Shown here: in pieces, positions 1 to 63,391 of the stretch
Layout of the letters: the number at the start of each line of letters is the position of its first letter
How positions within the stretch are numbered: position 1 is the stretch's first letter
Source: Candidatus Methanoperedens sp.
GTDB lineage: Archaea; Halobacteriota; Methanosarcinia; Methanosarcinales; Methanoperedenaceae
Length of the DNA: 63,391 nucleotides
Assembly (NCBI GenBank): GCA_028717345.1
Contig: JAQUNZ010000004.1
Location: 1-63,391 of the forward strand
Direction: 5' to 3'
Position numbers and translations under genes: made by a program
The notes under the pieces: model-generated
Seen by the model: only the letters and a program-made list of their open reading frames with translations
Databases searched by the model: none
Told to the model about the DNA's origin: nothing

Positions 1-1
1 G

Positions 2-124
2 ACAATGAGAAATTTGAAATGCAAAGTATATGATGATGAGTTAATTGTTCAGGAACTGGCGAAACAACAGAAAGAAGTTATTGAAAAATTGGATATCATA
101 GTGCCTAAAAAGATGGGGATTTAG
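2..124 (+). CDS. C-terminal end of a small unidentified protein (partial)
   Basis: An open frame runs in from the left edge and stops at TAG 122-124. It encodes about 40 residues ending in a charged, probably helical stretch (KQQKEVIEKLDIIVPKKMGI). An ATG at position 5 could be the start of a very short protein, but the frame is also open before it, so truncation by the window edge is more likely. No family is recognised. Confidence 0.35.
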   Translation, partial: TMRNLKCKVYDDELIVQELAKQQKEVIEKLDIIVPKKMGI

Positions 125-208
125 GAATTTTATTCTAACTTTATGATTTGATTTAATGCCAGACCAAACATTAATACTATTCAATCCATATTATGTCATA
201 GTGATCGA

Positions 209-901
209 ATGAGAAAAACTATAATCCTAATCTTATTTTTGATCGTACTGTTGGCTGGATGTCTGGGAACAAAAGATGCATGGCCTGCTACGGTAAGTGA
301 ATCCGCCCTGAAAGAAGAGGGTTGGGTCAGCGCTGGCGCTGTCCAGAAACAGAGCCAGACCCAGAATGTGGCAGGTGCGACGGTAAAAATAAACACAGCG
401 GTCATGAATTACAGGGACGATGTCCTTGCAATGAATATTACAAAACAGGTACAGAAGCTTACAGGCATTACCCCGGAACAGGCATCAGGGGCTTCACAAT
501 TCACATCCCAGCTTATAACCATGCGACTTGTACTGCCCGGAGGTCTGTCCCTTCCATCTGGAGTGATGGATAAAATAATAACTTCCCAGCTTGAACAGAT
601 GGCATCGCAGAACAAGATAAGGGATTTTCATGAAACGGGCACCTCAAAGATCACACTTGCAAGCGGAAAGGAGACAAATGTTCAGAATTATGAGGGTTAT
701 ATTGATTTTGAAGGCGGTTCCATAAAGATACGCGGGATCATGGCTGCCTGGCCTGATTCAGGCTCCAATATCATTGTCTTCGGGGTTATGCCGGCAGGGG
801 ATATAGTGATCACTTCCAGACAGGGAAAACCATTATCTGTGATCATAAACGGGGATCAGGAATCTGGTAAGATCATTAAAATGATACAGAACGTAAATTG
901 A
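209..901 (+). CDS. secreted lipoprotein, DUF6517-like
   Basis: The protein has 230 residues. The N-terminus is a lipoprotein signal: basic MRK, a hydrophobic run, then the lipobox LAGC with Cys18 as the lipidation site, so the mature protein should sit on the outer face of the membrane. The mature part starts with a WPATVSESAL stretch and ends in beta-rich segments. That layout resembles the archaeal DUF6517 lipoproteins as I remember them, and the assignment is tentative. No catalytic motif is visible. The gene is convergent with the HTH regulator downstream: its stop abuts that gene's stop with no spacer. No operon partner is apparent. Confidence 0.75.
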   Translation: MRKTIILILFLIVLLAGCLGTKDAWPATVSESALKEEGWVSAGAVQKQSQTQNVAGATVKINTAVMNYRDDVLAMNITKQVQKLTGITPEQASGASQFTSQLITMRLVLPGGLSLPSGVMDKIITSQLEQMASQNKIRDFHETGTSKITLASGKETNVQNYEGYIDFEGGSIKIRGIMAAWPDSGSNIIVFGVMPAGDIVITSRQGKPLSVIINGDQESGKIIKMIQNVN

Positions 902-1420
902 TCATCCCATCTTTTTTGCAGCTAATTCGATAGCGGCTATCAGGCTGTCCCGGGGCATAATGGTTGTAACCGGTATGCGTAGCACCTTTTCGACAGTTGG
1001 GCTTACGATGGGTGCGCATACAAGTGCTTTTGCGCCGTCCCTTTCAGCCCTGATAGCTGCAACGATAGCATCTTCCATTGATGTTGCGGAGTATTCCCTG
1101 ACAGTCAGTAGCCTGCCATGTACCTTGAGTTTCTTTTCAGTGATGTAATCAAGAACAGGGCGTGCAGCAATAACGGCGATAAACTCTGGTTTTTCAGTCC
1201 CTTCCAGCCTGCGCAGAACCTTCACGATCTGTCTCAGGGTTTTAATATTGGGTTCGCGGCTTCCTGATAACAGCTTATAGATAGTGCTTGCGGGGATGCC
1301 TGACTTTTCGCTGAATTCAGAAGCTGTCATATGCAGTTCTTCTTTTATCATTCTTCCAAATTCCCTTATGAAAGCATCATCAGATTCAATTGCAGCTTTA
1401 ATCAGATCATCAGTTGTCAT
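902..1420 (-). CDS. XRE-type helix-turn-helix transcriptional regulator
   Basis: The protein has 172 residues. Residues about 18-72 form a Cro/C1-type HTH (helix pattern MTASEFSEKSGIPASTIYKL, then the SREPNIKTLRQI wing), so it should bind DNA as a dimer. The C-terminal 95 residues look like an alpha/beta ligand-binding fold. The segment around VCAPIVSPTVEKVLRIPVTT recalls PrpR-N-like sensor domains, but no ligand can be named. It is divergent from the ABC importer that starts 117 bp away, so regulation of that importer and of itself is the natural hypothesis. The 117-bp spacer is AT-rich and shows no obvious perfect palindrome. Confidence 0.8.
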   Translation of the reverse strand: MTTDDLIKAAIESDDAFIREFGRMIKEELHMTASEFSEKSGIPASTIYKLLSGSREPNIKTLRQIVKVLRRLEGTEKPEFIAVIAARPVLDYITEKKLKVHGRLLTVREYSATSMEDAIVAAIRAERDGAKALVCAPIVSPTVEKVLRIPVTTIMPRDSLIAAIELAAKKMG

Positions 1421-1537
1421 ATTTCATTATCACGATCGTATTTATTTTACAGGTTATTAATACATTTGGGTCATCAAAGGTATCAATAAGGAAACCATTA
1501 AATACGGTAATGTAAAAAGGAATCTTTAAGGTGTGAT

Positions 1538-2503
1538 ATGAGGAAAATAAAATTGGTTCTTTCCATAATATTAATTGGACTATTTTTTGCAGGGATAGGG
1601 TGTGTAGAAAAAACATTAAAGATAAATGAAGTGCGTGTCGGATACCAGCCAAGCACTCACCATATTGCTGAATTCATAGGGATGCAAAAGGGCTGGTTTG
1701 CGAAAGAAACTGGCGTAAATTTTACAGATAAAGAATTTATCGGCGGCGCTTCTGAGATGGAAGCAATGATGGCTGGCGAACTGGACATGGCGTATGTTGG
1801 TGCGGTTCCGGCGATCAATGCCATAGAAAAAGGATTGAAGGCAAAGATCGTGGCGAGTGCAAATAACGAAGGTTCTGCCCTTGTGATGAAGAAAGATTTC
1901 AATTACACAAAGCCGGGTGATTTGACCGGTAAAAAGATCGCCACGCTACAGCCACCATCCATTCAAGATACAGTATTCCGTGTATGGCTTCTTGATAGCG
2001 GCATCAAGCCCGATGATGTGGATATAAAATATATGTCTGGCGCCGAAATGCTTACAAGCCTTACATCAGGAGCAATAGATGGTTTCATCTGGGCTGAACC
2101 CGGACCTACACAGGCAGAGATGAAAGGCATAGGAAAGATCGTTTTGAATTCTTCCCAGATGTGGATGCATCCATGCTGTGTCGTTGTAGTCAGTGATGAA
2201 TTGATTGAGAATAATCCTGACCTTGTTCAGAAGATCGTAAATACGCATGTAATGGCGATGGATTTCATAAAAACGAACGAAAGCGAAACAATCAATATTT
2301 CGGCAAATAAGCTTAAAATCTCTCAAGAAGTTTTAGAAAAGTCCCTGGATTCAGGAAGGACCAAGTATAATGCAGACCCAAGGCTTATCGAGTCCGGAAT
2401 AAAGCGATTCTCTGATGACCTGGTTGCTATTAAAGTGCTGACCAGACAGGTAAATACATCTGAACTGTTCGATTTTACCTTCTATGACAGGGTTAACAAA
2501 TAA
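1538..2503 (+). CDS. ABC transporter substrate-binding lipoprotein (NMT1/SsuA/TauA-like)
   Basis: The protein has 321 residues. A signal peptide ends in a lipobox-like FAGIGC, so the protein should be tethered outside the membrane. The mature part shows the NMT1-like periplasmic-binding pattern: VRVGYQPSTHH, a GASEMEAMMAGELDMAYVG stretch typical of nitrate/sulfonate/taurine-type receptors, and a C-terminal helical domain. The ATG lies 5 nt after a GGTG in the leader. Three bases separate it from the permease gene and the ATPase gene follows, giving a complete importer in one operon. The substrate cannot be read from sequence; sulfonates, bicarbonate, thiamine or riboflavin precursors are all possible for this family. 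Confidence 0.88.
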   Translation: MRKIKLVLSIILIGLFFAGIGCVEKTLKINEVRVGYQPSTHHIAEFIGMQKGWFAKETGVNFTDKEFIGGASEMEAMMAGELDMAYVGAVPAINAIEKGLKAKIVASANNEGSALVMKKDFNYTKPGDLTGKKIATLQPPSIQDTVFRVWLLDSGIKPDDVDIKYMSGAEMLTSLTSGAIDGFIWAEPGPTQAEMKGIGKIVLNSSQMWMHPCCVVVVSDELIENNPDLVQKIVNTHVMAMDFIKTNESETINISANKLKISQEVLEKSLDSGRTKYNADPRLIESGIKRFSDDLVAIKVLTRQVNTSELFDFTFYDRVNK

Positions 2504-2505
2504 TC

Positions 2506-3288
2506 ATGAATAGCTTCAGGATCGAAAGGTTGGCAGGTGTAGGGCTGTTTTTGCTCATCTGGGAGATTGCAGCTCGCTACAAGCTCCTTTTTTTCCTGGG
2601 CATAATCAAGATGGAAGCTCTTGCTTTTCCCCCTACCATTCCATCTGTAGCAGAAGCTTTTTACCAGGATGTTCTTGATGGCACAATGACCCTGAGCATC
2701 GGCTACAGCATAATGCATTTGCTGATAGGATTGATCGGAGCGGTACTGCTTGGCATCCCTCTTGGCATTCTGACAGGCTGGTCAAAACGTGCAGAGTATA
2801 TCATTGATCCGATCATCCAGGTCATGCGCCCGATCCCGCCGCTGGCATGGATACCAATAGCAATAATGATGTTCGGCTTGACGCATCAGGCTGCAGGGTT
2901 CATAATATTTATTGGGGCTTTCTTTCCAGTGGTGGTAAATACGTATTCAGGAGTCCGGGGTACTGACCGAAAGTTAGTTGAAATGGCAAGAACCCTCGGC
3001 GCCAATGAAACGCATCTCCTGACCAAAGTAGTACTGCCCTACTCCATGCCCATGATAACGTCCGGCGTGAGAATCAGCCTTGGCGTGGGATGGATGTGCG
3101 TTGTGGCAGCAGAAATGTTCGGTGTGAGCAAATACGGGCTTGGGTGGAAGATCCCCTATTACAGCAATATTTTCATGTACGACCATGTTTTTTCATACAT
3201 GCTGGTCCTTGGATTGATAGGATATGGCATGGACATCATATTCAAGAGGTTCGAGTCATGGAAGCTGCGCTGGAGGGAAACGATATAG
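2506..3288 (+). CDS. ABC transporter permease (SsuC/TauC-like)
   Basis: The protein has 260 residues with about six membrane helices. It carries the EAA-type cytoplasmic loop that contacts the ATPase, around residues 160-185 (EMARTLGANETHLLTKVVLP), and the family's PPLAWIPIAIMMFG segment. It is the middle gene of the operon: it starts 2 nt after the receptor stop and ends 1 nt before the ATPase start, so translational coupling is likely. Confidence 0.9.
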   Translation: MNSFRIERLAGVGLFLLIWEIAARYKLLFFLGIIKMEALAFPPTIPSVAEAFYQDVLDGTMTLSIGYSIMHLLIGLIGAVLLGIPLGILTGWSKRAEYIIDPIIQVMRPIPPLAWIPIAIMMFGLTHQAAGFIIFIGAFFPVVVNTYSGVRGTDRKLVEMARTLGANETHLLTKVVLPYSMPMITSGVRISLGVGWMCVVAAEMFGVSKYGLGWKIPYYSNIFMYDHVFSYMLVLGLIGYGMDIIFKRFESWKLRWRETI

Positions 3289-3289
3289 G

Positions 3290-4042
3290 ATGCTCAGGAT
3301 AATACACTTAACCAAGAAATTTGATGGCTATACAGCGCTCGAAGATGTTTCTTTAGAGGTTAACGATGGTGAGTTCGTGTGCATACTCGGTCCAAGCGGA
3401 TGCGGGAAGACCACGCTCCTGCGAATGACTGCCGGGCTTGATTCCCCGACAGGAGGGGAACTTTTTCTTGATGGTATTAAGATAGAGGGTGTGAACAAGG
3501 AATGCGGTTTCGTTTTCCAGGAATATGTTCTTTTCCCCTGGCGTACTGTGAAAGGGAACATCGAGTTCGGTCCTGAGATGAAAGGCTTAGGAAGAGACGA
3601 ACGTGGGAGGATAGCTCAGCATTATATCGAACTTGTGGGATTGAAGGGTTTTGAGAACCATTTTCCCCATGAACTCTCAGGCGGCATGAAGCAGCGTGTG
3701 GGCATTGCGAGGGCGTATGCAAATAACCCGAAGCTTCTGCTTATGGACGAGCCGTTCGGGGCGCTTGATGCGCAGACAAGGAATTTGATGCAGGGTGAGC
3801 TTCTCAGGATATGGGAAAAGGAGCATATCAGCGCCCTTTTCGTTACGCACAGCGTGGATGAGGCTGTTTACCTTGCTGACAGGGTGGTTGTTTTGTCAGC
3901 CCATCCAGGGACTGTAAAGGAGATATTCAAGAATGACCTTTCGCGACCAAGAGTGAGGACAAGCCCTGAAGCCAATGCTCTTCGTGATGCGATACTCAAG
4001 TCGCTGGGAGCGGAGATAAAGCGGGCGGCAGAGACAAAATAA
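3290..4042 (+). CDS. ABC transporter ATP-binding protein (SsuB/TauB-like)
   Basis: The protein has 250 residues and energises the importer encoded just upstream. It has Walker A GPSGCGKTT, a Q-loop in GFVFQEYVLFPW, the signature LSGGMKQR, Walker B LLLMDEPFGALD and the switch His in FVTHSVDEA. I chose the ATG at 3290, 1 nt after the permease stop. The longer open frame (to 3224) would overlap the permease and adds residues that no ABC ATPase has. The end is convergent with the giant surface-protein gene, 25 bp away. Confidence 0.92.
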   Translation: MLRIIHLTKKFDGYTALEDVSLEVNDGEFVCILGPSGCGKTTLLRMTAGLDSPTGGELFLDGIKIEGVNKECGFVFQEYVLFPWRTVKGNIEFGPEMKGLGRDERGRIAQHYIELVGLKGFENHFPHELSGGMKQRVGIARAYANNPKLLLMDEPFGALDAQTRNLMQGELLRIWEKEHISALFVTHSVDEAVYLADRVVVLSAHPGTVKEIFKNDLSRPRVRTSPEANALRDAILKSLGAEIKRAAETK

Positions 4043-4067
4043 ATGCGGGGGGGATTGAAGCAGTTTC

Positions 4068-7000
4068 TCATTTCATCTCATATATATTTAACCTGCCACT
4101 CTCAAATTTAGCACTAAATTCATGGATCAAATTACCTTCTTTTGTCATGATTATTTTGTTACTTTCTGTATTAAGTTTCATCGAAATAGAGTTAGTTCCA
4201 GAAGAAACTGTTATGATCTTAAATCCATCTGATTTTTCAATTATTGCATTAGCTGCCCAGTTGATCCCCAGCTTCTTATTCAGATATTCTAATAATCTTT
4301 CATTGTCCTTTCCCGGTATATTATCCCAGCAGAACAATGCCTTCTTTTGTTTTCTCTTTATTACAAACAGGTAAATCCCGGAAATTACCAGGAGCCCGAT
4401 CACTAAATAGAGTATCCAGTTCAGGCTTACTGGTTTGGGTGTTAATTCTTTTGGCTTCTTTTCTTCAGGTTTCTCGGTAGCTGAAACTGCGGGTGTAGCT
4501 TTAACCTCAACTTCATGTTTTAACCCAGTGACCGTGAAATGCGAGAAACCATTTGTCCTGGCTTCAATATATGTATGATCGCTGTCTTTTCTCAATTCTT
4601 TTGTTTCAAGCTGCGTCCAGGCATCCTTATTCCATCTCTGGATATTCACATCGCTGCTCTCAAATCCATTCGATACTATCCACTTGTTCTCTACTTTACA
4701 TCTGATAAGAGCTTCTTTTATCCCTTTTGAATTTGCCCAGACGTTGAAATTTGTATATATCTTTCCTGAAGGTGTTACTTTCACGATTCTCGACAAACCT
4801 TTCAATTCCTCGACTCTGATAACTATTTCAGTTTCATTCTCCGAACCTGTTACGATAATTTCGTAAGCGCATTGTATCGGGGAAAAATCATAAGTTGTAG
4901 ATTTGCCTGCATGAAGATCGCCATCTTCACTCCGGGCTCTTGCAATATTCTCAAGGGGTTCGGATGTTGTTACGCCTCCGCCTCCACTGCTACCCCCGCC
5001 TCCACCGCCGCCCTGTTGATCTGGCTTGCTGATCACACGGATAATGTCGCTGCCTTCGAATTTTGTTCCATCGTTGAGACTTCCTTTCACTGTGAAAGTC
5101 ACATTCTCGCCGGCTGTCACATTAACAAGGTCTTCCCTGTTGAATTTGGCAATGAAAGTTTTATTATCAGCAATATTCCATCCGATTATATGTGCACCTT
5201 CACATGTGATCGAACTTCCATTGATGTCTGAAACATTATATCCCGAAGGGAGATTAATAAATGCTGTGAACACGCCTTTGCTGGCAAGGTTCAGTGTTTC
5301 AGGTTCTATCCTGACTGTTATCAGGATTATTGGCACTTTTGCAGTTGTTATTATCAGCTCTGATGAATTTTCACCCCAGTTGTTATATGAATCATTTGCC
5401 CTCACTGAATACCGATATGTTGTATTGGCAATTAGACCACTATCATTCCAGTAATGATTTTGAGTATATCCAAGACTTATAGAGTTCCTGAACACCTGGT
5501 AATAGCTCGCTTCATTAATAGCGTCCCAGCTCAGATTTACTGTTGTTTGTGTGGGTGTATCATTCCTCAAAGTCACTTTGCCTGGTGGAGTCGTATCAAA
5601 TATGGACATATTTGCTGATGTGTTGCTTGCTCCGTTGATAGTAACTACAAGATATCCGGTATTGAATCCGGTCTTATTGAAGCTGAAATTATAAGAGCCA
5701 TCAGGCAGACCGCTTATCGAATAATAACCTGAGTCATTTGTTGTGTTTTTATAGCTGCCATTTTTCACAGGTACTCCTGCTAATCCTGAACCATGGTTAT
5801 CGAATACATAACCGCTGATTGTGTAGGTTGGAATAGTTGGAATTCCTGTTACTGTTATTGTTTCATTGTCTATTCCGCCGTAGCTGTCACTTGCATTGAA
5901 TGTCCACAGGTATGTTCCAATATCGCTTTCACCTGGTGTCCATGTGTAAATACCTGTTCCAGGATTGAGTGTTCCTTTTGCATCAGTACGGTATGTGATG
6001 GTATCTAAATCAGCATCGATCGCTGAGATAGTGAATGTCAGAGGATCACCTGCCGTGACTGTTCTGTTCCCGATATATTCCAGGACAGGATCGTTGTTCG
6101 TTACCTGTGTGTTCATGGATGCTGCGGTCAGGCTCAGATTACCTGTGCCTGAATTGTTGTAAGCATATACTGTGATGTTGCTCCAGCCGTGTGGTCCAAC
6201 GCTATTGTTCCTGAATGTTATCGTGTCATTTGTCCAGCTATTATTATGGCTCACGTTGTAGCTATCTGTGATTACGCCTGTGCCTGGTTCCCACGAGTAA
6301 TTGATCCAGAAGTTGCCCTGAGTCTTTTTCAGATTTATTGGAGATGGGGGTATAAATTCTGATGGAACTGATGAAGGTTTAACTGTTATTATTACTGTGG
6401 CTATGTTCGAATCTGCTTTTCCATCACTTGCATTGAAGGTGAACCTGTCTGTGCCGTTAAAGCTGCTAGACGGAGTATATGTCAGATTTGGCATTAATCC
6501 TCCAACGGTCCCATTCATTGGAGAATTAACAAGGTTGAAAGTCAAATTATCATTATCAGGGTCTGATGCAGTAAGGTTGACAAATACCGATGTATTCTCA
6601 TCTGTTGTTATTGACATATTATATGCAACAGGCGGATGATTGACCTTTTCTGCTGTCGTGAACTCCCATGTAAAGGATTCCAGCAGATGAATCTTGTATA
6701 TATCCACTGCAGCGTCGGTAATTGTGATATTGTATGTGGTATTATATTCAAGAGATTCAGGAATGAAAGTCAGACTATTGTTCGCCCAGGTAAAATTGCC
6801 TTTTGTCGGCGGGACTATGATGAAAGCTTTTTCCACAGAACTCTCATTCATCTGTTTGTTGAATGTGACATTGATCAAAGAATCCACTGAAATAGCTGTG
6901 CCTTCTGGTGAATGATAAATCACTTTCGGAATTACCGTCTGGGGCTCGACATTCAATACGGTTATATTGATTTCCTGGGAATCGGTCAACTCTCCGTCAC

Positions 7001-10000
7001 CTACTGTCACGATCACTGAATAATTACCTGAATCGTTGAAATCTGTCTGCCATGTGAAATTGTTACCGTTCTTTGTGAATCTTGTATCATTTATGAACAC
7101 GGTCAAGTTGTTATCGTCATTTGTCACATTGTTCTCATTGTCTGGATCGGTCACATTTGCCATTATTGTTATAAGGTCAGATTCATTGACAATGATATCA
7201 GGTATGAATGCCAGAACCGGCGGCCTGTTGACATTCAGGACAGATATTTTGATTGTTTCATTGGTCGCAGAGTTATTATTAGCTACAGAAAATTTAACAG
7301 TATAATTCCCAGAGTCATTAAAGCTCGGTGTCCATGCAAATAATCCAGATGATCCGTTAAATGAAACCACACCCGGCAGAACATTTCTTTCGTATCCATA
7401 TAATAATGGATTGCCTTCAAGGTCGGTACCATTGAGCTGAATGACAAGCGTTTCGTTCTCTTTTATAGTCCTGTTTCCAATAGGATCCAATACAGGCACC
7501 CCTGGAAGCGCAACGATCACCGATATATTCCTCGATACCTTAAACAATCCATTTGAAACAATCACTGTTATATTATATCTGCCCGGAAAGATCGTATCTC
7601 CCACTGAAACATTCCTGTATCCTGAATATGGGTCGCCGGATACGTTAAACTGGTCTGAGATAAACGTATATGTAATGTTTCCTGCTTTTATGAATTCTTC
7701 ATACGGGATCACATTTATTTTGAAAGTGTCATGATCGTATGCAAATCCATCGAAAACACTTACATTTACCTCGCTTATTCCTGTCTGGTTCGGTACAGGT
7801 ATACAGGATAACATGTACCTGCCTGAAATCTGGCAGTTGACAAGCCCCGGATTGGTCTGGTTCGCGACAGCATATTCCATGTCCGCGATATTCTGTTCGC
7901 TATCGGATGTATAATCAAGCAGGTTGATCGTTATCGATGGCCCGTTCTCAAACACCATCTGGTCTGGTATTCCTGTTATGTTGGGCGGCGTATTGAACAG
8001 GATCAGGGTGAAATTATAAGAATCTATTATTTCGTTTCCGTTCCGATTTACGAGGGTGTTATTATTTTCATCAACAGCTCTAAACAGTACCCTGAATAAT
8101 CCTTCAGGATGGCTGGATGTCGATGTATTCCATTCAAATATCCTGTTCAGGTCGATCTGGTCTTTCGATCCGGGAAGGATTTTTATCATTGTCTCATTAG
8201 TATATTCATCCTGCCATGTGCCGTTATTGTACTGTATCTGCATTATAAATCTTACACTCGTTTCTGAGAACTCATTGTTCTTAAGTTTTGATCCTGTACC
8301 GTCTTCGACAAAGACATTCACACATTGAATATTGCTGTCCGACACTCCATCGCTGGCTTTCAGGCATATATTGGAAATTCCCGGGACGATACCATTAACA
8401 GTCAGGTTTTTTGATGTTATGCCTGCGGATGCGGTTCCTGTGCTGCTCTGGCTGACCAGGGAATATGATAAGGCATCGTTCTCAAGGTCAAAGCCGAAGT
8501 ATCCGGTATCGATGCTTGAAGTCTCACCCGGCTCAATGCTGATATCCGGGATGTTGCGAAGCATTGGAGCCCGGTTCGGGAAAATATGTCTATTCTCAGA
8601 AGTAGATACTGTTTCAAATCCGTCTGTGCAGCTTACCTGTGTTGTGATGTTTTCCGAAAGGTTGCCTCTTAATGTCGCCGCAGCACGACCATTAATTACT
8701 GTTAAATCTTTCTTCGTTCCTCCTGCCGTCAGTTCACATTTTATTGCCTGGTTATCGGGGTCAGAAACCTTTACCGATACATCAAATGCATGTTCTCCGA
8801 GATGATCCCTGTATTCCTGTTCTGAAATATTCGGTCTGGAATTCACCAACACCGTAGTATCTTTTATGCCATTTGAAGAATCGTTATATCTCAGATGATT
8901 GATGCCAGGTCTATCGAACAGTACCTGGCCGTTATTTATAATTATATCTGGTGCGCAGACTCCTGCATTATCCACGCAATATTTTGTCGAACCATTGATG
9001 CTCACCTTTGAACCAGGAACCAGTATTTCGCCCTGATAATCATCATATATTGTATCCTCAGGCTCGATACCGAATACAACATCGATATTCTGGAGAGTGG
9101 TCTGCTCATTACCAACATCATCCTTGCAGCTTACGTAAGCCCTCGTGAGATTTGTTATCCTGTCCCTTGATGGGTCGTCTTTCCTTATGTTTCCCAGATT
9201 GCAGTTCGCAGATCCGTTTGATGCTGTACACTCTTTTTCAAGGAATGAGTAACTCCTGTCCTTATGGAAGCGGTTCACCGGGTCTTTCCCTATCCTGCAA
9301 CTTGATCCCGGTTCGACCTCTATTGAAACTATCGTCTTGAAATCGTTCTGCGTATCCACCATGTTATACCTGTCAGAAGCCAGAGAATATATTTTAGTAA
9401 CAGGCGGTGTGGAATCTGTTGTATAGTTGCCTTTTATCGGGCCGTCGATCGACCCTCTATTATCAACTACGAATGCGAACCATTCATGCAATATATCATC
9501 CTTTTCCGTATTGAACGAACATGCGGGATTCAAAAGTCCCGTCGAACTGCAATATGTCTTTGGAGCGCCGCCTGTGCAACCTCCGGCGCCAGCCTTATTT
9601 CCCTTGCAGACATACAAGGTCATCAGATCGCCATCAGGATCAAATGCCTGTGCCTGGATCGTTACCCTGTCGCCGCCTTTCATCCTGTCCACATTATCAA
9701 AAGCATTTACTAGCACGGGATTATTATTGGGGGCAAGTTTCGACAGGTTGGAAAGTCCCGGCTGGGTTAACCTGACCCTCTGCGTATAGAAATAAATGTC
9801 CTTATCTGTTTTAACATTCAGGTACAGGGAATCGAAAATATCAAAGCTCCTGTTTTCCTTTGCTTCTTTTCCAGAATCATCAACAGCATCAAGATGCAAA
9901 CCGTATCTTCCCCGTTTTGTATTATTATAGGTTGCAGAATAAAGATTGCCCGAACCTGATAAATTCAGGGCTGCATCTGTATTATCTGGCACTGTTAGAT

Positions 10001-13000
10001 TTAATGTTATGTTTTTCAGATTTCCGTCTTCGTCGAGTATTTCAGCATTTATGGTAACGTTCTCATTATAGCCCTGAAGCTCTTGAGAATACAGATATTT
10101 TATCTCTGGATTTGCGTTAACGTATATCTTTCTTACGATCTGGTTATTGAATTCGCTCGTCTCAATGATATCGTCATTGGCATCAGGGAATACAACGAAT
10201 TCATACATTCCGCCTGTTAATTTGCTCGTGTTCCAGGATACGTTCCATATATCGGTCGAAAAGGGATGCATAGTGATAGTTTCACGGTTGAATTCGGTTA
10301 TCTTATCCGTATCCACATTTCTGGCAAATACCGTGAGATTGAAATCCCGGGCGAATAATTCACCGGCGTTCCTCAGGGTGAAATTAAGCTTTACTATTTC
10401 GCCCTTCTCAACCCTAAATACACATTCACCAAGTGTCTGGTTGGAGCAGTCATACATGGACTGGTTCTCAAACGTGACGTTTCCCTGCGACATGATAAAC
10501 ATGCTTGAATAATTCAGGTACATGCTGTCAAGATCGGTTGACCGTACTGGAACGAAGTGATCAAGCGTTAAGTCGGCATCGATATTGAAATCTGTTGATT
10601 TCAGGGTTATCAGGTTGCTTTCACTCTTAGTGAATTCGTTCTTTAGGGTATCGCCTGCGACTTCAAGTCCATTCACCCACATCTTTTCAACGCCTGTCTT
10701 TGATATCCTGATGCCCTGGACAGTGGAATCCACCCACAGGTGTTTCCTGAAATATTTCGCCCGTTCATTCCCTGCCCCGACCTCCACAACGCCCCACTGG
10801 GAATCGTCAAGATAGTTGTTGCTTGCCTGCCCATCATTGAAATTAGAGCCTCTCAGCCAGTTCTTATCTGAAAGCTTTTCGTTCCAGACGCTTGATAACT
10901 GGAGTCTTGTCTCATTGCTAACCGTGTTCGGAATATTGAGAGGTACTTCAAGTTTCTTTATCTCGAATGGACGGACCGTAAGCGTCTGTGTTGCGAGCGG
11001 CTTCTCGTTCTGGTTCTTGAAATCAACCGCATAAAGATCCATTGTGTAATCAAGGGTCTTGTTGTATTTGTTCTCGATCCGAATCCTTGCTGTTACTTTC
11101 TCGCCCGGGCGTACAAAGAATGGTTCTCTTCCCTGCAAATATTGCTGTTCCCTGACACCGAATACTGCAAAATACACTTCTTCTTCCGGTTCAATGACTG
11201 TACCGCCAGTTTTCACAAGTCCTGAATATATCCTGCTTTCAGTGTCTGGTATGGCGCCGTTGATCGATAGCAAATTAAGTTGTCCCTGCTTCAGACCCGA
11301 TGATAGGGACATGGATGACCATCCCGGATAGCCTGAGCCCTGGAATTCACCATTCAGGTATGCATCGGTCGTACCTGTCCTGTCGCCCAGTATCATCTCT
11401 GATCTTGTAGCATTGGTCGGTGCAAAGTAGCGCTTCCTGTATTTGCTGCTTTCAGTTGTCGGGAGAGTGTCGCCCCAGTGATAATCATTCGTCCCATCAG
11501 CGATAAGCTCAGGCATTGAGATCTCCCGGTTCCTGTTCCAGAGCTTGTCCGGGAACTCAAATACCCTCTCCACCTGTACCATCAGTTTTGAATTAAGCGG
11601 GACGTCGCCTGGTATCAAGACGATATAAGTTAGATTAATCTTTGACTCGGGCGGGACTGGCCCTGGTTTTGTGTCAGTCATTAGTTGTATCTTCTTATTC
11701 TGCGGAGTGATCAACTGCATTGTTACTGCATCGACAGTTGCAGGATCATCATCGTTATTAGTGACCGTTATGTTTACCTTTTCCTCATACTGGCGGCGCA
11801 GTAAACCATGATTGCCAATATCCGTGACATTCATTTCAAGCGCTTCGACAACGGGCTTTACTGTTGCATTTGATCTGTTGTCCTGTGCAACCATCTCATA
11901 GAACATCATGTCAAATTGCCTGTCCGGGCCATAAGAAAAGAGATCTAATTCATTGTTATTCCCTGTGGAAAGTTCATAAAAGTTGGGTGTCCAGCCATAT
12001 ATTATCTCATTACATGCGGTGTTCAGGCTTGATTTCAGTTTCCCGTTCACCCATGCTGTTACTCCTGATGGCGGTTCAGTATAATATGGGGTGCATATCT
12101 GGCGCAAATATTCTTTTTGTTCGGATTTTATCAAATTCGTGGGTACCCACACAAGTTTCCTCAGGAATGAGGTCTCTGCGCCGCAGTTTTCGCAGCCCAG
12201 TCCGTAATCAAAGCCCTGGAATCCCCACGGGAGCAGGTCTGTGAATGACGAGACATTCGAATTGTTATACAAATTTGCCTGGGCAATATTTTCATAGAAA
12301 ATATTGCTTCCCTGGGGCCAAATATCCTTTATGTTTGACCTGTAGAATTCATTATCGACGAGAGGATGCTTTTCTATAGCCTTTACAAGAAGTGCTGCTC
12401 CAGTGGGCGCACCGTCTGGAACATAAACTTTATATTTCTTATGCGTTACCTGTTCTGGAGGCAGGTTAAAACCTGATGTATCCGTGAAAAGGTCTATTAT
12501 CCTTGTTTCATCGGTCGCTGTGCCGTTCCATGAAGAGCCTGAGTTATCATATAATTCCAGTGCGATGCGATCTATAGTATAAGGTCTCCGGTTATTATTT
12601 TTCACGTTAAGGTCAATATCCTCGATATAACCGGTCTTCAGATTCAGGTCGGTTTTGTTGGATATCATCAGCACGATTGGAGGTTCGTCCGGCTTCACGA
12701 TATCATAACTTGTTTTTGAGAGGTGTATTAGCCGCCTTATTTCTCCTGTTCCCGCGATGGTATTGACGTATCCTTCGGTGAGGTTATACATCGCACACCA
12801 GTTCTGTATGCAATCATACTGGCGTGACATTGTCCCATTGAAAAAGACCCTGTATGAACCCTTGAATTCGTATGTAGTGCCAGCCTCAACGAACAGGTCA
12901 AAAGTATTTCCGCCAAGCTCAGGTCTGTTTATGAAAACAGGATCAGGTTTTTCTCCTCTTATCCAGCCTCCGTTCACATCCAGTTCATAGAAATATGCCG

Positions 13001-16000
13001 GATTTACATTTTCCTGTTTGCTTGCGCGAACACCAAGTACTGTGTTTTCAGGCAGGTCTTCGGGGATGTTCAGGTCATATTCTTTCTCCAATACTCCCTG
13101 CGATCCGATCCTGTTGCCATTTAAGAAATTATCGTAACCCGCATATTTGTTGAACGGTCCATCCAGCATCAGGTCTGTTATCCTGTTCCCGCTTGCCGCG
13201 TCAATTACCGATAGTCCTATCCTTCCTATGTCTATCTGGTTCTTTGCATAATTGATGATCTGCACATTTACCGGTTCGTAATATCCTTTTCTTAATTTCA
13301 TCCGGGTGAAGTTATTTGAACCATATATGAGGTCAGGATAACCGTCGCCGTCAAGATCAGCCAGAGTCGGCCTGTAATCAGTTTGTCCGGGAATTGAAAG
13401 CGAAGTATCAAGCTTATGCCAGGCCGGATCTGTTCTATTACCGGTATTTTCATAAATTGAAATTCCTGTCCTGTTACCAACTACGAGGTCATAGTCCCCG
13501 TCCAGATCGATATCTGCTATTGCAGGAGCGGCATTTGCTCCCGCATCAATGGATGAGAGGTTGAAATCCTTATGCTGCCAGTCAGGATTCGTTGAATTCC
13601 CGATATTTTCGTATCCCACAAGTTTACCGAACTGGTTCCCAACTATAAGGTCGGGATCGCCGTCACCGTCAAGATCGGCAAAGCGCGGGACAGCCTTCAA
13701 TACCTGGTCGATCTTTGAAAGATTGAAATCATACTCGACCCAAGCTCGTTTCTTTACTGAGTTTTTCTCAACAATGGCGCTCTTGAACGAACGCAATCTA
13801 CCGTGCGTATCGCCGATCACCATGTCCATTAAACTATCGTTATCAAGGTCAACGAATTCAGGCGCAGAGCGTGCACCCACATCCAGGGATGAGATGTTTA
13901 CTGTATTGTAATATTTCGTCCCGATCCTCACATTAGGCACTTCTTCAGGTTTCCAGTCCACATTGGACCAGTTCGTTTCCCTGAACCTGGAACTTATTTC
14001 TGTTCCCGTATTTTCATACCTTACAAGCCTGCCGTCAAGGGAACCTGTTATCAGGTCGTAATCTCCATCAGAATCGTAATCCACAAGTGCAGGGGCAGTA
14101 TCATACTCCATGCTGATATTATCAAGACCGAAAGATGAAGCTGTGAAGTTGTTTCTCCCATCATTCCTGTATGCTGACAGGAAATTGATGTTATGTTCTC
14201 TTGAGAATACGTTCAATTCAAACGGCGCTGAAACAGGTATCGAAGCCGTTAGATTATTATCTCTCTTATCCTCTTTCATTATCTTATTTTCAGGATCTGC
14301 TTCTATCCTGACATTGTATGAATTACTATCAGACTGAGGTATCGTGTAGAGGAATGAAATAGGTTGGGTATCATGTGCAAGTAATGATACAGTTTTTGTT
14401 GAAACGGGTTGCCCGTTTATATACATGGTAACATTGAATGCGCCAGTCCTTATATCGCCCTCGTTCTTGATGGTTGAGGATATCGTAACAATGTCTCTTG
14501 GTGATGGGAATATGGGATTGAATTTAATGTCTTTTAGAACGAGTTCTTTCCATCTGAATATCGTGCTGTGCTGGTTGTTAAAGTCAGATCTTTCATTCGT
14601 GAGTGAGCCAGGAATAATAAGATTTAAAGTTTGAACGATAGGCTTTGCTGTGGGAGCGGCGCCGTTTATTTCAACGCTAAGCAGCCCGGTCGGGATGAAC
14701 GTACCTGAAGAGTTACCACCATTCCGGATAACATCAACGATATCTCCAACTGTTTTTATATCGGTATTGTCCGATTTCCTGTCGTATGTAATTGTCTGGA
14801 TTTCGGTTCTTTCCTGGAGGTCAAATGCTGTCTGCTCAACTATCTCTTTTTTATTGGTGATGACAAGTCTAAATGTATCTGCGGTAATATTTTGTATGCT
14901 TACTGATATACCATTCCCTGAAACGCCTTGCTTTCCTGATTTAATTATCAATCCTTCACTTGATACGGCTTTTGCTGTTGATTCGCTGGCATTCTTACCA
15001 TAGTCAAGATAGAAATTCACCTTATGGTCGCCCGGAGGCACTGAACTCCAGTCTATTGTTACGTGCCTGTTTTCCGAAGTATGGTTGGCAAGAGAATCAT
15101 TCACGATTCTTCCGAGGATCACCGAATCATTGTTATCCAGGTAAACAACGCTGTCATAATTTGACACATCGTTCCCGCCAATGTTGATCTCCCCATAATT
15201 GAAAGTGATATTGTTGCCACCTGGATTGCTCAGGTAGATCTTGTCAAGACTGTTTGGATCACAGAAAGGATAATAGAACTGTATATCCTCACGACCCGGC
15301 AGGACAGTCAACTGGCTGAAATTAGCATCATTGGCATGATTCTGATCAAGGGAACCGGCATTGCTGACGATGGTTGTAAAGTTATAAACTCCATGAGACC
15401 TCAGCTTGAAGTCGCCAAGAACATTTGAGATATTTGTCGATACTGAGGCGCCGGGTTCGATATTTCCCGGGCTTGTAAGCTGATATGGACTAAAAATTCT
15501 TTCTATAAAACCATCGCACAGATCAGCATCATAGTCAGGATCACCTGCATTGCAGTTAATGATCCTGTTAACAGGCGTTATATTACCGCAGCATGGCGGA
15601 TAATATAAAAGCGCCGGTGCCCCGATGAAAAACACGTCTTCTGAAAAGGATTTGTTCGTTCCGATATTGCTGATATTCGTGTAAATTATGATTGGCTCTC
15701 CTTCAACGAAAACATTCTTGAAAACACTCCCGTTGCTAAAGTAAACACCGTCATTCCTCAGGTCAGCCGGAGGCAGGGTAGATATCGAATTCGTTATGTT
15801 ATTATTGTCGTAGTTCGTCTCAATGTCATCCCTGAACGGATTGACGACAACCGTGACATTCACAGAAGTTCCTACGGACATGGGTAAATTGGTCGAAGTA
15901 GAAAGGGTTGTTGTCCCTTTTACACCGATACTGAATGTAGTGTAATTCACACAATTAGCCGGGCATCCAAACTTCACAGGGATATTATCTATCAGTAACA

Positions 16001-19000
16001 TTACTTTCGCATTATTAATTGCAATATCGTTCAGATTCTTTATGGTAGCCACTGCCGTTATTTGCATACCAGGAACTGGAGGATATGAATATCCCTGGAA
16101 AATAAGGTTCGTGGGAGTAAAATCAGGAGCGATTACAATATCATCTACATAATCCCTGTCTGTTTTTATCCTGCCGGGGTTGATATTCTTTGTGTTCGCA
16201 GTGATGTTATTCAGATTTGTCACATCGTCGCTTAAGAGATAATCCGTATTCGGGGTATTGAAAGAACCTTTCATACTGTAATTGACATTTGTGATCGCTG
16301 AAACATTTGTGACTGAATTCGGAATGGATTTATACTTATATTTGAAGCCCTCTCTCAACCTCAACACAGGAAGATTATCGAATATGGAGAGGATCTTCGG
16401 AAGTTCAAACGACCTGTCATTCAATACAGCATTTTGATTATAATCGATGTAAGTGATAGTTCTTATCCAGTCATAAGGAACATATTTGTTTTCAATTCTC
16501 AGGACTTTTATGGCTGAGCCTGCTTTATTTGAGAAATTGAGGTAATATTGCACATTGTAGGTGCTGTTATCCCATGGTGTTTCGTATAAATAAACATCAC
16601 CGTAGAATTTATTGGTACAATAATAATCAAGGCATACCACTTCTCCGCCTTTTACAAAGCTTACATCCTCCATCCAGGATTCTGTAAGGTTAAGGTCGAT
16701 CATTTCCCTTGCCCACGGGTTCTGGATATGCGTCGTGGTTTCTATTTCCCTTCTCGGAGGCGAAGGCGACGGGGTCGTTGTTTTCAATATCCTCAGGCTG
16801 TTCATCAGCATCGTTACATTCCCGTTATCGCTTCCCACGATTACATCAATATCATTGTCTGAATCGTAATCGCCTGAGGTTATGCCGTATGATTCAGGAA
16901 CGTTGCCGATTATCAGCGGATTTGCAACAAGACCGCCTTCCCTGCTGAAGAACATCCTGACTTTACCGTCAAAGCTTGTTGAAATCAGGTCAAGTTTGCC
17001 TGAATAATCAATATCTGCGGCTGTAAGTCCATGGGCGAATGTTCCCACGTCAGCGAACAGGAATCCATTGTACCTGTCAATTTCCCATACCATTCTTTCA
17101 ATCTGACCGTCCCCGTCCCCGACCATTACATCCACATGCCCGTCAAGGTCAAAATCACCTGTGGTCAAACCGAAAGGCTGGTTCCTTGTTGTCAATGTCC
17201 TGCTAAATACCATTGACTCGTTCGTGAGAACATTGCCGGTCATGTTGTTCAGGTAAAGATTGACCTGTCCTTTTTTGTTGCTGACCACTATATCGAATTT
17301 ATTGTCATTATTGAAGTCAGAAACCGCAAGACCGTATGCCTGGCCGCCAACATCCAGCAGGATCGTTTTATTTGAGAACGTCCCGTTGCTGTTATTATAG
17401 AATAATACCTTTCCACTTTCTGTCCCGACAATGAGGTCAGGATAATTATCGCCTAACATATCCCCTGAGGTCATACCCCAGGCTGCTTCACCGATATCAT
17501 CTATTAAATACCGGGTGAAGTTCACATTCTTTGTCCTGTTGTTATTTGTATAGAACACTCCGTTGTTCCTGTACAGGATTATCTTTCCTTTATCAGTCCC
17601 CACAACAAAATCAGTCTTATTATCATGATCAAAGTCATTGCTTGCCATACCCCTTATCTTTTCACCCGGAACGGCTGCAAGAGGCTTTTGCGGGAAAATT
17701 ATGAGGTCTGGTATCTGCTCTGCGATGTATTTCTTTGTTTCAAATTGGGAACTCATCACGTTATTTGATCTATCCACCTCTGCAGGAAGATCATTTGTGT
17801 TTGCTTCGGCAAACACCGTCTGCATCCCTGAAAGACCCGCTGTCTGCCAGTTTACAGATACATTCACAGAACCGGAAGCAGGCACATTTGCATCCTTGAA
17901 ATCTATCCTGTCTGAAAGATTCAGAGTATTTTCATAAAAGCTTATTTTCACATTGTTAGCATCAATTGGTTTCAGGTTAACGATTGTCGCCGTTATCGTG
18001 ACGACCTGCCCTTCATATACCGGCGAAGCTGGATTGAATGCAATATTTGTTACGGTAAGGTCGGGTCCGTCTATGAATATTTCTTTAGATGCATAATTAT
18101 TGCTGTAATTTGTTTCGGAATAGTTGGCTGATCTTTCTATCCTGGCGCCTATCGTAACATTGCCGGCAAAGCCCGTTGTATTCCAGTTCAAGATGAGATC
18201 TGGCGAGGATGTAAGATTTGCTTTCCGGGATCCGATAATCCTGTCATTAGCAAGGAAAGTCACATTCGCAAATTCGACTTTCGCTGAACCAAGGTTGATT
18301 ATTCTTGCTGTAATGTTCAAATGTTTTCCTGTGACAGTTGTTAATGGATCAAAAGATATCAGGGAAGCATTGACCATAAGGTCGGGTCCGGTCAGGATGG
18401 TGAGGTTGTATCTGCTTGAGTTCAGATTACCTGCGACATCACGGACAACTATCTCGGCGGGATATATGCCTTCAACTGAAGGTGCAATGACCGAGCCGTG
18501 ATACATGCCATCCTGAGAAAGTGTGAAGGTTAATGTTTTTCCAAATACTGAAGCGCTGACAGCATCGACTGAATAATTATCCGTGGCGTTGACCGCTATT
18601 TCCATCCTGTTATCGGTGTAAAGGTTTGTAAATCCAGCCGAATTGAGAACAGGAAGCTCCGGGTCAACAAGGAACAAAGCTTCAAGATAGCCGGTATTTC
18701 CGGCTTCATCCGCTGCCGTAATATTCAAACTGTATTTTCCTGAATAGTTCAAATCTGATCTGAACTCAAAGCCGCCTTTTAATTTTGAGATCGGGCTCAT
18801 GGTCAGGTTAAAATCAGAAGAGTTGATACTTATCTGGTTTATATTTGTGAACGTTCCTTCAACAACACCTCTTATAACAGGATTCCTTGTCGTCAGGTAA
18901 GCTCCGCCTGTCATGTAATTCTTAATTTCGATAAGAACTCCTTCATTATCTACAACAAAATCATTGGAGAGTTCAGAGACTGTATATGTCCCGTCTGTCG

Positions 19001-22000
19001 CTTCCACTTTTATCCTTGTATAACCGCTCCATCCTGTAGTGTCCCAGAGGTGTGAGTCCGTTCCATTCTGAGTGGAATTTGAGATGAAGACCCATTCTCC
19101 CTGTTTGAAATAATTTGTCCTGTTCTCCAGGTACGACGGCGCCCAGGGTGCAGGCTTCCAGAAATACAGGGTTGAATTGGTGAGTCCCTCGTTATCGTTG
19201 TTCACAGTCCAGTTAATATAATGAGCGCCTTTCCAGCGGGAGGCGGAATTCGGGCTCTGTATGGTTATTATGGGGACGTCATTGATCGGGTCGATGTAGT
19301 CATATCTTATGTTATATACATTGCTGTTACCTCCCCTGTCATAAACTATGAAATTGTATGCAAGCGTTTCTCCCTGGTGGGCTTTGAAATCAAGATCAAA
19401 ACCGTTCAAGACCACTTTGTAAAGATTCCCTGAAACATATACTGCCTGTTTCGTAGAAGAAACATTACCTGCCGAGAAATTCAGGAACACCCTTGCCGGA
19501 TCAATGCCGTAGCCGATATCAGTTGCTTCTACATAGAATGCCGGATTAGATGAATGTTCAGTAAGATTCGCGGGAACAGTATATACTGAAATTATCTGGG
19601 GCGGGTTTATATCATCAAGGAAAGTGAGGTTTGCTTCCAGCGAGTTGTTTGATTCATTTGATTCAATTACATTTCCAGAATAAGTATAGTAATTATAATC
19701 TACAAACGCGCTCACTTTTTGTTTGCCATATACTGCTGTCCATTTCTGGGAAACTATCGTTGAATTTCCTGATACAAGACCTCTGGAAATATACGGGGAT
19801 GGATTGTAGTAATTATCAATGCGTGCGCCGTCCACGAAAAATTGCACTATGAATCCTCTTGAAGTATTTCCCGCCCCGATGTTCTGTATCGTTGCATTGA
19901 ATATGACCTCCCTGCCGTCGGATAATTTTGCTGGCGACCATGATATATTCGAAACGATCAGGTCAGAGAATGGTATAGGATTCAGTGCTGAAACATAATC
20001 ATTATTGTTCTCGTTAGCTTCCTGGATGACATTGTCAGGGTCAGCTCTTGCAATGAACGTATGGTTTCCGGGTGTGGCGTAATACCATGTTCCGGAAATA
20101 TTTGCAGTACTATTTACCGGAAGTTCCTGGTTCACATAACCTGTGGCGACGCTTACCCCGTCAATATAGAATCTGGCATAGAGATTAGTAGCCGAGATAT
20201 TTCCCGGACCAATGTTCATTATAGTGGCATTAAATATTATGGATTCGCCATCAGATGCATTGAATTGAGAAATGTCCGTTGTCACTCCGTTTCCTGTCGC
20301 AGAGACATTTGTAACTATAAAGTCAGGATAAGAAATCGATGTCAGGTTTTTTGTTAAGGAGTTGTTCGACTCGTTGGTTTCCTGTATTCTGTTCCCATAG
20401 TAATTTGATGTATCAACGCTTACGGTAACTGTATGATTTCCACCCTGGCCAGTCCATGTATGGGTTACATTTACACGATCTCCTGGATGCATTATGGAAC
20501 CATAATATGCCCCATAATAATCATAATTGATATATTGATTATCCACATAGAACATTGTATAAAATCCATTCGGAGAATATGCATTTCCAGTTCCTATATT
20601 CCTGAGGATAGCATATATGGTTACAGTTTGCCCGGCTGTATAATTCAAAGGTGACCAGGTTATATCTTCAACTACGAGGTCAGGATATGAAATCGCGGGT
20701 AAATTAATAGTCATACTGTTATTGGTTTCATTTGCCTCATCTACAATGCCTCCGGCATCGTAGTAATAACAAGAGTACCAATAACAATTATATTCACGTT
20801 TCATATCAGCCTTTACACTGATAGTATGATTGCCTGAGGTAGCTGTCCATGTTTTTGTTACATATCCAGTTCCGTTTACTGGCAAGTTCAAGGTCTTGTA
20901 AACTGAAGGATCAAGACCATTCCCATCAACATAGAACGCAAACGGGATATTCCAGGACGACAGACTGCCTGGACCATAGTTCTTAACGGTTGCATTAATT
21001 GTTATTAGATCGCCGGCTTCGATACTGCCATTCCTGGTTGAAGTAATAGAAATGTTGTCAATAGCCAGATCAGGCATTGGGAGATTGTTGCTTCTCTGGT
21101 AATAATCATTGTTCGATTCATTTGATTCGATAATATTCAATCTGTAAATGTCATTTCTATCTGCGACAGCTTTGAAATAGAAGTCGCCTGTCTGCGCAGT
21201 ACTCCATGTGACTGTGGCATATCCCTCCCCGCCAGGCGGGAGATCCATTTTTTGATTAATAGAGTTTATAATTGTAGTATTCTTATAATAGAAATCTACC
21301 CATACCGATCCATTCCAGGTGCCATTGCCATTGTTCTTAACCGTTGCATTCAAAACTACTTTGTCTCCCGCTGAGTAGGTATTTGGAGTCCATGTTATAT
21401 CTGTTATTATAAGGTCAGGAAGATCCAGGCGGGGCAAAACCATTGCTTTATCGTTGTTTGTTTCATTGACTTCTGGAATATTATTATAATAGTCAGTCCT
21501 TGCACTAACTGTATGGTTCCCTCCCTGGGCAACCCAGGTCTGCGTTACGGAAACGCTGTCTCCTGAAGATATTACGTTAGGATAGTATACCCCATTATAA
21601 TTGAGGTATGAACCGTCAACATAAAACATAGTGTGGAAATATGACGTCGTGTTTCTTGATCCTGCATTCCTGATATTCGCAGAGAAGGTAACTGTCTGCC
21701 CCGGTGTGTAATTTAGCGGAGACCATGTTATGCTGTCTATAACAAGATCGGGTCCTGGAGTAAACGGCAGGTTAATGCTTAGATCATTATTGGTTTCATT
21801 CGTTTCTTTGACATAGTTGTTATAGTTAACATACGCCTTTACTATATGGTTTCCCGGAAGGGCTGTCCAGGCGCCTGAGGTTATTGTGAAGTTTGAACCG
21901 GAAGCGATTGGTCCTCCTGTCCAGAGGGATTCTGGGAGGGATATTCCATCAATGAAAAATCTAACGTTTATGTTCGTATTTGGAGTACTTGATTCCCCAA

Positions 22001-25000
22001 TATTATCGATCTTCGCAGTAAATGTTACTTGATTCCCGGCTGAATAATTAACAGGTGACCAGATTATGTTCTCAACAACAAGGTCAGGGCCGGGAATATA
22101 TGGAAGTGGTACGTTCAAATCATTGTTCGTCTCATTTGACTCAGCGATATTATCGTAATTATCCGCATAAGCTTTTATCGTATGGTTCCCCGGAAGGGCT
22201 GGCGTCCAAACACCTGTAATGTTCTGTGTTGCGCCTGGCGCAATAATACCGTAAAAGCTATTTTGGGAGAGGTAGTTCCCATCTATATAGAATCCGACAT
22301 AAATGTAAGTATTTTGTGTGCTCGCATCCCCTATGTTTTTAACCGTTGCATTGAAATTTACAGTATTCCCTGCTGTGATCGGATCCGGCTGCCATGTGAT
22401 ATTCTGGATTATAAGGTCAGGGGCTTTCGCAGCAGGCAGTGAAATGTTCAATTCATTATTTGTCTCGTTTGATTCAAGGACATTATAGTTACTGTCTGCA
22501 AATGCCTTCACCGAATGCTGACCTGGTGAAGCTGTCCATGCCGGAGATGTGATCGTGATGCTGGTATTTGGAGGAAGAGAGCCAGACCATGATGGATCAT
22601 AAGAGTACCATCCCCAATAGTTCCATTGCCGGAAAGGATTCCATACCCCGTCAATGAAGAATTTTACATATATGGAAGTATATGGTACAGGCGCATCGCC
22701 GATATTCCTTATTGTAGCGTTAAATCTCACAGAGTTTCCAACTGAAAACGGATCCGGCTGCCATTTGATATTTTCAACTACAAGATCTGGCGCAGCGATA
22801 TAAGGCAAAGTCACATTCAGATAATTGTTTGACTCATTCTGCTCAGCCCAGTGATTATTAAAGTCTGCTTTTGCGCTTAATATCCTGCCATTCCCGACCT
22901 TATTAGCATACCATGAGATGGAAACGTTCAGGATCTGTTCTGTTCCAAGCGTTGCGTTTGTAGCGACTTCGTTAATATATTCACCATCAATATAAAATCC
23001 TGTTGAAATAGTACCATTAAAACTTGCGCCTGTATTTTTTACGGTTGCATTGACAGTAACAGGCTCGCTCACATTGAAGCTTGCCGGTTTCCATGTCAGT
23101 TGGGTCACGATGAAATCAGGGTAATTGATTATTGGCAGGCTAAAATTTCTGCATCCGATCACGCCATTATCGTTCCAGCCGTCAGGACGGTCACATGTGT
23201 TATTATCCCCTCTATTTACTGTGCCATATACGTTGAAATCAAGGTAAGAATTTCCGACTACCCGATTACTATTAAGTTCGTTGCTGCCTGAATTGATTAA
23301 CCGTATCCCGTTATTGGAATTGTTGAGCACATTATTGGAAGAAATCCTGTTATTGCCGGACGAAACATAATAAATACCTTCATTGTTGTTTGAAACTGTG
23401 CCGCCTGAAATGGAGTTATTGCCGGATGATGAGAAGTAGATGCCATAATAATTGTTAGAACTGCTGATGTTCAACAAACTTGAATTATATGTATTCCAGA
23501 AATAGGCACCATAATAGTTTTTTGTCAGGATGGCATCACTGAACGTCACATTATTGCATCGTATGCAATAAATCAGACCCGCATTTGAAGAGGCGTCATA
23601 ATATTTGTCAGCTTCATTTTTCAAATAATAAACAGATTTACCATCAACTGTGTTACTTGTATCAATAATGTTATTGAAATAATAATCCGAGGAACCGGTC
23701 AGGTAAAAATTGTATTTGTTGCCACCCATAATATTCTGGCTAAAGTTATTTTCAGTGGAATAACTAATGTAAATGCCAGTGTTAGTATTGCCGTTGAAAT
23801 TATTTACGTTTATATTATTATAGCTTGAAGAATCCACATATAAGCCATAATTATTGTTATTGGCAGCGCTGTTAGTGATCTTATTATTAGATCCGTAAAG
23901 ATAGATACCATAATAATTGTTGTTGCTGGCGTTGATACCCGTGAGATTATTATTCTGGATATTACTTAAATATAATCCGTAATTATTATTATTAGCTATA
24001 ACGCCTGTGAGATTATTATTTTGGGAATAGTAGAGATATAAGCCATAATTATTGTTCTTGTTGGCGTTGATCTCGCTTATAATATTGCTGTTACTTTGAT
24101 AATAGATATACATGCCATATCGGTTATTGCTGGCATTGATGTTCGTAATTTTATTATTGCTTGAATAGTATGTATAAATACCCGCATCATAATTATTGGT
24201 TGCGTTGATGCCTGAAAGTATGTTATTCCCGGAATTGTCAATGTATATGCCTTCATAATTTGTTTTGGCTATAACATTTTTAATGCTATTATTGTTTGAA
24301 TTATATAAGTAGATGCCATAATAATTGTTCGAACTATTAATGTTTAACAAACTCGAATTATATGTGTTCCTGAAATATACACCATAATAATTTTTTGCCA
24401 CGATGGCATCTTTGAATGTAACGTTATTACATCTTATGCAATAAACCAGACCGGCATTTGAAGAGGCGTCATAATAAGTGTCAACTTCATCTTTCAGGTA
24501 ATAAACAGTTTTACCATCTAATGTGTTGCTTTTTTCAATTGTATTATTGTAGTGAGCATCCTGGTAACCTGTCAGGTAAAAATTGTACCTGTTGCCAGAC
24601 ATTTTGTTTTCGCTGAAGTTATTTTCGGTAGAATAACTAACGTAAACGCCAGTGTTTGTATTGCCTCTGAAATTATTTCCAGTTATATTATTATAGTTAG
24701 CAGAATAAAAATACAAGCCATAATTATTGTTATCAGTAGTGCTTTGATTGATCTTATTATTAGAACCATACAGATAGATACCATAATAACTGTTATTGCT
24801 GGCGTTGATATCGTTAAAGTTATTATTCTGGATATTGTATAAATATAATCCGTAATAATTATTATTAGCTACGGCGCTCGTGATGTTATTATTCCGTGAA
24901 TAGGAGAAATATAAACCATAATCACTGTTGCCGCTGGCGTTAATCTCTCTAAGATTATTGCTATTACTTTGAGAATCGATATACATGCCGTAACGATTAT

Positions 25001-25667
25001 TACTTGTATCGATGTTAGTAATTGTATTATTGTTTGAATAATATGTATATATACCCGAATTATAATTATCGGTTGCGGTGATATTTGATATAGTGTTTCT
25101 ATTTGAATTCTGAAGGTACATTCCGTCAGAATTCTTTTTGGCTACAACATTATTAAAGATATTATTGTTTGAATTATATGAGTATAAGCCATAATTATTG
25201 TTATTACTCGCGTTTATGCTTGTGATCGTGTTGTTGTTTGAATTAGATAAGTATATACCAAAATAATTATTAACACCTGTATTTATGCCTGTGATCGTGT
25301 TATTATTTGAGGTTATTTTTATCCCAATGTAGTATCCGGCATTTGTGACAGTGAAATTATCAAACGTAATGCCATCCACACTCAGAATAACAGCATCATT
25401 GACCCCGCTTCCGTTCACGATCGGGTTCCCGTTGCCCGTATCCACTCCGTGAAGGAAAAGCTGCTTATTCACATTTATGTTCTCAGAATAAGTTCCGCTC
25501 TGGACAAGGATCGTATCACCTGTAGTTGCGTTATTTACAGCCTCCTGTATCGTCGTATAATTCGCCCCGCCGCCTGGATATACGGTATATGTTGTGGCGC
25601 TTGCAGTTCCTGAAAATGTCACAAGAAGCAGTATTGCAATTAAAAATATCCGTTTTCTATCTATCAT
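4068..25667 (-). CDS. giant modular cell-surface protein (~7,199 aa) with NosD, CARDB, FG-GAP and PGF-pre-PGF domains and a C-terminal anchor
   Basis: One uninterrupted frame of 21.6 kb. The start is ATG 25667: a GGGGTG lies 8 nt upstream and it begins 2 nt past the previous gene's stop. The ORF could extend six codons to 25685, but that overlaps the upstream gene. Approximate order: signal peptide (ending SGTASA); Asn-rich NosD beta-helix, residues 30-830; ten tandem CARDB modules (PDLVVENITW...NATVKNIG), 850-2020; Ig-like domains; two CARDB, 2430-2640; six FG-GAP/VCBS repeats (DFDHDNKTDFVVG), 2660-2975; more CARDB, 3190-3800; five FG-GAP repeats (DLDGDGDPDLIVG), 3820-4120; jelly-roll-like and CARDB modules to about 5200; cadherin/He_PIG-type Ig domains; carboxypeptidase-regulatory-like, about 6620; FN3, about 6700; a Gly/Ser linker, about 6890; PGF-pre-PGF, 6905-7060; a membrane helix near 7095; KRKQKK; a cytoplasmic tail of about 95 residues. 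N-X-S/T sequons are abundant. A role in adhesion, S-layer or matrix is inferred. Confidence 0.9.
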   Translation of the reverse strand: MIDRKRIFLIAILLLVTFSGTASATTYTVYPGGGANYTTIQEAVNNATTGDTILVQSGTYSENINVNKQLFLHGVDTGNGNPIVNGSGVNDAVILSVDGITFDNFTVTNAGYYIGIKITSNNNTITGINTGVNNYFGIYLSNSNNNTITSINASNNNNYGLYSYNSNNNIFNNVVAKKNSDGMYLQNSNRNTISNITATDNYNSGIYTYYSNNNTITNIDTSNNRYGMYIDSQSNSNNLREINASGNSDYGLYFSYSRNNNITSAVANNNYYGLYLYNIQNNNFNDINASNNSYYGIYLYGSNNKINQSTTDNNNYGLYFYSANYNNITGNNFRGNTNTGVYVSYSTENNFSENKMSGNRYNFYLTGYQDAHYNNTIEKSNTLDGKTVYYLKDEVDTYYDASSNAGLVYCIRCNNVTFKDAIVAKNYYGVYFRNTYNSSLLNINSSNNYYGIYLYNSNNNSIKNVIAKTNYEGIYIDNSGNNILSGINATNNYDAGIYTYYSSNNKITNINASNNRYGMYIYYQSNSNIISEINANKNNNYGLYLYYSQNNNLTGVIANNNNYGLYLSNIQNNNLTGINASNNNYYGIYLYGSNNKITNSAANNNNYGLYVDSSSYNNINVNNFNGNTNTGIYISYSTENNFSQNIMGGNKYNFYLTGSSDYYFNNIIDTSNTVDGKSVYYLKNEADKYYDASSNAGLIYCIRCNNVTFSDAILTKNYYGAYFWNTYNSSLLNISSSNNYYGIYFSSSGNNSISGGTVSNNNEGIYYVSSGNNRISSNNVLNNSNNGIRLINSGSNELNSNRVVGNSYLDFNVYGTVNRGDNNTCDRPDGWNDNGVIGCRNFSLPIINYPDFIVTQLTWKPASFNVSEPVTVNATVKNTGASFNGTISTGFYIDGEYINEVATNATLGTEQILNVSISWYANKVGNGRILSAKADFNNHWAEQNESNNYLNVTLPYIAAPDLVVENIKWQPDPFSVGNSVRFNATIRNIGDAPVPYTSIYVKFFIDGVWNPFRQWNYWGWYSYDPSWSGSLPPNTSITITSPAWTASPGQHSVKAFADSNYNVLESNETNNELNISLPAAKAPDLIIQNITWQPDPITAGNTVNFNATVKNIGDASTQNTYIYVGFYIDGNYLSQNSFYGIIAPGATQNITGVWTPALPGNHTIKAYADNYDNIAESNETNNDLNVPLPYIPGPDLVVENIIWSPVNYSAGNQVTFTAKIDNIGESSTPNTNINVRFFIDGISLPESLWTGGPIASGSNFTITSGAWTALPGNHIVKAYVNYNNYVKETNETNNDLSINLPFTPGPDLVIDSITWSPLNYTPGQTVTFSANIRNAGSRNTTSYFHTMFYVDGSYLNYNGVYYPNVISSGDSVSVTQTWVAQGGNHTVSARTDYYNNIPEVNETNNDKAMVLPRLDLPDLIITDITWTPNTYSAGDKVVLNATVKNNGNGTWNGSVWVDFYYKNTTIINSINQKMDLPPGGEGYATVTWSTAQTGDFYFKAVADRNDIYRLNIIESNESNNDYYQRSNNLPMPDLAIDNISITSTRNGSIEAGDLITINATVKNYGPGSLSSWNIPFAFYVDGNGLDPSVYKTLNLPVNGTGYVTKTWTATSGNHTISVKADMKREYNCYWYSCYYYDAGGIVDEANETNNSMTINLPAISYPDLVVEDITWSPLNYTAGQTVTIYAILRNIGTGNAYSPNGFYTMFYVDNQYINYDYYGAYYGSIMHPGDRVNVTHTWTGQGGNHTVTVSVDTSNYYGNRIQETNESNNSLTKNLTSISYPDFIVTNVSATGNGVTTDISQFNASDGESIIFNATIMNIGPGNISATNLYARFYIDGVSVATGYVNQELPVNSTANISGTWYYATPGNHTFIARADPDNVIQEANENNNDYVSALNPIPFSDLIVSNISWSPAKLSDGREVIFNATIQNIGAGNTSRGFIVQFFVDGARIDNYYNPSPYISRGLVSGNSTIVSQKWTAVYGKQKVSAFVDYNYYTYSGNVIESNESNNSLEANLTFLDDINPPQIISVYTVPANLTEHSSNPAFYVEATDIGYGIDPARVFLNFSAGNVSSTKQAVYVSGNLYKVVLNGFDLDFKAHQGETLAYNFIVYDRGGNSNVYNIRYDYIDPINDVPIITIQSPNSASRWKGAHYINWTVNNDNEGLTNSTLYFWKPAPWAPSYLENRTNYFKQGEWVFISNSTQNGTDSHLWDTTGWSGYTRIKVEATDGTYTVSELSNDFVVDNEGVLIEIKNYMTGGAYLTTRNPVIRGVVEGTFTNINQISINSSDFNLTMSPISKLKGGFEFRSDLNYSGKYSLNITAADEAGNTGYLEALFLVDPELPVLNSAGFTNLYTDNRMEIAVNATDNYSVDAVSASVFGKTLTFTLSQDGMYHGSVIAPSVEGIYPAEIVVRDVAGNLNSSRYNLTILTGPDLMVNASLISFDPLTTVTGKHLNITARIINLGSAKVEFANVTFLANDRIIGSRKANLTSSPDLILNWNTTGFAGNVTIGARIERSANYSETNYSNNYASKEIFIDGPDLTVTNIAFNPASPVYEGQVVTITATIVNLKPIDANNVKISFYENTLNLSDRIDFKDANVPASGSVNVSVNWQTAGLSGMQTVFAEANTNDLPAEVDRSNNVMSSQFETKKYIAEQIPDLIIFPQKPLAAVPGEKIRGMASNDFDHDNKTDFVVGTDKGKIILYRNNGVFYTNNNRTKNVNFTRYLIDDIGEAAWGMTSGDMLGDNYPDLIVGTESGKVLFYNNSNGTFSNKTILLDVGGQAYGLAVSDFNNDNKFDIVVSNKKGQVNLYLNNMTGNVLTNESMVFSRTLTTRNQPFGLTTGDFDLDGHVDVMVGDGDGQIERMVWEIDRYNGFLFADVGTFAHGLTAADIDYSGKLDLISTSFDGKVRMFFSREGGLVANPLIIGNVPESYGITSGDYDSDNDIDVIVGSDNGNVTMLMNSLRILKTTTPSPSPPRREIETTTHIQNPWAREMIDLNLTESWMEDVSFVKGGEVVCLDYYCTNKFYGDVYLYETPWDNSTYNVQYYLNFSNKAGSAIKVLRIENKYVPYDWIRTITYIDYNQNAVLNDRSFELPKILSIFDNLPVLRLREGFKYKYKSIPNSVTNVSAITNVNYSMKGSFNTPNTDYLLSDDVTNLNNITANTKNINPGRIKTDRDYVDDIVIAPDFTPTNLIFQGYSYPPVPGMQITAVATIKNLNDIAINNAKVMLLIDNIPVKFGCPANCVNYTTFSIGVKGTTTLSTSTNLPMSVGTSVNVTVVVNPFRDDIETNYDNNNITNSISTLPPADLRNDGVYFSNGSVFKNVFVEGEPIIIYTNISNIGTNKSFSEDVFFIGAPALLYYPPCCGNITPVNRIINCNAGDPDYDADLCDGFIERIFSPYQLTSPGNIEPGASVSTNISNVLGDFKLRSHGVYNFTTIVSNAGSLDQNHANDANFSQLTVLPGREDIQFYYPFCDPNSLDKIYLSNPGGNNITFNYGEINIGGNDVSNYDSVVYLDNNDSVILGRIVNDSLANHTSENRHVTIDWSSVPPGDHKVNFYLDYGKNASESTAKAVSSEGLIIKSGKQGVSGNGISVSIQNITADTFRLVITNKKEIVEQTAFDLQERTEIQTITYDRKSDNTDIKTVGDIVDVIRNGGNSSGTFIPTGLLSVEINGAAPTAKPIVQTLNLIIPGSLTNERSDFNNQHSTIFRWKELVLKDIKFNPIFPSPRDIVTISSTIKNEGDIRTGAFNVTMYINGQPVSTKTVSLLAHDTQPISFLYTIPQSDSNSYNVRIEADPENKIMKEDKRDNNLTASIPVSAPFELNVFSREHNINFLSAYRNDGRNNFTASSFGLDNISMEYDTAPALVDYDSDGDYDLITGSLDGRLVRYENTGTEISSRFRETNWSNVDWKPEEVPNVRIGTKYYNTVNISSLDVGARSAPEFVDLDNDSLMDMVIGDTHGRLRSFKSAIVEKNSVKKRAWVEYDFNLSKIDQVLKAVPRFADLDGDGDPDLIVGNQFGKLVGYENIGNSTNPDWQHKDFNLSSIDAGANAAPAIADIDLDGDYDLVVGNRTGISIYENTGNRTDPAWHKLDTSLSIPGQTDYRPTLADLDGDGYPDLIYGSNNFTRMKLRKGYYEPVNVQIINYAKNQIDIGRIGLSVIDAASGNRITDLMLDGPFNKYAGYDNFLNGNRIGSQGVLEKEYDLNIPEDLPENTVLGVRASKQENVNPAYFYELDVNGGWIRGEKPDPVFINRPELGGNTFDLFVEAGTTYEFKGSYRVFFNGTMSRQYDCIQNWCAMYNLTEGYVNTIAGTGEIRRLIHLSKTSYDIVKPDEPPIVLMISNKTDLNLKTGYIEDIDLNVKNNNRRPYTIDRIALELYDNSGSSWNGTATDETRIIDLFTDTSGFNLPPEQVTHKKYKVYVPDGAPTGAALLVKAIEKHPLVDNEFYRSNIKDIWPQGSNIFYENIAQANLYNNSNVSSFTDLLPWGFQGFDYGLGCENCGAETSFLRKLVWVPTNLIKSEQKEYLRQICTPYYTEPPSGVTAWVNGKLKSSLNTACNEIIYGWTPNFYELSTGNNNELDLFSYGPDRQFDMMFYEMVAQDNRSNATVKPVVEALEMNVTDIGNHGLLRRQYEEKVNITVTNNDDDPATVDAVTMQLITPQNKKIQLMTDTKPGPVPPESKINLTYIVLIPGDVPLNSKLMVQVERVFEFPDKLWNRNREISMPELIADGTNDYHWGDTLPTTESSKYRKRYFAPTNATRSEMILGDRTGTTDAYLNGEFQGSGYPGWSSMSLSSGLKQGQLNLLSINGAIPDTESRIYSGLVKTGGTVIEPEEEVYFAVFGVREQQYLQGREPFFVRPGEKVTARIRIENKYNKTLDYTMDLYAVDFKNQNEKPLATQTLTVRPFEIKKLEVPLNIPNTVSNETRLQLSSVWNEKLSDKNWLRGSNFNDGQASNNYLDDSQWGVVEVGAGNERAKYFRKHLWVDSTVQGIRISKTGVEKMWVNGLEVAGDTLKNEFTKSESNLITLKSTDFNIDADLTLDHFVPVRSTDLDSMYLNYSSMFIMSQGNVTFENQSMYDCSNQTLGECVFRVEKGEIVKLNFTLRNAGELFARDFNLTVFARNVDTDKITEFNRETITMHPFSTDIWNVSWNTSKLTGGMYEFVVFPDANDDIIETSEFNNQIVRKIYVNANPEIKYLYSQELQGYNENVTINAEILDEDGNLKNITLNLTVPDNTDAALNLSGSGNLYSATYNNTKRGRYGLHLDAVDDSGKEAKENRSFDIFDSLYLNVKTDKDIYFYTQRVRLTQPGLSNLSKLAPNNNPVLVNAFDNVDRMKGGDRVTIQAQAFDPDGDLMTLYVCKGNKAGAGGCTGGAPKTYCSSTGLLNPACSFNTEKDDILHEWFAFVVDNRGSIDGPIKGNYTTDSTPPVTKIYSLASDRYNMVDTQNDFKTIVSIEVEPGSSCRIGKDPVNRFHKDRSYSFLEKECTASNGSANCNLGNIRKDDPSRDRITNLTRAYVSCKDDVGNEQTTLQNIDVVFGIEPEDTIYDDYQGEILVPGSKVSINGSTKYCVDNAGVCAPDIIINNGQVLFDRPGINHLRYNDSSNGIKDTTVLVNSRPNISEQEYRDHLGEHAFDVSVKVSDPDNQAIKCELTAGGTKKDLTVINGRAAATLRGNLSENITTQVSCTDGFETVSTSENRHIFPNRAPMLRNIPDISIEPGETSSIDTGYFGFDLENDALSYSLVSQSSTGTASAGITSKNLTVNGIVPGISNICLKASDGVSDSNIQCVNVFVEDGTGSKLKNNEFSETSVRFIMQIQYNNGTWQDEYTNETMIKILPGSKDQIDLNRIFEWNTSTSSHPEGLFRVLFRAVDENNNTLVNRNGNEIIDSYNFTLILFNTPPNITGIPDQMVFENGPSITINLLDYTSDSEQNIADMEYAVANQTNPGLVNCQISGRYMLSCIPVPNQTGISEVNVSVFDGFAYDHDTFKINVIPYEEFIKAGNITYTFISDQFNVSGDPYSGYRNVSVGDTIFPGRYNITVIVSNGLFKVSRNISVIVALPGVPVLDPIGNRTIKENETLVIQLNGTDLEGNPLLYGYERNVLPGVVSFNGSSGLFAWTPSFNDSGNYTVKFSVANNNSATNETIKISVLNVNRPPVLAFIPDIIVNESDLITIMANVTDPDNENNVTNDDNNLTVFINDTRFTKNGNNFTWQTDFNDSGNYSVIVTVGDGELTDSQEINITVLNVEPQTVIPKVIYHSPEGTAISVDSLINVTFNKQMNESSVEKAFIIVPPTKGNFTWANNSLTFIPESLEYNTTYNITITDAAVDIYKIHLLESFTWEFTTAEKVNHPPVAYNMSITTDENTSVFVNLTASDPDNDNLTFNLVNSPMNGTVGGLMPNLTYTPSSSFNGTDRFTFNASDGKADSNIATVIITVKPSSVPSEFIPPSPINLKKTQGNFWINYSWEPGTGVITDSYNVSHNNSWTNDTITFRNNSVGPHGWSNITVYAYNNSGTGNLSLTAASMNTQVTNNDPVLEYIGNRTVTAGDPLTFTISAIDADLDTITYRTDAKGTLNPGTGIYTWTPGESDIGTYLWTFNASDSYGGIDNETITVTGIPTIPTYTISGYVFDNHGSGLAGVPVKNGSYKNTTNDSGYYSISGLPDGSYNFSFNKTGFNTGYLVVTINGASNTSANMSIFDTTPPGKVTLRNDTPTQTTVNLSWDAINEASYYQVFRNSISLGYTQNHYWNDSGLIANTTYRYSVRANDSYNNWGENSSELIITTAKVPIILITVRIEPETLNLASKGVFTAFINLPSGYNVSDINGSSITCEGAHIIGWNIADNKTFIAKFNREDLVNVTAGENVTFTVKGSLNDGTKFEGSDIIRVISKPDQQGGGGGGGSSGGGGVTTSEPLENIARARSEDGDLHAGKSTTYDFSPIQCAYEIIVTGSENETEIVIRVEELKGLSRIVKVTPSGKIYTNFNVWANSKGIKEALIRCKVENKWIVSNGFESSDVNIQRWNKDAWTQLETKELRKDSDHTYIEARTNGFSHFTVTGLKHEVEVKATPAVSATEKPEEKKPKELTPKPVSLNWILYLVIGLLVISGIYLFVIKRKQKKALFCWDNIPGKDNERLLEYLNKKLGINWAANAIIEKSDGFKIITVSSGTNSISMKLNTESNKIIMTKEGNLIHEFSAKFESGRLNIYEMK
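23453..25200 (-). repeat. tandem duplication of ~870 bp inside the NosD beta-helix region
   Basis: Two successive DNA blocks of about 872 bp are clearly homologous. For example, 24325-24475 and 23453-23603 differ at scattered bases only. Both encode the sequence YNSSLLNI...SSNAGL(V/I)YCIRCNNVTF followed by beta-helix coils. The duplicated unit is about 290 residues, so the helix grew by whole-block duplication on top of the short 20-24-residue coil repeats. Edges are approximate. Confidence 0.75.
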
Positions 25668-25668
25668 A

Positions 25669-28600
25669 TCAATTACACCCCGCATCTACACCCGGGTCGC
25701 ATGCAGTAACATTTATATCAAAACTCTGGTTCCTGTAAACGATTATTCTGTCTGTTATATTCTTTATTATCGGTGAACGGCTGATACTTGAGATCACAAG
25801 GTTCAGTATCTTTGTATCATTTGCCAGCCCGTCAGTCACGGTTATATTAATAAGATATTTTCCTTCATTATTTCTGGAAGGTTTGAAGTTTATCAGACCC
25901 TGCGTCGAGATATTGAAAAGATCGGTATCATCGCTGAAGGTCAGGTTATCATGGTCAGGGTCACTTGCATTTATCTGAAGCGTGAATACCTCACCCGGTA
26001 TAGCTTTCTTAGGAAGTATCGGTTCAATGACCGGCGGATTGTTGACGTTCGTGATGTGGAACAGGACAACTTCATAAGCAGTGAATTCACCATCAGTGAC
26101 GCTGATGTTCACAAAATGGTCGCCTGCCTGGTAATTCTTCGGCGTAAAAGATATCTGCCCATTGAACGGATTTATATTAAAGAGTGATGTGTTATCAGAG
26201 AATCTCAAATCGTTTCCATCAGGGTCTATCGCATGGATAGTTGTGGAGAAGAATGTCCCTTCTATTGCTGTCTTGTTGCCGATAGGTAGAAGCACAGGCG
26301 GTCTGTTCACATTAATGATATTCAGAGTGAAGTCCCTTGTTACCGTATCCTTCCCGTCGCTCACTGCCACTCTGAGATAATATCTGCCTGCGTCATCGTA
26401 ATTAGTGCGCAGCTTCAAGGTCTGGTTCTCAACTGTTATCCTCGACGCTATCGGGATATAGCCGAAGATCGGCCTATCCTGGACTGTAATGGTAAGTGGA
26501 TCATTTTCAGGGTCTGTTGCATTTATAGGTATTGTTACCGTCTGGTTCTCAAACGCTGTTATGTCGGGGATCTGCGTAAGCACAGGAGGCAGGAATGTCC
26601 TGTTGAAAATATAGAAAGTAAAGGATTCCGTGTTGTTCTGATTACCGGATTGATCCTTGCAGTTTATAAAAAATGTATAATTCACGCCGTTCTTCAGGTT
26701 GTTAGCCTGCGTAAAATGCACTAAATTATTTGTGATGCCAAAAACAGACATACCGGCAAAATCCCTGGTGGTTTCCGATAACCTGCATTCTGAGATCTTA
26801 TCTGTTTGCAGTGACAGCATAATACCGGTAGTATCTTTCGGGAAAGTTGAGCCTGATTCTGGATCCTTGTAAAATATTAACAGAATTGCGGTTCCTGAAG
26901 TATCTCTTACCCATTCCGGGTTGATGTTGCCCGAGGTATCTACTGTCCTTGTTGCGATGGTATGTTCGGTACCTGGAGCAAATCCTGTTGCAGTATAGTT
27001 CTGTACGCCCTTTAAAACACTGGCTTTTAATACACCATCTATCCAGACTTCCACATAAGCGAAGTCTTTATCTGATGGATCGTTCCAGGTCCAGTTTATG
27101 TAATTCTGGGCATTTCTTATGCTTTTCAGATCCGTAACGCTCGCAGGAGGGGTATCATCAGGAGCGCTCTGTAAGGTGAAGTCAACAACGGTTGTCCGTC
27201 CGAGCATTACAGATACTACTGAGGAGTTCTCAAAAAAGTTCATGCCGGTTGCATCAACATTGACCTCGTATGTTCCTTCGCCCAGTCCTGGAATTGAATA
27301 GCTCCCGTTAGCATCTGTCCTGAACCTTGGCATTTCAAATCCACTGAGATAAAGAAGAGCATCCGGGATCGGGTTTCCTTTCATATCCCTGACCGTCCCG
27401 GCAATACTGCCTGCAGGCTGAAGTGTGAAATTAACTTTGAGAGCTGAGCCGCCGGGCAAATAGATATCGGTAGAATTGACCATAAGGTTGGGGTTTGATG
27501 GATTTGCCTCAACTGTATAATTTCCCGGCTTTAAACCTATGAAACTATAACTGCCATTCCTGTTTGTTAGTGTTGAGCTTACATCATGTCCGATCAGGTT
27601 CACCTCTATATAAGGTAAAGGCATTCTGCCGGAATCCAAAATAATTCCAGTTACACTTGAGCTTCTCTGGAATTTCGTGTAATTGTAATAAGATGTGTCG
27701 AGGCTGTAGATTGCGAAACTGACCATATTTCCATTTTCGTCTTCCAGACTAAGGGCTGATATCTTATAGGAACCATTAACACCATGATCCGAGATCGCCA
27801 TACCGTCAAATGGAAGAGAAATGGTCTGTATCCCGCTTGAGAGATAGGCTGTGGTACTGTTCCATGTTATTCCTGTATAGTTGGAATCCAGAAGAGATGC
27901 CGAGATTCTGTAAGTTCCCGGTGTTTCTACATCTATCTCCGGGCTTAAGGAAAGATAGTTGTATGATCCATCGCCATCAGTATCCACTCCGGTATCTGTG
28001 AAATTCTGTGTAAATTCTGCCTTGGTCCTTTCGAATTGGGTGTAATTATAAGAAGAAGTGTTATATATATCCTCCAGAATATCTATTTGTGTGCCGTTCT
28101 GATCCGATATATCTAAACTGATCAGATTGAAGGATCCGTTGTCTCTAAACGCTCTTATTCTTAACCCATCAAAGCTTAGCGTTACATTTTGCTCTCCCAA
28201 ACCGAGATATGAGTAATTGCTTCCGGCAACAACGGTTCTATTTCCTCTTAAATTGCCAATTACAGTGTAATTTCCTGGTTTAGTTGTATTTAGCTGGACG
28301 TTTAAATCTAATTTATCATATAATGAATTACCGTTTGCATCAATTGGATTTTCCGATACCTTTCCCGTTAATTCAGCAGCCGGTTGCTCAAACTGCATGT
28401 AATTATATGCCGAAGTGTTAATCACATCATTTAACGCCTCGCGTATATTTTCTCCAAAGAAATTTAAGTATTTTAGATTATAAGGACCATTTACCCTATA
28501 CCTTCGTAATGCAGAACCATCAAAGAGTAATGTAATTAACCTGTTTCCCTGATTAAGGAAAGTTAAATTATTTGCTCCGAGACGGCCTCCCTTATCATTC

Positions 28601-31600
28601 TCAAGAGTTCCTTCAACTGAATACGTGCCGTCGGAAGTGACATTAACACCCACTTCGATCACAAGATAGTTAAATAACCCATCTCCATCCGTATCAAGAC
28701 CAAAATAATTTATTGAACCATTTAGTGTTGCATTAGTGCCGTTTTCGACGCCTCTTCTTTTATAACTTGGTTTACTTTGTTTCCCTGGCATAGCCCAGTC
28801 TGATAAATTTGGAGCATTATTACCAGCATTAGCGAGGAGCTGCTTCACAGCTTGAATATCCGAATATATCTCCTCATCTACAGTCTTAACATTACTACCT
28901 GAGCATGGGCTTGTTGGGTCAGGGGAAAATTTGTGGTCGGTGGCAGATGCACTAAATTGATATCTTGATAGGCGGGTAACTGGATCCCTTGAAGAATCAT
29001 TATCAGTTGCGTTCATTCCATTTGCAGTTTCAACAGCATCCGGAATACCATCACAATCAGTATCATTTTGTCCCCGCCATGCTCCCGTCGAACTGTTCCA
29101 GTTATTCCACACCACTAAATGTGTACCTTCATGAGCTATTGTGCATGCCAGAGTTTCAATACCTTTAGTAACAGGCACATTAGTCAGGAGAGGGACTCCT
29201 GGTGTATTGCTAAGACATGCATTTAATGACGATTTGTTGCCCAAATGTATTAATTTATCATTATCCCATGGAACAGTGTGCCCCCAACCAGTATCAGCAG
29301 GATCATAATCGAAACTAACCGATTGGGTATGATTAAAATTAACTCCAGTCATTGGATTAGGAGTGGTCACTGCGCTATCATCATGAACAGACCAGTAATT
29401 AAACCAGTTGGGTATCCCTCCAGCATAATCTGAATCGTTTTTTCTAAAGAACAACTCAAAACCTTTTACCAGCTTATCCTCATAAGTTCTTCCGCCAATT
29501 GTCCAGGTCACTTTAGCGGTTACATTTTTCTCACCGTGCGAGTCCAAAGGTTCGGCGTCGATTGGGACAAAGGGATTTCCCGTCCCAGAATATCCTGCAA
29601 TGGGAATTCTATTCCCTTCCGGAGACATTTTGATCCTTCGTATTGGCACTACATACCAGTTTACACTCGATGAAGTATTATCACTCAGAACCGCCGTGTA
29701 AGTAACTTTTTCATGGGTCACAGGATTATTTATGTCAGATTGGCCTTCAATTTTGATTTCTTTGATATACAGCATTTTTACCGTGATCTCTTTCATCTTT
29801 TCGTAATGAGTCGCATTTGGCCAGCATGCTGATCCCAGGCATTTCTGTGCCTGTCCAACCACCCTTATTGTAATCGTATCCTCGTTACCGGGCGGCCTTG
29901 GAATTTTAATTGACATCGGAAATGTATAAGAGCCAGCCTCCACGCTTTCACTCCCCAAAACTGGTGTCCAGGGTCCGGTCCCATATCTTCCAAATGCACG
30001 GAACAAATAGGTTGCACAATTCGATGTGCCGATGTAATTTATGTTTAAGGTTAAATCCTTGTTTGGAGATGCGTATAGTGGACCTGATACGCCTAATGCT
30101 GTTATCCGTTGTGCCGACGTTGATGAGCCGCATGACACTTTTGTTGCGCGAACCACCATTGACTCCTGTGTACCAGGATTCGATGCCCAGAAGGCGACCC
30201 TGTTATCCCCTCTAAGCTGGGTCGAAGAATTTCCAATATTTGCTATCTGATCATGCACTTTAATGTCGTTGACCGCGCGTCCCCCGATCACATCTCCGAC
30301 CTGGGCGACCTTCATCGGAACGCTTATGTTGTATACAAATACCCCGGGTTTCTGTCCCACATCTACACGGGCCGTCCAGATTCCTTTTTGGTCCGTAGAA
30401 CTGTTCGGAATCGCTGCATTCGGGGTGGCGATGAAAGAAACTAAAAAGCTGTCTTCATTCAACCCGATTGCGCCAAGACTCTGGTGGATAACTCCTACCC
30501 GGGATCTTGTATCATATGAACTGAAGAATACAGGATTTCCAACAGCATCAAATCCAAGATCGGCAAGGATACAGGTCTCGCCTGCATTGCATGTTCCATC
30601 CTTATTCCCTCCTGAGGCAGAGTAGTCTTCGATTTGCTGTCCTGCAACCCTCACGATCCTGCGGTTGCCGCCAGTTCCTTCGTCAATACTTACAAAGATG
30701 CCAGGCCCCTGAGTAGTGTTAAGAGCGGCTGCCCCCGCTGCGCTGAGATCACCATAAAAGGCAACGATACTGCCATCACTGCTGATACCGGGGTTGGAGC
30801 CAAGTGCAGTGAATCCCATACCGGTATTGGCGATATTACTTATAAAACTGAGATTATAGTTGTAAAGATTTATGGGTTCAGTCAGTGAAGTCCCGCTGCC
30901 CCGCAGAACGATGTTTCCGTCGTTTGCCATCATGGATCGCGCTGAAAGCACAATAGGTATTTCATTGCGTGTTGTTCCACCGTATTCCGGCGAATTGCCC
31001 GTTACAAACAGCGCCTGGCCCTTATAAGCTGTGTATGCCACCTGGTCATTATCGTTCATGCTGCCTCCGGTCCCTCCTACCGCATCATAGTAGGATCCCA
31101 TAATGCCACCGCCCCTGGCAAGGTTGGTGCCATAATAATCCACTGTCAAACTTAACCATTTTTCGTATAAAATTGGGTCCAATTTAATTATATATGTTGC
31201 AGGGGGATTTCCAGCGATGATAAATGACGACATAACATGGTTCTGGTTATTGATAATTACCTGGTCATTAAAGCGCCGCGAGCTCAATGGCGTGATCTGC
31301 TTCGGATTTGCAAATAGAGATCCATTTCCTATAAACACAGTATTATAATATCCCACAGTTGCGCTGAAAGCGACATTACCCATATCGTTTATGGATGGAC
31401 CATCTCCAATGCCAGTTATTCCAGCCTGTCCGGTCTTACCTATGACATCGAATTGATAAAATTGTTTGGTTTTAACAGTGGCAGTAGCGTTTGCGCTTGC
31501 ATTTCCACATGTTGCTTTTATTCTTGTTATGCCTGGTCTTAATGCTGTAAAAACACCTGTAACTGGATCAATTGCACCTGCATTTGGATTGCTGCTGTTC

Positions 31601-32736
31601 CAGGTTATTGTTGCTTTCATCGGATTGCCGTACTGATCTTTAGGCACGGCATAAAATTTCCTGGGGTCTTCGATGACAAATGTTGCTGTGCCCGGCAACA
31701 CATCAACAGCCGAACAAACAGGTTTTGCTTCAACCGTTACAGATGCTGTCCCGCTGACAGTTCCATCTGTTGCTGTGATTGTAGTGGTGCCTGCTTTTAA
31801 TGCGTTGAAAACTGCTGTGAAAACGCCTGTGCCAGGATGTGTGCCGGGAGTTATTGTACCTACGGTCGCATCGCTGCTGCTCCAGGTAATAGTTGCATCT
31901 ATGGGGTTGCCAAACTGGTCTTTAAGATTTGCAGTAAATGTCTGAGTGTCCCCCTTAACAAGCGATGCTGTTGGTGGCGAGACAGATATATCATTTAATA
32001 TTGGAGTTGGTGGTAGGGTAGTAGTTGGGGTAGGAGTCGGTATTATAACTGGAATTATCAATGGCAAATAATCACCGCCGTTTGCTATGGCTCCTGATGA
32101 GTTGTAGGGCAACGAAGTATTCCCCAGGCCATCTCCATCAGTATCAATTCCAGAATAATTAGACCAGTAGTTACCTCCAAGCCATGCGCCAAGGACAATA
32201 TTGTTCCCGATGGTTTTTGTGATGTTCCAGATGTTATTTCCATTGTCCCAGGTGTTGTTGATATTGCTGAAATAATTGTTATAGATGGTGTTGTTTCCGG
32301 AAGATATGAGATATATCCCTCTATTATTCGAGCTAACCTTGTTATTATATATTTTTCCATTCCAGACATTATTTAAATAGAGACCATTAGCCCAATCTTT
32401 CACCACCAGATTTTTTAAAGTAATATTTGTCAGCGCTGCTGTTGGATCATGAATATAAATGCCGTAGGTGCCTGAAATATTCATGCCACCTATAGTGAGG
32501 TTTGCGCCATCGAGAACAACATCACTTGAAGTGATATTGATGCAATATATCTCTGCACTGTTCAATATATTCTGGTTGAGCACATATTCGCCTGGCGAGG
32601 AAATCGAAGTGCAGGAGTTTATTTGTGTCGTAGCCCCGGAAACAGATGCCAGCATTAAGATTGGAATGATTGAAAAAACAACTGAAGAAAAAACTTTATG
32701 TAAGATCCCCCGGGAGATAGATAAATTTCTTTTCAA
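25669..32736 (-). CDS. large secreted surface protein (2,355 aa) with beta-helix, Ig-like modules and an HEXXH protease motif
   Basis: The start is TTG 32736, with GAGG 6 nt upstream, followed by a signal peptide ending SVSGA. Approximate order: right-handed beta-helix (NosD-like), residues 60-240; a Thr/Pro linker; two Big_2 Ig-like domains, 248-430; a region of repeated NxxGxVAF-type motifs (INDMGNVAFSA, NDNDQVAYTA, SSDGSIVAFYG), 430-890, propeller-like; Ig-like segments; the zincin motif HEGTH at 1202-1206; a thrombospondin-3-like DTDCDGIPD near 1225; three modules with DTDGDG calcium loops, 1350-1690; two carboxypeptidase-regulatory-like domains; FN3; several cadherin/He_PIG domains. The last module stops about 30 residues in (ending DPGVDAGCN), with no membrane anchor or sorting motif. 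The gene lies 1 bp upstream of the 7,199-aa gene in the same direction, so the two are probably co-transcribed. Protease activity is inferred only from HEXXH. Confidence 0.87.
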   Translation of the reverse strand: MKRNLSISRGILHKVFSSVVFSIIPILMLASVSGATTQINSCTSISSPGEYVLNQNILNSAEIYCINITSSDVVLDGANLTIGGMNISGTYGIYIHDPTAALTNITLKNLVVKDWANGLYLNNVWNGKIYNNKVSSNNRGIYLISSGNNTIYNNYFSNINNTWDNGNNIWNITKTIGNNIVLGAWLGGNYWSNYSGIDTDGDGLGNTSLPYNSSGAIANGGDYLPLIIPVIIPTPTPTTTLPPTPILNDISVSPPTASLVKGDTQTFTANLKDQFGNPIDATITWSSSDATVGTITPGTHPGTGVFTAVFNALKAGTTTITATDGTVSGTASVTVEAKPVCSAVDVLPGTATFVIEDPRKFYAVPKDQYGNPMKATITWNSSNPNAGAIDPVTGVFTALRPGITRIKATCGNASANATATVKTKQFYQFDVIGKTGQAGITGIGDGPSINDMGNVAFSATVGYYNTVFIGNGSLFANPKQITPLSSRRFNDQVIINNQNHVMSSFIIAGNPPATYIIKLDPILYEKWLSLTVDYYGTNLARGGGIMGSYYDAVGGTGGSMNDNDQVAYTAYKGQALFVTGNSPEYGGTTRNEIPIVLSARSMMANDGNIVLRGSGTSLTEPINLYNYNLSFISNIANTGMGFTALGSNPGISSDGSIVAFYGDLSAAGAAALNTTQGPGIFVSIDEGTGGNRRIVRVAGQQIEDYSASGGNKDGTCNAGETCILADLGFDAVGNPVFFSSYDTRSRVGVIHQSLGAIGLNEDSFLVSFIATPNAAIPNSSTDQKGIWTARVDVGQKPGVFVYNISVPMKVAQVGDVIGGRAVNDIKVHDQIANIGNSSTQLRGDNRVAFWASNPGTQESMVVRATKVSCGSSTSAQRITALGVSGPLYASPNKDLTLNINYIGTSNCATYLFRAFGRYGTGPWTPVLGSESVEAGSYTFPMSIKIPRPPGNEDTITIRVVGQAQKCLGSACWPNATHYEKMKEITVKMLYIKEIKIEGQSDINNPVTHEKVTYTAVLSDNTSSSVNWYVVPIRRIKMSPEGNRIPIAGYSGTGNPFVPIDAEPLDSHGEKNVTAKVTWTIGGRTYEDKLVKGFELFFRKNDSDYAGGIPNWFNYWSVHDDSAVTTPNPMTGVNFNHTQSVSFDYDPADTGWGHTVPWDNDKLIHLGNKSSLNACLSNTPGVPLLTNVPVTKGIETLACTIAHEGTHLVVWNNWNSSTGAWRGQNDTDCDGIPDAVETANGMNATDNDSSRDPVTRLSRYQFSASATDHKFSPDPTSPCSGSNVKTVDEEIYSDIQAVKQLLANAGNNAPNLSDWAMPGKQSKPSYKRRGVENGTNATLNGSINYFGLDTDGDGLFNYLVIEVGVNVTSDGTYSVEGTLENDKGGRLGANNLTFLNQGNRLITLLFDGSALRRYRVNGPYNLKYLNFFGENIREALNDVINTSAYNYMQFEQPAAELTGKVSENPIDANGNSLYDKLDLNVQLNTTKPGNYTVIGNLRGNRTVVAGSNYSYLGLGEQNVTLSFDGLRIRAFRDNGSFNLISLDISDQNGTQIDILEDIYNTSSYNYTQFERTKAEFTQNFTDTGVDTDGDGSYNYLSLSPEIDVETPGTYRISASLLDSNYTGITWNSTTAYLSSGIQTISLPFDGMAISDHGVNGSYKISALSLEDENGNMVSFAIYSLDTSYYNYTKFQRSSSVTGIILDSGRMPLPYIEVNLIGHDVSSTLTNRNGSYSFIGLKPGNYTVEANPSNPNLMVNSTDIYLPGGSALKVNFTLQPAGSIAGTVRDMKGNPIPDALLYLSGFEMPRFRTDANGSYSIPGLGEGTYEVNVDATGMNFFENSSVVSVMLGRTTVVDFTLQSAPDDTPPASVTDLKSIRNAQNYINWTWNDPSDKDFAYVEVWIDGVLKASVLKGVQNYTATGFAPGTEHTIATRTVDTSGNINPEWVRDTSGTAILLIFYKDPESGSTFPKDTTGIMLSLQTDKISECRLSETTRDFAGMSVFGITNNLVHFTQANNLKNGVNYTFFINCKDQSGNQNNTESFTFYIFNRTFLPPVLTQIPDITAFENQTVTIPINATDPENDPLTITVQDRPIFGYIPIASRITVENQTLKLRTNYDDAGRYYLRVAVSDGKDTVTRDFTLNIINVNRPPVLLPIGNKTAIEGTFFSTTIHAIDPDGNDLRFSDNTSLFNINPFNGQISFTPKNYQAGDHFVNISVTDGEFTAYEVVLFHITNVNNPPVIEPILPKKAIPGEVFTLQINASDPDHDNLTFSDDTDLFNISTQGLINFKPSRNNEGKYLINITVTDGLANDTKILNLVISSISRSPIIKNITDRIIVYRNQSFDINVTACDPGVDAGCN

Positions 32737-32903
32737 GGTATTCCTCTAATTTTCTTTTTTTTGTTGGTCTGCACTTTTATTTTCCTACAGTAACTGAAAC
32801 AATTTATTCACCAATAATTCACCATGGAAAAGCTTTTCCTTTTTCCAGAATCTGATTACTTAGAAATTCTTTTTTAAATATTATTCTGACCTACGCTTAA
32901 GAA

Positions 32904-32970
32904 ATATTTAAATATATCGTTGATTGTTAATTATTAATAGTTATAATCATCGTTATTATAATGATGCATT
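32904..32970 (-). promoter_or_regulatory. probable promoter of the surface-protein operon, with an upstream motif shared with the 43520 gene
   Basis: The 323-bp gap between the surface-protein gene and the tRNA is AT-rich and has no convincing gene. On the minus strand a TATA-like ATATATTTAAATAT lies at about 32905-32918, giving a leader of roughly 140 nt before the TTG at 32736. About 12-15 nt upstream of the TATA lies GATGATTATAACTATTAATAATTA. A near match precedes the TATA of the other surface-protein gene at 43357-43384. TATA activity on both strands is possible. Confidence 0.45.
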
Positions 32971-32973
32971 TTA

Positions 32974-32999
32974 GAGGTGATCAAAAAATGAAACTATGA
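32974..32999 (+). other. strong Shine-Dalgarno followed by a three-codon ORF (Met-Lys-Leu-stop)
   Basis: GAGGTGATC at 32974-32982 matches the archaeal anti-Shine-Dalgarno perfectly. It is followed 5 nt later by ATG AAA CTA TGA. A TATA-like stretch 60-70 bp upstream could drive it on the plus strand. No longer frame follows: the next 140 bp hold the antisense of tRNA-Leu. It may be a leader peptide, a remnant of a deleted gene, or chance. Confidence 0.3.
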
Positions 33000-33059
33000 A
33001 CAGGCTCCTGTATCAATCCATTATGAATTTTACAAGGGGCTACATGCGAGAAAAAGTAT

Positions 33060-33141
33060 GCGGAGGAAGGGACTTGAACCCTCGAACTCCTGCGAGAGCA
33101 GCTCTTGAGGCTGCCGCCTTTGACCACTTGGCTACCTCCGC
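33060..33141 (-). tRNA. tRNA-Leu (anticodon CAA)
   Basis: The 82-nt gene on the minus strand folds as a class II tRNA. The acceptor GCGGAGG pairs with CCTCCGC. The D arm is GCC...GGC. The anticodon stem GCAGC/GCTGC encloses loop CTCAAGA, with anticodon CAA. A long variable arm (CTC/GAG) and T loop TTCAAGT with a 5-bp stem follow. There is no intron and CCA is not encoded, as is usual in archaea. A T-rich run (ACTTTTTCT) follows the 3' end and can terminate transcription. It is divergent from S3Ae, with about 150 bp between them. Confidence 0.96.
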
Positions 33142-33290
33142 ATGTGGGCGTTTGCTGAATTATCCTGATTGAACATAAGGATGTCGGAAAAAACGTCGAA
33201 TTATCCAAAAGTATTAAGTATTGAATGCCTTATTAAGCAGAAGGTTTGTGAAACTTATTCACAATATTATTGAAATTTGGAGGAAATCAT

Positions 33291-33875
33291 TTGGCAGTAA
33301 CAAAAGCAGAAGGCTGGAAAGCAAAACAATGGTACAACCTTGTTGCACCTGAAATGTTCGGAAAAGCGAACATTGGAGAGACCGTGGCAGACGTGCCCGA
33401 AAAATTGATCGGAAGGGTCATCGAAGTAACACTCGGGGAATTAACTAACGACCTTTCGAAACAGAACATCAAATTATTACTCAAAGTTGACAGCGTTGGC
33501 GGCGATTCCGCATACACGAAATTTACAGGTCATCAGCTTACGCAGGATTACCTGCGCTCACTTGTAAAGAGAGCGACATCAAATATTGAGACGAATATTT
33601 CGGTATTAACAAAAGATGGCTACACAGTCAGGGTAAAACCATCATGCTACACCATTAAAAGAGCGCGGGCGAACCAGGTAAAAGCTATCCGCTCAATAAT
33701 GAACAGCGTGATAACGTCAAGAGCCAGAGAAATGGACATGGAGCAGTTCGTCCAGGAAATCGTAACTGGAAAGCTCTCAGCCAGCATCTATCATGATGTG
33801 AAGCCGATATATCCTCTTAGAAGAGTAGAGGTCAGGAAGACTGAGATCGAGGCTGAACCCGGTACAGCCTCATAA
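33291..33875 (+). CDS. rps3ae: 30S ribosomal protein S3Ae (eS1)
   Basis: The protein has 194 residues and is a small-subunit protein specific to archaea and eukaryotes. The family is recognised from KAEGWKAKQWYNLVAPEMFG at the N-terminus, the GHQLTQDYLRSLVKR segment and the C-terminal DVKPIYPLRRVEVRK. The start is TTG 33291, because GGAGG lies at 33279-33283, 7 nt upstream. An ATG at 33270 is in frame but would place that ribosome binding site inside the coding sequence and add non-family residues. The end is convergent with ccmC, only 4 bp away. Confidence 0.95.
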   Translation: MAVTKAEGWKAKQWYNLVAPEMFGKANIGETVADVPEKLIGRVIEVTLGELTNDLSKQNIKLLLKVDSVGGDSAYTKFTGHQLTQDYLRSLVKRATSNIETNISVLTKDGYTVRVKPSCYTIKRARANQVKAIRSIMNSVITSRAREMDMEQFVQEIVTGKLSASIYHDVKPIYPLRRVEVRKTEIEAEPGTAS

Positions 33876-33879
33876 TTTT

Positions 33880-34578
33880 TTATAAATTTTTTGCTCTTTT
33901 CAGTTCATTAATTTTTTCTTTCATTTTCTCGTTATCGATCCTTTGCAGCATGAGCGATGCCGCAAGAAGGAAGAACGCCGCAAAATTTATCAGAAGAAAT
34001 ATCAGGACTTCTCCACCGATGCCTCCACCCTGGCCGGATGGGCAGGGTCCCACCACGCAGGGATGCTGCCTGGCATAGAAGCGCACTGAAAGAAAGCTTA
34101 CCGGGACGCTTATAAAACCAACGATACCAAAAACTGCGGATAACCTGGCTCTTTTCTCAGGCTCTTCAACAGCCTGGCGCACCATCAGGTAGGCTAAGTA
34201 TATCAGTAGCAGAACGAGTGAAGTGTTGAGCCTTACATCCCATGACGCCCAGTATGCGTTCCATGCTGACTTTCCCCATATCGAGCCGCTAAGCAGCGTT
34301 AATAATGCAAAAATAACTCCTACTTCAGCCGCTGACAGGGCTATTATGTCCCATTTTTGCTGCTTGCTGCGCAGATATAATATACTGGCAACGAATACGA
34401 CTGCAAATGACAGATATGCAGATATCGCTATGGGAACATGAAAATAAAATATCTTGAAGTTGTTGGGGTCGCCGGCTGCCTGACCAGGGTCAATGGGAAT
34501 TTTCGCTACAAAAAACACCACATATATTGAGATAAGAATTAACGCTGCTGTCAGGCTAAAAAGTATTTTTTTTCTCAT
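33880..34578 (-). CDS. ccmC: cytochrome c biogenesis protein CcmC (heme handling, WWD domain)
   Basis: The protein has 232 residues with six predicted membrane helices. The tryptophan-rich WWD motif is visible as SIWGKSAWNAYWASWD (about residues 97-113) and is flanked by candidate axial histidines in FYFHVPIA and ARQHP. In system I maturation, CcmC holds heme at the outer membrane face and passes it to the chaperone CcmE. It is not next to ccmAB, which lie 15 kb away here, and no ccmE or ccmF is in the window. An extra Cys/Gly/Pro-rich outer loop (HPCVVGPCPSGQGGG) precedes the last helix. Confidence 0.9.
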   Translation of the reverse strand: MRKKILFSLTAALILISIYVVFFVAKIPIDPGQAAGDPNNFKIFYFHVPIAISAYLSFAVVFVASILYLRSKQQKWDIIALSAAEVGVIFALLTLLSGSIWGKSAWNAYWASWDVRLNTSLVLLLIYLAYLMVRQAVEEPEKRARLSAVFGIVGFISVPVSFLSVRFYARQHPCVVGPCPSGQGGGIGGEVLIFLLINFAAFFLLAASLMLQRIDNEKMKEKINELKRAKNL

Positions 34579-34654
34579 ATTATCTGATGATTACATGAGT
34601 TTTAAATATATTATCTTTTTGTTTCAAATAGTACGTAAAACCAATTGGTAAAAG

Positions 34655-35554
34655 CTAAAAGATCACCCATATACCTGCAACAGTTGCAGCAGTTCCAAGC
34701 ACAAGACCAGTAGTTATTTTCTCTTTCAGTGTGACAAGAGCCAAAATGCTTGAGAGAAATGGCGTTATCGCAGCAAGGCTTGTGGCTTTTGCCGCGCCGA
34801 TAAGGGTCATGCTGTTAAAGAACAGGTAGCTGCCTATACCCATTCCGGCTATCCCGCCTAACCCCAGCAATATGTACGCTTCCCTGCTGAACCTGAAAAT
34901 GGCAGCAGGACCTTTTTGGATCGAGTAACCGGCATAGAGCAGAGCCAGCGGCAGGGGCATGCTTATCAGGACTGACTGGAACGGATCAACATCGTTCAAA
35001 CCCGTTTTTGTTGCAACAACCGAGAAAGAATACAGGAAAGCTGCAAGAACGGCGAATGAAACCCCAAGCTTCACGTTCTTCTCTGTTCCTGAATTATGCC
35101 CTCTGCTCAATACCCATACACCGATCACGATAAGCGCGGTTCCTGCAACCACTTCAGGACGGATTTTTTCATGCAGCAGCAAAGCTGAAAGAAGTATTGT
35201 AAGAAGCGGGAATGTGAATAGTATAGGTATGAACCTTGAGACCGATATGTTCTCAAGCCCCTTCATGTAAGCCATGCCCCCGATTATCAGACGCAGCAGC
35301 CCGCCCAGGTTAAGGAACAAAAAACCTGCGAGCGTGAAATTAAATTTCCATCCAACAATCATAAGGTACATGATGAAAACGAACATCATCGCAAAGAACG
35401 TGCGTATAAGCACTGCGGGTATAGCCCCTGCGCCGATGCCTTTCTTATAGAAGATCGCTGCCACTGACCAGCATAATGCCGCAGCCAGCGCGTAGAGTTC
35501 GCCTGAGATCACGGGAGAGTAAAGGTGACTTGTGATATTATTACTTATCGCCAT
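34655..35554 (-). CDS. EamA/DMT-superfamily transporter
   Basis: The protein has 299 residues with about ten hydrophobic helices in two homologous EamA halves: the first from LAAALCWSVAAIFYK, the second from SFAVLAAFLYSFSVVATK. Such proteins export or exchange small metabolites, and the substrate cannot be inferred. It is transcribed divergently from the FTR1 iron operon, with 76 bp between the start codons. The DtxR-like palindrome in that gap could therefore affect both genes. Confidence 0.88.
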   Translation of the reverse strand: MAISNNITSHLYSPVISGELYALAAALCWSVAAIFYKKGIGAGAIPAVLIRTFFAMMFVFIMYLMIVGWKFNFTLAGFLFLNLGGLLRLIIGGMAYMKGLENISVSRFIPILFTFPLLTILLSALLLHEKIRPEVVAGTALIVIGVWVLSRGHNSGTEKNVKLGVSFAVLAAFLYSFSVVATKTGLNDVDPFQSVLISMPLPLALLYAGYSIQKGPAAIFRFSREAYILLGLGGIAGMGIGSYLFFNSMTLIGAAKATSLAAITPFLSSILALVTLKEKITTGLVLGTAATVAGIWVIF

Positions 35555-35586
35555 CCGAAATCTTTATAGGGATGCAAAATCATAAT

Positions 35587-35602
35587 ATTAGGTATACCTA
35601 AT
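35587..35602. promoter_or_regulatory. perfect 16-bp palindrome, predicted DtxR/IdeR-type iron operator
   Basis: ATTAGGTATACCTAAT is a perfect palindrome 28 bp before the FTR1 start. Its TTAGGT/ACCTAA arms match the half-sites of bacterial DtxR/IdeR boxes. A TATA-like CTTTATAG lies about 15-20 bp upstream at 35568-35575, so the palindrome would cover the transcription start, a repressing position. The operon encodes a DtxR-family protein, so autoregulation by iron is the simplest reading. Confidence 0.75.
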
Positions 35603-35630
35603 CAAAAAATCAAGGAGTACAAAAACGAAT

Positions 35631-36491
35631 ATGATAGCAAATATATTACCGAGTTTCATAATAACCTTCAGGGAAGCACTTGAAGCAGCATTGATAATAG
35701 GGATAATCGCAGCTTATATCGCAAAGCTGGGAAGGAAAGACCTCAACAGCTACCTTGCAGCCGGGATAATTGCAGCCGTGATCGCAAGCGCAGGAGTTGC
35801 CTTGGTGTTCAAGACAATATACGGGGGGCTTGAGGGCACTGCAGAACAATTGTTCGAAGGAGCCGCGGCTCTCACTGCTGCAGCCGTGCTCACATATATG
35901 ATATTCTGGATGGCTGGAAGTTCAAAGAAGATAAAAGGAGAACTCCAGGAAAAGGTGGATCTTTCAATTTCAAATGGACAGATGATCGGGATAGCAGTGA
36001 TGTCCTTTATCGCAGTTTTCAGGGAAGGTGTAGAAACCGTACTCTTCCTTGGGACGCTTGCGATAAACTCTCCGTTCGATACCCTTGCTGGATTCACACT
36101 TGGTGTGCTGGTAGTCGTACTGTTATCTGCTGTCATGTTCAGGGGAATTTACGGGCTTGACCCTGGCAGGTTCTTCAAATACACAAGCATATTGCTGATA
36201 CTCTTCTCAGCAGGAATGATAGCAATGGGAGTTCATGAACTTAATGAGGCTGGCATCGTCCCGCCCGTTGTTGAGCATGTGTGGGACATCAACCCGCAGG
36301 TGAATCCTGATGGCTCATTCCCGCTCCTGCATGAAAAAGGCGCTGTCGGCGGCATCCTGAAATCCCTCATTGGCTACAATGGCGATCCCTCGCTCACTGA
36401 AGTGCTCGCATATTCTGGATACTGGATAATTATCGGAATATTCATCTACAGGACATACATGAAACCGCCCGGGGTGAAACATGGAAGCTGA
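35631..36491 (+). CDS. FTR1-family iron permease
   Basis: The protein has 286 residues with about seven membrane helices. The two REXXE motifs that define the family are present: FREALEAALIIG near residue 11 and FREGVETVLFLG near residue 125. Their glutamates line the iron path. FTR1 homologues move Fe(III), often with an oxidase or a periplasmic carrier; none is encoded next to it. It is the first gene of an operon with the DtxR-like regulator (11-nt overlap) and FeoB, and lies directly behind the palindromic operator. Confidence 0.9.
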   Translation: MIANILPSFIITFREALEAALIIGIIAAYIAKLGRKDLNSYLAAGIIAAVIASAGVALVFKTIYGGLEGTAEQLFEGAAALTAAAVLTYMIFWMAGSSKKIKGELQEKVDLSISNGQMIGIAVMSFIAVFREGVETVLFLGTLAINSPFDTLAGFTLGVLVVVLLSAVMFRGIYGLDPGRFFKYTSILLILFSAGMIAMGVHELNEAGIVPPVVEHVWDINPQVNPDGSFPLLHEKGAVGGILKSLIGYNGDPSLTEVLAYSGYWIIIGIFIYRTYMKPPGVKHGS

Positions 36492-37131
36492 TAATTCAAG
36501 AACAGAGGAATACCTTGAATCCATCTACAAGCTCCAGCAGGAGCAGCATCCTGTAAGCACTTCCCGCCTTGCAGAGCACCTGAAACTATCTGCGCCATCG
36601 GTGTCAGAAATGGTGAAAAAACTCACAGGAAAAGGTCTTGTGTTCCATTCTGAAAAAGGAGTATGTCTGACCGATGATGGAAAATCGCTTGCTAAAAAGG
36701 TCATCAGAAGGCACAGGCTTTCAGAACGTCTTCTGACGGATATACTTGGTTACAAATGGGATGAGGTACATGATGAAGCGTGCAAACTTGAGCACGCAAT
36801 AAGCCCTGAGATGGAAGACCGGATAGCAGAGAGTCTGGGAAACCCGAAAACATGCCCGCATGGTCATCCCATCCCGGATAAAGAGGGCAATCTTGTAAAA
36901 GAAAAAGTGAAACCTCTCTCTGAGTTAAAAGCCCGTGAAAAGGGCATCATAGTTAACGTATTCGAAGAAGACCCGAATATGCTCAAGTATCTCGCATCAC
37001 TTGGGATGCTACCTGATGTGTGCGTTAAGGTGGAAGAAATTGCACCTTTCGGCGGTCCTCTTATCGTATGTGTGGCAGGCTCGCGTTATGCACTGGGAAG
37101 AGAGGTCGCATCAAAGATCAAGGTGAAATGA
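36481..37131 (+). CDS. DtxR/MntR-family metal-dependent transcriptional regulator
   Basis: The protein has 216 residues. Residues 5-60 form a winged helix (TEEYLESIYKL, STSRLAEHLKLSAPSVSEMVKKL). Residues 65-135 are the dimerisation and metal-binding domain, with candidate ligands in RRHRLSERLL, CKLEHAISPEMEDRI and CPHGHPIP. The C-terminus is an SH3-like FeoA domain (LSELKAREKGIIV). It should bind the palindrome upstream of FTR1 when loaded with Fe(II) or Mn(II). Its ATG overlaps the end of FTR1 and its stop overlaps the feoB start (ATGA), so the three genes are translationally coupled. Confidence 0.92.
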   Translation: MEADNSRTEEYLESIYKLQQEQHPVSTSRLAEHLKLSAPSVSEMVKKLTGKGLVFHSEKGVCLTDDGKSLAKKVIRRHRLSERLLTDILGYKWDEVHDEACKLEHAISPEMEDRIAESLGNPKTCPHGHPIPDKEGNLVKEKVKPLSELKAREKGIIVNVFEEDPNMLKYLASLGMLPDVCVKVEEIAPFGGPLIVCVAGSRYALGREVASKIKVK

Positions 37132-39134
37132 TGCTTTCGTGCCACGGGGCGCTAAAGGAAATAAAGGGGAACACTGATTTCGTATTTGTGCTTGCAGGAA
37201 ATCCCAATGTGGGAAAATCAAGCATTTTCAACCGCCTAACAGGCATGGGCGTTGTGACAGCCAACTATCCCGGGAAGACGGTGGAACTTAACATGGCAGC
37301 AACGACATTCAAAGACCTTCGTATCGGGATAATCGACCTTCCGGGCAGCTATGCCCTTGGCGCGGTATCAGAAGACCAGTGGGTAGCGCGAAGAGCGGTG
37401 CTTGACACCAGCCCTGACGCTGCGATAATGATACTTGACGCCACGAACCTTGCAAGGAACCTCTATATGACGCTCCAGTTCATCGACCTTGGAATTCCCA
37501 TTGTAGCAGCCCTTAACCTGATAGATGAGGCTGAAAAGAGGAACATCGTAACTGATACTGAAAAGCTTTCAAAACTACTGGGAATCCCTGTTGTTCCCAC
37601 CATTGCAACAACAGGACAGGGTCTTGACGAACTGATAAAGACCGCTGTGGAAGTTGCTGGAAAGAAGTATGAACTAAGATATAATGTCCGCTATGGGACT
37701 GATATCGAAACCAACCTCAAGAAGCTTGAAGATCTGCTTTCAAGATATAATTTCGGGATAGCTCCGAGGGCACTTTCACTGCTGCTTCTTGAAGAGGATT
37801 CTGAATTCACCGGGCTTGTGGAGAAAAATCCAGATGGCAGGATAATACTTGATGAAGTAAAAAAGATGAGCAGGGATATACAACAAAAACACGGGGAGAA
37901 GACGCCTATGCGGATAACCCGTGAAAGGCATGGGCTTGCTGGCTCGATAGCCTCGCAGGTGCAGGGTGAGATAACACCAGCAGCCTCGGACAAGCTCTGG
38001 GCTTACACAACATCGCCGCTCACAGGCATCCCTCTGCTGATGGGCGTCCTGGCGATCATCTTCAGCTTCCTGTTCTATGGAGGGAATATTCTCTCTACAC
38101 TTTTCAGCGATATGTGGGCTGTAAACCTGTCCCCTCTGATAGATGGAGCCATTTTTTCAATCTTTGGCAGCGGGCATGTGGGAAAGACGCTTATCTGGGG
38201 CTTTGATGCAGGCATCCTTGCAGCACTTGCAGTAGGGATCCCTTATGTTCTCACATTCTATTTCCTGCTTGCGTTCCTTGAGGATACCGGATACCTGAAC
38301 TCTGTCGCGTTCCTGACTGACAGGTTGATGCACAAATTCGGGCTTCACGGCAGGGCGATAATCCCGCTTGTGGCTGGCGCAGGATGCAACGTGCCTGCAA
38401 TAATCGGAACACGCGTGCTTACTACGATGCGGGAGAGAACGATAGCCAGCACGCTTATCACACTTATCCCGTGCAGCGCGCGCACTGCCGTTATCCTTGG
38501 TGCGGTCTCGCTTTTTGTGGGCTGGAAGCCCGCTGTAGCGATATATGTCATCGTGCTTGGTCTTGTTTTCTTTGTCGGCATCGGTCTTAACAAAGTGATG
38601 CCCGGAAGCTCATCAGGGCTTGTAATGGAGATGTTCCCATTCAGGGCTCCCATAATATCGAATATCCTCAAAAAGACATGGCACAGGTTCAAGGATTTCG
38701 TGTTCGTAGCTTTTCCCATAGTTCTGGCAGGTTCTCTTGTCCTGGGGGCGCTGTACGAGACCGGATACCTCTGGAAGCTGGCTGCACCGCTCTCTCCGGT
38801 TGTTGAAGGGTGGCTCGGTCTTCCTGCGGTTGCAGGGCTGACGCTGATCTTTGCTGTGCTCAGGAAAGAGCTTGCATTGCAGCTTCTTGTAACTCTTGCT
38901 GTTGTTATGTACGGGGGAGGGGCAAGCAACCTTCTTTTGTTCATGAAACCTGCCCAGCTATTCGTTTACGCGCTTGTGAACACAATATACATCCCCTGCG
39001 CTGCGACTATCGCAGTCCTGGGTCGCGAACTGGGCTGGAAGCGCGCTATAAGCATCATGGTTTTTACGATAGTGCTGGCGATTCTTATTGGGGGGATCGC
39101 GTTCAGGATAATTAATTACTTCCATCTTCTATGA
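37128..39134 (+). CDS. feoB: ferrous iron transport GTPase FeoB
   Basis: The protein has 668 residues. The N-terminal G domain has G1 GNPNVGKSS, a G2-region NYPGKTVE, G3 DLPGSY and G4 NLID. A helical insertion follows to about residue 290. The membrane part has two Gate motifs with GAGCNVPA and the conserved cysteine in LIPCSAR. The length is normal for the family. I chose ATG 37128 because it overlaps the regulator stop (ATGA); the open frame upstream lies wholly inside the regulator gene. Having FeoB (Fe2+) and FTR1 (Fe3+) in one operon would let the cell take up iron in either redox state. Confidence 0.95.
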   Translation: MMLSCHGALKEIKGNTDFVFVLAGNPNVGKSSIFNRLTGMGVVTANYPGKTVELNMAATTFKDLRIGIIDLPGSYALGAVSEDQWVARRAVLDTSPDAAIMILDATNLARNLYMTLQFIDLGIPIVAALNLIDEAEKRNIVTDTEKLSKLLGIPVVPTIATTGQGLDELIKTAVEVAGKKYELRYNVRYGTDIETNLKKLEDLLSRYNFGIAPRALSLLLLEEDSEFTGLVEKNPDGRIILDEVKKMSRDIQQKHGEKTPMRITRERHGLAGSIASQVQGEITPAASDKLWAYTTSPLTGIPLLMGVLAIIFSFLFYGGNILSTLFSDMWAVNLSPLIDGAIFSIFGSGHVGKTLIWGFDAGILAALAVGIPYVLTFYFLLAFLEDTGYLNSVAFLTDRLMHKFGLHGRAIIPLVAGAGCNVPAIIGTRVLTTMRERTIASTLITLIPCSARTAVILGAVSLFVGWKPAVAIYVIVLGLVFFVGIGLNKVMPGSSSGLVMEMFPFRAPIISNILKKTWHRFKDFVFVAFPIVLAGSLVLGALYETGYLWKLAAPLSPVVEGWLGLPAVAGLTLIFAVLRKELALQLLVTLAVVMYGGGASNLLLFMKPAQLFVYALVNTIYIPCAATIAVLGRELGWKRAISIMVFTIVLAILIGGIAFRIINYFHLL

Positions 39135-39144
39135 AAAAGAATCA

Positions 39145-39378
39145 TTACTCCATTTCCCGGATGCTAACTAAAGCATGTTTATAGACAATGATTTTCATAG
39201 GTTTCTTCGACTTAATATCCTTGGTTTCCACTAAAATAAGTTCATACTTGTCATAACTGGTCAATATCCCGGTTATTGTTTTACCGCTCAAAGTGTCACA
39301 AATGATTACTTTATTCATGAAATCAGACAAATATGACTTCTGTGACCATTCATCTTTATTTTTTTGTTCTCCGACCAT
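39145..39378 (-). CDS. Hfq-like Sm/LSm RNA-binding protein
   Basis: The protein has 77 residues. Residues 20-75 follow the Sm fold: Sm1 in VIICDTLSGKTITGILTSYDKY and Sm2 in KIIVYKHALVSI. The YKHA in Sm2 is the hallmark of bacterial Hfq rather than the usual archaeal Sm1/Sm2 proteins, whose Sm2 carries RG. Hfq rings bind U- or A-rich small RNAs. The start has GGTGAT 5 nt upstream. The gene is divergent from hisS and shares a 100-bp promoter region with it. The first 18 residues are a polar tail absent from minimal Hfq. Confidence 0.7.
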   Translation of the reverse strand: MVGEQKNKDEWSQKSYLSDFMNKVIICDTLSGKTITGILTSYDKYELILVETKDIKSKKPMKIIVYKHALVSIREME

Positions 39379-39406
39379 TTTATATCACCCTAATCATGTT
39401 CTTTCA

Positions 39407-39420
39407 ATTTATAAATTGTT
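39407..39420. promoter_or_regulatory. palindromic TATA-like element between hfq-like gene and hisS
   Basis: CAATTTATAAATTG is a perfect 14-bp palindrome containing TTTATAAA. It is correctly placed (about 30 bp upstream) to act as box A for the Hfq-like gene. A second TTTATAA at 39433-39439 suits hisS and makes the ATG at 39440 an unlikely start. Confidence 0.5.
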
Positions 39421-39478
39421 TGATTCATAAGGGTTTATAATGTATCAAGCTGTATTCGGGGCAAGAGGAAAGTATATT

Positions 39479-40714
39479 ATGGAAGTTCAGAGACCCCGCG
39501 GCACGCGCGATTTTCTGCCTGAAGAGATGGCAAAACGAAAAAACGTTGAGAACAGGATGCGTCATGTTGCTCAACATTGGGGATACGGAGAGATAAAAAC
39601 TCCAACTTTTGAGCATATTGAGCTTTTTACATTAAAATCCGGGGAGGGGATACTGGGTGAGATCTACAATTTTAAGGACAAAGGGGACAGGGAGATTGCT
39701 CTTCGCCCTGAACTTACTGCGCCTGTAATAAGGATGTATGTTGAGGAGCTCCAGAGATCTGCAAAGCCACTTAAATTCTATTATTTCGATAACTGTTTCA
39801 GGTATGAGCGCCCTCAAAAAGGACGCTTCCGTGAATTTTTCCAGTTCGGCGTGGAGATAATAGGAAGCGGGCGCCCCGAGTCTGAAGCTGAGGTAATTGC
39901 GATGGCTGTGGAGATGTTAAAGAGCGCGGGAGTGCAGGGCGACATTCATGTGGGGAACCTGGGCATCGTGAGAACGCTGTTGAAAGACCTGGAAGTGGAG
40001 CACCAGAGCAGGATAATGCGTTATGTGGATAAAAAGGACGACAAGGGGCTTGAAGATTTCCTTGACCATATACAGGCGCCCGATGAGATCAGGGGCAAAT
40101 TGTTCCGCCTGATAGGGCTGCGGGGTGAAAATGCGGTGCATGAAGCCAGGGAGCTTGTGGGAGATATTGATGCAATAAAACAATTCGAGACTCTCCTTGA
40201 ATTGCTGGACGTGTACGGTCTGGAATACCTGGTCGATCTTGGCATCGCGAGGGGGCTTGATTATTACACAGGCATGGTCTTTGAGATATACTGCGAGGGA
40301 CTTGGCGCGCAGAACCAGGTGTGCGGCGGAGGTTCGTACAGGCTGGCGCAGTTGTTCGGTGGCGAGGATACGCCATCCACAGGATATGCCATAGGGTTTG
40401 ACAGGATAATGGAGATATGCGAGGTAAAACCTGAAGCTCCGCGGCGAATTGTGGTCGTTTCATTTGATGATACACGAAAAGAAGCCATCGTGATCGCGCA
40501 GAAGCTTCGTGAGCAGGTGTCAGTGTACATTGATGTTATGGGCAGGAAGTTCAAAGACCAGATTTCCCATGCCAACACTATCGGTGCAAGCCACGTGGTC
40601 ATCGTGGGGAAGAACGAGCTTGATGCAGGAAAAGTGGCGCTCAAGGATATGAAGACAGGCGAACAGGTGCTGGTGACGGTGGAGGAAGTAGCGGAGAGAA
40701 TTACTGATCTTTGA
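39479..40714 (+). CDS. hisS: histidine-tRNA ligase
   Basis: The protein has 411 residues and charges tRNA-His with histidine. It shows the class II fold: [11 protein letters not shown] at the N-terminus, [12 protein letters not shown], motif 2 [18 protein letters not shown], the histidine-specific [12 protein letters not shown] and motif 3 [10 protein letters not shown]. The anticodon-binding domain begins near residue 325. I chose ATG 39479 because family members begin about [12 protein letters not shown], and the TATA box at 39433 puts transcription start after the ATG at 39440. Its last 14 bases overlap the end of the convergent TPR gene. Confidence 0.94.
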
Positions 40715-41294
40715 TACATGAGCGCAGGGTTTCAATATTATATCTTACTACAGCGGCGCTGCGGACATCTTTTAATTCTTCAAACAGCCTGAGCACTTCC
40801 TCAAAGTACTCCAGCGCCTTCTCAGTCTTGCCCCAAACCTGGTACACGAGTCCGATGTTGTTGAGGTCGATTGCTTTGCCCCTTACGTCCCTGAACTCCT
40901 CATCCAGACCAAACGCCTCTGAGAAATATTTAAAAGCATCATCCTGCTTGCCGAGATAAAACGCCTCTTTGCCAAGGGCACGAAGAATGCCCGCATCTTT
41001 CACGATCTTTCCTGTGGATTTTTCATACAGTTCTACCTTCTCGCGGGTAGCATTCATCAACTTGAGTTTGTCTCCGCTGAGTTCAAATGCTGCATCCTTG
41101 ATCAATGCGCCTGTGACCTCAGGGATATTTTTAGTGATACAATCGCTAACTTGTTTCACGACACTTTCATTGGCAAGTTCATTCGGGTTCAACTTATGAA
41201 TATTGAAGATGCAATTCTGAAATGTAAATGAGTTTGATGGAGTCTGGTTCTTATCAGGTATGGTCAGGTTAAACGTCTGTTGTCCAATGTTCAT
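40701..41294 (-). CDS. TPR-repeat protein of unknown function
   Basis: The protein has 197 residues from ATG 41294. The C-terminal half holds about two and a half tetratricopeptide repeats ([37 protein letters not shown]), so it should act as a protein-interaction scaffold. The N-terminal 100 residues are unassigned. The open frame continues to 41474, but those 60 codons run through a palindromic repeat and are probably not translated. A TATA-like TTATTTATTA near 41335 supports the shorter form. Confidence 0.7.
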
Positions 41295-41374
41295 TACCGC
41301 CAGCGTTTTGCTGGACAACTCCTGTTGAATCGCTAGTGTAATAAATAATTGCTTATGCAATCGATTAAAAATAG

Positions 41375-41446
41375 AACCGCAGATAAACGCAGATGAACGC
41401 GGATTTGTTGCTCCGCATCTGCGTTTATCCGCGTTCATCTGCGGTT
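41375..41446. repeat. 72-bp imperfect palindromic repeat built of AACGCAGAT(G/A) units
   Basis: The arms begin with a perfect match (AACCGCAGAT and ATCTGCGGTT) and continue with iterated AACGC(A/G)GAT(A/G) units around a loop TTGTTGCTCC, so the RNA or single strand folds into a long hairpin. Related units recur at 62354-62413. It sits between the TPR gene and the UPF0175-like gene and has no coding signal of its own. Confidence 0.8.
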
Positions 41447-41520
41447 TAATATATACTAAAAAAAATAATATCAATTATGCGTAATTACTTATATCGTCAT
41501 GTATAAACAGGCATTATAAC

Positions 41521-41847
41521 ATGAAAAAGCAAAAAATTGAACTTGTGGAAAGGGTTCAAAAAGCCAGAGCAAGAAGTATGAAATTGATCGACGATCAGGG
41601 ATTTTCCACTTTAGCGGTGACCCAGTCGAAAACCGGAGCAGACCTTCTGGAAAAACCAGAATTAAAGACAGAGATAGCCATCGAAAGATACAAAAAGGGC
41701 GATCTTACCCTGTGGGGCGCAGCGAGAGCCGCGGGATGCTCTCTGGAAGAGTTCAAGGAAATACTGCGCAGCAGGGGAATTGTGATTAAAATATCCTCTT
41801 CAAAAAAAGAAAGCAATGCGAGACTGAAAAGGCTTACTTGTGTTTGA
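41521..41847 (+). CDS. small HTH protein, UPF0175/antitoxin-like
   Basis: The protein has 108 residues. Residues 50-90 (EIAIERYKKGDLTLWGAARAAGCSLEEFKEIL) match the helix-turn-helix pattern of UPF0175 family proteins, many of which are antitoxins or DNA-binding partners. The N-terminus is basic and helical, and the C-terminus is Lys/Ser-rich. No toxin gene lies beside it: the next gene downstream is convergent DUF447. It could be an orphan antitoxin. Confidence 0.65.
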   Translation: MKKQKIELVERVQKARARSMKLIDDQGFSTLAVTQSKTGADLLEKPELKTEIAIERYKKGDLTLWGAARAAGCSLEEFKEILRSRGIVIKISSSKKESNARLKRLTCV

Positions 41848-41871
41848 ATCTCTGCGTGCCCTGCTGTAATT

Positions 41872-42444
41872 TCACTCAGGATATCCGATTAGCTCATACA
41901 GCATCTTCATCGCTTCTTTCTCCCTCGCTCCTCCGCATTTCTTTACAATAGTATTGCAATACTCTATCTGCCTCAGATATTCCTGCCCCTTCTTGCCCAC
42001 ATATCGCGTGGCATGAATCGAAGCTTCTATGACCGCATTGAAACCACGATTCACGGGTTTAATGACCTTGCGATGTATTTTTCCTTTTACCGGGATCATT
42101 TCAACGACAGAAATATTATCACCCTTTTTGCAGGTACAATCAAAAATAACCCAACCAAGGCTATTTTTCAGGACAGGAAAACCATTGATGTATTCAAAAT
42201 CTTCTACCCCGAGATCTGATAACGCTGACTTAACGAAAAGAACCGGTTCATCCACAATATTTGCCGCTGCTACTGGATTTGCCAGTATGTTCGAAAGTGT
42301 GATCGAGTTATATATCATGGCAAAAAGCCTTCCATCTTTTCTATGCAGACCCATAGGCGCAGCATTTGGAACGCCATCGGGAGATAGCGTGGTAAGGATA
42401 ACCTCTGATATCCCGTCATGAAATCCGAAATCATCGATGTCTAT
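41872..42444 (-). CDS. DUF447 family protein, with an apparent ATA start
   Basis: The protein has 190 residues when started at 42444. The conserved DUF447 N-terminus (DDFGFHDGISEVILTT, then SPDGVPNAAPMG) lies in open frame upstream of the first ATG (42354). That ATG would remove 30 conserved residues. No ATG, GTG or TTG exists in this stretch. An ATA overlaps the stop of the CitG-like gene as TGATA, the same geometry as the common TGATG coupling seen at cbiM/cbiQ here. DUF447 proteins have a flavin-reductase-like split barrel, with function unknown. Family members travel with CitG-like genes and, as I recall, sit near methanopterin or methanofuran biosynthesis genes in C1-metabolising organisms. 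Confidence 0.8.
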   Translation of the reverse strand: MDIDDFGFHDGISEVILTTLSPDGVPNAAPMGLHRKDGRLFAMIYNSITLSNILANPVAAANIVDEPVLFVKSALSDLGVEDFEYINGFPVLKNSLGWVIFDCTCKKGDNISVVEMIPVKGKIHRKVIKPVNRGFNAVIEASIHATRYVGKKGQEYLRQIEYCNTIVKKCGGAREKEAMKMLYELIGYPE

Positions 42445-43307
42445 CAGAATCTCATCCCCCCATAAAGCGATACGAACAGCCCGGATATTATCAGGTCAGC
42501 AGTCGAGCCTGGATTCACACCCTCTTTTATTAATTCATCATCAAATGAACGAATATCATCTATTTTGTCGTCCATTCCGCCCTTTTTCAGGATATTTTCT
42601 GCCCGAATGGAAACATCTTCAGCCTTAACGTCATCGAATTTGGTCTGTATGAATGTATCTTTGTTTTTAGACAAAAGCTCCATGAACGTGAGCACAACTG
42701 CATCATTTATCCCGTGTTTTTCAAGCTTACTCCGGATAGATGTGGCGTAATCAAAAGTTTTCTGGAAACCGTTCGTCCATTCCTCTGCTATCATGTCATA
42801 ACCAGATGATATCTCCATCATATTAAAAAGTGTTAATCCCTGGGCTCTAATATTATCAGTTGATGCAGCATCAGTAAGGTCAAGGTCTTTCACAGGTTTG
42901 ACTTTTACCCCTGCTTCTGAAAAAGCTCTGTAGAATTCGACAGCATCATCGACCGTAGTCCCTCTTACAATTTTTTGAACCTGCACTTTCAGGCATGCAA
43001 TATCATCGCACCTTCCTGCTGCCATCACAAGCGGTATGAGAAGAATAAATGCCCCAAAATGAGTATTACCCCCCTTTTGCCATTTGCTGCTTTCCAGAAC
43101 AGCTTCCCGTATCAATGAACCAACGCCTGAACCCGACCTTGCTGCTTTTTCCAGTATGGGGAACACGCCCACTGCGCTTGCCAGGAAGTGCTCAAAACGG
43201 GTGTCCATGTAATTGTGGTCTCTGTCAATGTTACCAGGCTTTGGCGTTGCTGATACCTCAAGCACCATAGCAAGCTGCGCGCACCTGGCGATGTGGGATG
43301 AGGTCAT
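42444..43307 (-). CDS. triphosphoribosyl-dephospho-CoA synthase family protein (CitG/MdcB-like)
   Basis: The protein has 287 residues. The N-terminal ATPKPGNIDRDHNYMDTRFEHFLASA matches the CitG/MdcB pattern, followed by NTHFGAFILLIPL and a helical C-terminus. In bacteria the family makes the prosthetic-group precursor of citrate or malonate lyase. Archaea with this gene usually lack those lyases, so the role here is probably in another cofactor. It is the first gene of a two-gene operon with DUF447. Confidence 0.85.
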   Translation of the reverse strand: MTSSHIARCAQLAMVLEVSATPKPGNIDRDHNYMDTRFEHFLASAVGVFPILEKAARSGSGVGSLIREAVLESSKWQKGGNTHFGAFILLIPLVMAAGRCDDIACLKVQVQKIVRGTTVDDAVEFYRAFSEAGVKVKPVKDLDLTDAASTDNIRAQGLTLFNMMEISSGYDMIAEEWTNGFQKTFDYATSIRSKLEKHGINDAVVLTFMELLSKNKDTFIQTKFDDVKAEDVSIRAENILKKGGMDDKIDDIRSFDDELIKEGVNPGSTADLIISGLFVSLYGGMRF

Positions 43308-43356
43308 TATAGGGTTGATATTATTTTCAGATTAGATAAATTCATTTATAGACATT

Positions 43357-43401
43357 TATGATGATTATGATTATAATAATTATCTACATACATATATATA
43401 G
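43357..43401 (+). promoter_or_regulatory. probable promoter of the 43520 surface-protein gene, with shared upstream motif
   Basis: TGATGATTATGATTATAATAATTA at 43359-43382 is followed by CATATATATAG (43391-43401). The layout, and most of the bases, match the minus-strand promoter at 32904-32970. The leader would be about 90-100 nt. The 212-bp gap before the gene shows no other feature. Confidence 0.45.
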
Positions 43402-43519
43402 AAAAATATATATGGTTATTAACTATATATTAAACTGGGTTAGTTAAAAAATAGATAGGATATGGAAGTAATTAACTTTCAAAAAAGCAGGATCAAATGA
43501 AAAATCTGGAGAAATAAGC

Positions 43520-44650
43520 ATGAGGCAAACTAAAGGCTTGATGGTATTAATTGTATTGATCGCATTGATAAATATTAATGCGGTTGCAGTTTCAAGCACG
43601 GACACAACACCACCGACTACTGTCCTGACGTACTTATCAACATCTGGATATAAGATAGTTCCGATTGATGGAACGTTCAATCAGAGCGTAAATATTACAC
43701 TAACCTCGACAGATATTGGCTCTGGAATTAAATACGTCAGTTATAATATCACAGGTGGTGGAACGACAACTTATACGATTATTAATATAAATGGTGCACC
43801 AACTACTACTTTTACAAACATTCCAACAATATCGAATGAAGGCTTAACAATAGTAGAATACTATGCAACAGACAACGCTTCAAATACAGAAGCAGAGAAG
43901 GTCGTAAATTTCACTATTAAGCCCAACCCGTCTGCACCACCATGCACAACATGCGCTGCAGCTAGCGGTGGCGGTGGAGGAGGGGGAGGCGGCGGTGTTT
44001 CAGGTGAGAACTACAGCAATATCGTGCTTAAAGAAAAATATGAGGAGGCTATCTATAAAGATAAACCCACATCGTTCATGTTCAAGAGCGCAAGCAGTCC
44101 GGTAATGTTCATCAACATAACCGGCAACGTCAATGCAGGATTGATAAATACAGCCGCAGAACTGCTAAGGGATACATCCACTCTTGTAAGTGAAGCTCCA
44201 CCGGGATTAGTGTATAAGAATATCAACCTCTGGGTTGGAACATCTGGATTTGCCACCTCAAAGAACATTAAAGAAGCAATCGTAATGTTCAGGGTAGATA
44301 ACGCCTGGATAGACAGCAATACAATTTCACGCAGTGATATAAAACTGGTCAAATGGGATGGCGAAAAATGGATAATTCTTGAAACATCAGAGAAGATGAA
44401 AGATGGAACATACACCTACTTTGACGGAAAGACCACAAGCTTCTCACCATTTGCTATAACTGTCATCAATGCGGCAACAAATACTGCTGAACGAAAGACG
44501 ACAATATCTTCAACTGTGCCTGTACCAACAGGTACACAACAAATTCCCGCAGAAAAGGAAGAAGTAATGGCTGTTAACCTGTCGTTAGTAGCAGGTATAA
44601 TTGGCATAATAGCAATCGTTGTGGTGCTGTATCTGAGAAGAAAAAATTAA
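43520..44650 (+). CDS. cell-surface protein with PGF-pre-PGF domain and C-terminal membrane anchor
   Basis: The protein has 376 residues. A signal peptide covers residues 1-26. One Ig-like domain at about 30-135 (DTTPPTTVLTYLS, YYATDNASNT) has several N-glycosylation sequons. A CTTC motif and an uninterrupted Gly run (about 150-160) form a flexible linker. Residues 165-320 are a PGF-pre-PGF domain, homologous to the one in the 7,199-aa protein (NIKEAIVMFRVDNAWID, KLVKWDGEKWIILET). A membrane helix at about 350-372 ends in RRKKN. Unlike the giant protein it has no cytoplasmic tail. GGAG lies 8 nt before the ATG. Confidence 0.88.
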   Translation: MRQTKGLMVLIVLIALININAVAVSSTDTTPPTTVLTYLSTSGYKIVPIDGTFNQSVNITLTSTDIGSGIKYVSYNITGGGTTTYTIININGAPTTTFTNIPTISNEGLTIVEYYATDNASNTEAEKVVNFTIKPNPSAPPCTTCAAASGGGGGGGGGGVSGENYSNIVLKEKYEEAIYKDKPTSFMFKSASSPVMFINITGNVNAGLINTAAELLRDTSTLVSEAPPGLVYKNINLWVGTSGFATSKNIKEAIVMFRVDNAWIDSNTISRSDIKLVKWDGEKWIILETSEKMKDGTYTYFDGKTTSFSPFAITVINAATNTAERKTTISSTVPVPTGTQQIPAEKEEVMAVNLSLVAGIIGIIAIVVVLYLRRKN

Positions 44651-44669
44651 TTAACAGAATTGAGCCAAA

Positions 44670-45062
44670 TCATTTTACAATTATTGTTCCTTTCATGACT
44701 GGATGTAATTTGCACCCGTATTCATAAACTCCAACTTCGCTGAATGTGTGGCTGAATGTCTGTCCTTGGCTGAGTTCAGGTGAATCAAACCCGCTGCCAG
44801 TAACAGTATGTTTATCTGAATCCTTTTGTCTCCATGTTACAGTTCCACCCCTTGCGATCACTAATACTTGTGGATTAAACGCAAAATCTTCGTTCAAAAC
44901 AGTGGCGGTCATTGGCAATATCACCGCTGTTTCTTCTGGCGGTGGAGCAGTTTTTACTGGTAATCCTGCTGTATCACCCGGCGCTGTTGCTTTTGGTGGC
45001 GCAGTACATCCACTTATTAACAATACTAAAACTAACGATCCTATGATCCAGACATTTTTCAA
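44670..45062 (-). CDS. cupredoxin (plastocyanin-like) lipoprotein
   Basis: The protein has 130 residues. A lipoprotein signal ends in LISGC (Cys19), then a Pro/Ala-rich linker of about 30 residues, then a blue-copper fold. The copper ligands are visible: His in KHTV and the C-terminal Cys-x3-His-x2-Met of GCKLHPVMKG. It should carry single electrons on the outer membrane face, which fits a cytochrome-rich respiratory chain. It is convergent with the surface-protein gene, 19 bp away. A TATA-like CTATATAAATAT lies about 35 bp upstream of the start. Confidence 0.92.
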   Translation of the reverse strand: MKNVWIIGSLVLVLLISGCTAPPKATAPGDTAGLPVKTAPPPEETAVILPMTATVLNEDFAFNPQVLVIARGGTVTWRQKDSDKHTVTGSGFDSPELSQGQTFSHTFSEVGVYEYGCKLHPVMKGTIIVK

Positions 45063-45164
45063 ATTAAAACCTCCAGTAACGGATATAACTCATATATTTA
45101 TATAGGTTTTCCACTCAACTTGTTTCCATATTTTAAACGGCAGGAATTCCTTCGAATTCCCTTA

Positions 45165-46481
45165 TTATATTATATTTAAGGAATGCCTGATATTCTTCTC
45201 TTTGATCTTCGTAATTGCCCTTTCTGCCATTCCCCCGGAAGCAAAAACAGCAACATTAAAACCCCTCTGCGCCGCAAGTATTCCAGACTGGATGACATCA
45301 AATTCGATATCGCACCTCATGTTCATCCTTCCCATCAGCACTTTTGCAGAAGTGCCCATGGCGCCGATCTTCTGCGGCATGATGTCAAGAAGGAGCTGTT
45401 GTACTTTTTCAGTTTCTACCACCCTTGTCCCCCCTTCTGTGATCCCGGGAACTCTTATTATTGCAATACTTCCGGCAAGCTGCTGCAAATCACCGGACAC
45501 ATCTTTTACTGCAATATCATCTCCCTTTTTGCCGCTGAATACCACTTTTCCTCTGACGCCAGATCCCCTATTATCAGCGATAAGCATCCCATCCTTCATT
45601 TCAAGGATGACTTCCTCGCCTGCAATCACGTCGCATCCCGCTATCGCGCACCTGATAGTCATCACGTTCATATCAACAGAATCCATCAGTTCAAGGACAG
45701 AAAGAGGAGTTTCCCCTTTAGAAATACCTCTTGCACGGAATTCCCTGAATGTCTGTACTATAACAGGATGTTTCAAGCCGGCTTCTGCCATCAATTTTTC
45801 TTCCGCAAAGATGTGTTTTGGTTCACCAGACCTGAAAACCTTTCCCTTATTAAGGATATATACCCTGTCTGCCCATGATGCTGCAAGGTCTGAATCGTGT
45901 GTGGATATAATAATAGTTTTTCCTTCATCATTCAATTCATCAAGGATTTCCATCGTACCTGTGACTCCTGAGGCATCAAGACCTGCTGTTGGCTCATCAA
46001 GCACAAGCACATCAGGTTCCATTGCAACAACTCCTGCGATAGCCACCCTTTTTTTCTGTCCCCCGCTCAAGTTAGCCGGGTTTTTGTGCGCCAGTTCCTC
46101 GATATCGAACCTGCGCATCACTCCAAGTACCCTTTCATTCACAGCTTGCTGCTTTATTCCGAGATTTTTTGGTCCGAAGGCGATATCTTCAAAAACAGTG
46201 GCGCCGAACAACTGGCTGTCAGGGGTCTGGAATACAAGACCGACCTGTTTCCTTATCATATCCATGTTATCATTACAGATGTCCTCACCGAATACTTTTA
46301 TCTCACCACCTGTGGGTTTGAAGAGACCGTTAAAATGGTAGAACAGCGTGCTCTTTCCGCTCCCGTTAGGACCAAGCACTGCAACCCTTTCGCCGCAGCC
46401 TGCTTCAAAATTCACACCTGAGAGAGCCTTTGTCCCGTCAGGATAGGTGTGCATAAGTCCTGTTGTTTTTATTGCATCCAT
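45165..46481 (-). CDS. cbiO: cobalt/nickel ECF transporter ATPase (CbiO) with a C-terminal extra domain
   Basis: The protein has 438 residues. I chose ATG 46481 because GAGG lies 5 nt upstream; the longer frame runs into cbiQ. The ATPase (residues 1-240) has Walker A GPNGSGKST, Q-loop VFQTPDSQLFG, signature NLSGGQKKR, Walker B VLVLDEPTAGLD and the switch in ISTHDSDLA. Typical CbiO is 250-280 residues. Here about 170 more follow from residue 265, an alpha/beta region ending in DVIQSGILAAQRGFNVAVFASGGM. I do not recognise that domain; it could sense a ligand or metal. It energises uptake with CbiQ and CbiM upstream in the same operon. Confidence 0.88.
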   Translation of the reverse strand: MDAIKTTGLMHTYPDGTKALSGVNFEAGCGERVAVLGPNGSGKSTLFYHFNGLFKPTGGEIKVFGEDICNDNMDMIRKQVGLVFQTPDSQLFGATVFEDIAFGPKNLGIKQQAVNERVLGVMRRFDIEELAHKNPANLSGGQKKRVAIAGVVAMEPDVLVLDEPTAGLDASGVTGTMEILDELNDEGKTIIISTHDSDLAASWADRVYILNKGKVFRSGEPKHIFAEEKLMAEAGLKHPVIVQTFREFRARGISKGETPLSVLELMDSVDMNVMTIRCAIAGCDVIAGEEVILEMKDGMLIADNRGSGVRGKVVFSGKKGDDIAVKDVSGDLQQLAGSIAIIRVPGITEGGTRVVETEKVQQLLLDIMPQKIGAMGTSAKVLMGRMNMRCDIEFDVIQSGILAAQRGFNVAVFASGGMAERAITKIKEKNIRHSLNII

Positions 46482-46488
46482 GGTCGCC

Positions 46489-47259
46489 TCATATGAACCT
46501 GTCAAGAAAAACAATACCCAGTAACCCTGAAACAACCAGAATGACCGGAACCATATCAGTCATGCATAGAGGCGGGAAATCCTGCGAGTACTGTAATTCA
46601 GGCTTCCATCCGCGCGATAGCATGGCTCTATATATCTCCTCGCTTCTTACAAAGGCGCGCGTTATAAGTAAACCACAGATTATCGCAGTATCCTGCATCT
46701 TTTTCAGGAAGCTCCCTGAAAGACCCAGGCGTGATCGTTGAGCCAGCCTGAGTTTATTTCCTTCATTTGAAAAAGTCTTTATGTACCGGCTCATGAATAA
46801 AGAGATATCAAGAATGGTAGCAGGAACCCTTAACAAGCGCAGGCTTCCAAGAATCTCGCTTTCTGAAGTCGAAAGTATTAGAATAATCAGGACTGAGGTC
46901 GAGGCGAAAATCCTTGTAAAAACCAAAAAACCATAATAGGTAAAGCCCTGCACTGCAAGGATGAAAAGCGCCATTACAAGTGGAAATATCATGTATTTGC
47001 TGTAATCCCGGAACAGTTTGAGTTTATATGCGGTGAAGATGCAGATAATTGATATGGCTGCCGGGAAATACCAGTGTTTCATCAAAGTTACTGCAATTAT
47101 CAGCAGGAACGCAAGGATGAGCCTGATCCCTGGTTTGATAATTTTTCCCCTGTTCTTAACTATTCGTTCATTCAGGTATCTTCCTATGACCAGTGAAATA
47201 AAAAAAGCAATAGTTATCACAATACCGTTCAGGGGATCGCGGGTGAGCCATTCAGGCAT
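46489..47259 (-). CDS. cbiQ: ECF transporter transmembrane protein CbiQ
   Basis: The protein has 256 residues with about five membrane helices. The coupling motifs that contact the ATPase are visible near the end: AQRSRLG and RAFVRSEEIYRAMLSRGW. ATG 47259 overlaps the cbiM stop as TGATG and has GGAGG 8 nt upstream inside cbiM, so the start is well supported; the open frame to 47274 is not used. Confidence 0.9.
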   Translation of the reverse strand: MPEWLTRDPLNGIVITIAFFISLVIGRYLNERIVKNRGKIIKPGIRLILAFLLIIAVTLMKHWYFPAAISIICIFTAYKLKLFRDYSKYMIFPLVMALFILAVQGFTYYGFLVFTRIFASTSVLIILILSTSESEILGSLRLLRVPATILDISLFMSRYIKTFSNEGNKLRLAQRSRLGLSGSFLKKMQDTAIICGLLITRAFVRSEEIYRAMLSRGWKPELQYSQDFPPLCMTDMVPVILVVSGLLGIVFLDRFI

Positions 47260-48167
47260 CAGGATTTCCTCCATGCGTTCCAGAAATATCCTGTGACAAG
47301 CCCTCCTGTTATACCCACGAGAGCAAAGCCAAGAGGTTCGCCAAAGCGAGCCATCAGCCTTACACCTATGGCGTCAGAAACGGCTTCTGGCGCGGCGCTG
47401 GCTTCTACTGTCCCATCAGTGCCTGACATATTCCCACCGCTCATATAACCCATATATGCGCCTGCTGCAATTACCCCTGCGATCAGGAACATCATGCAAA
47501 GAGCTGTCTTTGTGAACCTGTCAAAGCCGCGTCCCGTATCAATGACTTCTGCATTTGTCTGGCTTATGTATCTTATAGCGTATCCTGTAAATGCGAATTC
47601 TGCAACCGCAAGTGGCAACTGGGTTGGAATAAAGCCGATTGAATACAGTTTCCAGTAGTACATCACGTTGCCAGGATTAAGGGAGAGCGCCAGCTGAAGC
47701 GCGGTTGTAAGGTAAGTCAGGATGCTTCCAATAAACGCTGCCATTCCTGCAGAGAACCAGGGAGAAGATATATTCTTGAGCAGCCTGTAAACAAGATAAC
47801 CAGAAAATGCACCCACGATACCCATTGAAAATGTATTCGCGCCCATGGCAGTTAAGCCGCCGTGAGCCACGAACGCCTGGAAAAAGAGGGCGATTGCGCT
47901 TATAACGACAGTAGCGAAAGGTCCAATGATTATCGCCGCAAGAGGCGTTCCTACAGGATGGGATGATGAACCTGTCACGGGAACTGGAATGTGCCATACC
48001 GAGATGACAAACACCACGGCGCCGATGAGGGATATGCGGGGAAGGTAGGACGGGTCTTCCCTGATGCGTTTATTGATGATCCGAAGCCCCAGAGCTATAA
48101 AGAGCGCGGATATCGCGAACCAGAATAATACCCACTGCGGCTCCAGAATACCGTCTGAGATGTGCAA
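47259..48167 (-). CDS. cbiM: cobalt/nickel ECF substrate-binding protein CbiM, fused to a C-terminal CbiN/PDGLE-like part
   Basis: The protein has 302 residues. It begins MHISDGIL; in this family the first residues and His2 coordinate the metal ion. About six or seven helices form the S component (residues 1-205, with HIPVPVTGSSSHPVGTPLAA). Residues 215-302 add two helices around an outside loop (SGGNMSGTDGTVEASAA), which corresponds to the separate CbiN or PDGLE subunit. Cobalt and nickel versions cannot be told apart with confidence. It is the first gene of cbiMQO, behind a 10-bp inverted repeat with a 16-bp spacer. Confidence 0.9.
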   Translation of the reverse strand: MHISDGILEPQWVLFWFAISALFIALGLRIINKRIREDPSYLPRISLIGAVVFVISVWHIPVPVTGSSSHPVGTPLAAIIIGPFATVVISAIALFFQAFVAHGGLTAMGANTFSMGIVGAFSGYLVYRLLKNISSPWFSAGMAAFIGSILTYLTTALQLALSLNPGNVMYYWKLYSIGFIPTQLPLAVAEFAFTGYAIRYISQTNAEVIDTGRGFDRFTKTALCMMFLIAGVIAAGAYMGYMSGGNMSGTDGTVEASAAPEAVSDAIGVRLMARFGEPLGFALVGITGGLVTGYFWNAWRKS

Positions 48168-48181
48168 GGTGCGTCCTCCTA

Positions 48182-48217
48182 ATCAAGTAAAGTTGATTTC
48201 ACTAAAGTTTACTTGAT
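48182..48217. promoter_or_regulatory. inverted repeat ATCAAGTAAA-N16-TTTACTTGAT, predicted operator of cbiMQO
   Basis: Two perfect 10-bp arms are separated by exactly 16 bp, 15 bp before the cbiM start. A TATA-like TATATATC on the minus strand (48216-48225) lies at the promoter-distal end, so the repeat covers the expected transcription start, a repressor position. The 16-bp spacing is the one used by the nickel repressor NikR (GTATGA-N16-TCATAC in bacteria), though the arm bases differ. The PEBP gene lies in the other direction, 87 bp away. Confidence 0.65.
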
Positions 48218-48303
48218 ATATATAGGTGGTGGTTTGATGGAACTGAATTTTTCGTCAGGATTAAATATGATAATGACATTGTTATTTTTGGGAGTTGATA
48301 TAA

Positions 48304-48858
48304 ATGTTAACTGCAATGAAGGTTGCCAGGGGAATTATCCTGGTTTTTGTTTTGAGCGCTGGCTGTATCCGTGAAGATGCTCAGGTCAAGGATAGAACAA
48401 TATCTAATTTTTCCCTGACCAGCAAGGCATTCAAGCAGGGAGATATGATCCCATCAAAATATACATGTGATGGTGAAGACGTTTCCCCTCCTCTGTCATG
48501 GGGAATCGTGTCTGATGGTACAAAAACACTCACTTTAATAGTGGATGACCCTGACGCCCCGCGGGGTATTTTCACACACTGGGTACTTTTCAACCTTCCA
48601 GCCGCTGTTACGAACCTGCCTGAGGGCGTGCCGCGGTTGGACAGGCTTGATAGCTGGGGCATCCAGGGCAAGAATGACTTTGGAAGGAAAGGCTACGGCG
48701 GACCATGCCCCCCAAAGCGCCATACATACAGGTTCATCCTTTATGCGCTTGATATTGAATTGAATCTCAAACCGGGGGCTACCAGGCAGGAAGTTCTGAA
48801 GGCGATGGAGGGGCATATTCTTGCCAGGGCTGAACTTGACGGGAAATACGGGAAATAA
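48304..48858 (+). CDS. PEBP-family (YbhB/YbcL) lipoprotein
   Basis: The protein has 184 residues. A signal sequence ends in a lipobox-like LSAGC, then a phosphatidylethanolamine-binding fold: TCDGEDVSPPLSW, the anion-pocket DDPDAPRGIFTHWVLFNLP, and GYGGPCPPKRHTYRFILYALD. The family's biochemical role in prokaryotes is unknown. GGAG lies 9 nt upstream of the ATG. An alternative start at 48316 (MKVARG) would give a more ordinary signal peptide. Confidence 0.88.
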   Translation: MLTAMKVARGIILVFVLSAGCIREDAQVKDRTISNFSLTSKAFKQGDMIPSKYTCDGEDVSPPLSWGIVSDGTKTLTLIVDDPDAPRGIFTHWVLFNLPAAVTNLPEGVPRLDRLDSWGIQGKNDFGRKGYGGPCPPKRHTYRFILYALDIELNLKPGATRQEVLKAMEGHILARAELDGKYGK

Positions 48859-48891
48859 TATTTCAGGGAATTTCAGGGATAAGAAAACCTT

Positions 48892-49581
48892 TCAATCCTC
48901 AATAGTATATTCAAAAACAAGCTGTGCTACAACAAAGAATATAATATCATATATGGCAAGTATCTGAAGCTCACCTGATATCTCGGAAATATCACCTGAG
49001 AAGAGCAATGTCCCGGTAGCTGTCACAGCGGAAAGTATCACGGGAATAAGGACAGGGAACAGTATTACGGGAAGCAGGATTTCCCTTGTCCTTGTATTGA
49101 CAGTTAGCGCCGAGAGAAGCGTTCCAACAAAGATAAACCCGAAAGTTCCGAGTACGATCACAAGTGCCAGACCAGGAATGTTTTTAAGTTCATAATTAAA
49201 AAGCACGACAAATATCGGAATTGTGGTTATCTCCATCAGGAACATCAGTACTGCATTTGAAATGACTTTACCGTTGTATATTTCTGCCCTGTCAACAGGG
49301 CACAGCTTCAACCCTTCAAGGCAACCTTCTTCTTTTTCACCTGCGAATGACCTTGATAGACCAAGCATCCCCGCAAAAGTGAACGCTATCCAGAGCATCC
49401 CAGGGGCAAGCAGGTCAACTACCTTTTTATTTATGTCCTTTATGAATATCATAGACTCATTGCCAAAGGCAAAACTGAAAATGACTATTACAAGAAGGGC
49501 GAATATCACCATGGAATTGAGCATCTGCTTGGTGCGGAATTCCTGCTTTAAATCCTTCTTTGCGATTTCAAGGAACTTCAT
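48892..49581 (-). CDS. ccmB: heme exporter-type ABC permease CcmB
   Basis: The protein has 229 residues with six membrane helices. The family is recognised from KKDLKQEFRTKQMLNSM at the N-terminus, the FAGEKEEGCLEGLKLCPVDR loop and the C-terminal helix pair. With CcmA and CcmC it forms the complex that releases holo-CcmE for cytochrome c maturation. Its ATG overlaps the ccmA stop by 4 bases (ATGA). The operon ends here. Confidence 0.9.
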   Translation of the reverse strand: MKFLEIAKKDLKQEFRTKQMLNSMVIFALLVIVIFSFAFGNESMIFIKDINKKVVDLLAPGMLWIAFTFAGMLGLSRSFAGEKEEGCLEGLKLCPVDRAEIYNGKVISNAVLMFLMEITTIPIFVVLFNYELKNIPGLALVIVLGTFGFIFVGTLLSALTVNTRTREILLPVILFPVLIPVILSAVTATGTLLFSGDISEISGELQILAIYDIIFFVVAQLVFEYTIED

Positions 49582-50285
49582 TTGCGCTCCTCCACGAACT
49601 TCTCATATATCGCCCTGCACTGGAGCAGGTCTTTTATCTCATCCTGGCTCATTTCATGGGCGATCTGTCCTCCAGTAAGGATTATCGCGCGGTCGCACAT
49701 CGATATGCCGCGCTCTATGTCGTGGGAGATCAGGATCCGGGTCTTATCATGCGCATTGGTTCCTGAAAGTATCCTGTCAAAAGTTGCGCTTGCGTGCTGG
49801 TCAAGACCTGTGTATGGTTCATCGAGGAATAATATAGGTGGGTCGTGGATAAGGGCTCTGGCTATCGAAAGGCGTTGCTTCATGCCACGGGAGAAAGTCC
49901 TCACACGGTCGTTCTTCCTGTAGCCCAGACCAACCTGTTTTAGGAGATCGTTTATCCGTGCGTCAAGGTCAGATGTGCCGTACATCCTACCGAAGAAACT
50001 GAGGTTTTCAGCTGCCGTGAGTTCGTGATAGAGATAAGTCTCATGCGAAATAACTCCTATCTTCTTCCTGATCTCGATAGCATTCTCTTTTATATCAATA
50101 CCGTCAATGACCACCCTGCCGTAAGTCGGGCTTACAAGAGTGGACAATATTTTAATAAGGGTCGTCTTTCCTGCTCCATTGGGTCCGAATATCGTAAGGA
50201 ATTCGCCCTGCTCTATCTTCAGGTTGATGTTTCGCAGGACTATGTTGGTTCCGAACGATTTCGAGAGGTTTTCTATAGATATTAT
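49578..50285 (-). CDS. ccmA: cytochrome c biogenesis ATPase CcmA, with an apparent ATA start
   Basis: The protein has 235 residues when started at ATA 50285. The ABC core lies in one open frame: IISIENLSKSFG, Walker A GPNGAGKTT, signature FSRGMKQR, Walker B ILFLDEPYTGLD and the switch in ISHDIERG. The first conventional start in frame is TTG 50147, which comes after Walker A and cannot be right. Between the upstream stop (TAA, 50307-50309) and Walker A there is no ATG, GTG or TTG. GAAGGAG at 50294-50300 sits 8 nt before the ATA at 50283-50285. A TATA-like AAATATAAAA near 50335 agrees with a start there. Confidence 0.88.
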   Translation of the reverse strand: MISIENLSKSFGTNIVLRNINLKIEQGEFLTIFGPNGAGKTTLIKILSTLVSPTYGRVVIDGIDIKENAIEIRKKIGVISHETYLYHELTAAENLSFFGRMYGTSDLDARINDLLKQVGLGYRKNDRVRTFSRGMKQRLSIARALIHDPPILFLDEPYTGLDQHASATFDRILSGTNAHDKTRILISHDIERGISMCDRAIILTGGQIAHEMSQDEIKDLLQCRAIYEKFVEERK

Positions 50286-50484
50286 ACGTATTTCTCCTTC
50301 TTTTGTTTAAATGGGGCTATTCAGGTTTTATATTTTTCTCTATCTTCCTATTGTTCCATACGAAACAAAGCTTTTTTCATTGAAAAATATGTAAATATTC
50401 GAAATCGATTAAAAATTAGAATAAATATTGAAGGTTATATTACAATAATCAAAATGCTTAGAGTTAATTTTTTGACTTTAATCT

Positions 50485-50531
50485 AAATGATAATGATAAC
50501 AATTATTATTTATTTCTCCAATAGAAATAAA
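50485..50531. promoter_or_regulatory. Fur-box-like AT-rich element and a 9-bp stem-loop between ccmA and ilvD
   Basis: GATAATGATAACAATTATTAT resembles the iterated NATWAT hexamers of bacterial Fur boxes. It is followed by the perfect stem TTTATTTCT/AGAAATAAA with a 5-nt loop (50509-50531), which lies 33 bp past the ilvD stop and may mark its 3' end. The rest of the 278-bp gap holds the ccmA promoter and no gene. Confidence 0.35.
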
Positions 50532-50563
50532 GGGGTTGAATAAATGTATGAAATTATAAATAC

Positions 50564-52231
50564 TCACTGCTTGAAAATAGCTCCCCTGTCAGCCGAACTC
50601 ACAAGCCTCTGGTACCTTGCAAGATATCCTTTTACTGCTTTCGGAGCCGGAGCTTTCCAGGCTTTCCTGCGCTTGCCAATCTCTTCTTTCGATACTTTCA
50701 GGTTCAGCAGGCGCGCGGGGATATCGATCTCAATTATATCTCCATCCTGCACAAGCGCGATAGGTCCTCCCTCTGCTGCTTCTGGTGAAACATGACCTAT
50801 GCATGGCCCTCTTGTCCCCCCTGAGAACCGCCCGTCTGTGACAAGTGCCACTGAATCAATCAATCCCATCCCGGCTATCGCTGCTGTCGGTGAGAGCATC
50901 TCTCTCATCCCTGGCCCGCCTTTTGGACCTTCATAACGGATTATTATGCAGTCTCCGGCTTTGATCTTATTATCCATTATAGCCTTCATGGAAAGTTCCT
51001 CGCTGTCAAAGACCCGTGCTTTTCCAGAGAATCTTTGCATCTTCTGGCTTACTGCGGTCTGTTTTATCACAGAACCCTGTGGAGCAAGACTACCTCGCAG
51101 CACAGCGATCCCTCCTTCAGGATGCACAGGCGAATCAATTGTCGCGATTATCTCTTTATTGGCACGGGGATTTATGATTAGATACTCCTTCAGGTTCTCT
51201 CCCAGGCTTTTTCCAGTTACGGTCAATGTATCCATATCAAGAGCCTCCTTCAGTCGCTGCTGTATGGCGGGAACGCCCCCAGCGCGCTCGAAATCGATGA
51301 GAAACCTGTTTCCGCCCGGTCTCAGGTTAATGAGATGCGGGGTCTCAATGCTCAGTTCATCGAACCTTGAAAGAGGAAGGTCCAGCCCAAATTCTTCAGC
51401 TATTGCAGGAAGGTGGAGCGCAGTATTGGTGCTGCCCCCGATAGCCATATCTACGCGAATAGCATTTTCGAGCGAAATCTGTGTGACAATCCTGCCTGGA
51501 GTTATTCCTTTTTTTACAAGTTCAAGGATCTTCATACCGGATCGCTTTGCTATCCTCGTCTTTCTAGCATCAACCGCATGCGCAGTACCGCATCCGGGAA
51601 GGCTCATTCCAAGCGCCTCTGTAACACATGCCATGGTATTTGCCGTGAACAGACCAGCGCAAGAACCAGCGCCGCAGCATGAGCAATCCTCAAGGTTCTT
51701 AAGTTCCTGCTCTGTTATTTTATTGTTCCTTCGCGCTCCAACTGCCTCGAAAACAGAGATCAGATCCCGCGGTTCATCGCCCACGATACTAGGCATCATG
51801 GGTCCTCCCGTGACCACAATCGTGGGGATATCGAGCCTCGCTGCTGCCATCAAATGACCGGGAACTATCTTGTCGCATGTGGGTATCATTACCATACCGT
51901 CGAACTGGTGCGCTTCGACCATGAGCTCGATGCTGTCTGCTATCAATTCCCTGCTTGGAAGGGAATTCTTCATACCTTTGTGCCCCATCGCGATACCATC
52001 GCATATCCCGATCGTATTGAATTCAAAAGGGACACCTCCAGCCATTCTGATGCCCGCTTTTACCGCTTCTGCAAGTTTATCAAGATGAATGTGCCCTGGT
52101 ATTACTTCATTCCATGAATTAACGACTCCTATGAAAGGCAGCTCCATTTCCTCATCCGTCAGCCCAACCGCTTTTAACAGGGACCTGTGCGGGGCGCGCT
52201 CAAGCCCTTTCTTGATGTTATCGCTTCTCAT
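50564..52231 (-). CDS. ilvD: dihydroxy-acid dehydratase
   Basis: The protein has 555 residues, the normal full length. It dehydrates 2,3-dihydroxy acids in valine and isoleucine synthesis and feeds pantothenate synthesis. Iron-sulfur ligands are visible in [11 protein letters not shown] and [11 protein letters not shown], and the family signatures [12 protein letters not shown] and [17 protein letters not shown] are intact. It stands alone here; no other branched-chain gene is nearby. Confidence 0.96.
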
Positions 52232-52345
52232 GATTATGTGTTGTAGAGTATCTCAATTATTTTAAACGTTTTGCTGCAATTCAGCATTTCCTGAAAAAGT
52301 TAATATTAAGTCCACAGTAAATAAGATAATAAGCTATGCAGCTAT

Positions 52346-52769
52346 ATGAATATCCCGGTCAGAGAGATCGCTTCCAAGGAACCCCTGATCTCCGGAAGGG
52401 TCATTGATTATTACTGGTTCAGGTACGTTATTCCGCCTGTTGAGGTCGAGCGTCGAACCCTTATAGCGGTCAACGTAGGCGGGGCTGTGATACCTGTCCT
52501 GCTATCAGGATATCTTTTCACAAAGGTAGATTTTCCAGACCTTTTATTGGCAGTTTTTTTAATGACAGTTTTTATGCACACTCATAATCTCTCCCGGGCA
52601 GGCTCCCATTATCGCCTATATTTCAGGCACTCTCGGCAGCCTCATAGGAGCTGACCTGCTTAACCTGAATAAAATACCAGACCTTAGAACCCCGGTTGCA
52701 TCGATCGGCGGGGCAGGGACGTTTGACGGGATATTCCTGACCGGGATAATCTCGGTACTGCTGGCATAA
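52346..52769 (+). pseudogene. DUF1614 family gene, truncated and frameshifted
   Basis: The first frame (52346 to about 52590) gives the DUF1614 middle part: NIPVREIASKEP, VEVERRTLIAVNVGGAVIPVLLSGYLF. The conserved C-terminus (APIIAYISGTLGSLIGADLL, then GGAGTFDGIFLTGIISVLLA) follows from 52596 to TAA 52767 in the +1 frame. The family's N-terminal membrane helix is absent, and about 30-40 residues that normally lie between the two blocks are missing at the junction. A deletion that changed frame explains both. The product would not be a working membrane protein. Confidence 0.8.
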
Positions 52770-52775
52770 TTGCCA

Positions 52776-54086
52776 TTATATACTCAGTGATTTGGTCTCT
52801 CTTCTCTTGTTGTATTCGTAAGCTGCTAACCCGATAGCTATCCACGCACCGGCAAAAAAGACTGCATTCGGATTCAGGTAAAAGGCAAGACCAAAACAGC
52901 TCAACACTCCCAACACTGGTGGTATCGGGTAAAATGGAACCCTGAACGTACGGTTTGCATCAGGCATTTTTTTCCTCAATCTCACAACGCTCAAATTGAT
53001 GAAAAAGTATGTCATCAACGTTCCAAAATTGAAAATGGAAGCAAGCCAGCCCAGGTTGCCTTTTGAAGCAATAACAATGACTGCGATCACGAATCCGCTT
53101 AACATTACAGTGAACGTGGGGACTCCATTTTTTGAAATTCTTGCAAGCATACCGGGAATCACGCGCTGTCTTGCCATCGCAAAGAGCGCCCGTGACCCGC
53201 CCAGAATTGAAGACATGACCACAGACGCCGTGGCAAAAAGAGCTGAGATCGAGATGAATTTCAGCAGAAAAATGTTGTTTGTTGCTGCTTTCAGTGCTTC
53301 TTCAAGCGGAGCATCCGACATTCCGAGTATTTTCCAGTTCACAAGCCCCACTGAAACAGAAGACACTCCTATGTAAAGGAGCGTGCAGATGATGAACGCA
53401 AGCATTATCGCTCTGGGCACGTTCTTTTCAGGGTATTTGACTTCTTCAGCGATAACAGTCACCGTATTAAATCCTACAAATGCAAAAAAGATTATTGCTG
53501 CACCTGATAGCATTCCTTTCACGCCCATAGGGAATAACGGCTGGTAATTCGAAAAATCCCCCCGCGATATGAGAAAAGTGCCTCCCACTATTATAAAAAC
53601 AGCGAGGGCAGCAATTTTTAATCCCACAAGCAGGTTGTTCGTACCAGAGGCTTCTTTTATCCCCCTGAAATTTACGATCATAAGAACAAGGGGAAGGATA
53701 GACCCTACTATAATTATTAAGCCCTGCGATTGTGAAATCCCGAAGAAATACATGAAATATGCTGCAAAACCTATGCTTACTGCGCTTGCGCCCACAATGT
53801 AATCGAACGACTGCATCCAGCCAACGAGGTATCCCCAGAATTTCCCGAAGGCTTTGTGAGTATAAATGTATGAACCGCCGGATTCGGTTATGAATGATGA
53901 GAGTTCAGCAGAGGAGAGGGCTGTAAGGAATGCTACGATCCCTGCAACTCCAAATGAGAATATTACAGCCGGACCTGCAAGCCCGGAAGCGACTCCACTC
54001 AATACGAATATCCCGGCGCCGATGATAGCCCCGATGCTTACGCCTGCCGCCCCCATAAGTCCGATGCTTCTATTTAATTGTGACAT
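52776..54086 (-). CDS. APC-family amino acid permease
   Basis: The protein has 436 residues with about twelve membrane helices. It shows the amino acid/polyamine/organocation pattern: GAAGVSIGAIIGAGIFVLSG in helix 1 with the unwound GxGIF substrate site, and FFAFVGFNTVTVIAEEVKYPEKNVPRA in helix 6 and the following loop. The substrate is unknown. It ends 6 bp from the broken DUF1614 gene on the other strand. Confidence 0.9.
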   Translation of the reverse strand: MSQLNRSIGLMGAAGVSIGAIIGAGIFVLSGVASGLAGPAVIFSFGVAGIVAFLTALSSAELSSFITESGGSYIYTHKAFGKFWGYLVGWMQSFDYIVGASAVSIGFAAYFMYFFGISQSQGLIIIVGSILPLVLMIVNFRGIKEASGTNNLLVGLKIAALAVFIIVGGTFLISRGDFSNYQPLFPMGVKGMLSGAAIIFFAFVGFNTVTVIAEEVKYPEKNVPRAIMLAFIICTLLYIGVSSVSVGLVNWKILGMSDAPLEEALKAATNNIFLLKFISISALFATASVVMSSILGGSRALFAMARQRVIPGMLARISKNGVPTFTVMLSGFVIAVIVIASKGNLGWLASIFNFGTLMTYFFINLSVVRLRKKMPDANRTFRVPFYPIPPVLGVLSCFGLAFYLNPNAVFFAGAWIAIGLAAYEYNKRRETKSLSI

Positions 54087-54203
54087 TGATTTTCATCTAC
54101 CACACCACTTAATTATGATACAATCTTCTATTAATATAACTATCTGGCATATTATGATATGGACAGTATGTATTCAAGCGGAGGCATGACCTGAACGGAA
54201 AAC

Positions 54204-54944
54204 ATAATTGAGGTGAGGGAACTCAGCAAAGTTTTTATGTCGAGACGGACAAAAATAACAGCAGTTGACAATATCAGTTTCGATATTTACAGGGGTGAGA
54301 TATTCGGCATGATAGGACCCAACGGCGCAGGCAAGTCCACCACTTTCGCCATGATGACGACTTTAATAAAACCCACTTCTGGCAGCATAAAAGTTGCTGG
54401 TTTCGATATTGAAAATGATGCTGAGAAGATAAGAGAAAAAATAGGTGTGGTCCCCCAGCAGCACAGTCTTTATTCCGACCTTACTGCCAGGGAGAACCTG
54501 GAGCTTATGGGCAACCTGTATGATGTTCCGAAAAAAATCATGGATGAAAGGATCGATTATTACCTGAAGCTTGTAAATCTTGAAACCCACTCAGAACGAT
54601 ATACAGGAGGCTTTTCAGGCGGGATGAAACAGCGCCTTTCCGTTATCAGTGCCGTGATACACGACCCTGAAATAATCTTCTGGGACGAGCCGACGACCGG
54701 ACTTGATCCCCAGACAAGACAGGCTATCTGGAAGCTTGCAGGAAAGTTCAATAAAGAAGGTAAGACCTTGATATTCACCACGCATTACATGGAAGAGGCT
54801 GATAAACTGTGCGACAGGGTGGCGATAATGAACTCAGGGAAACTCGTGGCACTGGATACGCCTGAAAACCTCAAGAAGATGTCGAACAGCACAAACCTCG
54901 AAGAAGTATTTATCCACCTTACAGGTGAGGAGATACGTGATTGA
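54204..54944 (+). CDS. ABC-2 type exporter ATP-binding protein, start probably ATA
   Basis: The protein has 246 residues from 54204. It has Walker A GPNGAGKST, Q-loop VVPQQHSLY, signature FSGGMKQR, Walker B IIFWDEPTTGLD and the switch in FTTHYMEEA. The first conventional start is GTG 54213, but it drops most of the first beta strand (IIEV before RELSKVF) and has no ribosome binding site. The stop TGA at 54192-54194 leaves only ACG, GAA, AAC, ATA, ATT and GAG before that GTG, and ATA gives the family-typical M-I-E-V-R-E-L-S. It is the first gene of an exporter operon. Its N-terminus is less certain than that of ccmA. Confidence 0.85.
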   Translation: MIEVRELSKVFMSRRTKITAVDNISFDIYRGEIFGMIGPNGAGKSTTFAMMTTLIKPTSGSIKVAGFDIENDAEKIREKIGVVPQQHSLYSDLTARENLELMGNLYDVPKKIMDERIDYYLKLVNLETHSERYTGGFSGGMKQRLSVISAVIHDPEIIFWDEPTTGLDPQTRQAIWKLAGKFNKEGKTLIFTTHYMEEADKLCDRVAIMNSGKLVALDTPENLKKMSNSTNLEEVFIHLTGEEIRD

Positions 54945-56061
54945 AATGAACCTGAAAAGAGAACTCAAGAATTCGTGGATAATAATGATAAAGGAATCCA
55001 GACAGCTCTTCAGGAAAAAAATACTTGTGGTACCGTTATTTGTATTTCCTATCGTGATGATCGTATTTTTTGGGTATGGAATGGGCGGCACTGTTAATCA
55101 TGTAAGCCTGCTTGTTGTTAATGATGATACAGGTACGCTCTCAAATTCTCTTGTTAATGAAATTGGCATCTTCATCCCCAAAAACAGCGATGTCAAAATG
55201 TTTGACCTTACCTATACAAAGGATATGGCGCAGTCTGAGGCTGAAGCTAAAATAAATGCCGGGGAGTATAAAGCGGTATTGCTCATACCTGCGGATTATA
55301 GCGATACCCTTGCAGGAAATGAGGCGGTTACGCTTACTCTGCTTACTGACCAGTCAGATACGACTTCAAGCGGCATCATCGTTGAGGTCATGAAACAGGT
55401 GCTGGCAAAAACCCGGAAAAGCCCATCCATCCAGCTTGAAATCCCTGAAATTTATGGAAGTCTTAAATATATCGATTTTCTCACCCCCGCCGTAATAGCG
55501 CTGACAGTTTTCTTTGGAACCGTGATGAGCACAGGTTATGCCGTGGCAGGCGAGAGGGAAGACGGCACCATTGTCCGCATCCTGATGACGCCAATTAGCC
55601 GCGGCGCTGTTATTTTGGGTAAGACCTTGCACCAGCTTATCCTGCAGCTTGCTCGTGCTGTCATCCTGATAGTTGCTGCAATAATTATCTTTGGCGTTAC
55701 CATGAACGGAAGCTGGTTCCTTGTTGCACTTATTCTCGTTATTTTTACTTTCGGCGCCGTTGGGATGGGGATAGCCATATCTGCAAAATCGGAAGATATG
55801 ACCTCTTTCCAGCAGATAAGCATGCTGTTCACACTGCCTTCCATGTTCGCTACGGGTGTATTTTTCCCTTTGAGCTCTGTCCCTGACTGGATGCGCTGGA
55901 TAGCGTATTTCATACCTCTTACCTATGCGAACGATGCCATGCGGATAGTCATGGTCAAGGGACAGGGACTGGAGGCGATCACGGGTGACCTTATAATATT
56001 GTCCGTCTTTTCAGTTGTCATATTCGCAGTAGCTATTAATCTTTTCAGGAGGGAAGCATAA
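54937..56061 (+). CDS. ABC-2 type transporter permease
   Basis: The protein has about 374 residues. One N-terminal membrane helix is followed by an outside domain of about 150 residues and five more helices, the layout of YhfK/NatB-like ABC-2 permeases (REDGTIVRILMTPISR is the conserved coupling segment). I prefer GTG 54937, with AGGTGA 8 nt upstream and an 8-nt overlap with the ATPase gene. ATG 54946 is an alternative. The substrate is unknown; drug, lipid or surface-polymer export is typical. Confidence 0.85.
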   Translation: MIEMNLKRELKNSWIIMIKESRQLFRKKILVVPLFVFPIVMIVFFGYGMGGTVNHVSLLVVNDDTGTLSNSLVNEIGIFIPKNSDVKMFDLTYTKDMAQSEAEAKINAGEYKAVLLIPADYSDTLAGNEAVTLTLLTDQSDTTSSGIIVEVMKQVLAKTRKSPSIQLEIPEIYGSLKYIDFLTPAVIALTVFFGTVMSTGYAVAGEREDGTIVRILMTPISRGAVILGKTLHQLILQLARAVILIVAAIIIFGVTMNGSWFLVALILVIFTFGAVGMGIAISAKSEDMTSFQQISMLFTLPSMFATGVFFPLSSVPDWMRWIAYFIPLTYANDAMRIVMVKGQGLEAITGDLIILSVFSVVIFAVAINLFRREA

Positions 56062-57065
56062 TGAAGAAAATACCTGTTCTATTATCTCAGTTCTTTCCAT
56101 TCATTCTGGCAGCGCTATTACTGCTGGCTATCACCGGCGCAGGCGAGACGCCTGTTACGTATTATGTGCCGCAGAGCTTTGATTTTGCCAAGAATTTCTA
56201 TAACTCATACGGCAGCCCTGATATAACAGCGACCATAATAGGAAGCAACGAATTTGAACGCGGGCAGACCGTGACGCTTAACATCGATCTGATGAACCGC
56301 GGGAAATTTTTAGGATTTGAGAGCGACAGGACTCCTTCAGGGGCTGATGAAATTTACGCTGCGAAAACTGAAGTGAAGCTTGAGGGAAAGATCGTCGATG
56401 CCTCAGGCATTGTGGCATCGTTGTCAGCAGGGCAGGGCAGTCCCATCGAGGTGAAGTCAGTAAGCCAGCAGGTGGGTTCCATAAGAAGCGGGCAGAATGC
56501 GCTTACTCCTGCAAAATTTGACCTGAAGATAGATAAGAAAGCAAAGGCAGGAGAATACCTTCTCCGGCTTGACCTCACATACGATTACCAGAAGAATGTG
56601 CAGATAATAAATTCAAATGCAACCCAGGAGACCTATGATGCAAATTACTGGTACGGCATGATGAAACAGAACCAGACGTTAAAAGTGATCGTTAAAAAAC
56701 AGGCTGATTTTGAAATAACAAAAACCTCCGGCAGCCTGCTTCCCGGAAGGGAGAGCGTCATCGAGATAACAATAAAAAATACAGGGGAGGAAGAAGCAAG
56801 GGACGTTATGGCGATAATCAACCCTTCTGACCCCATAAGCACCACGGATGACAAAGCCTTCCTGTACAATTTAGAACCGGGAAGCTCTGTGACTGCAAAA
56901 TACATGATAAAAGCAGACAGCAAAGCAGTGCCCAAATCTTATTCTATGGACACTGTGCTGAGGTACGAAACGCCGGAAGGGGATATAAAATATTCAAGTG
57001 CCCTGCAGGCGCCGGTAGAGGTGAAAGAGATAGGATTTTTGCAGAGATTATTTGGATGGATTTAG
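56061..57065 (+). CDS. secreted S-layer-like protein (COG1361/CARDB type), partner of the exporter
   Basis: The protein has 334 residues. A signal peptide covers residues 1-27. Beta-sandwich modules follow: SPDITATIIGSNEFERGQTVTLNIDLMNRG at 52-81 and KTSGSLLPGRESVIEITIKNTGEEEARD near 220. These are the COG1361 type seen in methanogen surface proteins. The C-terminus FLQRLFGWI is amphipathic. Its first base overlaps the last base of the permease stop, so it belongs to the same operon and may act outside the cell with the exporter, as an adaptor or exported-substrate binder. Confidence 0.82.
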   Translation: MKKIPVLLSQFFPFILAALLLLAITGAGETPVTYYVPQSFDFAKNFYNSYGSPDITATIIGSNEFERGQTVTLNIDLMNRGKFLGFESDRTPSGADEIYAAKTEVKLEGKIVDASGIVASLSAGQGSPIEVKSVSQQVGSIRSGQNALTPAKFDLKIDKKAKAGEYLLRLDLTYDYQKNVQIINSNATQETYDANYWYGMMKQNQTLKVIVKKQADFEITKTSGSLLPGRESVIEITIKNTGEEEARDVMAIINPSDPISTTDDKAFLYNLEPGSSVTAKYMIKADSKAVPKSYSMDTVLRYETPEGDIKYSSALQAPVEVKEIGFLQRLFGWI

Positions 57066-57072
57066 GGAGTAA

Positions 57073-57231
57073 ATGAGGGCTTCATTAAATCCACTGATCT
57101 TTGGTGAAGTTTTGAGAATTGACAATATTCTGGAGAAAAACGAAAAACTACGGGCACAGGCAACAGGATTAGAAAAAGATAAAAAAATAGTAATGTTTAT
57201 TATGGAGAACTTACTACTAAAACTTCAATAA
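57073..57231 (+). CDS. small helical protein of 52 aa, unknown
   Basis: An open frame starts at ATG 57073, 7 bp after the exporter operon, and a GGGAG lies 3-7 bp before it. Residues 10-35 (GEVLRIDNILEKNEKLRAQA) have heptad-like leucines and could form a coiled coil. The C-terminus (VMFIMENLLLKLQ) is hydrophobic. No family is recognised. It may be the last gene of the operon or chance coding. Confidence 0.4.
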   Translation: MRASLNPLIFGEVLRIDNILEKNEKLRAQATGLEKDKKIVMFIMENLLLKLQ

Positions 57232-57262
57232 GTAAGTTTATAAAAATGGGTGGAATATATTT

Positions 57263-57733
57263 ATGGATACGATGAGTGAATACAGGGGCAATAATTCAGT
57301 AGCCCTTCTCATGCATGCGACCCTGTTTTCTTATCAGAAATCTTATGACAAAATGGTAGGAGCAGCAAGTAGTGCCATTCTCAGGTTCGCAATACCCTAC
57401 CTTAGTGAGATTCTCTCTTTGACGGGATTGCCCGATATAAGGAAGGAAAAGAGCTTAGACGATAATATATCTACGTACATCTCAATGGTTAAAGAAAGTG
57501 GATATGTAGTTGACGCCTTATTTTCACAAAAGGATGATAATACCTATGTCTTTGAAATGAAACAGTGCCACTTTGCTTACAAAGGGCACAAGATATTCAA
57601 TGAGGGTGGTCTTATTTGCCCTTTCGCGATACTTGCGGCAACAGTTTTGTTTATGAAAACTGAGAAACCTATCACAGTTGAAAATAGTGATTTCAATGAA
57701 ACTGGATCAATTACAAAGATAACTGTGCAATGA
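57263..57733 (+). CDS. conserved-looking hypothetical protein (156 aa), possibly V4R-like
   Basis: The N-terminal 60 residues are helical. The C-terminal part has beta strands with a late Cys pattern (QCHFAYKGHK and GGLICPFAILAA), loosely reminiscent of V4R/hydrocarbon-binding regulators. That resemblance is weak. A TTTATAAA box at 57236-57243 is only about 25 bp before the ATG, so the message may be nearly leaderless. It has its own promoter and no clear partner. Confidence 0.6.
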   Translation: MDTMSEYRGNNSVALLMHATLFSYQKSYDKMVGAASSAILRFAIPYLSEILSLTGLPDIRKEKSLDDNISTYISMVKESGYVVDALFSQKDDNTYVFEMKQCHFAYKGHKIFNEGGLICPFAILAATVLFMKTEKPITVENSDFNETGSITKITVQ

Positions 57734-57767
57734 GGTAATAAAACCGCACAACAGCATGTATGGATAT

Positions 57768-58172
57768 TCAGAGATATTCCGTTAGCTTTACAGGCTTTAA
57801 ACCGTTATCCCACACATACGCCTGCATCCCATCCGCGCCAGCAATGAGCCACACAGAAGCATAGTTCTGCATAGTCTCCCGGTCCCACTGGGAAGGTATC
57901 GCTGATGACATCGGATGAGTATGATACACACCTACTATATCTTTACCGTTTTTCTCTGCCTCGTTCCATGCATCGTAATGTTCTTTCGGATCAAGTTCAA
58001 AGCTTCTCCTGGTTCGCTTCGAATTGGTGATAGGCAGGGCTTTTTCTACAATCGCTGTGCTTCCATCCAGTGTGCCTATCAACACTCCGCAGGCTTCATA
58101 CGGTTTATTGGCTTCCAGTTCAGATCGTATCGTATTCAGGTCCCTATTGAATATCTTGATTTCGTCGATCAT
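57768..58172 (-). CDS. JAMM/MPN-domain metalloprotease (JAB1-like)
   Basis: The protein has 134 residues. The zinc-site motif is complete: a Glu in YEACGVLIG and HTHPMSSAIPSQWD, which fits H-x-H-x7-S-x2-D exactly. Archaeal JAMM proteins cleave ubiquitin-like SAMP proteins from targets and help supply sulfur carriers. Related bacterial enzymes trim ThiS-like proteins. It is divergent from hemD with an 84-bp shared promoter region. No SAMP or E1 gene is in the window. Confidence 0.9.
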   Translation of the reverse strand: MIDEIKIFNRDLNTIRSELEANKPYEACGVLIGTLDGSTAIVEKALPITNSKRTRRSFELDPKEHYDAWNEAEKNGKDIVGVYHTHPMSSAIPSQWDRETMQNYASVWLIAGADGMQAYVWDNGLKPVKLTEYL

Positions 58173-58256
58173 AAGAATTAATCTTTATTAACCTCACCTT
58201 AACTTAAAATATATCAAAGGGCTTAATAGTACCGTCATCAGCGTAAAAAGAGAATC

Positions 58257-59039
58257 ATGAAAGTAATAGCCATAATGAGACCTGCAGGTTATCTTGCAGA
58301 ATCAATCAAACTCGCAAACTCCATGGGATTCAAAGCTATAACAGCGCCCATGATAGATGTAGTGGACAAAACCGATGCCAATTTTAAGGTATTCCTGGAA
58401 CGCATAATGGAGGGAGCGGCGGAATATGTTATTTTCACAAGCGCAAACGGTGTGGAGTTCACGCTCCTGAAACTGAATTCAACAGATGAGTTCATCGATC
58501 AACTCAATCAGACAAATGTGGTAGCGATTGGACCTAAAACAAAAGACGCGCTCCTGAAAAACGGGATAAGCGTGAGTCTTATGCCAGATTCTTACAGTTC
58601 AGCTGGGCTGGTTGAGACGCTTTCAGGGGTTGAGCCAGGAATCGAGGGCTCGGTTATCGAAATAGCCCGCAGCAGCCACGGCGCGCCTGAGCTTGTCAAG
58701 GGACTGCTCGATAAAGGCGCGAAGGTGCATGAGACCCAGGTGTATGAAATAATACGTCCCAGGGATGAGAGGCATGAAAAGCTGATGAAAGAGGCGCTTT
58801 CCGGGAAAATAGACATTTTTGCTTTTACAAGTTCTATGATGGTAAGGAATTTCATGGCTATTGCAGAAGATATGGGAATAAAAGACGAGATCATAAGGGT
58901 AATGAATGAAAAGACTGTTGCTGCTATCGGGAAACCTACTTCAGAAACGCTTTCGGGGTTCGGTGTCAGGGTCGGGATAATGCCTGAGCGCTATACTTTT
59001 GAGGAACTGCTGATGGAATGCAAAGAGAAGGATCGTTGA
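58257..59039 (+). CDS. hemD: uroporphyrinogen-III synthase
   Basis: The protein has 260 residues. It closes hydroxymethylbilane to uroporphyrinogen III, the branch point to siroheme, heme (alternative route), F430 and cobamides. The family pattern is visible as ITAPMIDVV, YVIFTSANGVEF, VVAIGPKTKDAL, YEIIRP, FAFTSSMMVRNF and AAIGKPTSETL. It is a single gene here. Its product supplies tetrapyrroles for which the window also encodes cobalt/nickel import and cytochrome c assembly. Confidence 0.92.
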   Translation: MKVIAIMRPAGYLAESIKLANSMGFKAITAPMIDVVDKTDANFKVFLERIMEGAAEYVIFTSANGVEFTLLKLNSTDEFIDQLNQTNVVAIGPKTKDALLKNGISVSLMPDSYSSAGLVETLSGVEPGIEGSVIEIARSSHGAPELVKGLLDKGAKVHETQVYEIIRPRDERHEKLMKEALSGKIDIFAFTSSMMVRNFMAIAEDMGIKDEIIRVMNEKTVAAIGKPTSETLSGFGVRVGIMPERYTFEELLMECKEKDR

Positions 59040-59042
59040 TAC

Positions 59043-60551
59043 TTATTTTTGCTGAAGCATTTCTTTCAAATCACCTATATTCGCTTTTATTTTATCCTCT
59101 AATCCGACAATTTTTTCCATTATAACATCGGGTTTCTCATAGGCAACTTCTTCATACTCTATCTCCTTGTATTTTGAGATCGAAAGGTCATACCCGTTCT
59201 CTTTAATTTCGCCAAATGGAACAAAGAAGCACTTGCCTTTCCTATCCAATGGGTTAACTTCATGCCGTTTTCTGAAACTACGAATGATATCAGGAATATC
59301 CCCTTTCCCATCGATGAAATTCCTCTTATCATCCAGCGAATAACCATCAGCTTCCATATCATAGAACCAGACTTTATCAGTTTTCTCCCCTTTTATGAAA
59401 ACAAGAACCGCAGTGGAAACCCCAGCATATGGCTTGAAGACCCCGGAAGGCATAGAAATTACAGCTTCAAGCTGGCATTTTTCAAGCAAAAGCTGCCGCA
59501 GCTTCCTGTGTGCATTTGAAGTCCCGAACAGAACCCCATCCGGGACTATGACGCCGCATTTCCCGCCTATCTGGAGCAGGTTCATCATCCTTTCAACAAA
59601 AAGGAGTTCGGTCTTGGTCGTTCCTACAGTAAGATGGTCATTTATATCGCTCTTGTCAATGCTTCCTTTAAAAGGCGGATTAGCAAGCACCACCGTATAT
59701 TTGTTCTCTTCCGTGACTCCCTTGGACAGGGTGTCGGTCATTTCGATATTAGGAGTCGCTATCCCGTGCAGCACCATGTTCATAAGGGATATTCTTACCA
59801 TCGTAGGCTCAAAGTCATATCCATAGAAAGAACTCCATAACAATGCCCACGCATTCTTATCTGATATTTTATCGCCATACAGCCCGTAATATTTCCCTTC
59901 ATCGTCCTCCTGTACCATATCAGGGCTGGTGTGCTTCCAGATTATGTGCTCATAGGCGTTGATAAGGAATCCAGCCGTGCCGCATGCAGGGTCGCATATC
60001 CTGTCCCCGATGTCAGGGTCAACAAGCTCCACGATCATCCCGATTATGTGCCTGGGCGTCCTGAACTGACCGTTCTTGCCTGCGCTCTTAAGCTCGGAGA
60101 GGAGGTATTCGTAGATGTCTCCCTGCGTGTCCCTGTTCTGCGCGGTTATATTCAGGTCGTCGAGTATGGCGACTGCTTCCTGAAGGAGCGAAGGCTTGGG
60201 GATGATGAAGACCGCATCTTTCATGTGCTGTGAGAAGAGCGTCTTTTCCCCATCGTGTATGTTCTTTATGAAGGGGAACACAATGTCCCTTACATGAGTG
60301 AGCATTTTTTCCGCTGGATAGTGCTTCCAGCCTGACCACCTGCAATCCTCATGCCCCTCGAAGACGGATTTATATGGCTGCTTCTTAGCCTGCGCCTTTT
60401 TCTGTTCAGCCATGTCCATATCCTCAAGGCGCTTCATGAATATCAGGTATGACATCTGCTCGATGGATGAGAGGGGATTTGATAAGCCGCCGCTCCAGAA
60501 TTTGTCCCAGAGGGCGTCTATTTTGGATTTGAGTTAGGGGGCGAGTCTCAT
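59043..60551 (-). CDS. hsdM: type I restriction-modification methyltransferase HsdM, with an in-frame TAA at codon 6
   Basis: The intact frame covers 470 residues from ATG 60455. The true N-terminus lies further upstream: LKSKIDALWDKFWSGGLSNP is the normal HsdM beginning and reads in the same frame to 60533. There, TAA (60534-60536) interrupts it. Five codons earlier is ATG 60551 (Met-Arg-Leu-Ala-Pro-stop) with AAAGGA about 10 nt upstream, evidently the original start. Catalytic motifs are intact: SAM-binding DPACGTAGFLINAYEH and NPPF. The product methylates adenine with HsdS. A shortened protein from 60455 would lack about 27 N-terminal residues, and restart at the ATA codon (60519-60521) is conceivable. 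No hsdR is in the window and hsdS is broken. Confidence 0.8.
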
Positions 60552-60591
60552 TTAATTAGTTTCCTTTGAAGACTTTTTCGACAGGATAACA

Positions 60592-60632
60592 GGATTAACG
60601 GGATACGATATAATGTTTTATCCTGTTAATCC
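60592..60632. repeat. short inverted repeat of GGATTAACRGGAT units
   Basis: GGATTAACGGGAT and ATCCTGTTAATCC are 13-nt arms with one mismatch, 15 nt apart. An extra partial unit (GGATAACAGGAT) overlaps the left arm. It sits between hsdM and the antitoxin-like gene and looks like a dispersed palindromic repeat. Confidence 0.7.
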
Positions 60633-60678
60633 TTTACATTAAGCGCCCCGAAGTATTTTGAGCACTGCCTTTGTGCGA

Positions 60679-61041
60679 TCAGTACACTTCTGCCACTATC
60701 TTATCGTCCTCAAGCCAGATATCGACGTTCTCTTTTTTCCCAAGAGCTCTGTCAATCTCCTCAGGTATTCCAAGCACCCGCCTTCCTCCACTTTTCGTTA
60801 TCTTGCGCTTGAAAACCACAGCAGGCTTGCGGAATTTCTTTACTATCTCTTCTACTTTCTCGGCAGATTCAGCATCAGCATATTCTTCCCCACATGTGGG
60901 GCAGCGCGTGCCTGTCAGCCCTGTGATTACGACTTCTCTTCCTTCAACTGCCGTGATGAGTGTGATATCAGTTGCTTCTTTTGTCTGACTTGCGCATTGC
61001 ACACACTTAATTTCTTTTTTGGTCATATTCGTGAATTCCAC
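60679..61041 (-). CDS. YgiT/MqsA-like zinc-ribbon plus AbrB-like protein, probable antitoxin
   Basis: The protein has 120 residues. An N-terminal zinc ribbon is formed by CVQC (residues 13-16) and CPTCGEEY (about 47). The C-terminal half has an AbrB/SpoVT-like swapped-hairpin strand pattern (KRKITKSGGRRVLGIPEEI, ENVDIWLEDDKIV). Such fusions act as antitoxins or DNA-binding regulators. The start is GTG 61041, or ATG 61026. It lies 21 bp downstream of the PIN-domain gene and could share its operon. Confidence 0.7.
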   Translation of the reverse strand: MEFTNMTKKEIKCVQCASQTKEATDITLITAVEGREVVITGLTGTRCPTCGEEYADAESAEKVEEIVKKFRKPAVVFKRKITKSGGRRVLGIPEEIDRALGKKENVDIWLEDDKIVAEVY

Positions 61042-61062
61042 GTTCTCGACAGGCTTAGAACA

Positions 61063-61533
61063 TCATTGAAGTTCCCTTAACAAATAACTTTTCAGTCCGT
61101 ACTCGATTGCTATTTCATGCAGTCTCGAGTCATCAGTGATTATTGCGCTGCCGGTTGATATGGCACACGATAATATAAGGTTGTCAAATCCACTCGCCTT
61201 GGTCTTAATAGCAGTTGAAATCGTGAGCTCTAAGAGATCATGATCATATAGAATCGGGCTTGCATGCAATCGAACTTTATCAACAGCTTCTTCAGCATCT
61301 GTTTCATTGTTTGTCAAACGTGAAACTACAGCGCCAACCTCAATCAAAACCACAGACGGTATGCTCATGGATATCTTTTTGCGAACCACATCTTCGAAAA
61401 TTTTAAGCGCAGTGGTGTGTAATTGCTTTTGAGTCCTGTAAATACCATCCTGTTTTCGCCTTTTCGGAGGAACGAGAGCTTTAATTAGCACACTGGAATC
61501 TATTATGAGTTTCTCTGGAAGTCTAAACGTCAT
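61063..61533 (-). CDS. PIN-domain ribonuclease toxin (VapC-like)
   Basis: The protein has 156 residues. It has the PIN fold with conserved acids: Asp in LIIDSSVLIKAL, Glu in VLIEVGAVVSRL, Asp in KASGFDNLILSCA and the late IITDDSRLH. VapC toxins cut tRNA or rRNA. It overlaps the upstream small gene by 11 nt, the usual VapBC layout with the antitoxin first. Confidence 0.86.
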   Translation of the reverse strand: MTFRLPEKLIIDSSVLIKALVPPKRRKQDGIYRTQKQLHTTALKIFEDVVRKKISMSIPSVVLIEVGAVVSRLTNNETDAEEAVDKVRLHASPILYDHDLLELTISTAIKTKASGFDNLILSCAISTGSAIITDDSRLHEIAIEYGLKSYLLRELQ

Positions 61534-61741
61534 AGGATTTTTCTCGCATTTCTCTTATTATCTGTGTGGTATCTTTCTCTTCAATTCTATGCGAGCCGAT
61601 CCGCTGGACAAGTTCTCTGAGATTCTGTATTTCAACTTCTGTTTTTCCTTCGCTATGGCGTTTGCCTGTTAAATGAAGGATTTCATGAAGGTCTTTATCT
61701 AATTTAACCAATCTATCTTCCAGTTCAGATGTCATTTCCAT
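61523..61741 (-). CDS. VapB-like antitoxin
   Basis: The protein has 72 residues, is highly charged and helical, and directly precedes the PIN-domain gene with an 11-nt overlap. Sequence similarity to a named antitoxin family is not evident to me; the call rests on size, charge and position. Confidence 0.65.
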   Translation of the reverse strand: MEMTSELEDRLVKLDKDLHEILHLTGKRHSEGKTEVEIQNLRELVQRIGSHRIEEKDTTQIIREMREKSYDV

Positions 61742-61807
61742 AGTTACTTATTTTTGTCTCCTTTTTATATATTCTTTACCGTGTCATAACAATCATATTT
61801 TCAGGTA

Positions 61808-62259
61808 TCATGTCTCCAGTTCCCCCCTGAACGCCTTCTGCATCAGGGCGCTGAACAAGTCCTCTATCTGCTGCTTTGACTGGTTCTGTGACTGGCGCAT
61901 GGATTCGACTTTCTCTACGATGCTGGCGAATTTTTGCTGGAGGGGGAGGGGGATTTTCAAAGCATATGCATCATTCCTATTAAGTCCAGGAATTGCTGTA
62001 GATTTATCAAGAGAGGCCAGCAGGGAAATTTCGATATATGAACTTGCCCGGCAGACCCTTTTCTTCCTACGATTATACATGGCTTTTCTACCAAGGGCAT
62101 AGAATGATAACCAACTATCCCATTTGAACCATATACCGGAATATTTCCATTATCTCTTAAATCTTCTCTAAGTCCTTTGCCGTACTCGAAAATTATCACA
62201 TCCCCCAGCCTCTTCCACTCCCACCCCTCCGGCAGCGCGCGCCGCTCATGAGAATCCAT
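61808..62259 (-). pseudogene. hsdS: type I restriction specificity subunit HsdS, deleted and frameshifted
   Basis: The 5' part in one frame gives the start of a target-recognition domain: LPEGWEWKRLGDVIIFEYGKGL, then PVYGSNGIVGYH and IIVGRKGSAG. The 3' part in another frame gives LDKSTAIPGLNRNDAYALKIPLP followed by the conserved helical end (SQNQSKQQIEDLFSALMQKAF). The frames cross near 62040. About 35 residues that normally separate the two blocks are missing. Total coding capacity is about 150 residues against roughly 400 or more for a normal two-domain HsdS, so the second recognition domain is lost as well. Confidence 0.82.
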
Positions 62260-62282
62260 TTATTGTCCCCCCCTTTGCGAAC

Positions 62283-62413
62283 TTTGCGCTCTTTGCGGTG
62301 CATGTTCTGTTCTCACCGCAAAGCACGCAGAGGGCGCAAAGACCGATTTTGAGGCGCGGATGAACGAGGATACCCGATCATTAAATCTGCGTTCATCTGT
62401 GTTCATCTGCGGT
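62283..62413. repeat. two adjacent imperfect palindromic repeats inserted at the 5' end of hsdS
   Basis: The first (62283-62341) has arms CTTTGCGGTG/CACCGCAAAG with a 13-nt loop, flanked by further CTTTGCG/CGCAAAG units. The second (62354-62413) pairs GCGGATGAACG units with CGTTCATCTG units and is related to the repeat at 41375. Together they fill the 200-bp gap between hsdS and the ASCH gene, where I see no gene. Confidence 0.75.
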
Positions 62414-62458
62414 TCGTTGTTTTTAAAGAATTCAGGCAGCAACCAACGCTCATGAAAA

Positions 62459-62740
62459 TTATCCATGTACTGCGCCTCTAAAGATATTGTCGTCAATATA
62501 ACAAAATGATTGTGGCGGAACAAAACCAGGAATTAAAATTCTTGGGTCGGCTGGGTTTTCAAAGATTTCTAAATCTCCTATTTCAATGGCAAAACCCTTT
62601 TTGTTGGCTCCAAAACAGGTAAAAAACTCCTTCTCATTATTGATTCCAGAAAATTCCTTGAATTGCGCCCATAGCATTTCTGGATGAGCTTTCAGTATCT
62701 CTTCAACATATTTCGGTTTAATGGACAGTAAAACGTTCAT
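62459..62740 (-). CDS. ASCH-domain protein with an internal in-frame deletion
   Basis: The protein has 93 residues. It starts MNVLLSIKPKYVEEILK, the usual ASCH beginning, and ends with the usual GFAIEIGDLEIF...PPQSFCYIDD. Normal members have about 45-50 residues between these blocks, carrying the KKYEFRK-type motif and a SSP..K..G segment. Here the first block joins directly to HPEMLWAQFKEFSGI. ASCH proteins are RNA-binding or base-hydrolysing; this one has lost the conserved core and is probably inactive. Its stop overlaps an ATG (62466) that begins a second HsdS-like start. Confidence 0.7.
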   Translation of the reverse strand: MNVLLSIKPKYVEEILKAHPEMLWAQFKEFSGINNEKEFFTCFGANKKGFAIEIGDLEIFENPADPRILIPGFVPPQSFCYIDDNIFRGAVHG

Positions 62741-62758
62741 CTATCCCCTTATGAATGC

Positions 62759-63028
62759 TCACTTGTATGCCTTTCCGCGAATTTCGAACTTCAATACATG
62801 GATTGTTTTCTGCTTTTTCTCCACATAGTAGACGACCCTATATCTGCCAAATCTAATTCTGTAGGTGTCATCACTTCCTTCGATTTTCTTCAGGTCAAAA
62901 TCCTTCCATGGAAATGGATTTGTTGTCAGAACATCTATTAAAGTAACAAATTTCTTAACTTGGATTTCAGGAAGATTTTTTATACTTTTATCGAGCTTTT
63001 TGTTAATGAGCACAATATAAGAAGTCAC
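62759..63028 (-). CDS. RelE/ParE-superfamily toxin
   Basis: The protein has 89 residues. It shows the RelE fold pattern: KLDKSIKNLPEIQVKKF helix, then DDTYRIRFGRYRVVYYVEKKQKTIHVLKFEIRG with the basic strand residues used for mRNA cleavage on the ribosome. It overlaps the antitoxin gene by 4 nt. Confidence 0.86.
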   Translation of the reverse strand: MTSYIVLINKKLDKSIKNLPEIQVKKFVTLIDVLTTNPFPWKDFDLKKIEGSDDTYRIRFGRYRVVYYVEKKQKTIHVLKFEIRGKAYK

Positions 63029-63387
63029 CCGGACAACTCCTTCTTTAGCTCACTCCATTTAACATATTCTCCTTTCAATGATTCTTCTTTCAATTGTAAT
63101 ATTTCCTCAAGCTCTTCATCAGAAACTTTTTCGGTTGGTATAACTATTTCCTCAATCGTTTCAAGCTTTTTCTTTACAGCAAGTATCTCTTTATAGACCA
63201 TTGGCATAGAGACTTCTTTCGTTCTGTGCTGTAATTCAACTGAATCAAAATCTATATCTCTCGTAAGACCCGCAAGCTTGTCCACTTTAGATTTTCGTAT
63301 TTCTATGGTAACCTCTTCCCCTTCGGCAAGTGCCAATTTCTTCTTTGGTTTCAATATCTTATTCCGGTAAATCGCTCTTACTCTCAT
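63025..63387 (-). CDS. antitoxin with DUF104/AF2212-like N-terminus
   Basis: The protein has 120 residues. Residues 1-30 (RVRAIYRNKILKPKKKLAL then EGEEVTIEI) match the small AF2212/DUF104 strand-rich antitoxin module. The remaining 90 residues are charged and helical and would wrap the RelE-like toxin encoded downstream. It is longer than the usual 60-80-residue DUF104 protein. Its promoter lies beyond the right edge. Confidence 0.75.
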   Translation of the reverse strand: MRVRAIYRNKILKPKKKLALAEGEEVTIEIRKSKVDKLAGLTRDIDFDSVELQHRTKEVSMPMVYKEILAVKKKLETIEEIVIPTEKVSDEELEEILQLKEESLKGEYVKWSELKKELSG

Positions 63388-63391
63388 TTAT

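Follow-up and report, generated by a model that had tools for sequence, protein, structure and literature searches.

The window analyzed here, a stretch of 63,391 nucleotides from a contig of Candidatus Methanoperedens sp., contains on its minus strand a stop-free frame of 7,205 codons that extends from position 4068 to 25685. Across this stretch the plus strand is full of stops, and the frame is far beyond chance because the remaining two minus-strand frames hold 485 and 678 of them. A chimeric assembly join within the gene is unlikely given that the 21.6 kb are free of stops. The first-pass annotation had likewise described an uninterrupted frame of ~7,200 residues; the end that it assigned, 25667, is an internal ATG at residue 7 (MIDRKRIFLIAILLL...), which is probably the true start. 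Residues 7-25 (25610-25667, minus strand) form a hydrophobic segment that, on the basis of hydropathy, resembles a signal peptide. The neighboring upstream gene (25669-32736, minus strand) encodes, as judged from the list of open reading frames, Pfam and hydropathy, a secreted multi-Ig protein of 2,355 aa. The two genes share 17 bp. The neighboring protein has a signal-like segment, lacks a C-terminal transmembrane segment, and closes with a run of cadherin-like domains.

The giant protein was scanned with Pfam in pieces. The region delineated by about residues 46-850 (23136-25550, minus strand) matches NosD/parallel β-helix families (PF05048, PF13229 and TIGR03804), as had been claimed in the first-pass annotation. 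The main CARDB array follows at about residues 855-2025 (19611-23123, minus strand; PF07705 and motif starts), and additional CARDB modules lie downstream of it. The stretches that pass independently number 6 + 6 + 1 + 1, and thus at least 14 of the "at least fifteen" modules proposed earlier are recovered; for a protein scanned in pieces, a count of fifteen is plausible. The first of two FG-GAP blocks (16785-17732, minus strand) contains six calcium-loop repeats, matches PF13517/PF01839, and shows a sequence match of 5e-11 to the propeller protein CRTAC1 (9etn), with a weak match to BBS2. The second block (13302-14228, minus strand) contains five repeats on the basis of Pfam FG-GAP matches and the loop count. 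Counted directly, there are six calcium loops at residues 2684-2939 and five at residues 3869-4110, in agreement with the eleven repeats listed previously. An AlphaFold run of an FG-GAP block with single-sequence input gave a pLDDT of 38. Pfam also recognized FG-GAP_3/FG-GAP and CarboxypepD_reg domains, together with Big_9, Big_5 and He_PIG and, weakly, Big_13/Cadherin. The earlier mention of several Ig types thus stands; for the FN3 domain listed with them, Pfam gave no match at E<=0.01. For the segment encoded by 8070-12560 there were no homologues at E<=1e-15 in 39 relatives, and so the giant is in large part strain-specific. A tail-less orthologue was not found in these 39 relatives.

As predicted from the first reading of the sequence, the C-terminal region contains a PGF-pre-PGF domain (4524-4961, minus strand; TIGR04213, 106.7 bits versus an NCBIfam cut-off of 28) followed by a transmembrane segment, ILYLVIGLLVISGIYLFVI, at residues 7091-7109 (4359-4415, minus strand; hydropathy 2.77). 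The latter is the one strong hydrophobic segment in the C-terminal region. A TIGR04213 match above the cut-off with a membrane segment behind it is what characterizes PGF-pre-PGF surface proteins. The giant shares both domain content and C-terminal anchor with such archaeal proteins carrying CARDB, NosD and FG-GAP modules, but differs from them in its unusual size, its strain-specific middle, and a tail that is very probably transposon-derived. The data support its description as an archaeal surface protein of modular build, anchored in the membrane and containing two FG-GAP blocks. By analogy, the ectodomain presumably serves as an adhesin or matrix protein.

The transmembrane segment is followed by about 96 residues, the last ~88 of which (FCWDNIPGKDNERLLEYL...LNIYEMK) constitute the tail module (residues 7115-7202). 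A cytoplasmic tail had been predicted and is indeed present. FG-GAP repeats and a single membrane segment are also features of integrins and had suggested integrin-like adhesion. In an integrin-like receptor, a folded cytosolic domain behind the membrane, as predicted here, would be a dedicated signalling or anchoring domain coupled to the outer propellers. We regard such a receptor as highly improbable. The tail is not dedicated to adhesion signalling, since RNA polymerase A', CDC48 and helicases also contain the module, which occurs in extracellular positions as well. Members of the family reside in cytosolic enzymes and outside the membrane (L199, L012, L025) with terminal inverted repeats (TIRs) and target-site duplications (TSDs), and the anchored proteins of relatives are mostly without the module. 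Unlike integrins, moreover, the giant has repeat blocks of six and five in one chain and shows no sign of a heterodimer. The tail is, rather, in all probability an in-frame transposable element.

In a six-frame search the module was observed in 24 of 30 relatives, with a maximum of 29 copies per genome. The family has no convincing match in Pfam or NCBIfam. After masking of the module, its hosts fall into 81 unrelated families. The six copies in the genome of the giant itself (G000) are located in the giant, RNA polymerase A', a CDC48-type AAA ATPase, a TraB-family protein, and two unnamed proteins. Elsewhere the hosts include XPD-like and Cas3-like helicases, KAP and STAND NTPases, Baseplate_J, an Eco57I-type methylase, a T2SSF protein, a tubulin-like protein, and S-layer proteins. 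In the S-layer protein L199 the module lies outside the membrane, and in the PGF-pre-PGF proteins L012 and L025 it precedes the transmembrane segment. The named carriers belong mostly to Methanoperedens, ANME-1, ANME-2, Methanosarcina, Methanothrix and Altiarchaeales. Isolated matches also occur in MAGs of bacteria (Brocadia, Bacteroidales and WOR-3; L172, L187 and L205), where they may reflect transfer or binning contamination. There was no match in viral contigs, plasmids and phages.

Gene clusters with many copies each occur in G014, G007 and G017 (L013, L014, L046, L048), several of them with Baseplate_J or phage-tail-like injection proteins. In Methanosarcina sp. UBA11020 (L203), five tandem paralogous genes each have the element in nearly the same place, and so these copies were probably duplicated together with the host gene. 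In Methanosarcinales CSMAG_2052 (L186:6293-11074) the element occupies residues 236-322 of an S-layer/cytochrome c7 fusion that resembles the electron conduits proposed for ANME archaea.

RNA polymerase A' and CDC48 provide both empty and filled sites. In RNA polymerase A' a 98-aa insert lies between ...EKPTTYIE and HKLMPTDIR..., within the Rpb1 domain; the site is filled in 3 of 18 genus members and empty in the remaining 15 and in all 12 genomes of other families. In CDC48 there is one site common to G000, G013 and G007; G006 and G017 have a paralogue with the element several residues beyond that point, and in ANME-2-related CDC48 proteins the element is found at a different place (residues 394-479 of L161, for example). 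CDC48 orthologues from G011, G024 and G028 (L127, L129, L130) have another kind of insertion, coiled-coil-like and about 190 residues long, which follows ...HT(R/Q)GMPIY.W and replaces a short loop; gaps are also seen in G008, G012 and G015, and most relatives lack the insertion. Two other identities for the tail were considered and set aside. A STAND- or effector-associated adaptor, suggested by a protein in which trypsin, STAND and the module are combined, was dropped when the module was found inside RNA polymerase A' and CDC48. A mini-intein was rejected since, by eye, the ends have no splice-type residues and 88 aa is too small.

Upstream and downstream flanks of 118 non-redundant sites were compared across registers, with permuted pairs as the control. 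A single register stood out, with z=15.8 where the permuted pairs peaked at about 3, and the excess of matches was exactly 8 positions wide. Duplications matching at 6 or more of the 8 positions occur at 31 of the 118 sites versus 2.8 expected. Eight sites have perfect duplications, one of them in the genome of the giant (AAAAAATT, G000:C63). In a gene cluster of G014, three copies that are 93-96% identical in DNA sequence are surrounded by unrelated flanks, and two have perfect duplications. The element is bounded by 14-bp TIRs with the consensus sequences GTATTTGTTTAGCT and GTATATGTTTAGCT, which agree as inverted repeats at 13 of 14 positions, and codon choice inside them is skewed, as a constraint at the DNA level predicts. 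Its commonest length is 262 nt (69 of 118 sites). The sum of 262 and 8 is 270, and thus the reading frame is kept. In nine genomes, virtually every copy lies in a long stop-free frame; G017:C51, where the host is broken, is the clear exception. In G007, TIR matches outside the modules were at the control background.

A likely mobilizer was identified in a congener. An intact insertion sequence (IS) of the IS66 family, 1,615 bp in length (G004:C36), has GTATTTGTTTAGCT at both ends and encodes a transposase that scores 242 bits against the NF033517 equivalog, for which the cut-off is 180. Two relatives of this IS were found in G017 and G035; their ends are of the GTATTTGTATAGCT type and their 8-bp duplications are perfect. 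The duplications of the IS66-family elements, namely AAAAAAAC (G004:C36), GCCTTATT and GATTTTTT, match at 8/8 positions each. Over its left 28 bp, the G004 IS agrees with the consensus of the short element at 22 positions. The IS lacks the coding sequence of the module, and the module-bearing element lacks a transposase. An IS66 transposase was not found in the genome of the giant, and those of other subgroups in its relatives are without element-type ends. With TIRs, TSDs, short length, multiple copies, no transposase of its own, and a partner having the same ends, the family has the features of a MITE.

In the giant gene the element spans 262 nt (4080-4341, minus strand). The upstream copy of the duplication, CAAAAGAA (4342-4349, minus strand), and the downstream copy, GAGATGAA (4072-4079, minus strand), were positioned by the register from the 118 sites and agree at 5 of 8 positions, which is expected by chance in ~10% of cases. 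The 5' TIR, GGCATTGTTCTGCT (4328-4341, minus strand), matches 9 of 14 positions of the consensus GTATTTGTTTAGCT, and the 3' TIR, with ATATATATTTAACC as its reverse complement (4080-4093, minus strand), matches 10 of 14 of GTATATGTTTAGCT. This copy is old and decayed. Given these scores, its membership in the family rests on sequence homology; in the family alignment the conserved core of the module is retained. Removal in silico of the element and one duplication yields a protein that terminates in ...YLFVIKRKQKK* (LVISGIYLFVIKRKQKK) or ...KRKEMK*. Many PGF-pre-PGF proteins of relatives stop directly after the transmembrane segment in the same manner. The insertion site corresponds to the last codons of the giant, and as such the element was appended and did not interrupt its host.

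A scheme consistent with these data can be proposed. The native giant would have ended a few residues past the membrane, at about ...YLFVIKRKQKK*. A non-autonomous MITE, 262 bp long, bounded by 14-bp inverted repeats and most likely moved in trans by an IS66-family transposase, would then have inserted in-frame into the last codons and duplicated 8 bp of target, thereby placing an 88-residue α+β domain, presumably translated, on the cytoplasmic side. Copies of the element have repeatedly entered many other, unrelated genes in-frame, in Methanoperedens, ANME-1/2, Methanosarcina/Methanothrix and Altiarchaeales. Out-of-frame or extragenic insertions may have been lost or have decayed past recognition, and in-frame insertions would persist by virtue of a single open frame encoding a self-folding domain that the host tolerates. 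We are confident that the tail of the giant arose in this way, as an IS66-mobilized MITE added in-frame to a membrane-anchored surface protein, with hosts that tolerate the domain. The broader proposal, that the element is itself a self-folding protein domain that spreads as DNA and survives almost only when translated in-frame, even within RNA polymerase and CDC48 of methane-oxidizing archaea, is a reasonably probable one.

The AlphaFold2 model of the module, calculated from a 71-row alignment, is a compact domain of helix plus six strands with a pLDDT of 91.3. Its predicted fold has no match at E<=0.001 in the PDB or among viral models (BFVD), and its sequence matches nothing convincing in the PDB (best E 0.097). 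In 15 of 16 orthologous pairs of inserts dN/dS is 0.12-0.5; in the remaining pair, which has very few synonymous changes, it is 1.05. The values are 0.14 and 0.29 for the inserts in RNA polymerase A' and 0.13 and 0.18 for those in CDC48, as compared with 0.03-0.05 for these conserved hosts themselves. The copies are mostly under purifying selection.

Purifying selection, the nearly invariant in-frame residence, and the NTPases, STAND proteins and injection-system proteins among the many hosts would also suit an ordinary promiscuous domain, used for docking or as an adaptor, that had travelled through gene fusion and recombination under selection for an interaction common to its hosts. The 8-bp duplications in a fixed register and the inverted-repeat ends held in common with an IS66 element are not accounted for by such a history, nor is an insertion within the Rpb1 domain of RNA polymerase A', and a module that resides in opposite compartments is unlikely to have a single partner in common. 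This origin is accordingly considered improbable. Somewhat less so, although still doubtful, is the notion that the element did arrive as a transposon and was then domesticated, such that the domain now performs a cytosolic task for the giant. The retained core and the dN/dS values below 1 for orthologous inserts are in keeping with domestication, but the need to remain folded would yield the same values, and the 39 relatives provided no orthologue of the giant by which selection on its own copy could be measured. In our preferred interpretation the in-frame MITE in the giant is simply tolerated.

The closest known kind of element is the Rickettsia palindromic element (RPE), with equivalents in Wolbachia. 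RPEs are small non-autonomous repeats, each with a single open frame, found in-frame in unrelated, even conserved, protein genes (PMC10969869, PMC2229807). They are 105-146 bp long (about 150 bp according to PMC10969869), with predicted stem-loops and intergenic copies as well; the target duplication is entered as unknown in a table of PMC2229807. In-frame MITEs are already known, with RPE and ERIC among them (PMC2229807, PMC10969869); PMC2229807 also cites one in an archaeon, dated 2005. Like RPEs, the archaeal element resides in-frame in unrelated protein genes. Features that set it apart from RPEs, as they are described, are its length of 262 bp, the globular fold predicted for its 88 aa, the 8-bp TSDs, the identified IS66 partner, and the near-absence of non-coding copies in nine genomes. 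ERIC/RU-type and other ORF-bearing MITEs likewise fuse coding potential to genes, with archaeal precedent, and in the literature consulted are not described as folded domains; the present element encodes a predicted folded domain and is distributed systematically over several archaeal orders. A 2005 study by Suyama reportedly dealt with coding repeats in Methanocaldococcus jannaschii. A search of mostly open-access literature yielded no report of this kind of element in Methanoperedens. A folded-domain element with an identified IS partner provisionally appears to be new.

If this interpretation is correct, the element would be a "protein-domain transposon" that takes the harm out of its own insertions or even makes them beneficial. 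It shows how new globular domains may enter essential proteins in one step, and for such a step not only the empty site and the duplication scar but also the inverted repeats and a probable transposase are known. The question raised by RPEs, namely how selfish DNA is tolerated in proteins and whether it may become useful, can thereby be tested in archaea of the methane cycle. "Conserved domains" and "cytoplasmic tails" of ANME proteins, including those of RNA polymerase A', CDC48, S-layer proteins and the S-layer/cytochrome fusion, may be transposon insertions.

Finally, the genome of G024 contains many lone TIR-like sites, some in short repeats, with no paired element bearing a TSD. On two of its contigs (C12 and C13; L313 and L315) a 342-bp repeat, 92% identical between the two, lies at GTATGTGTTTAGCT-type ends and is possibly a non-coding relative of the element.
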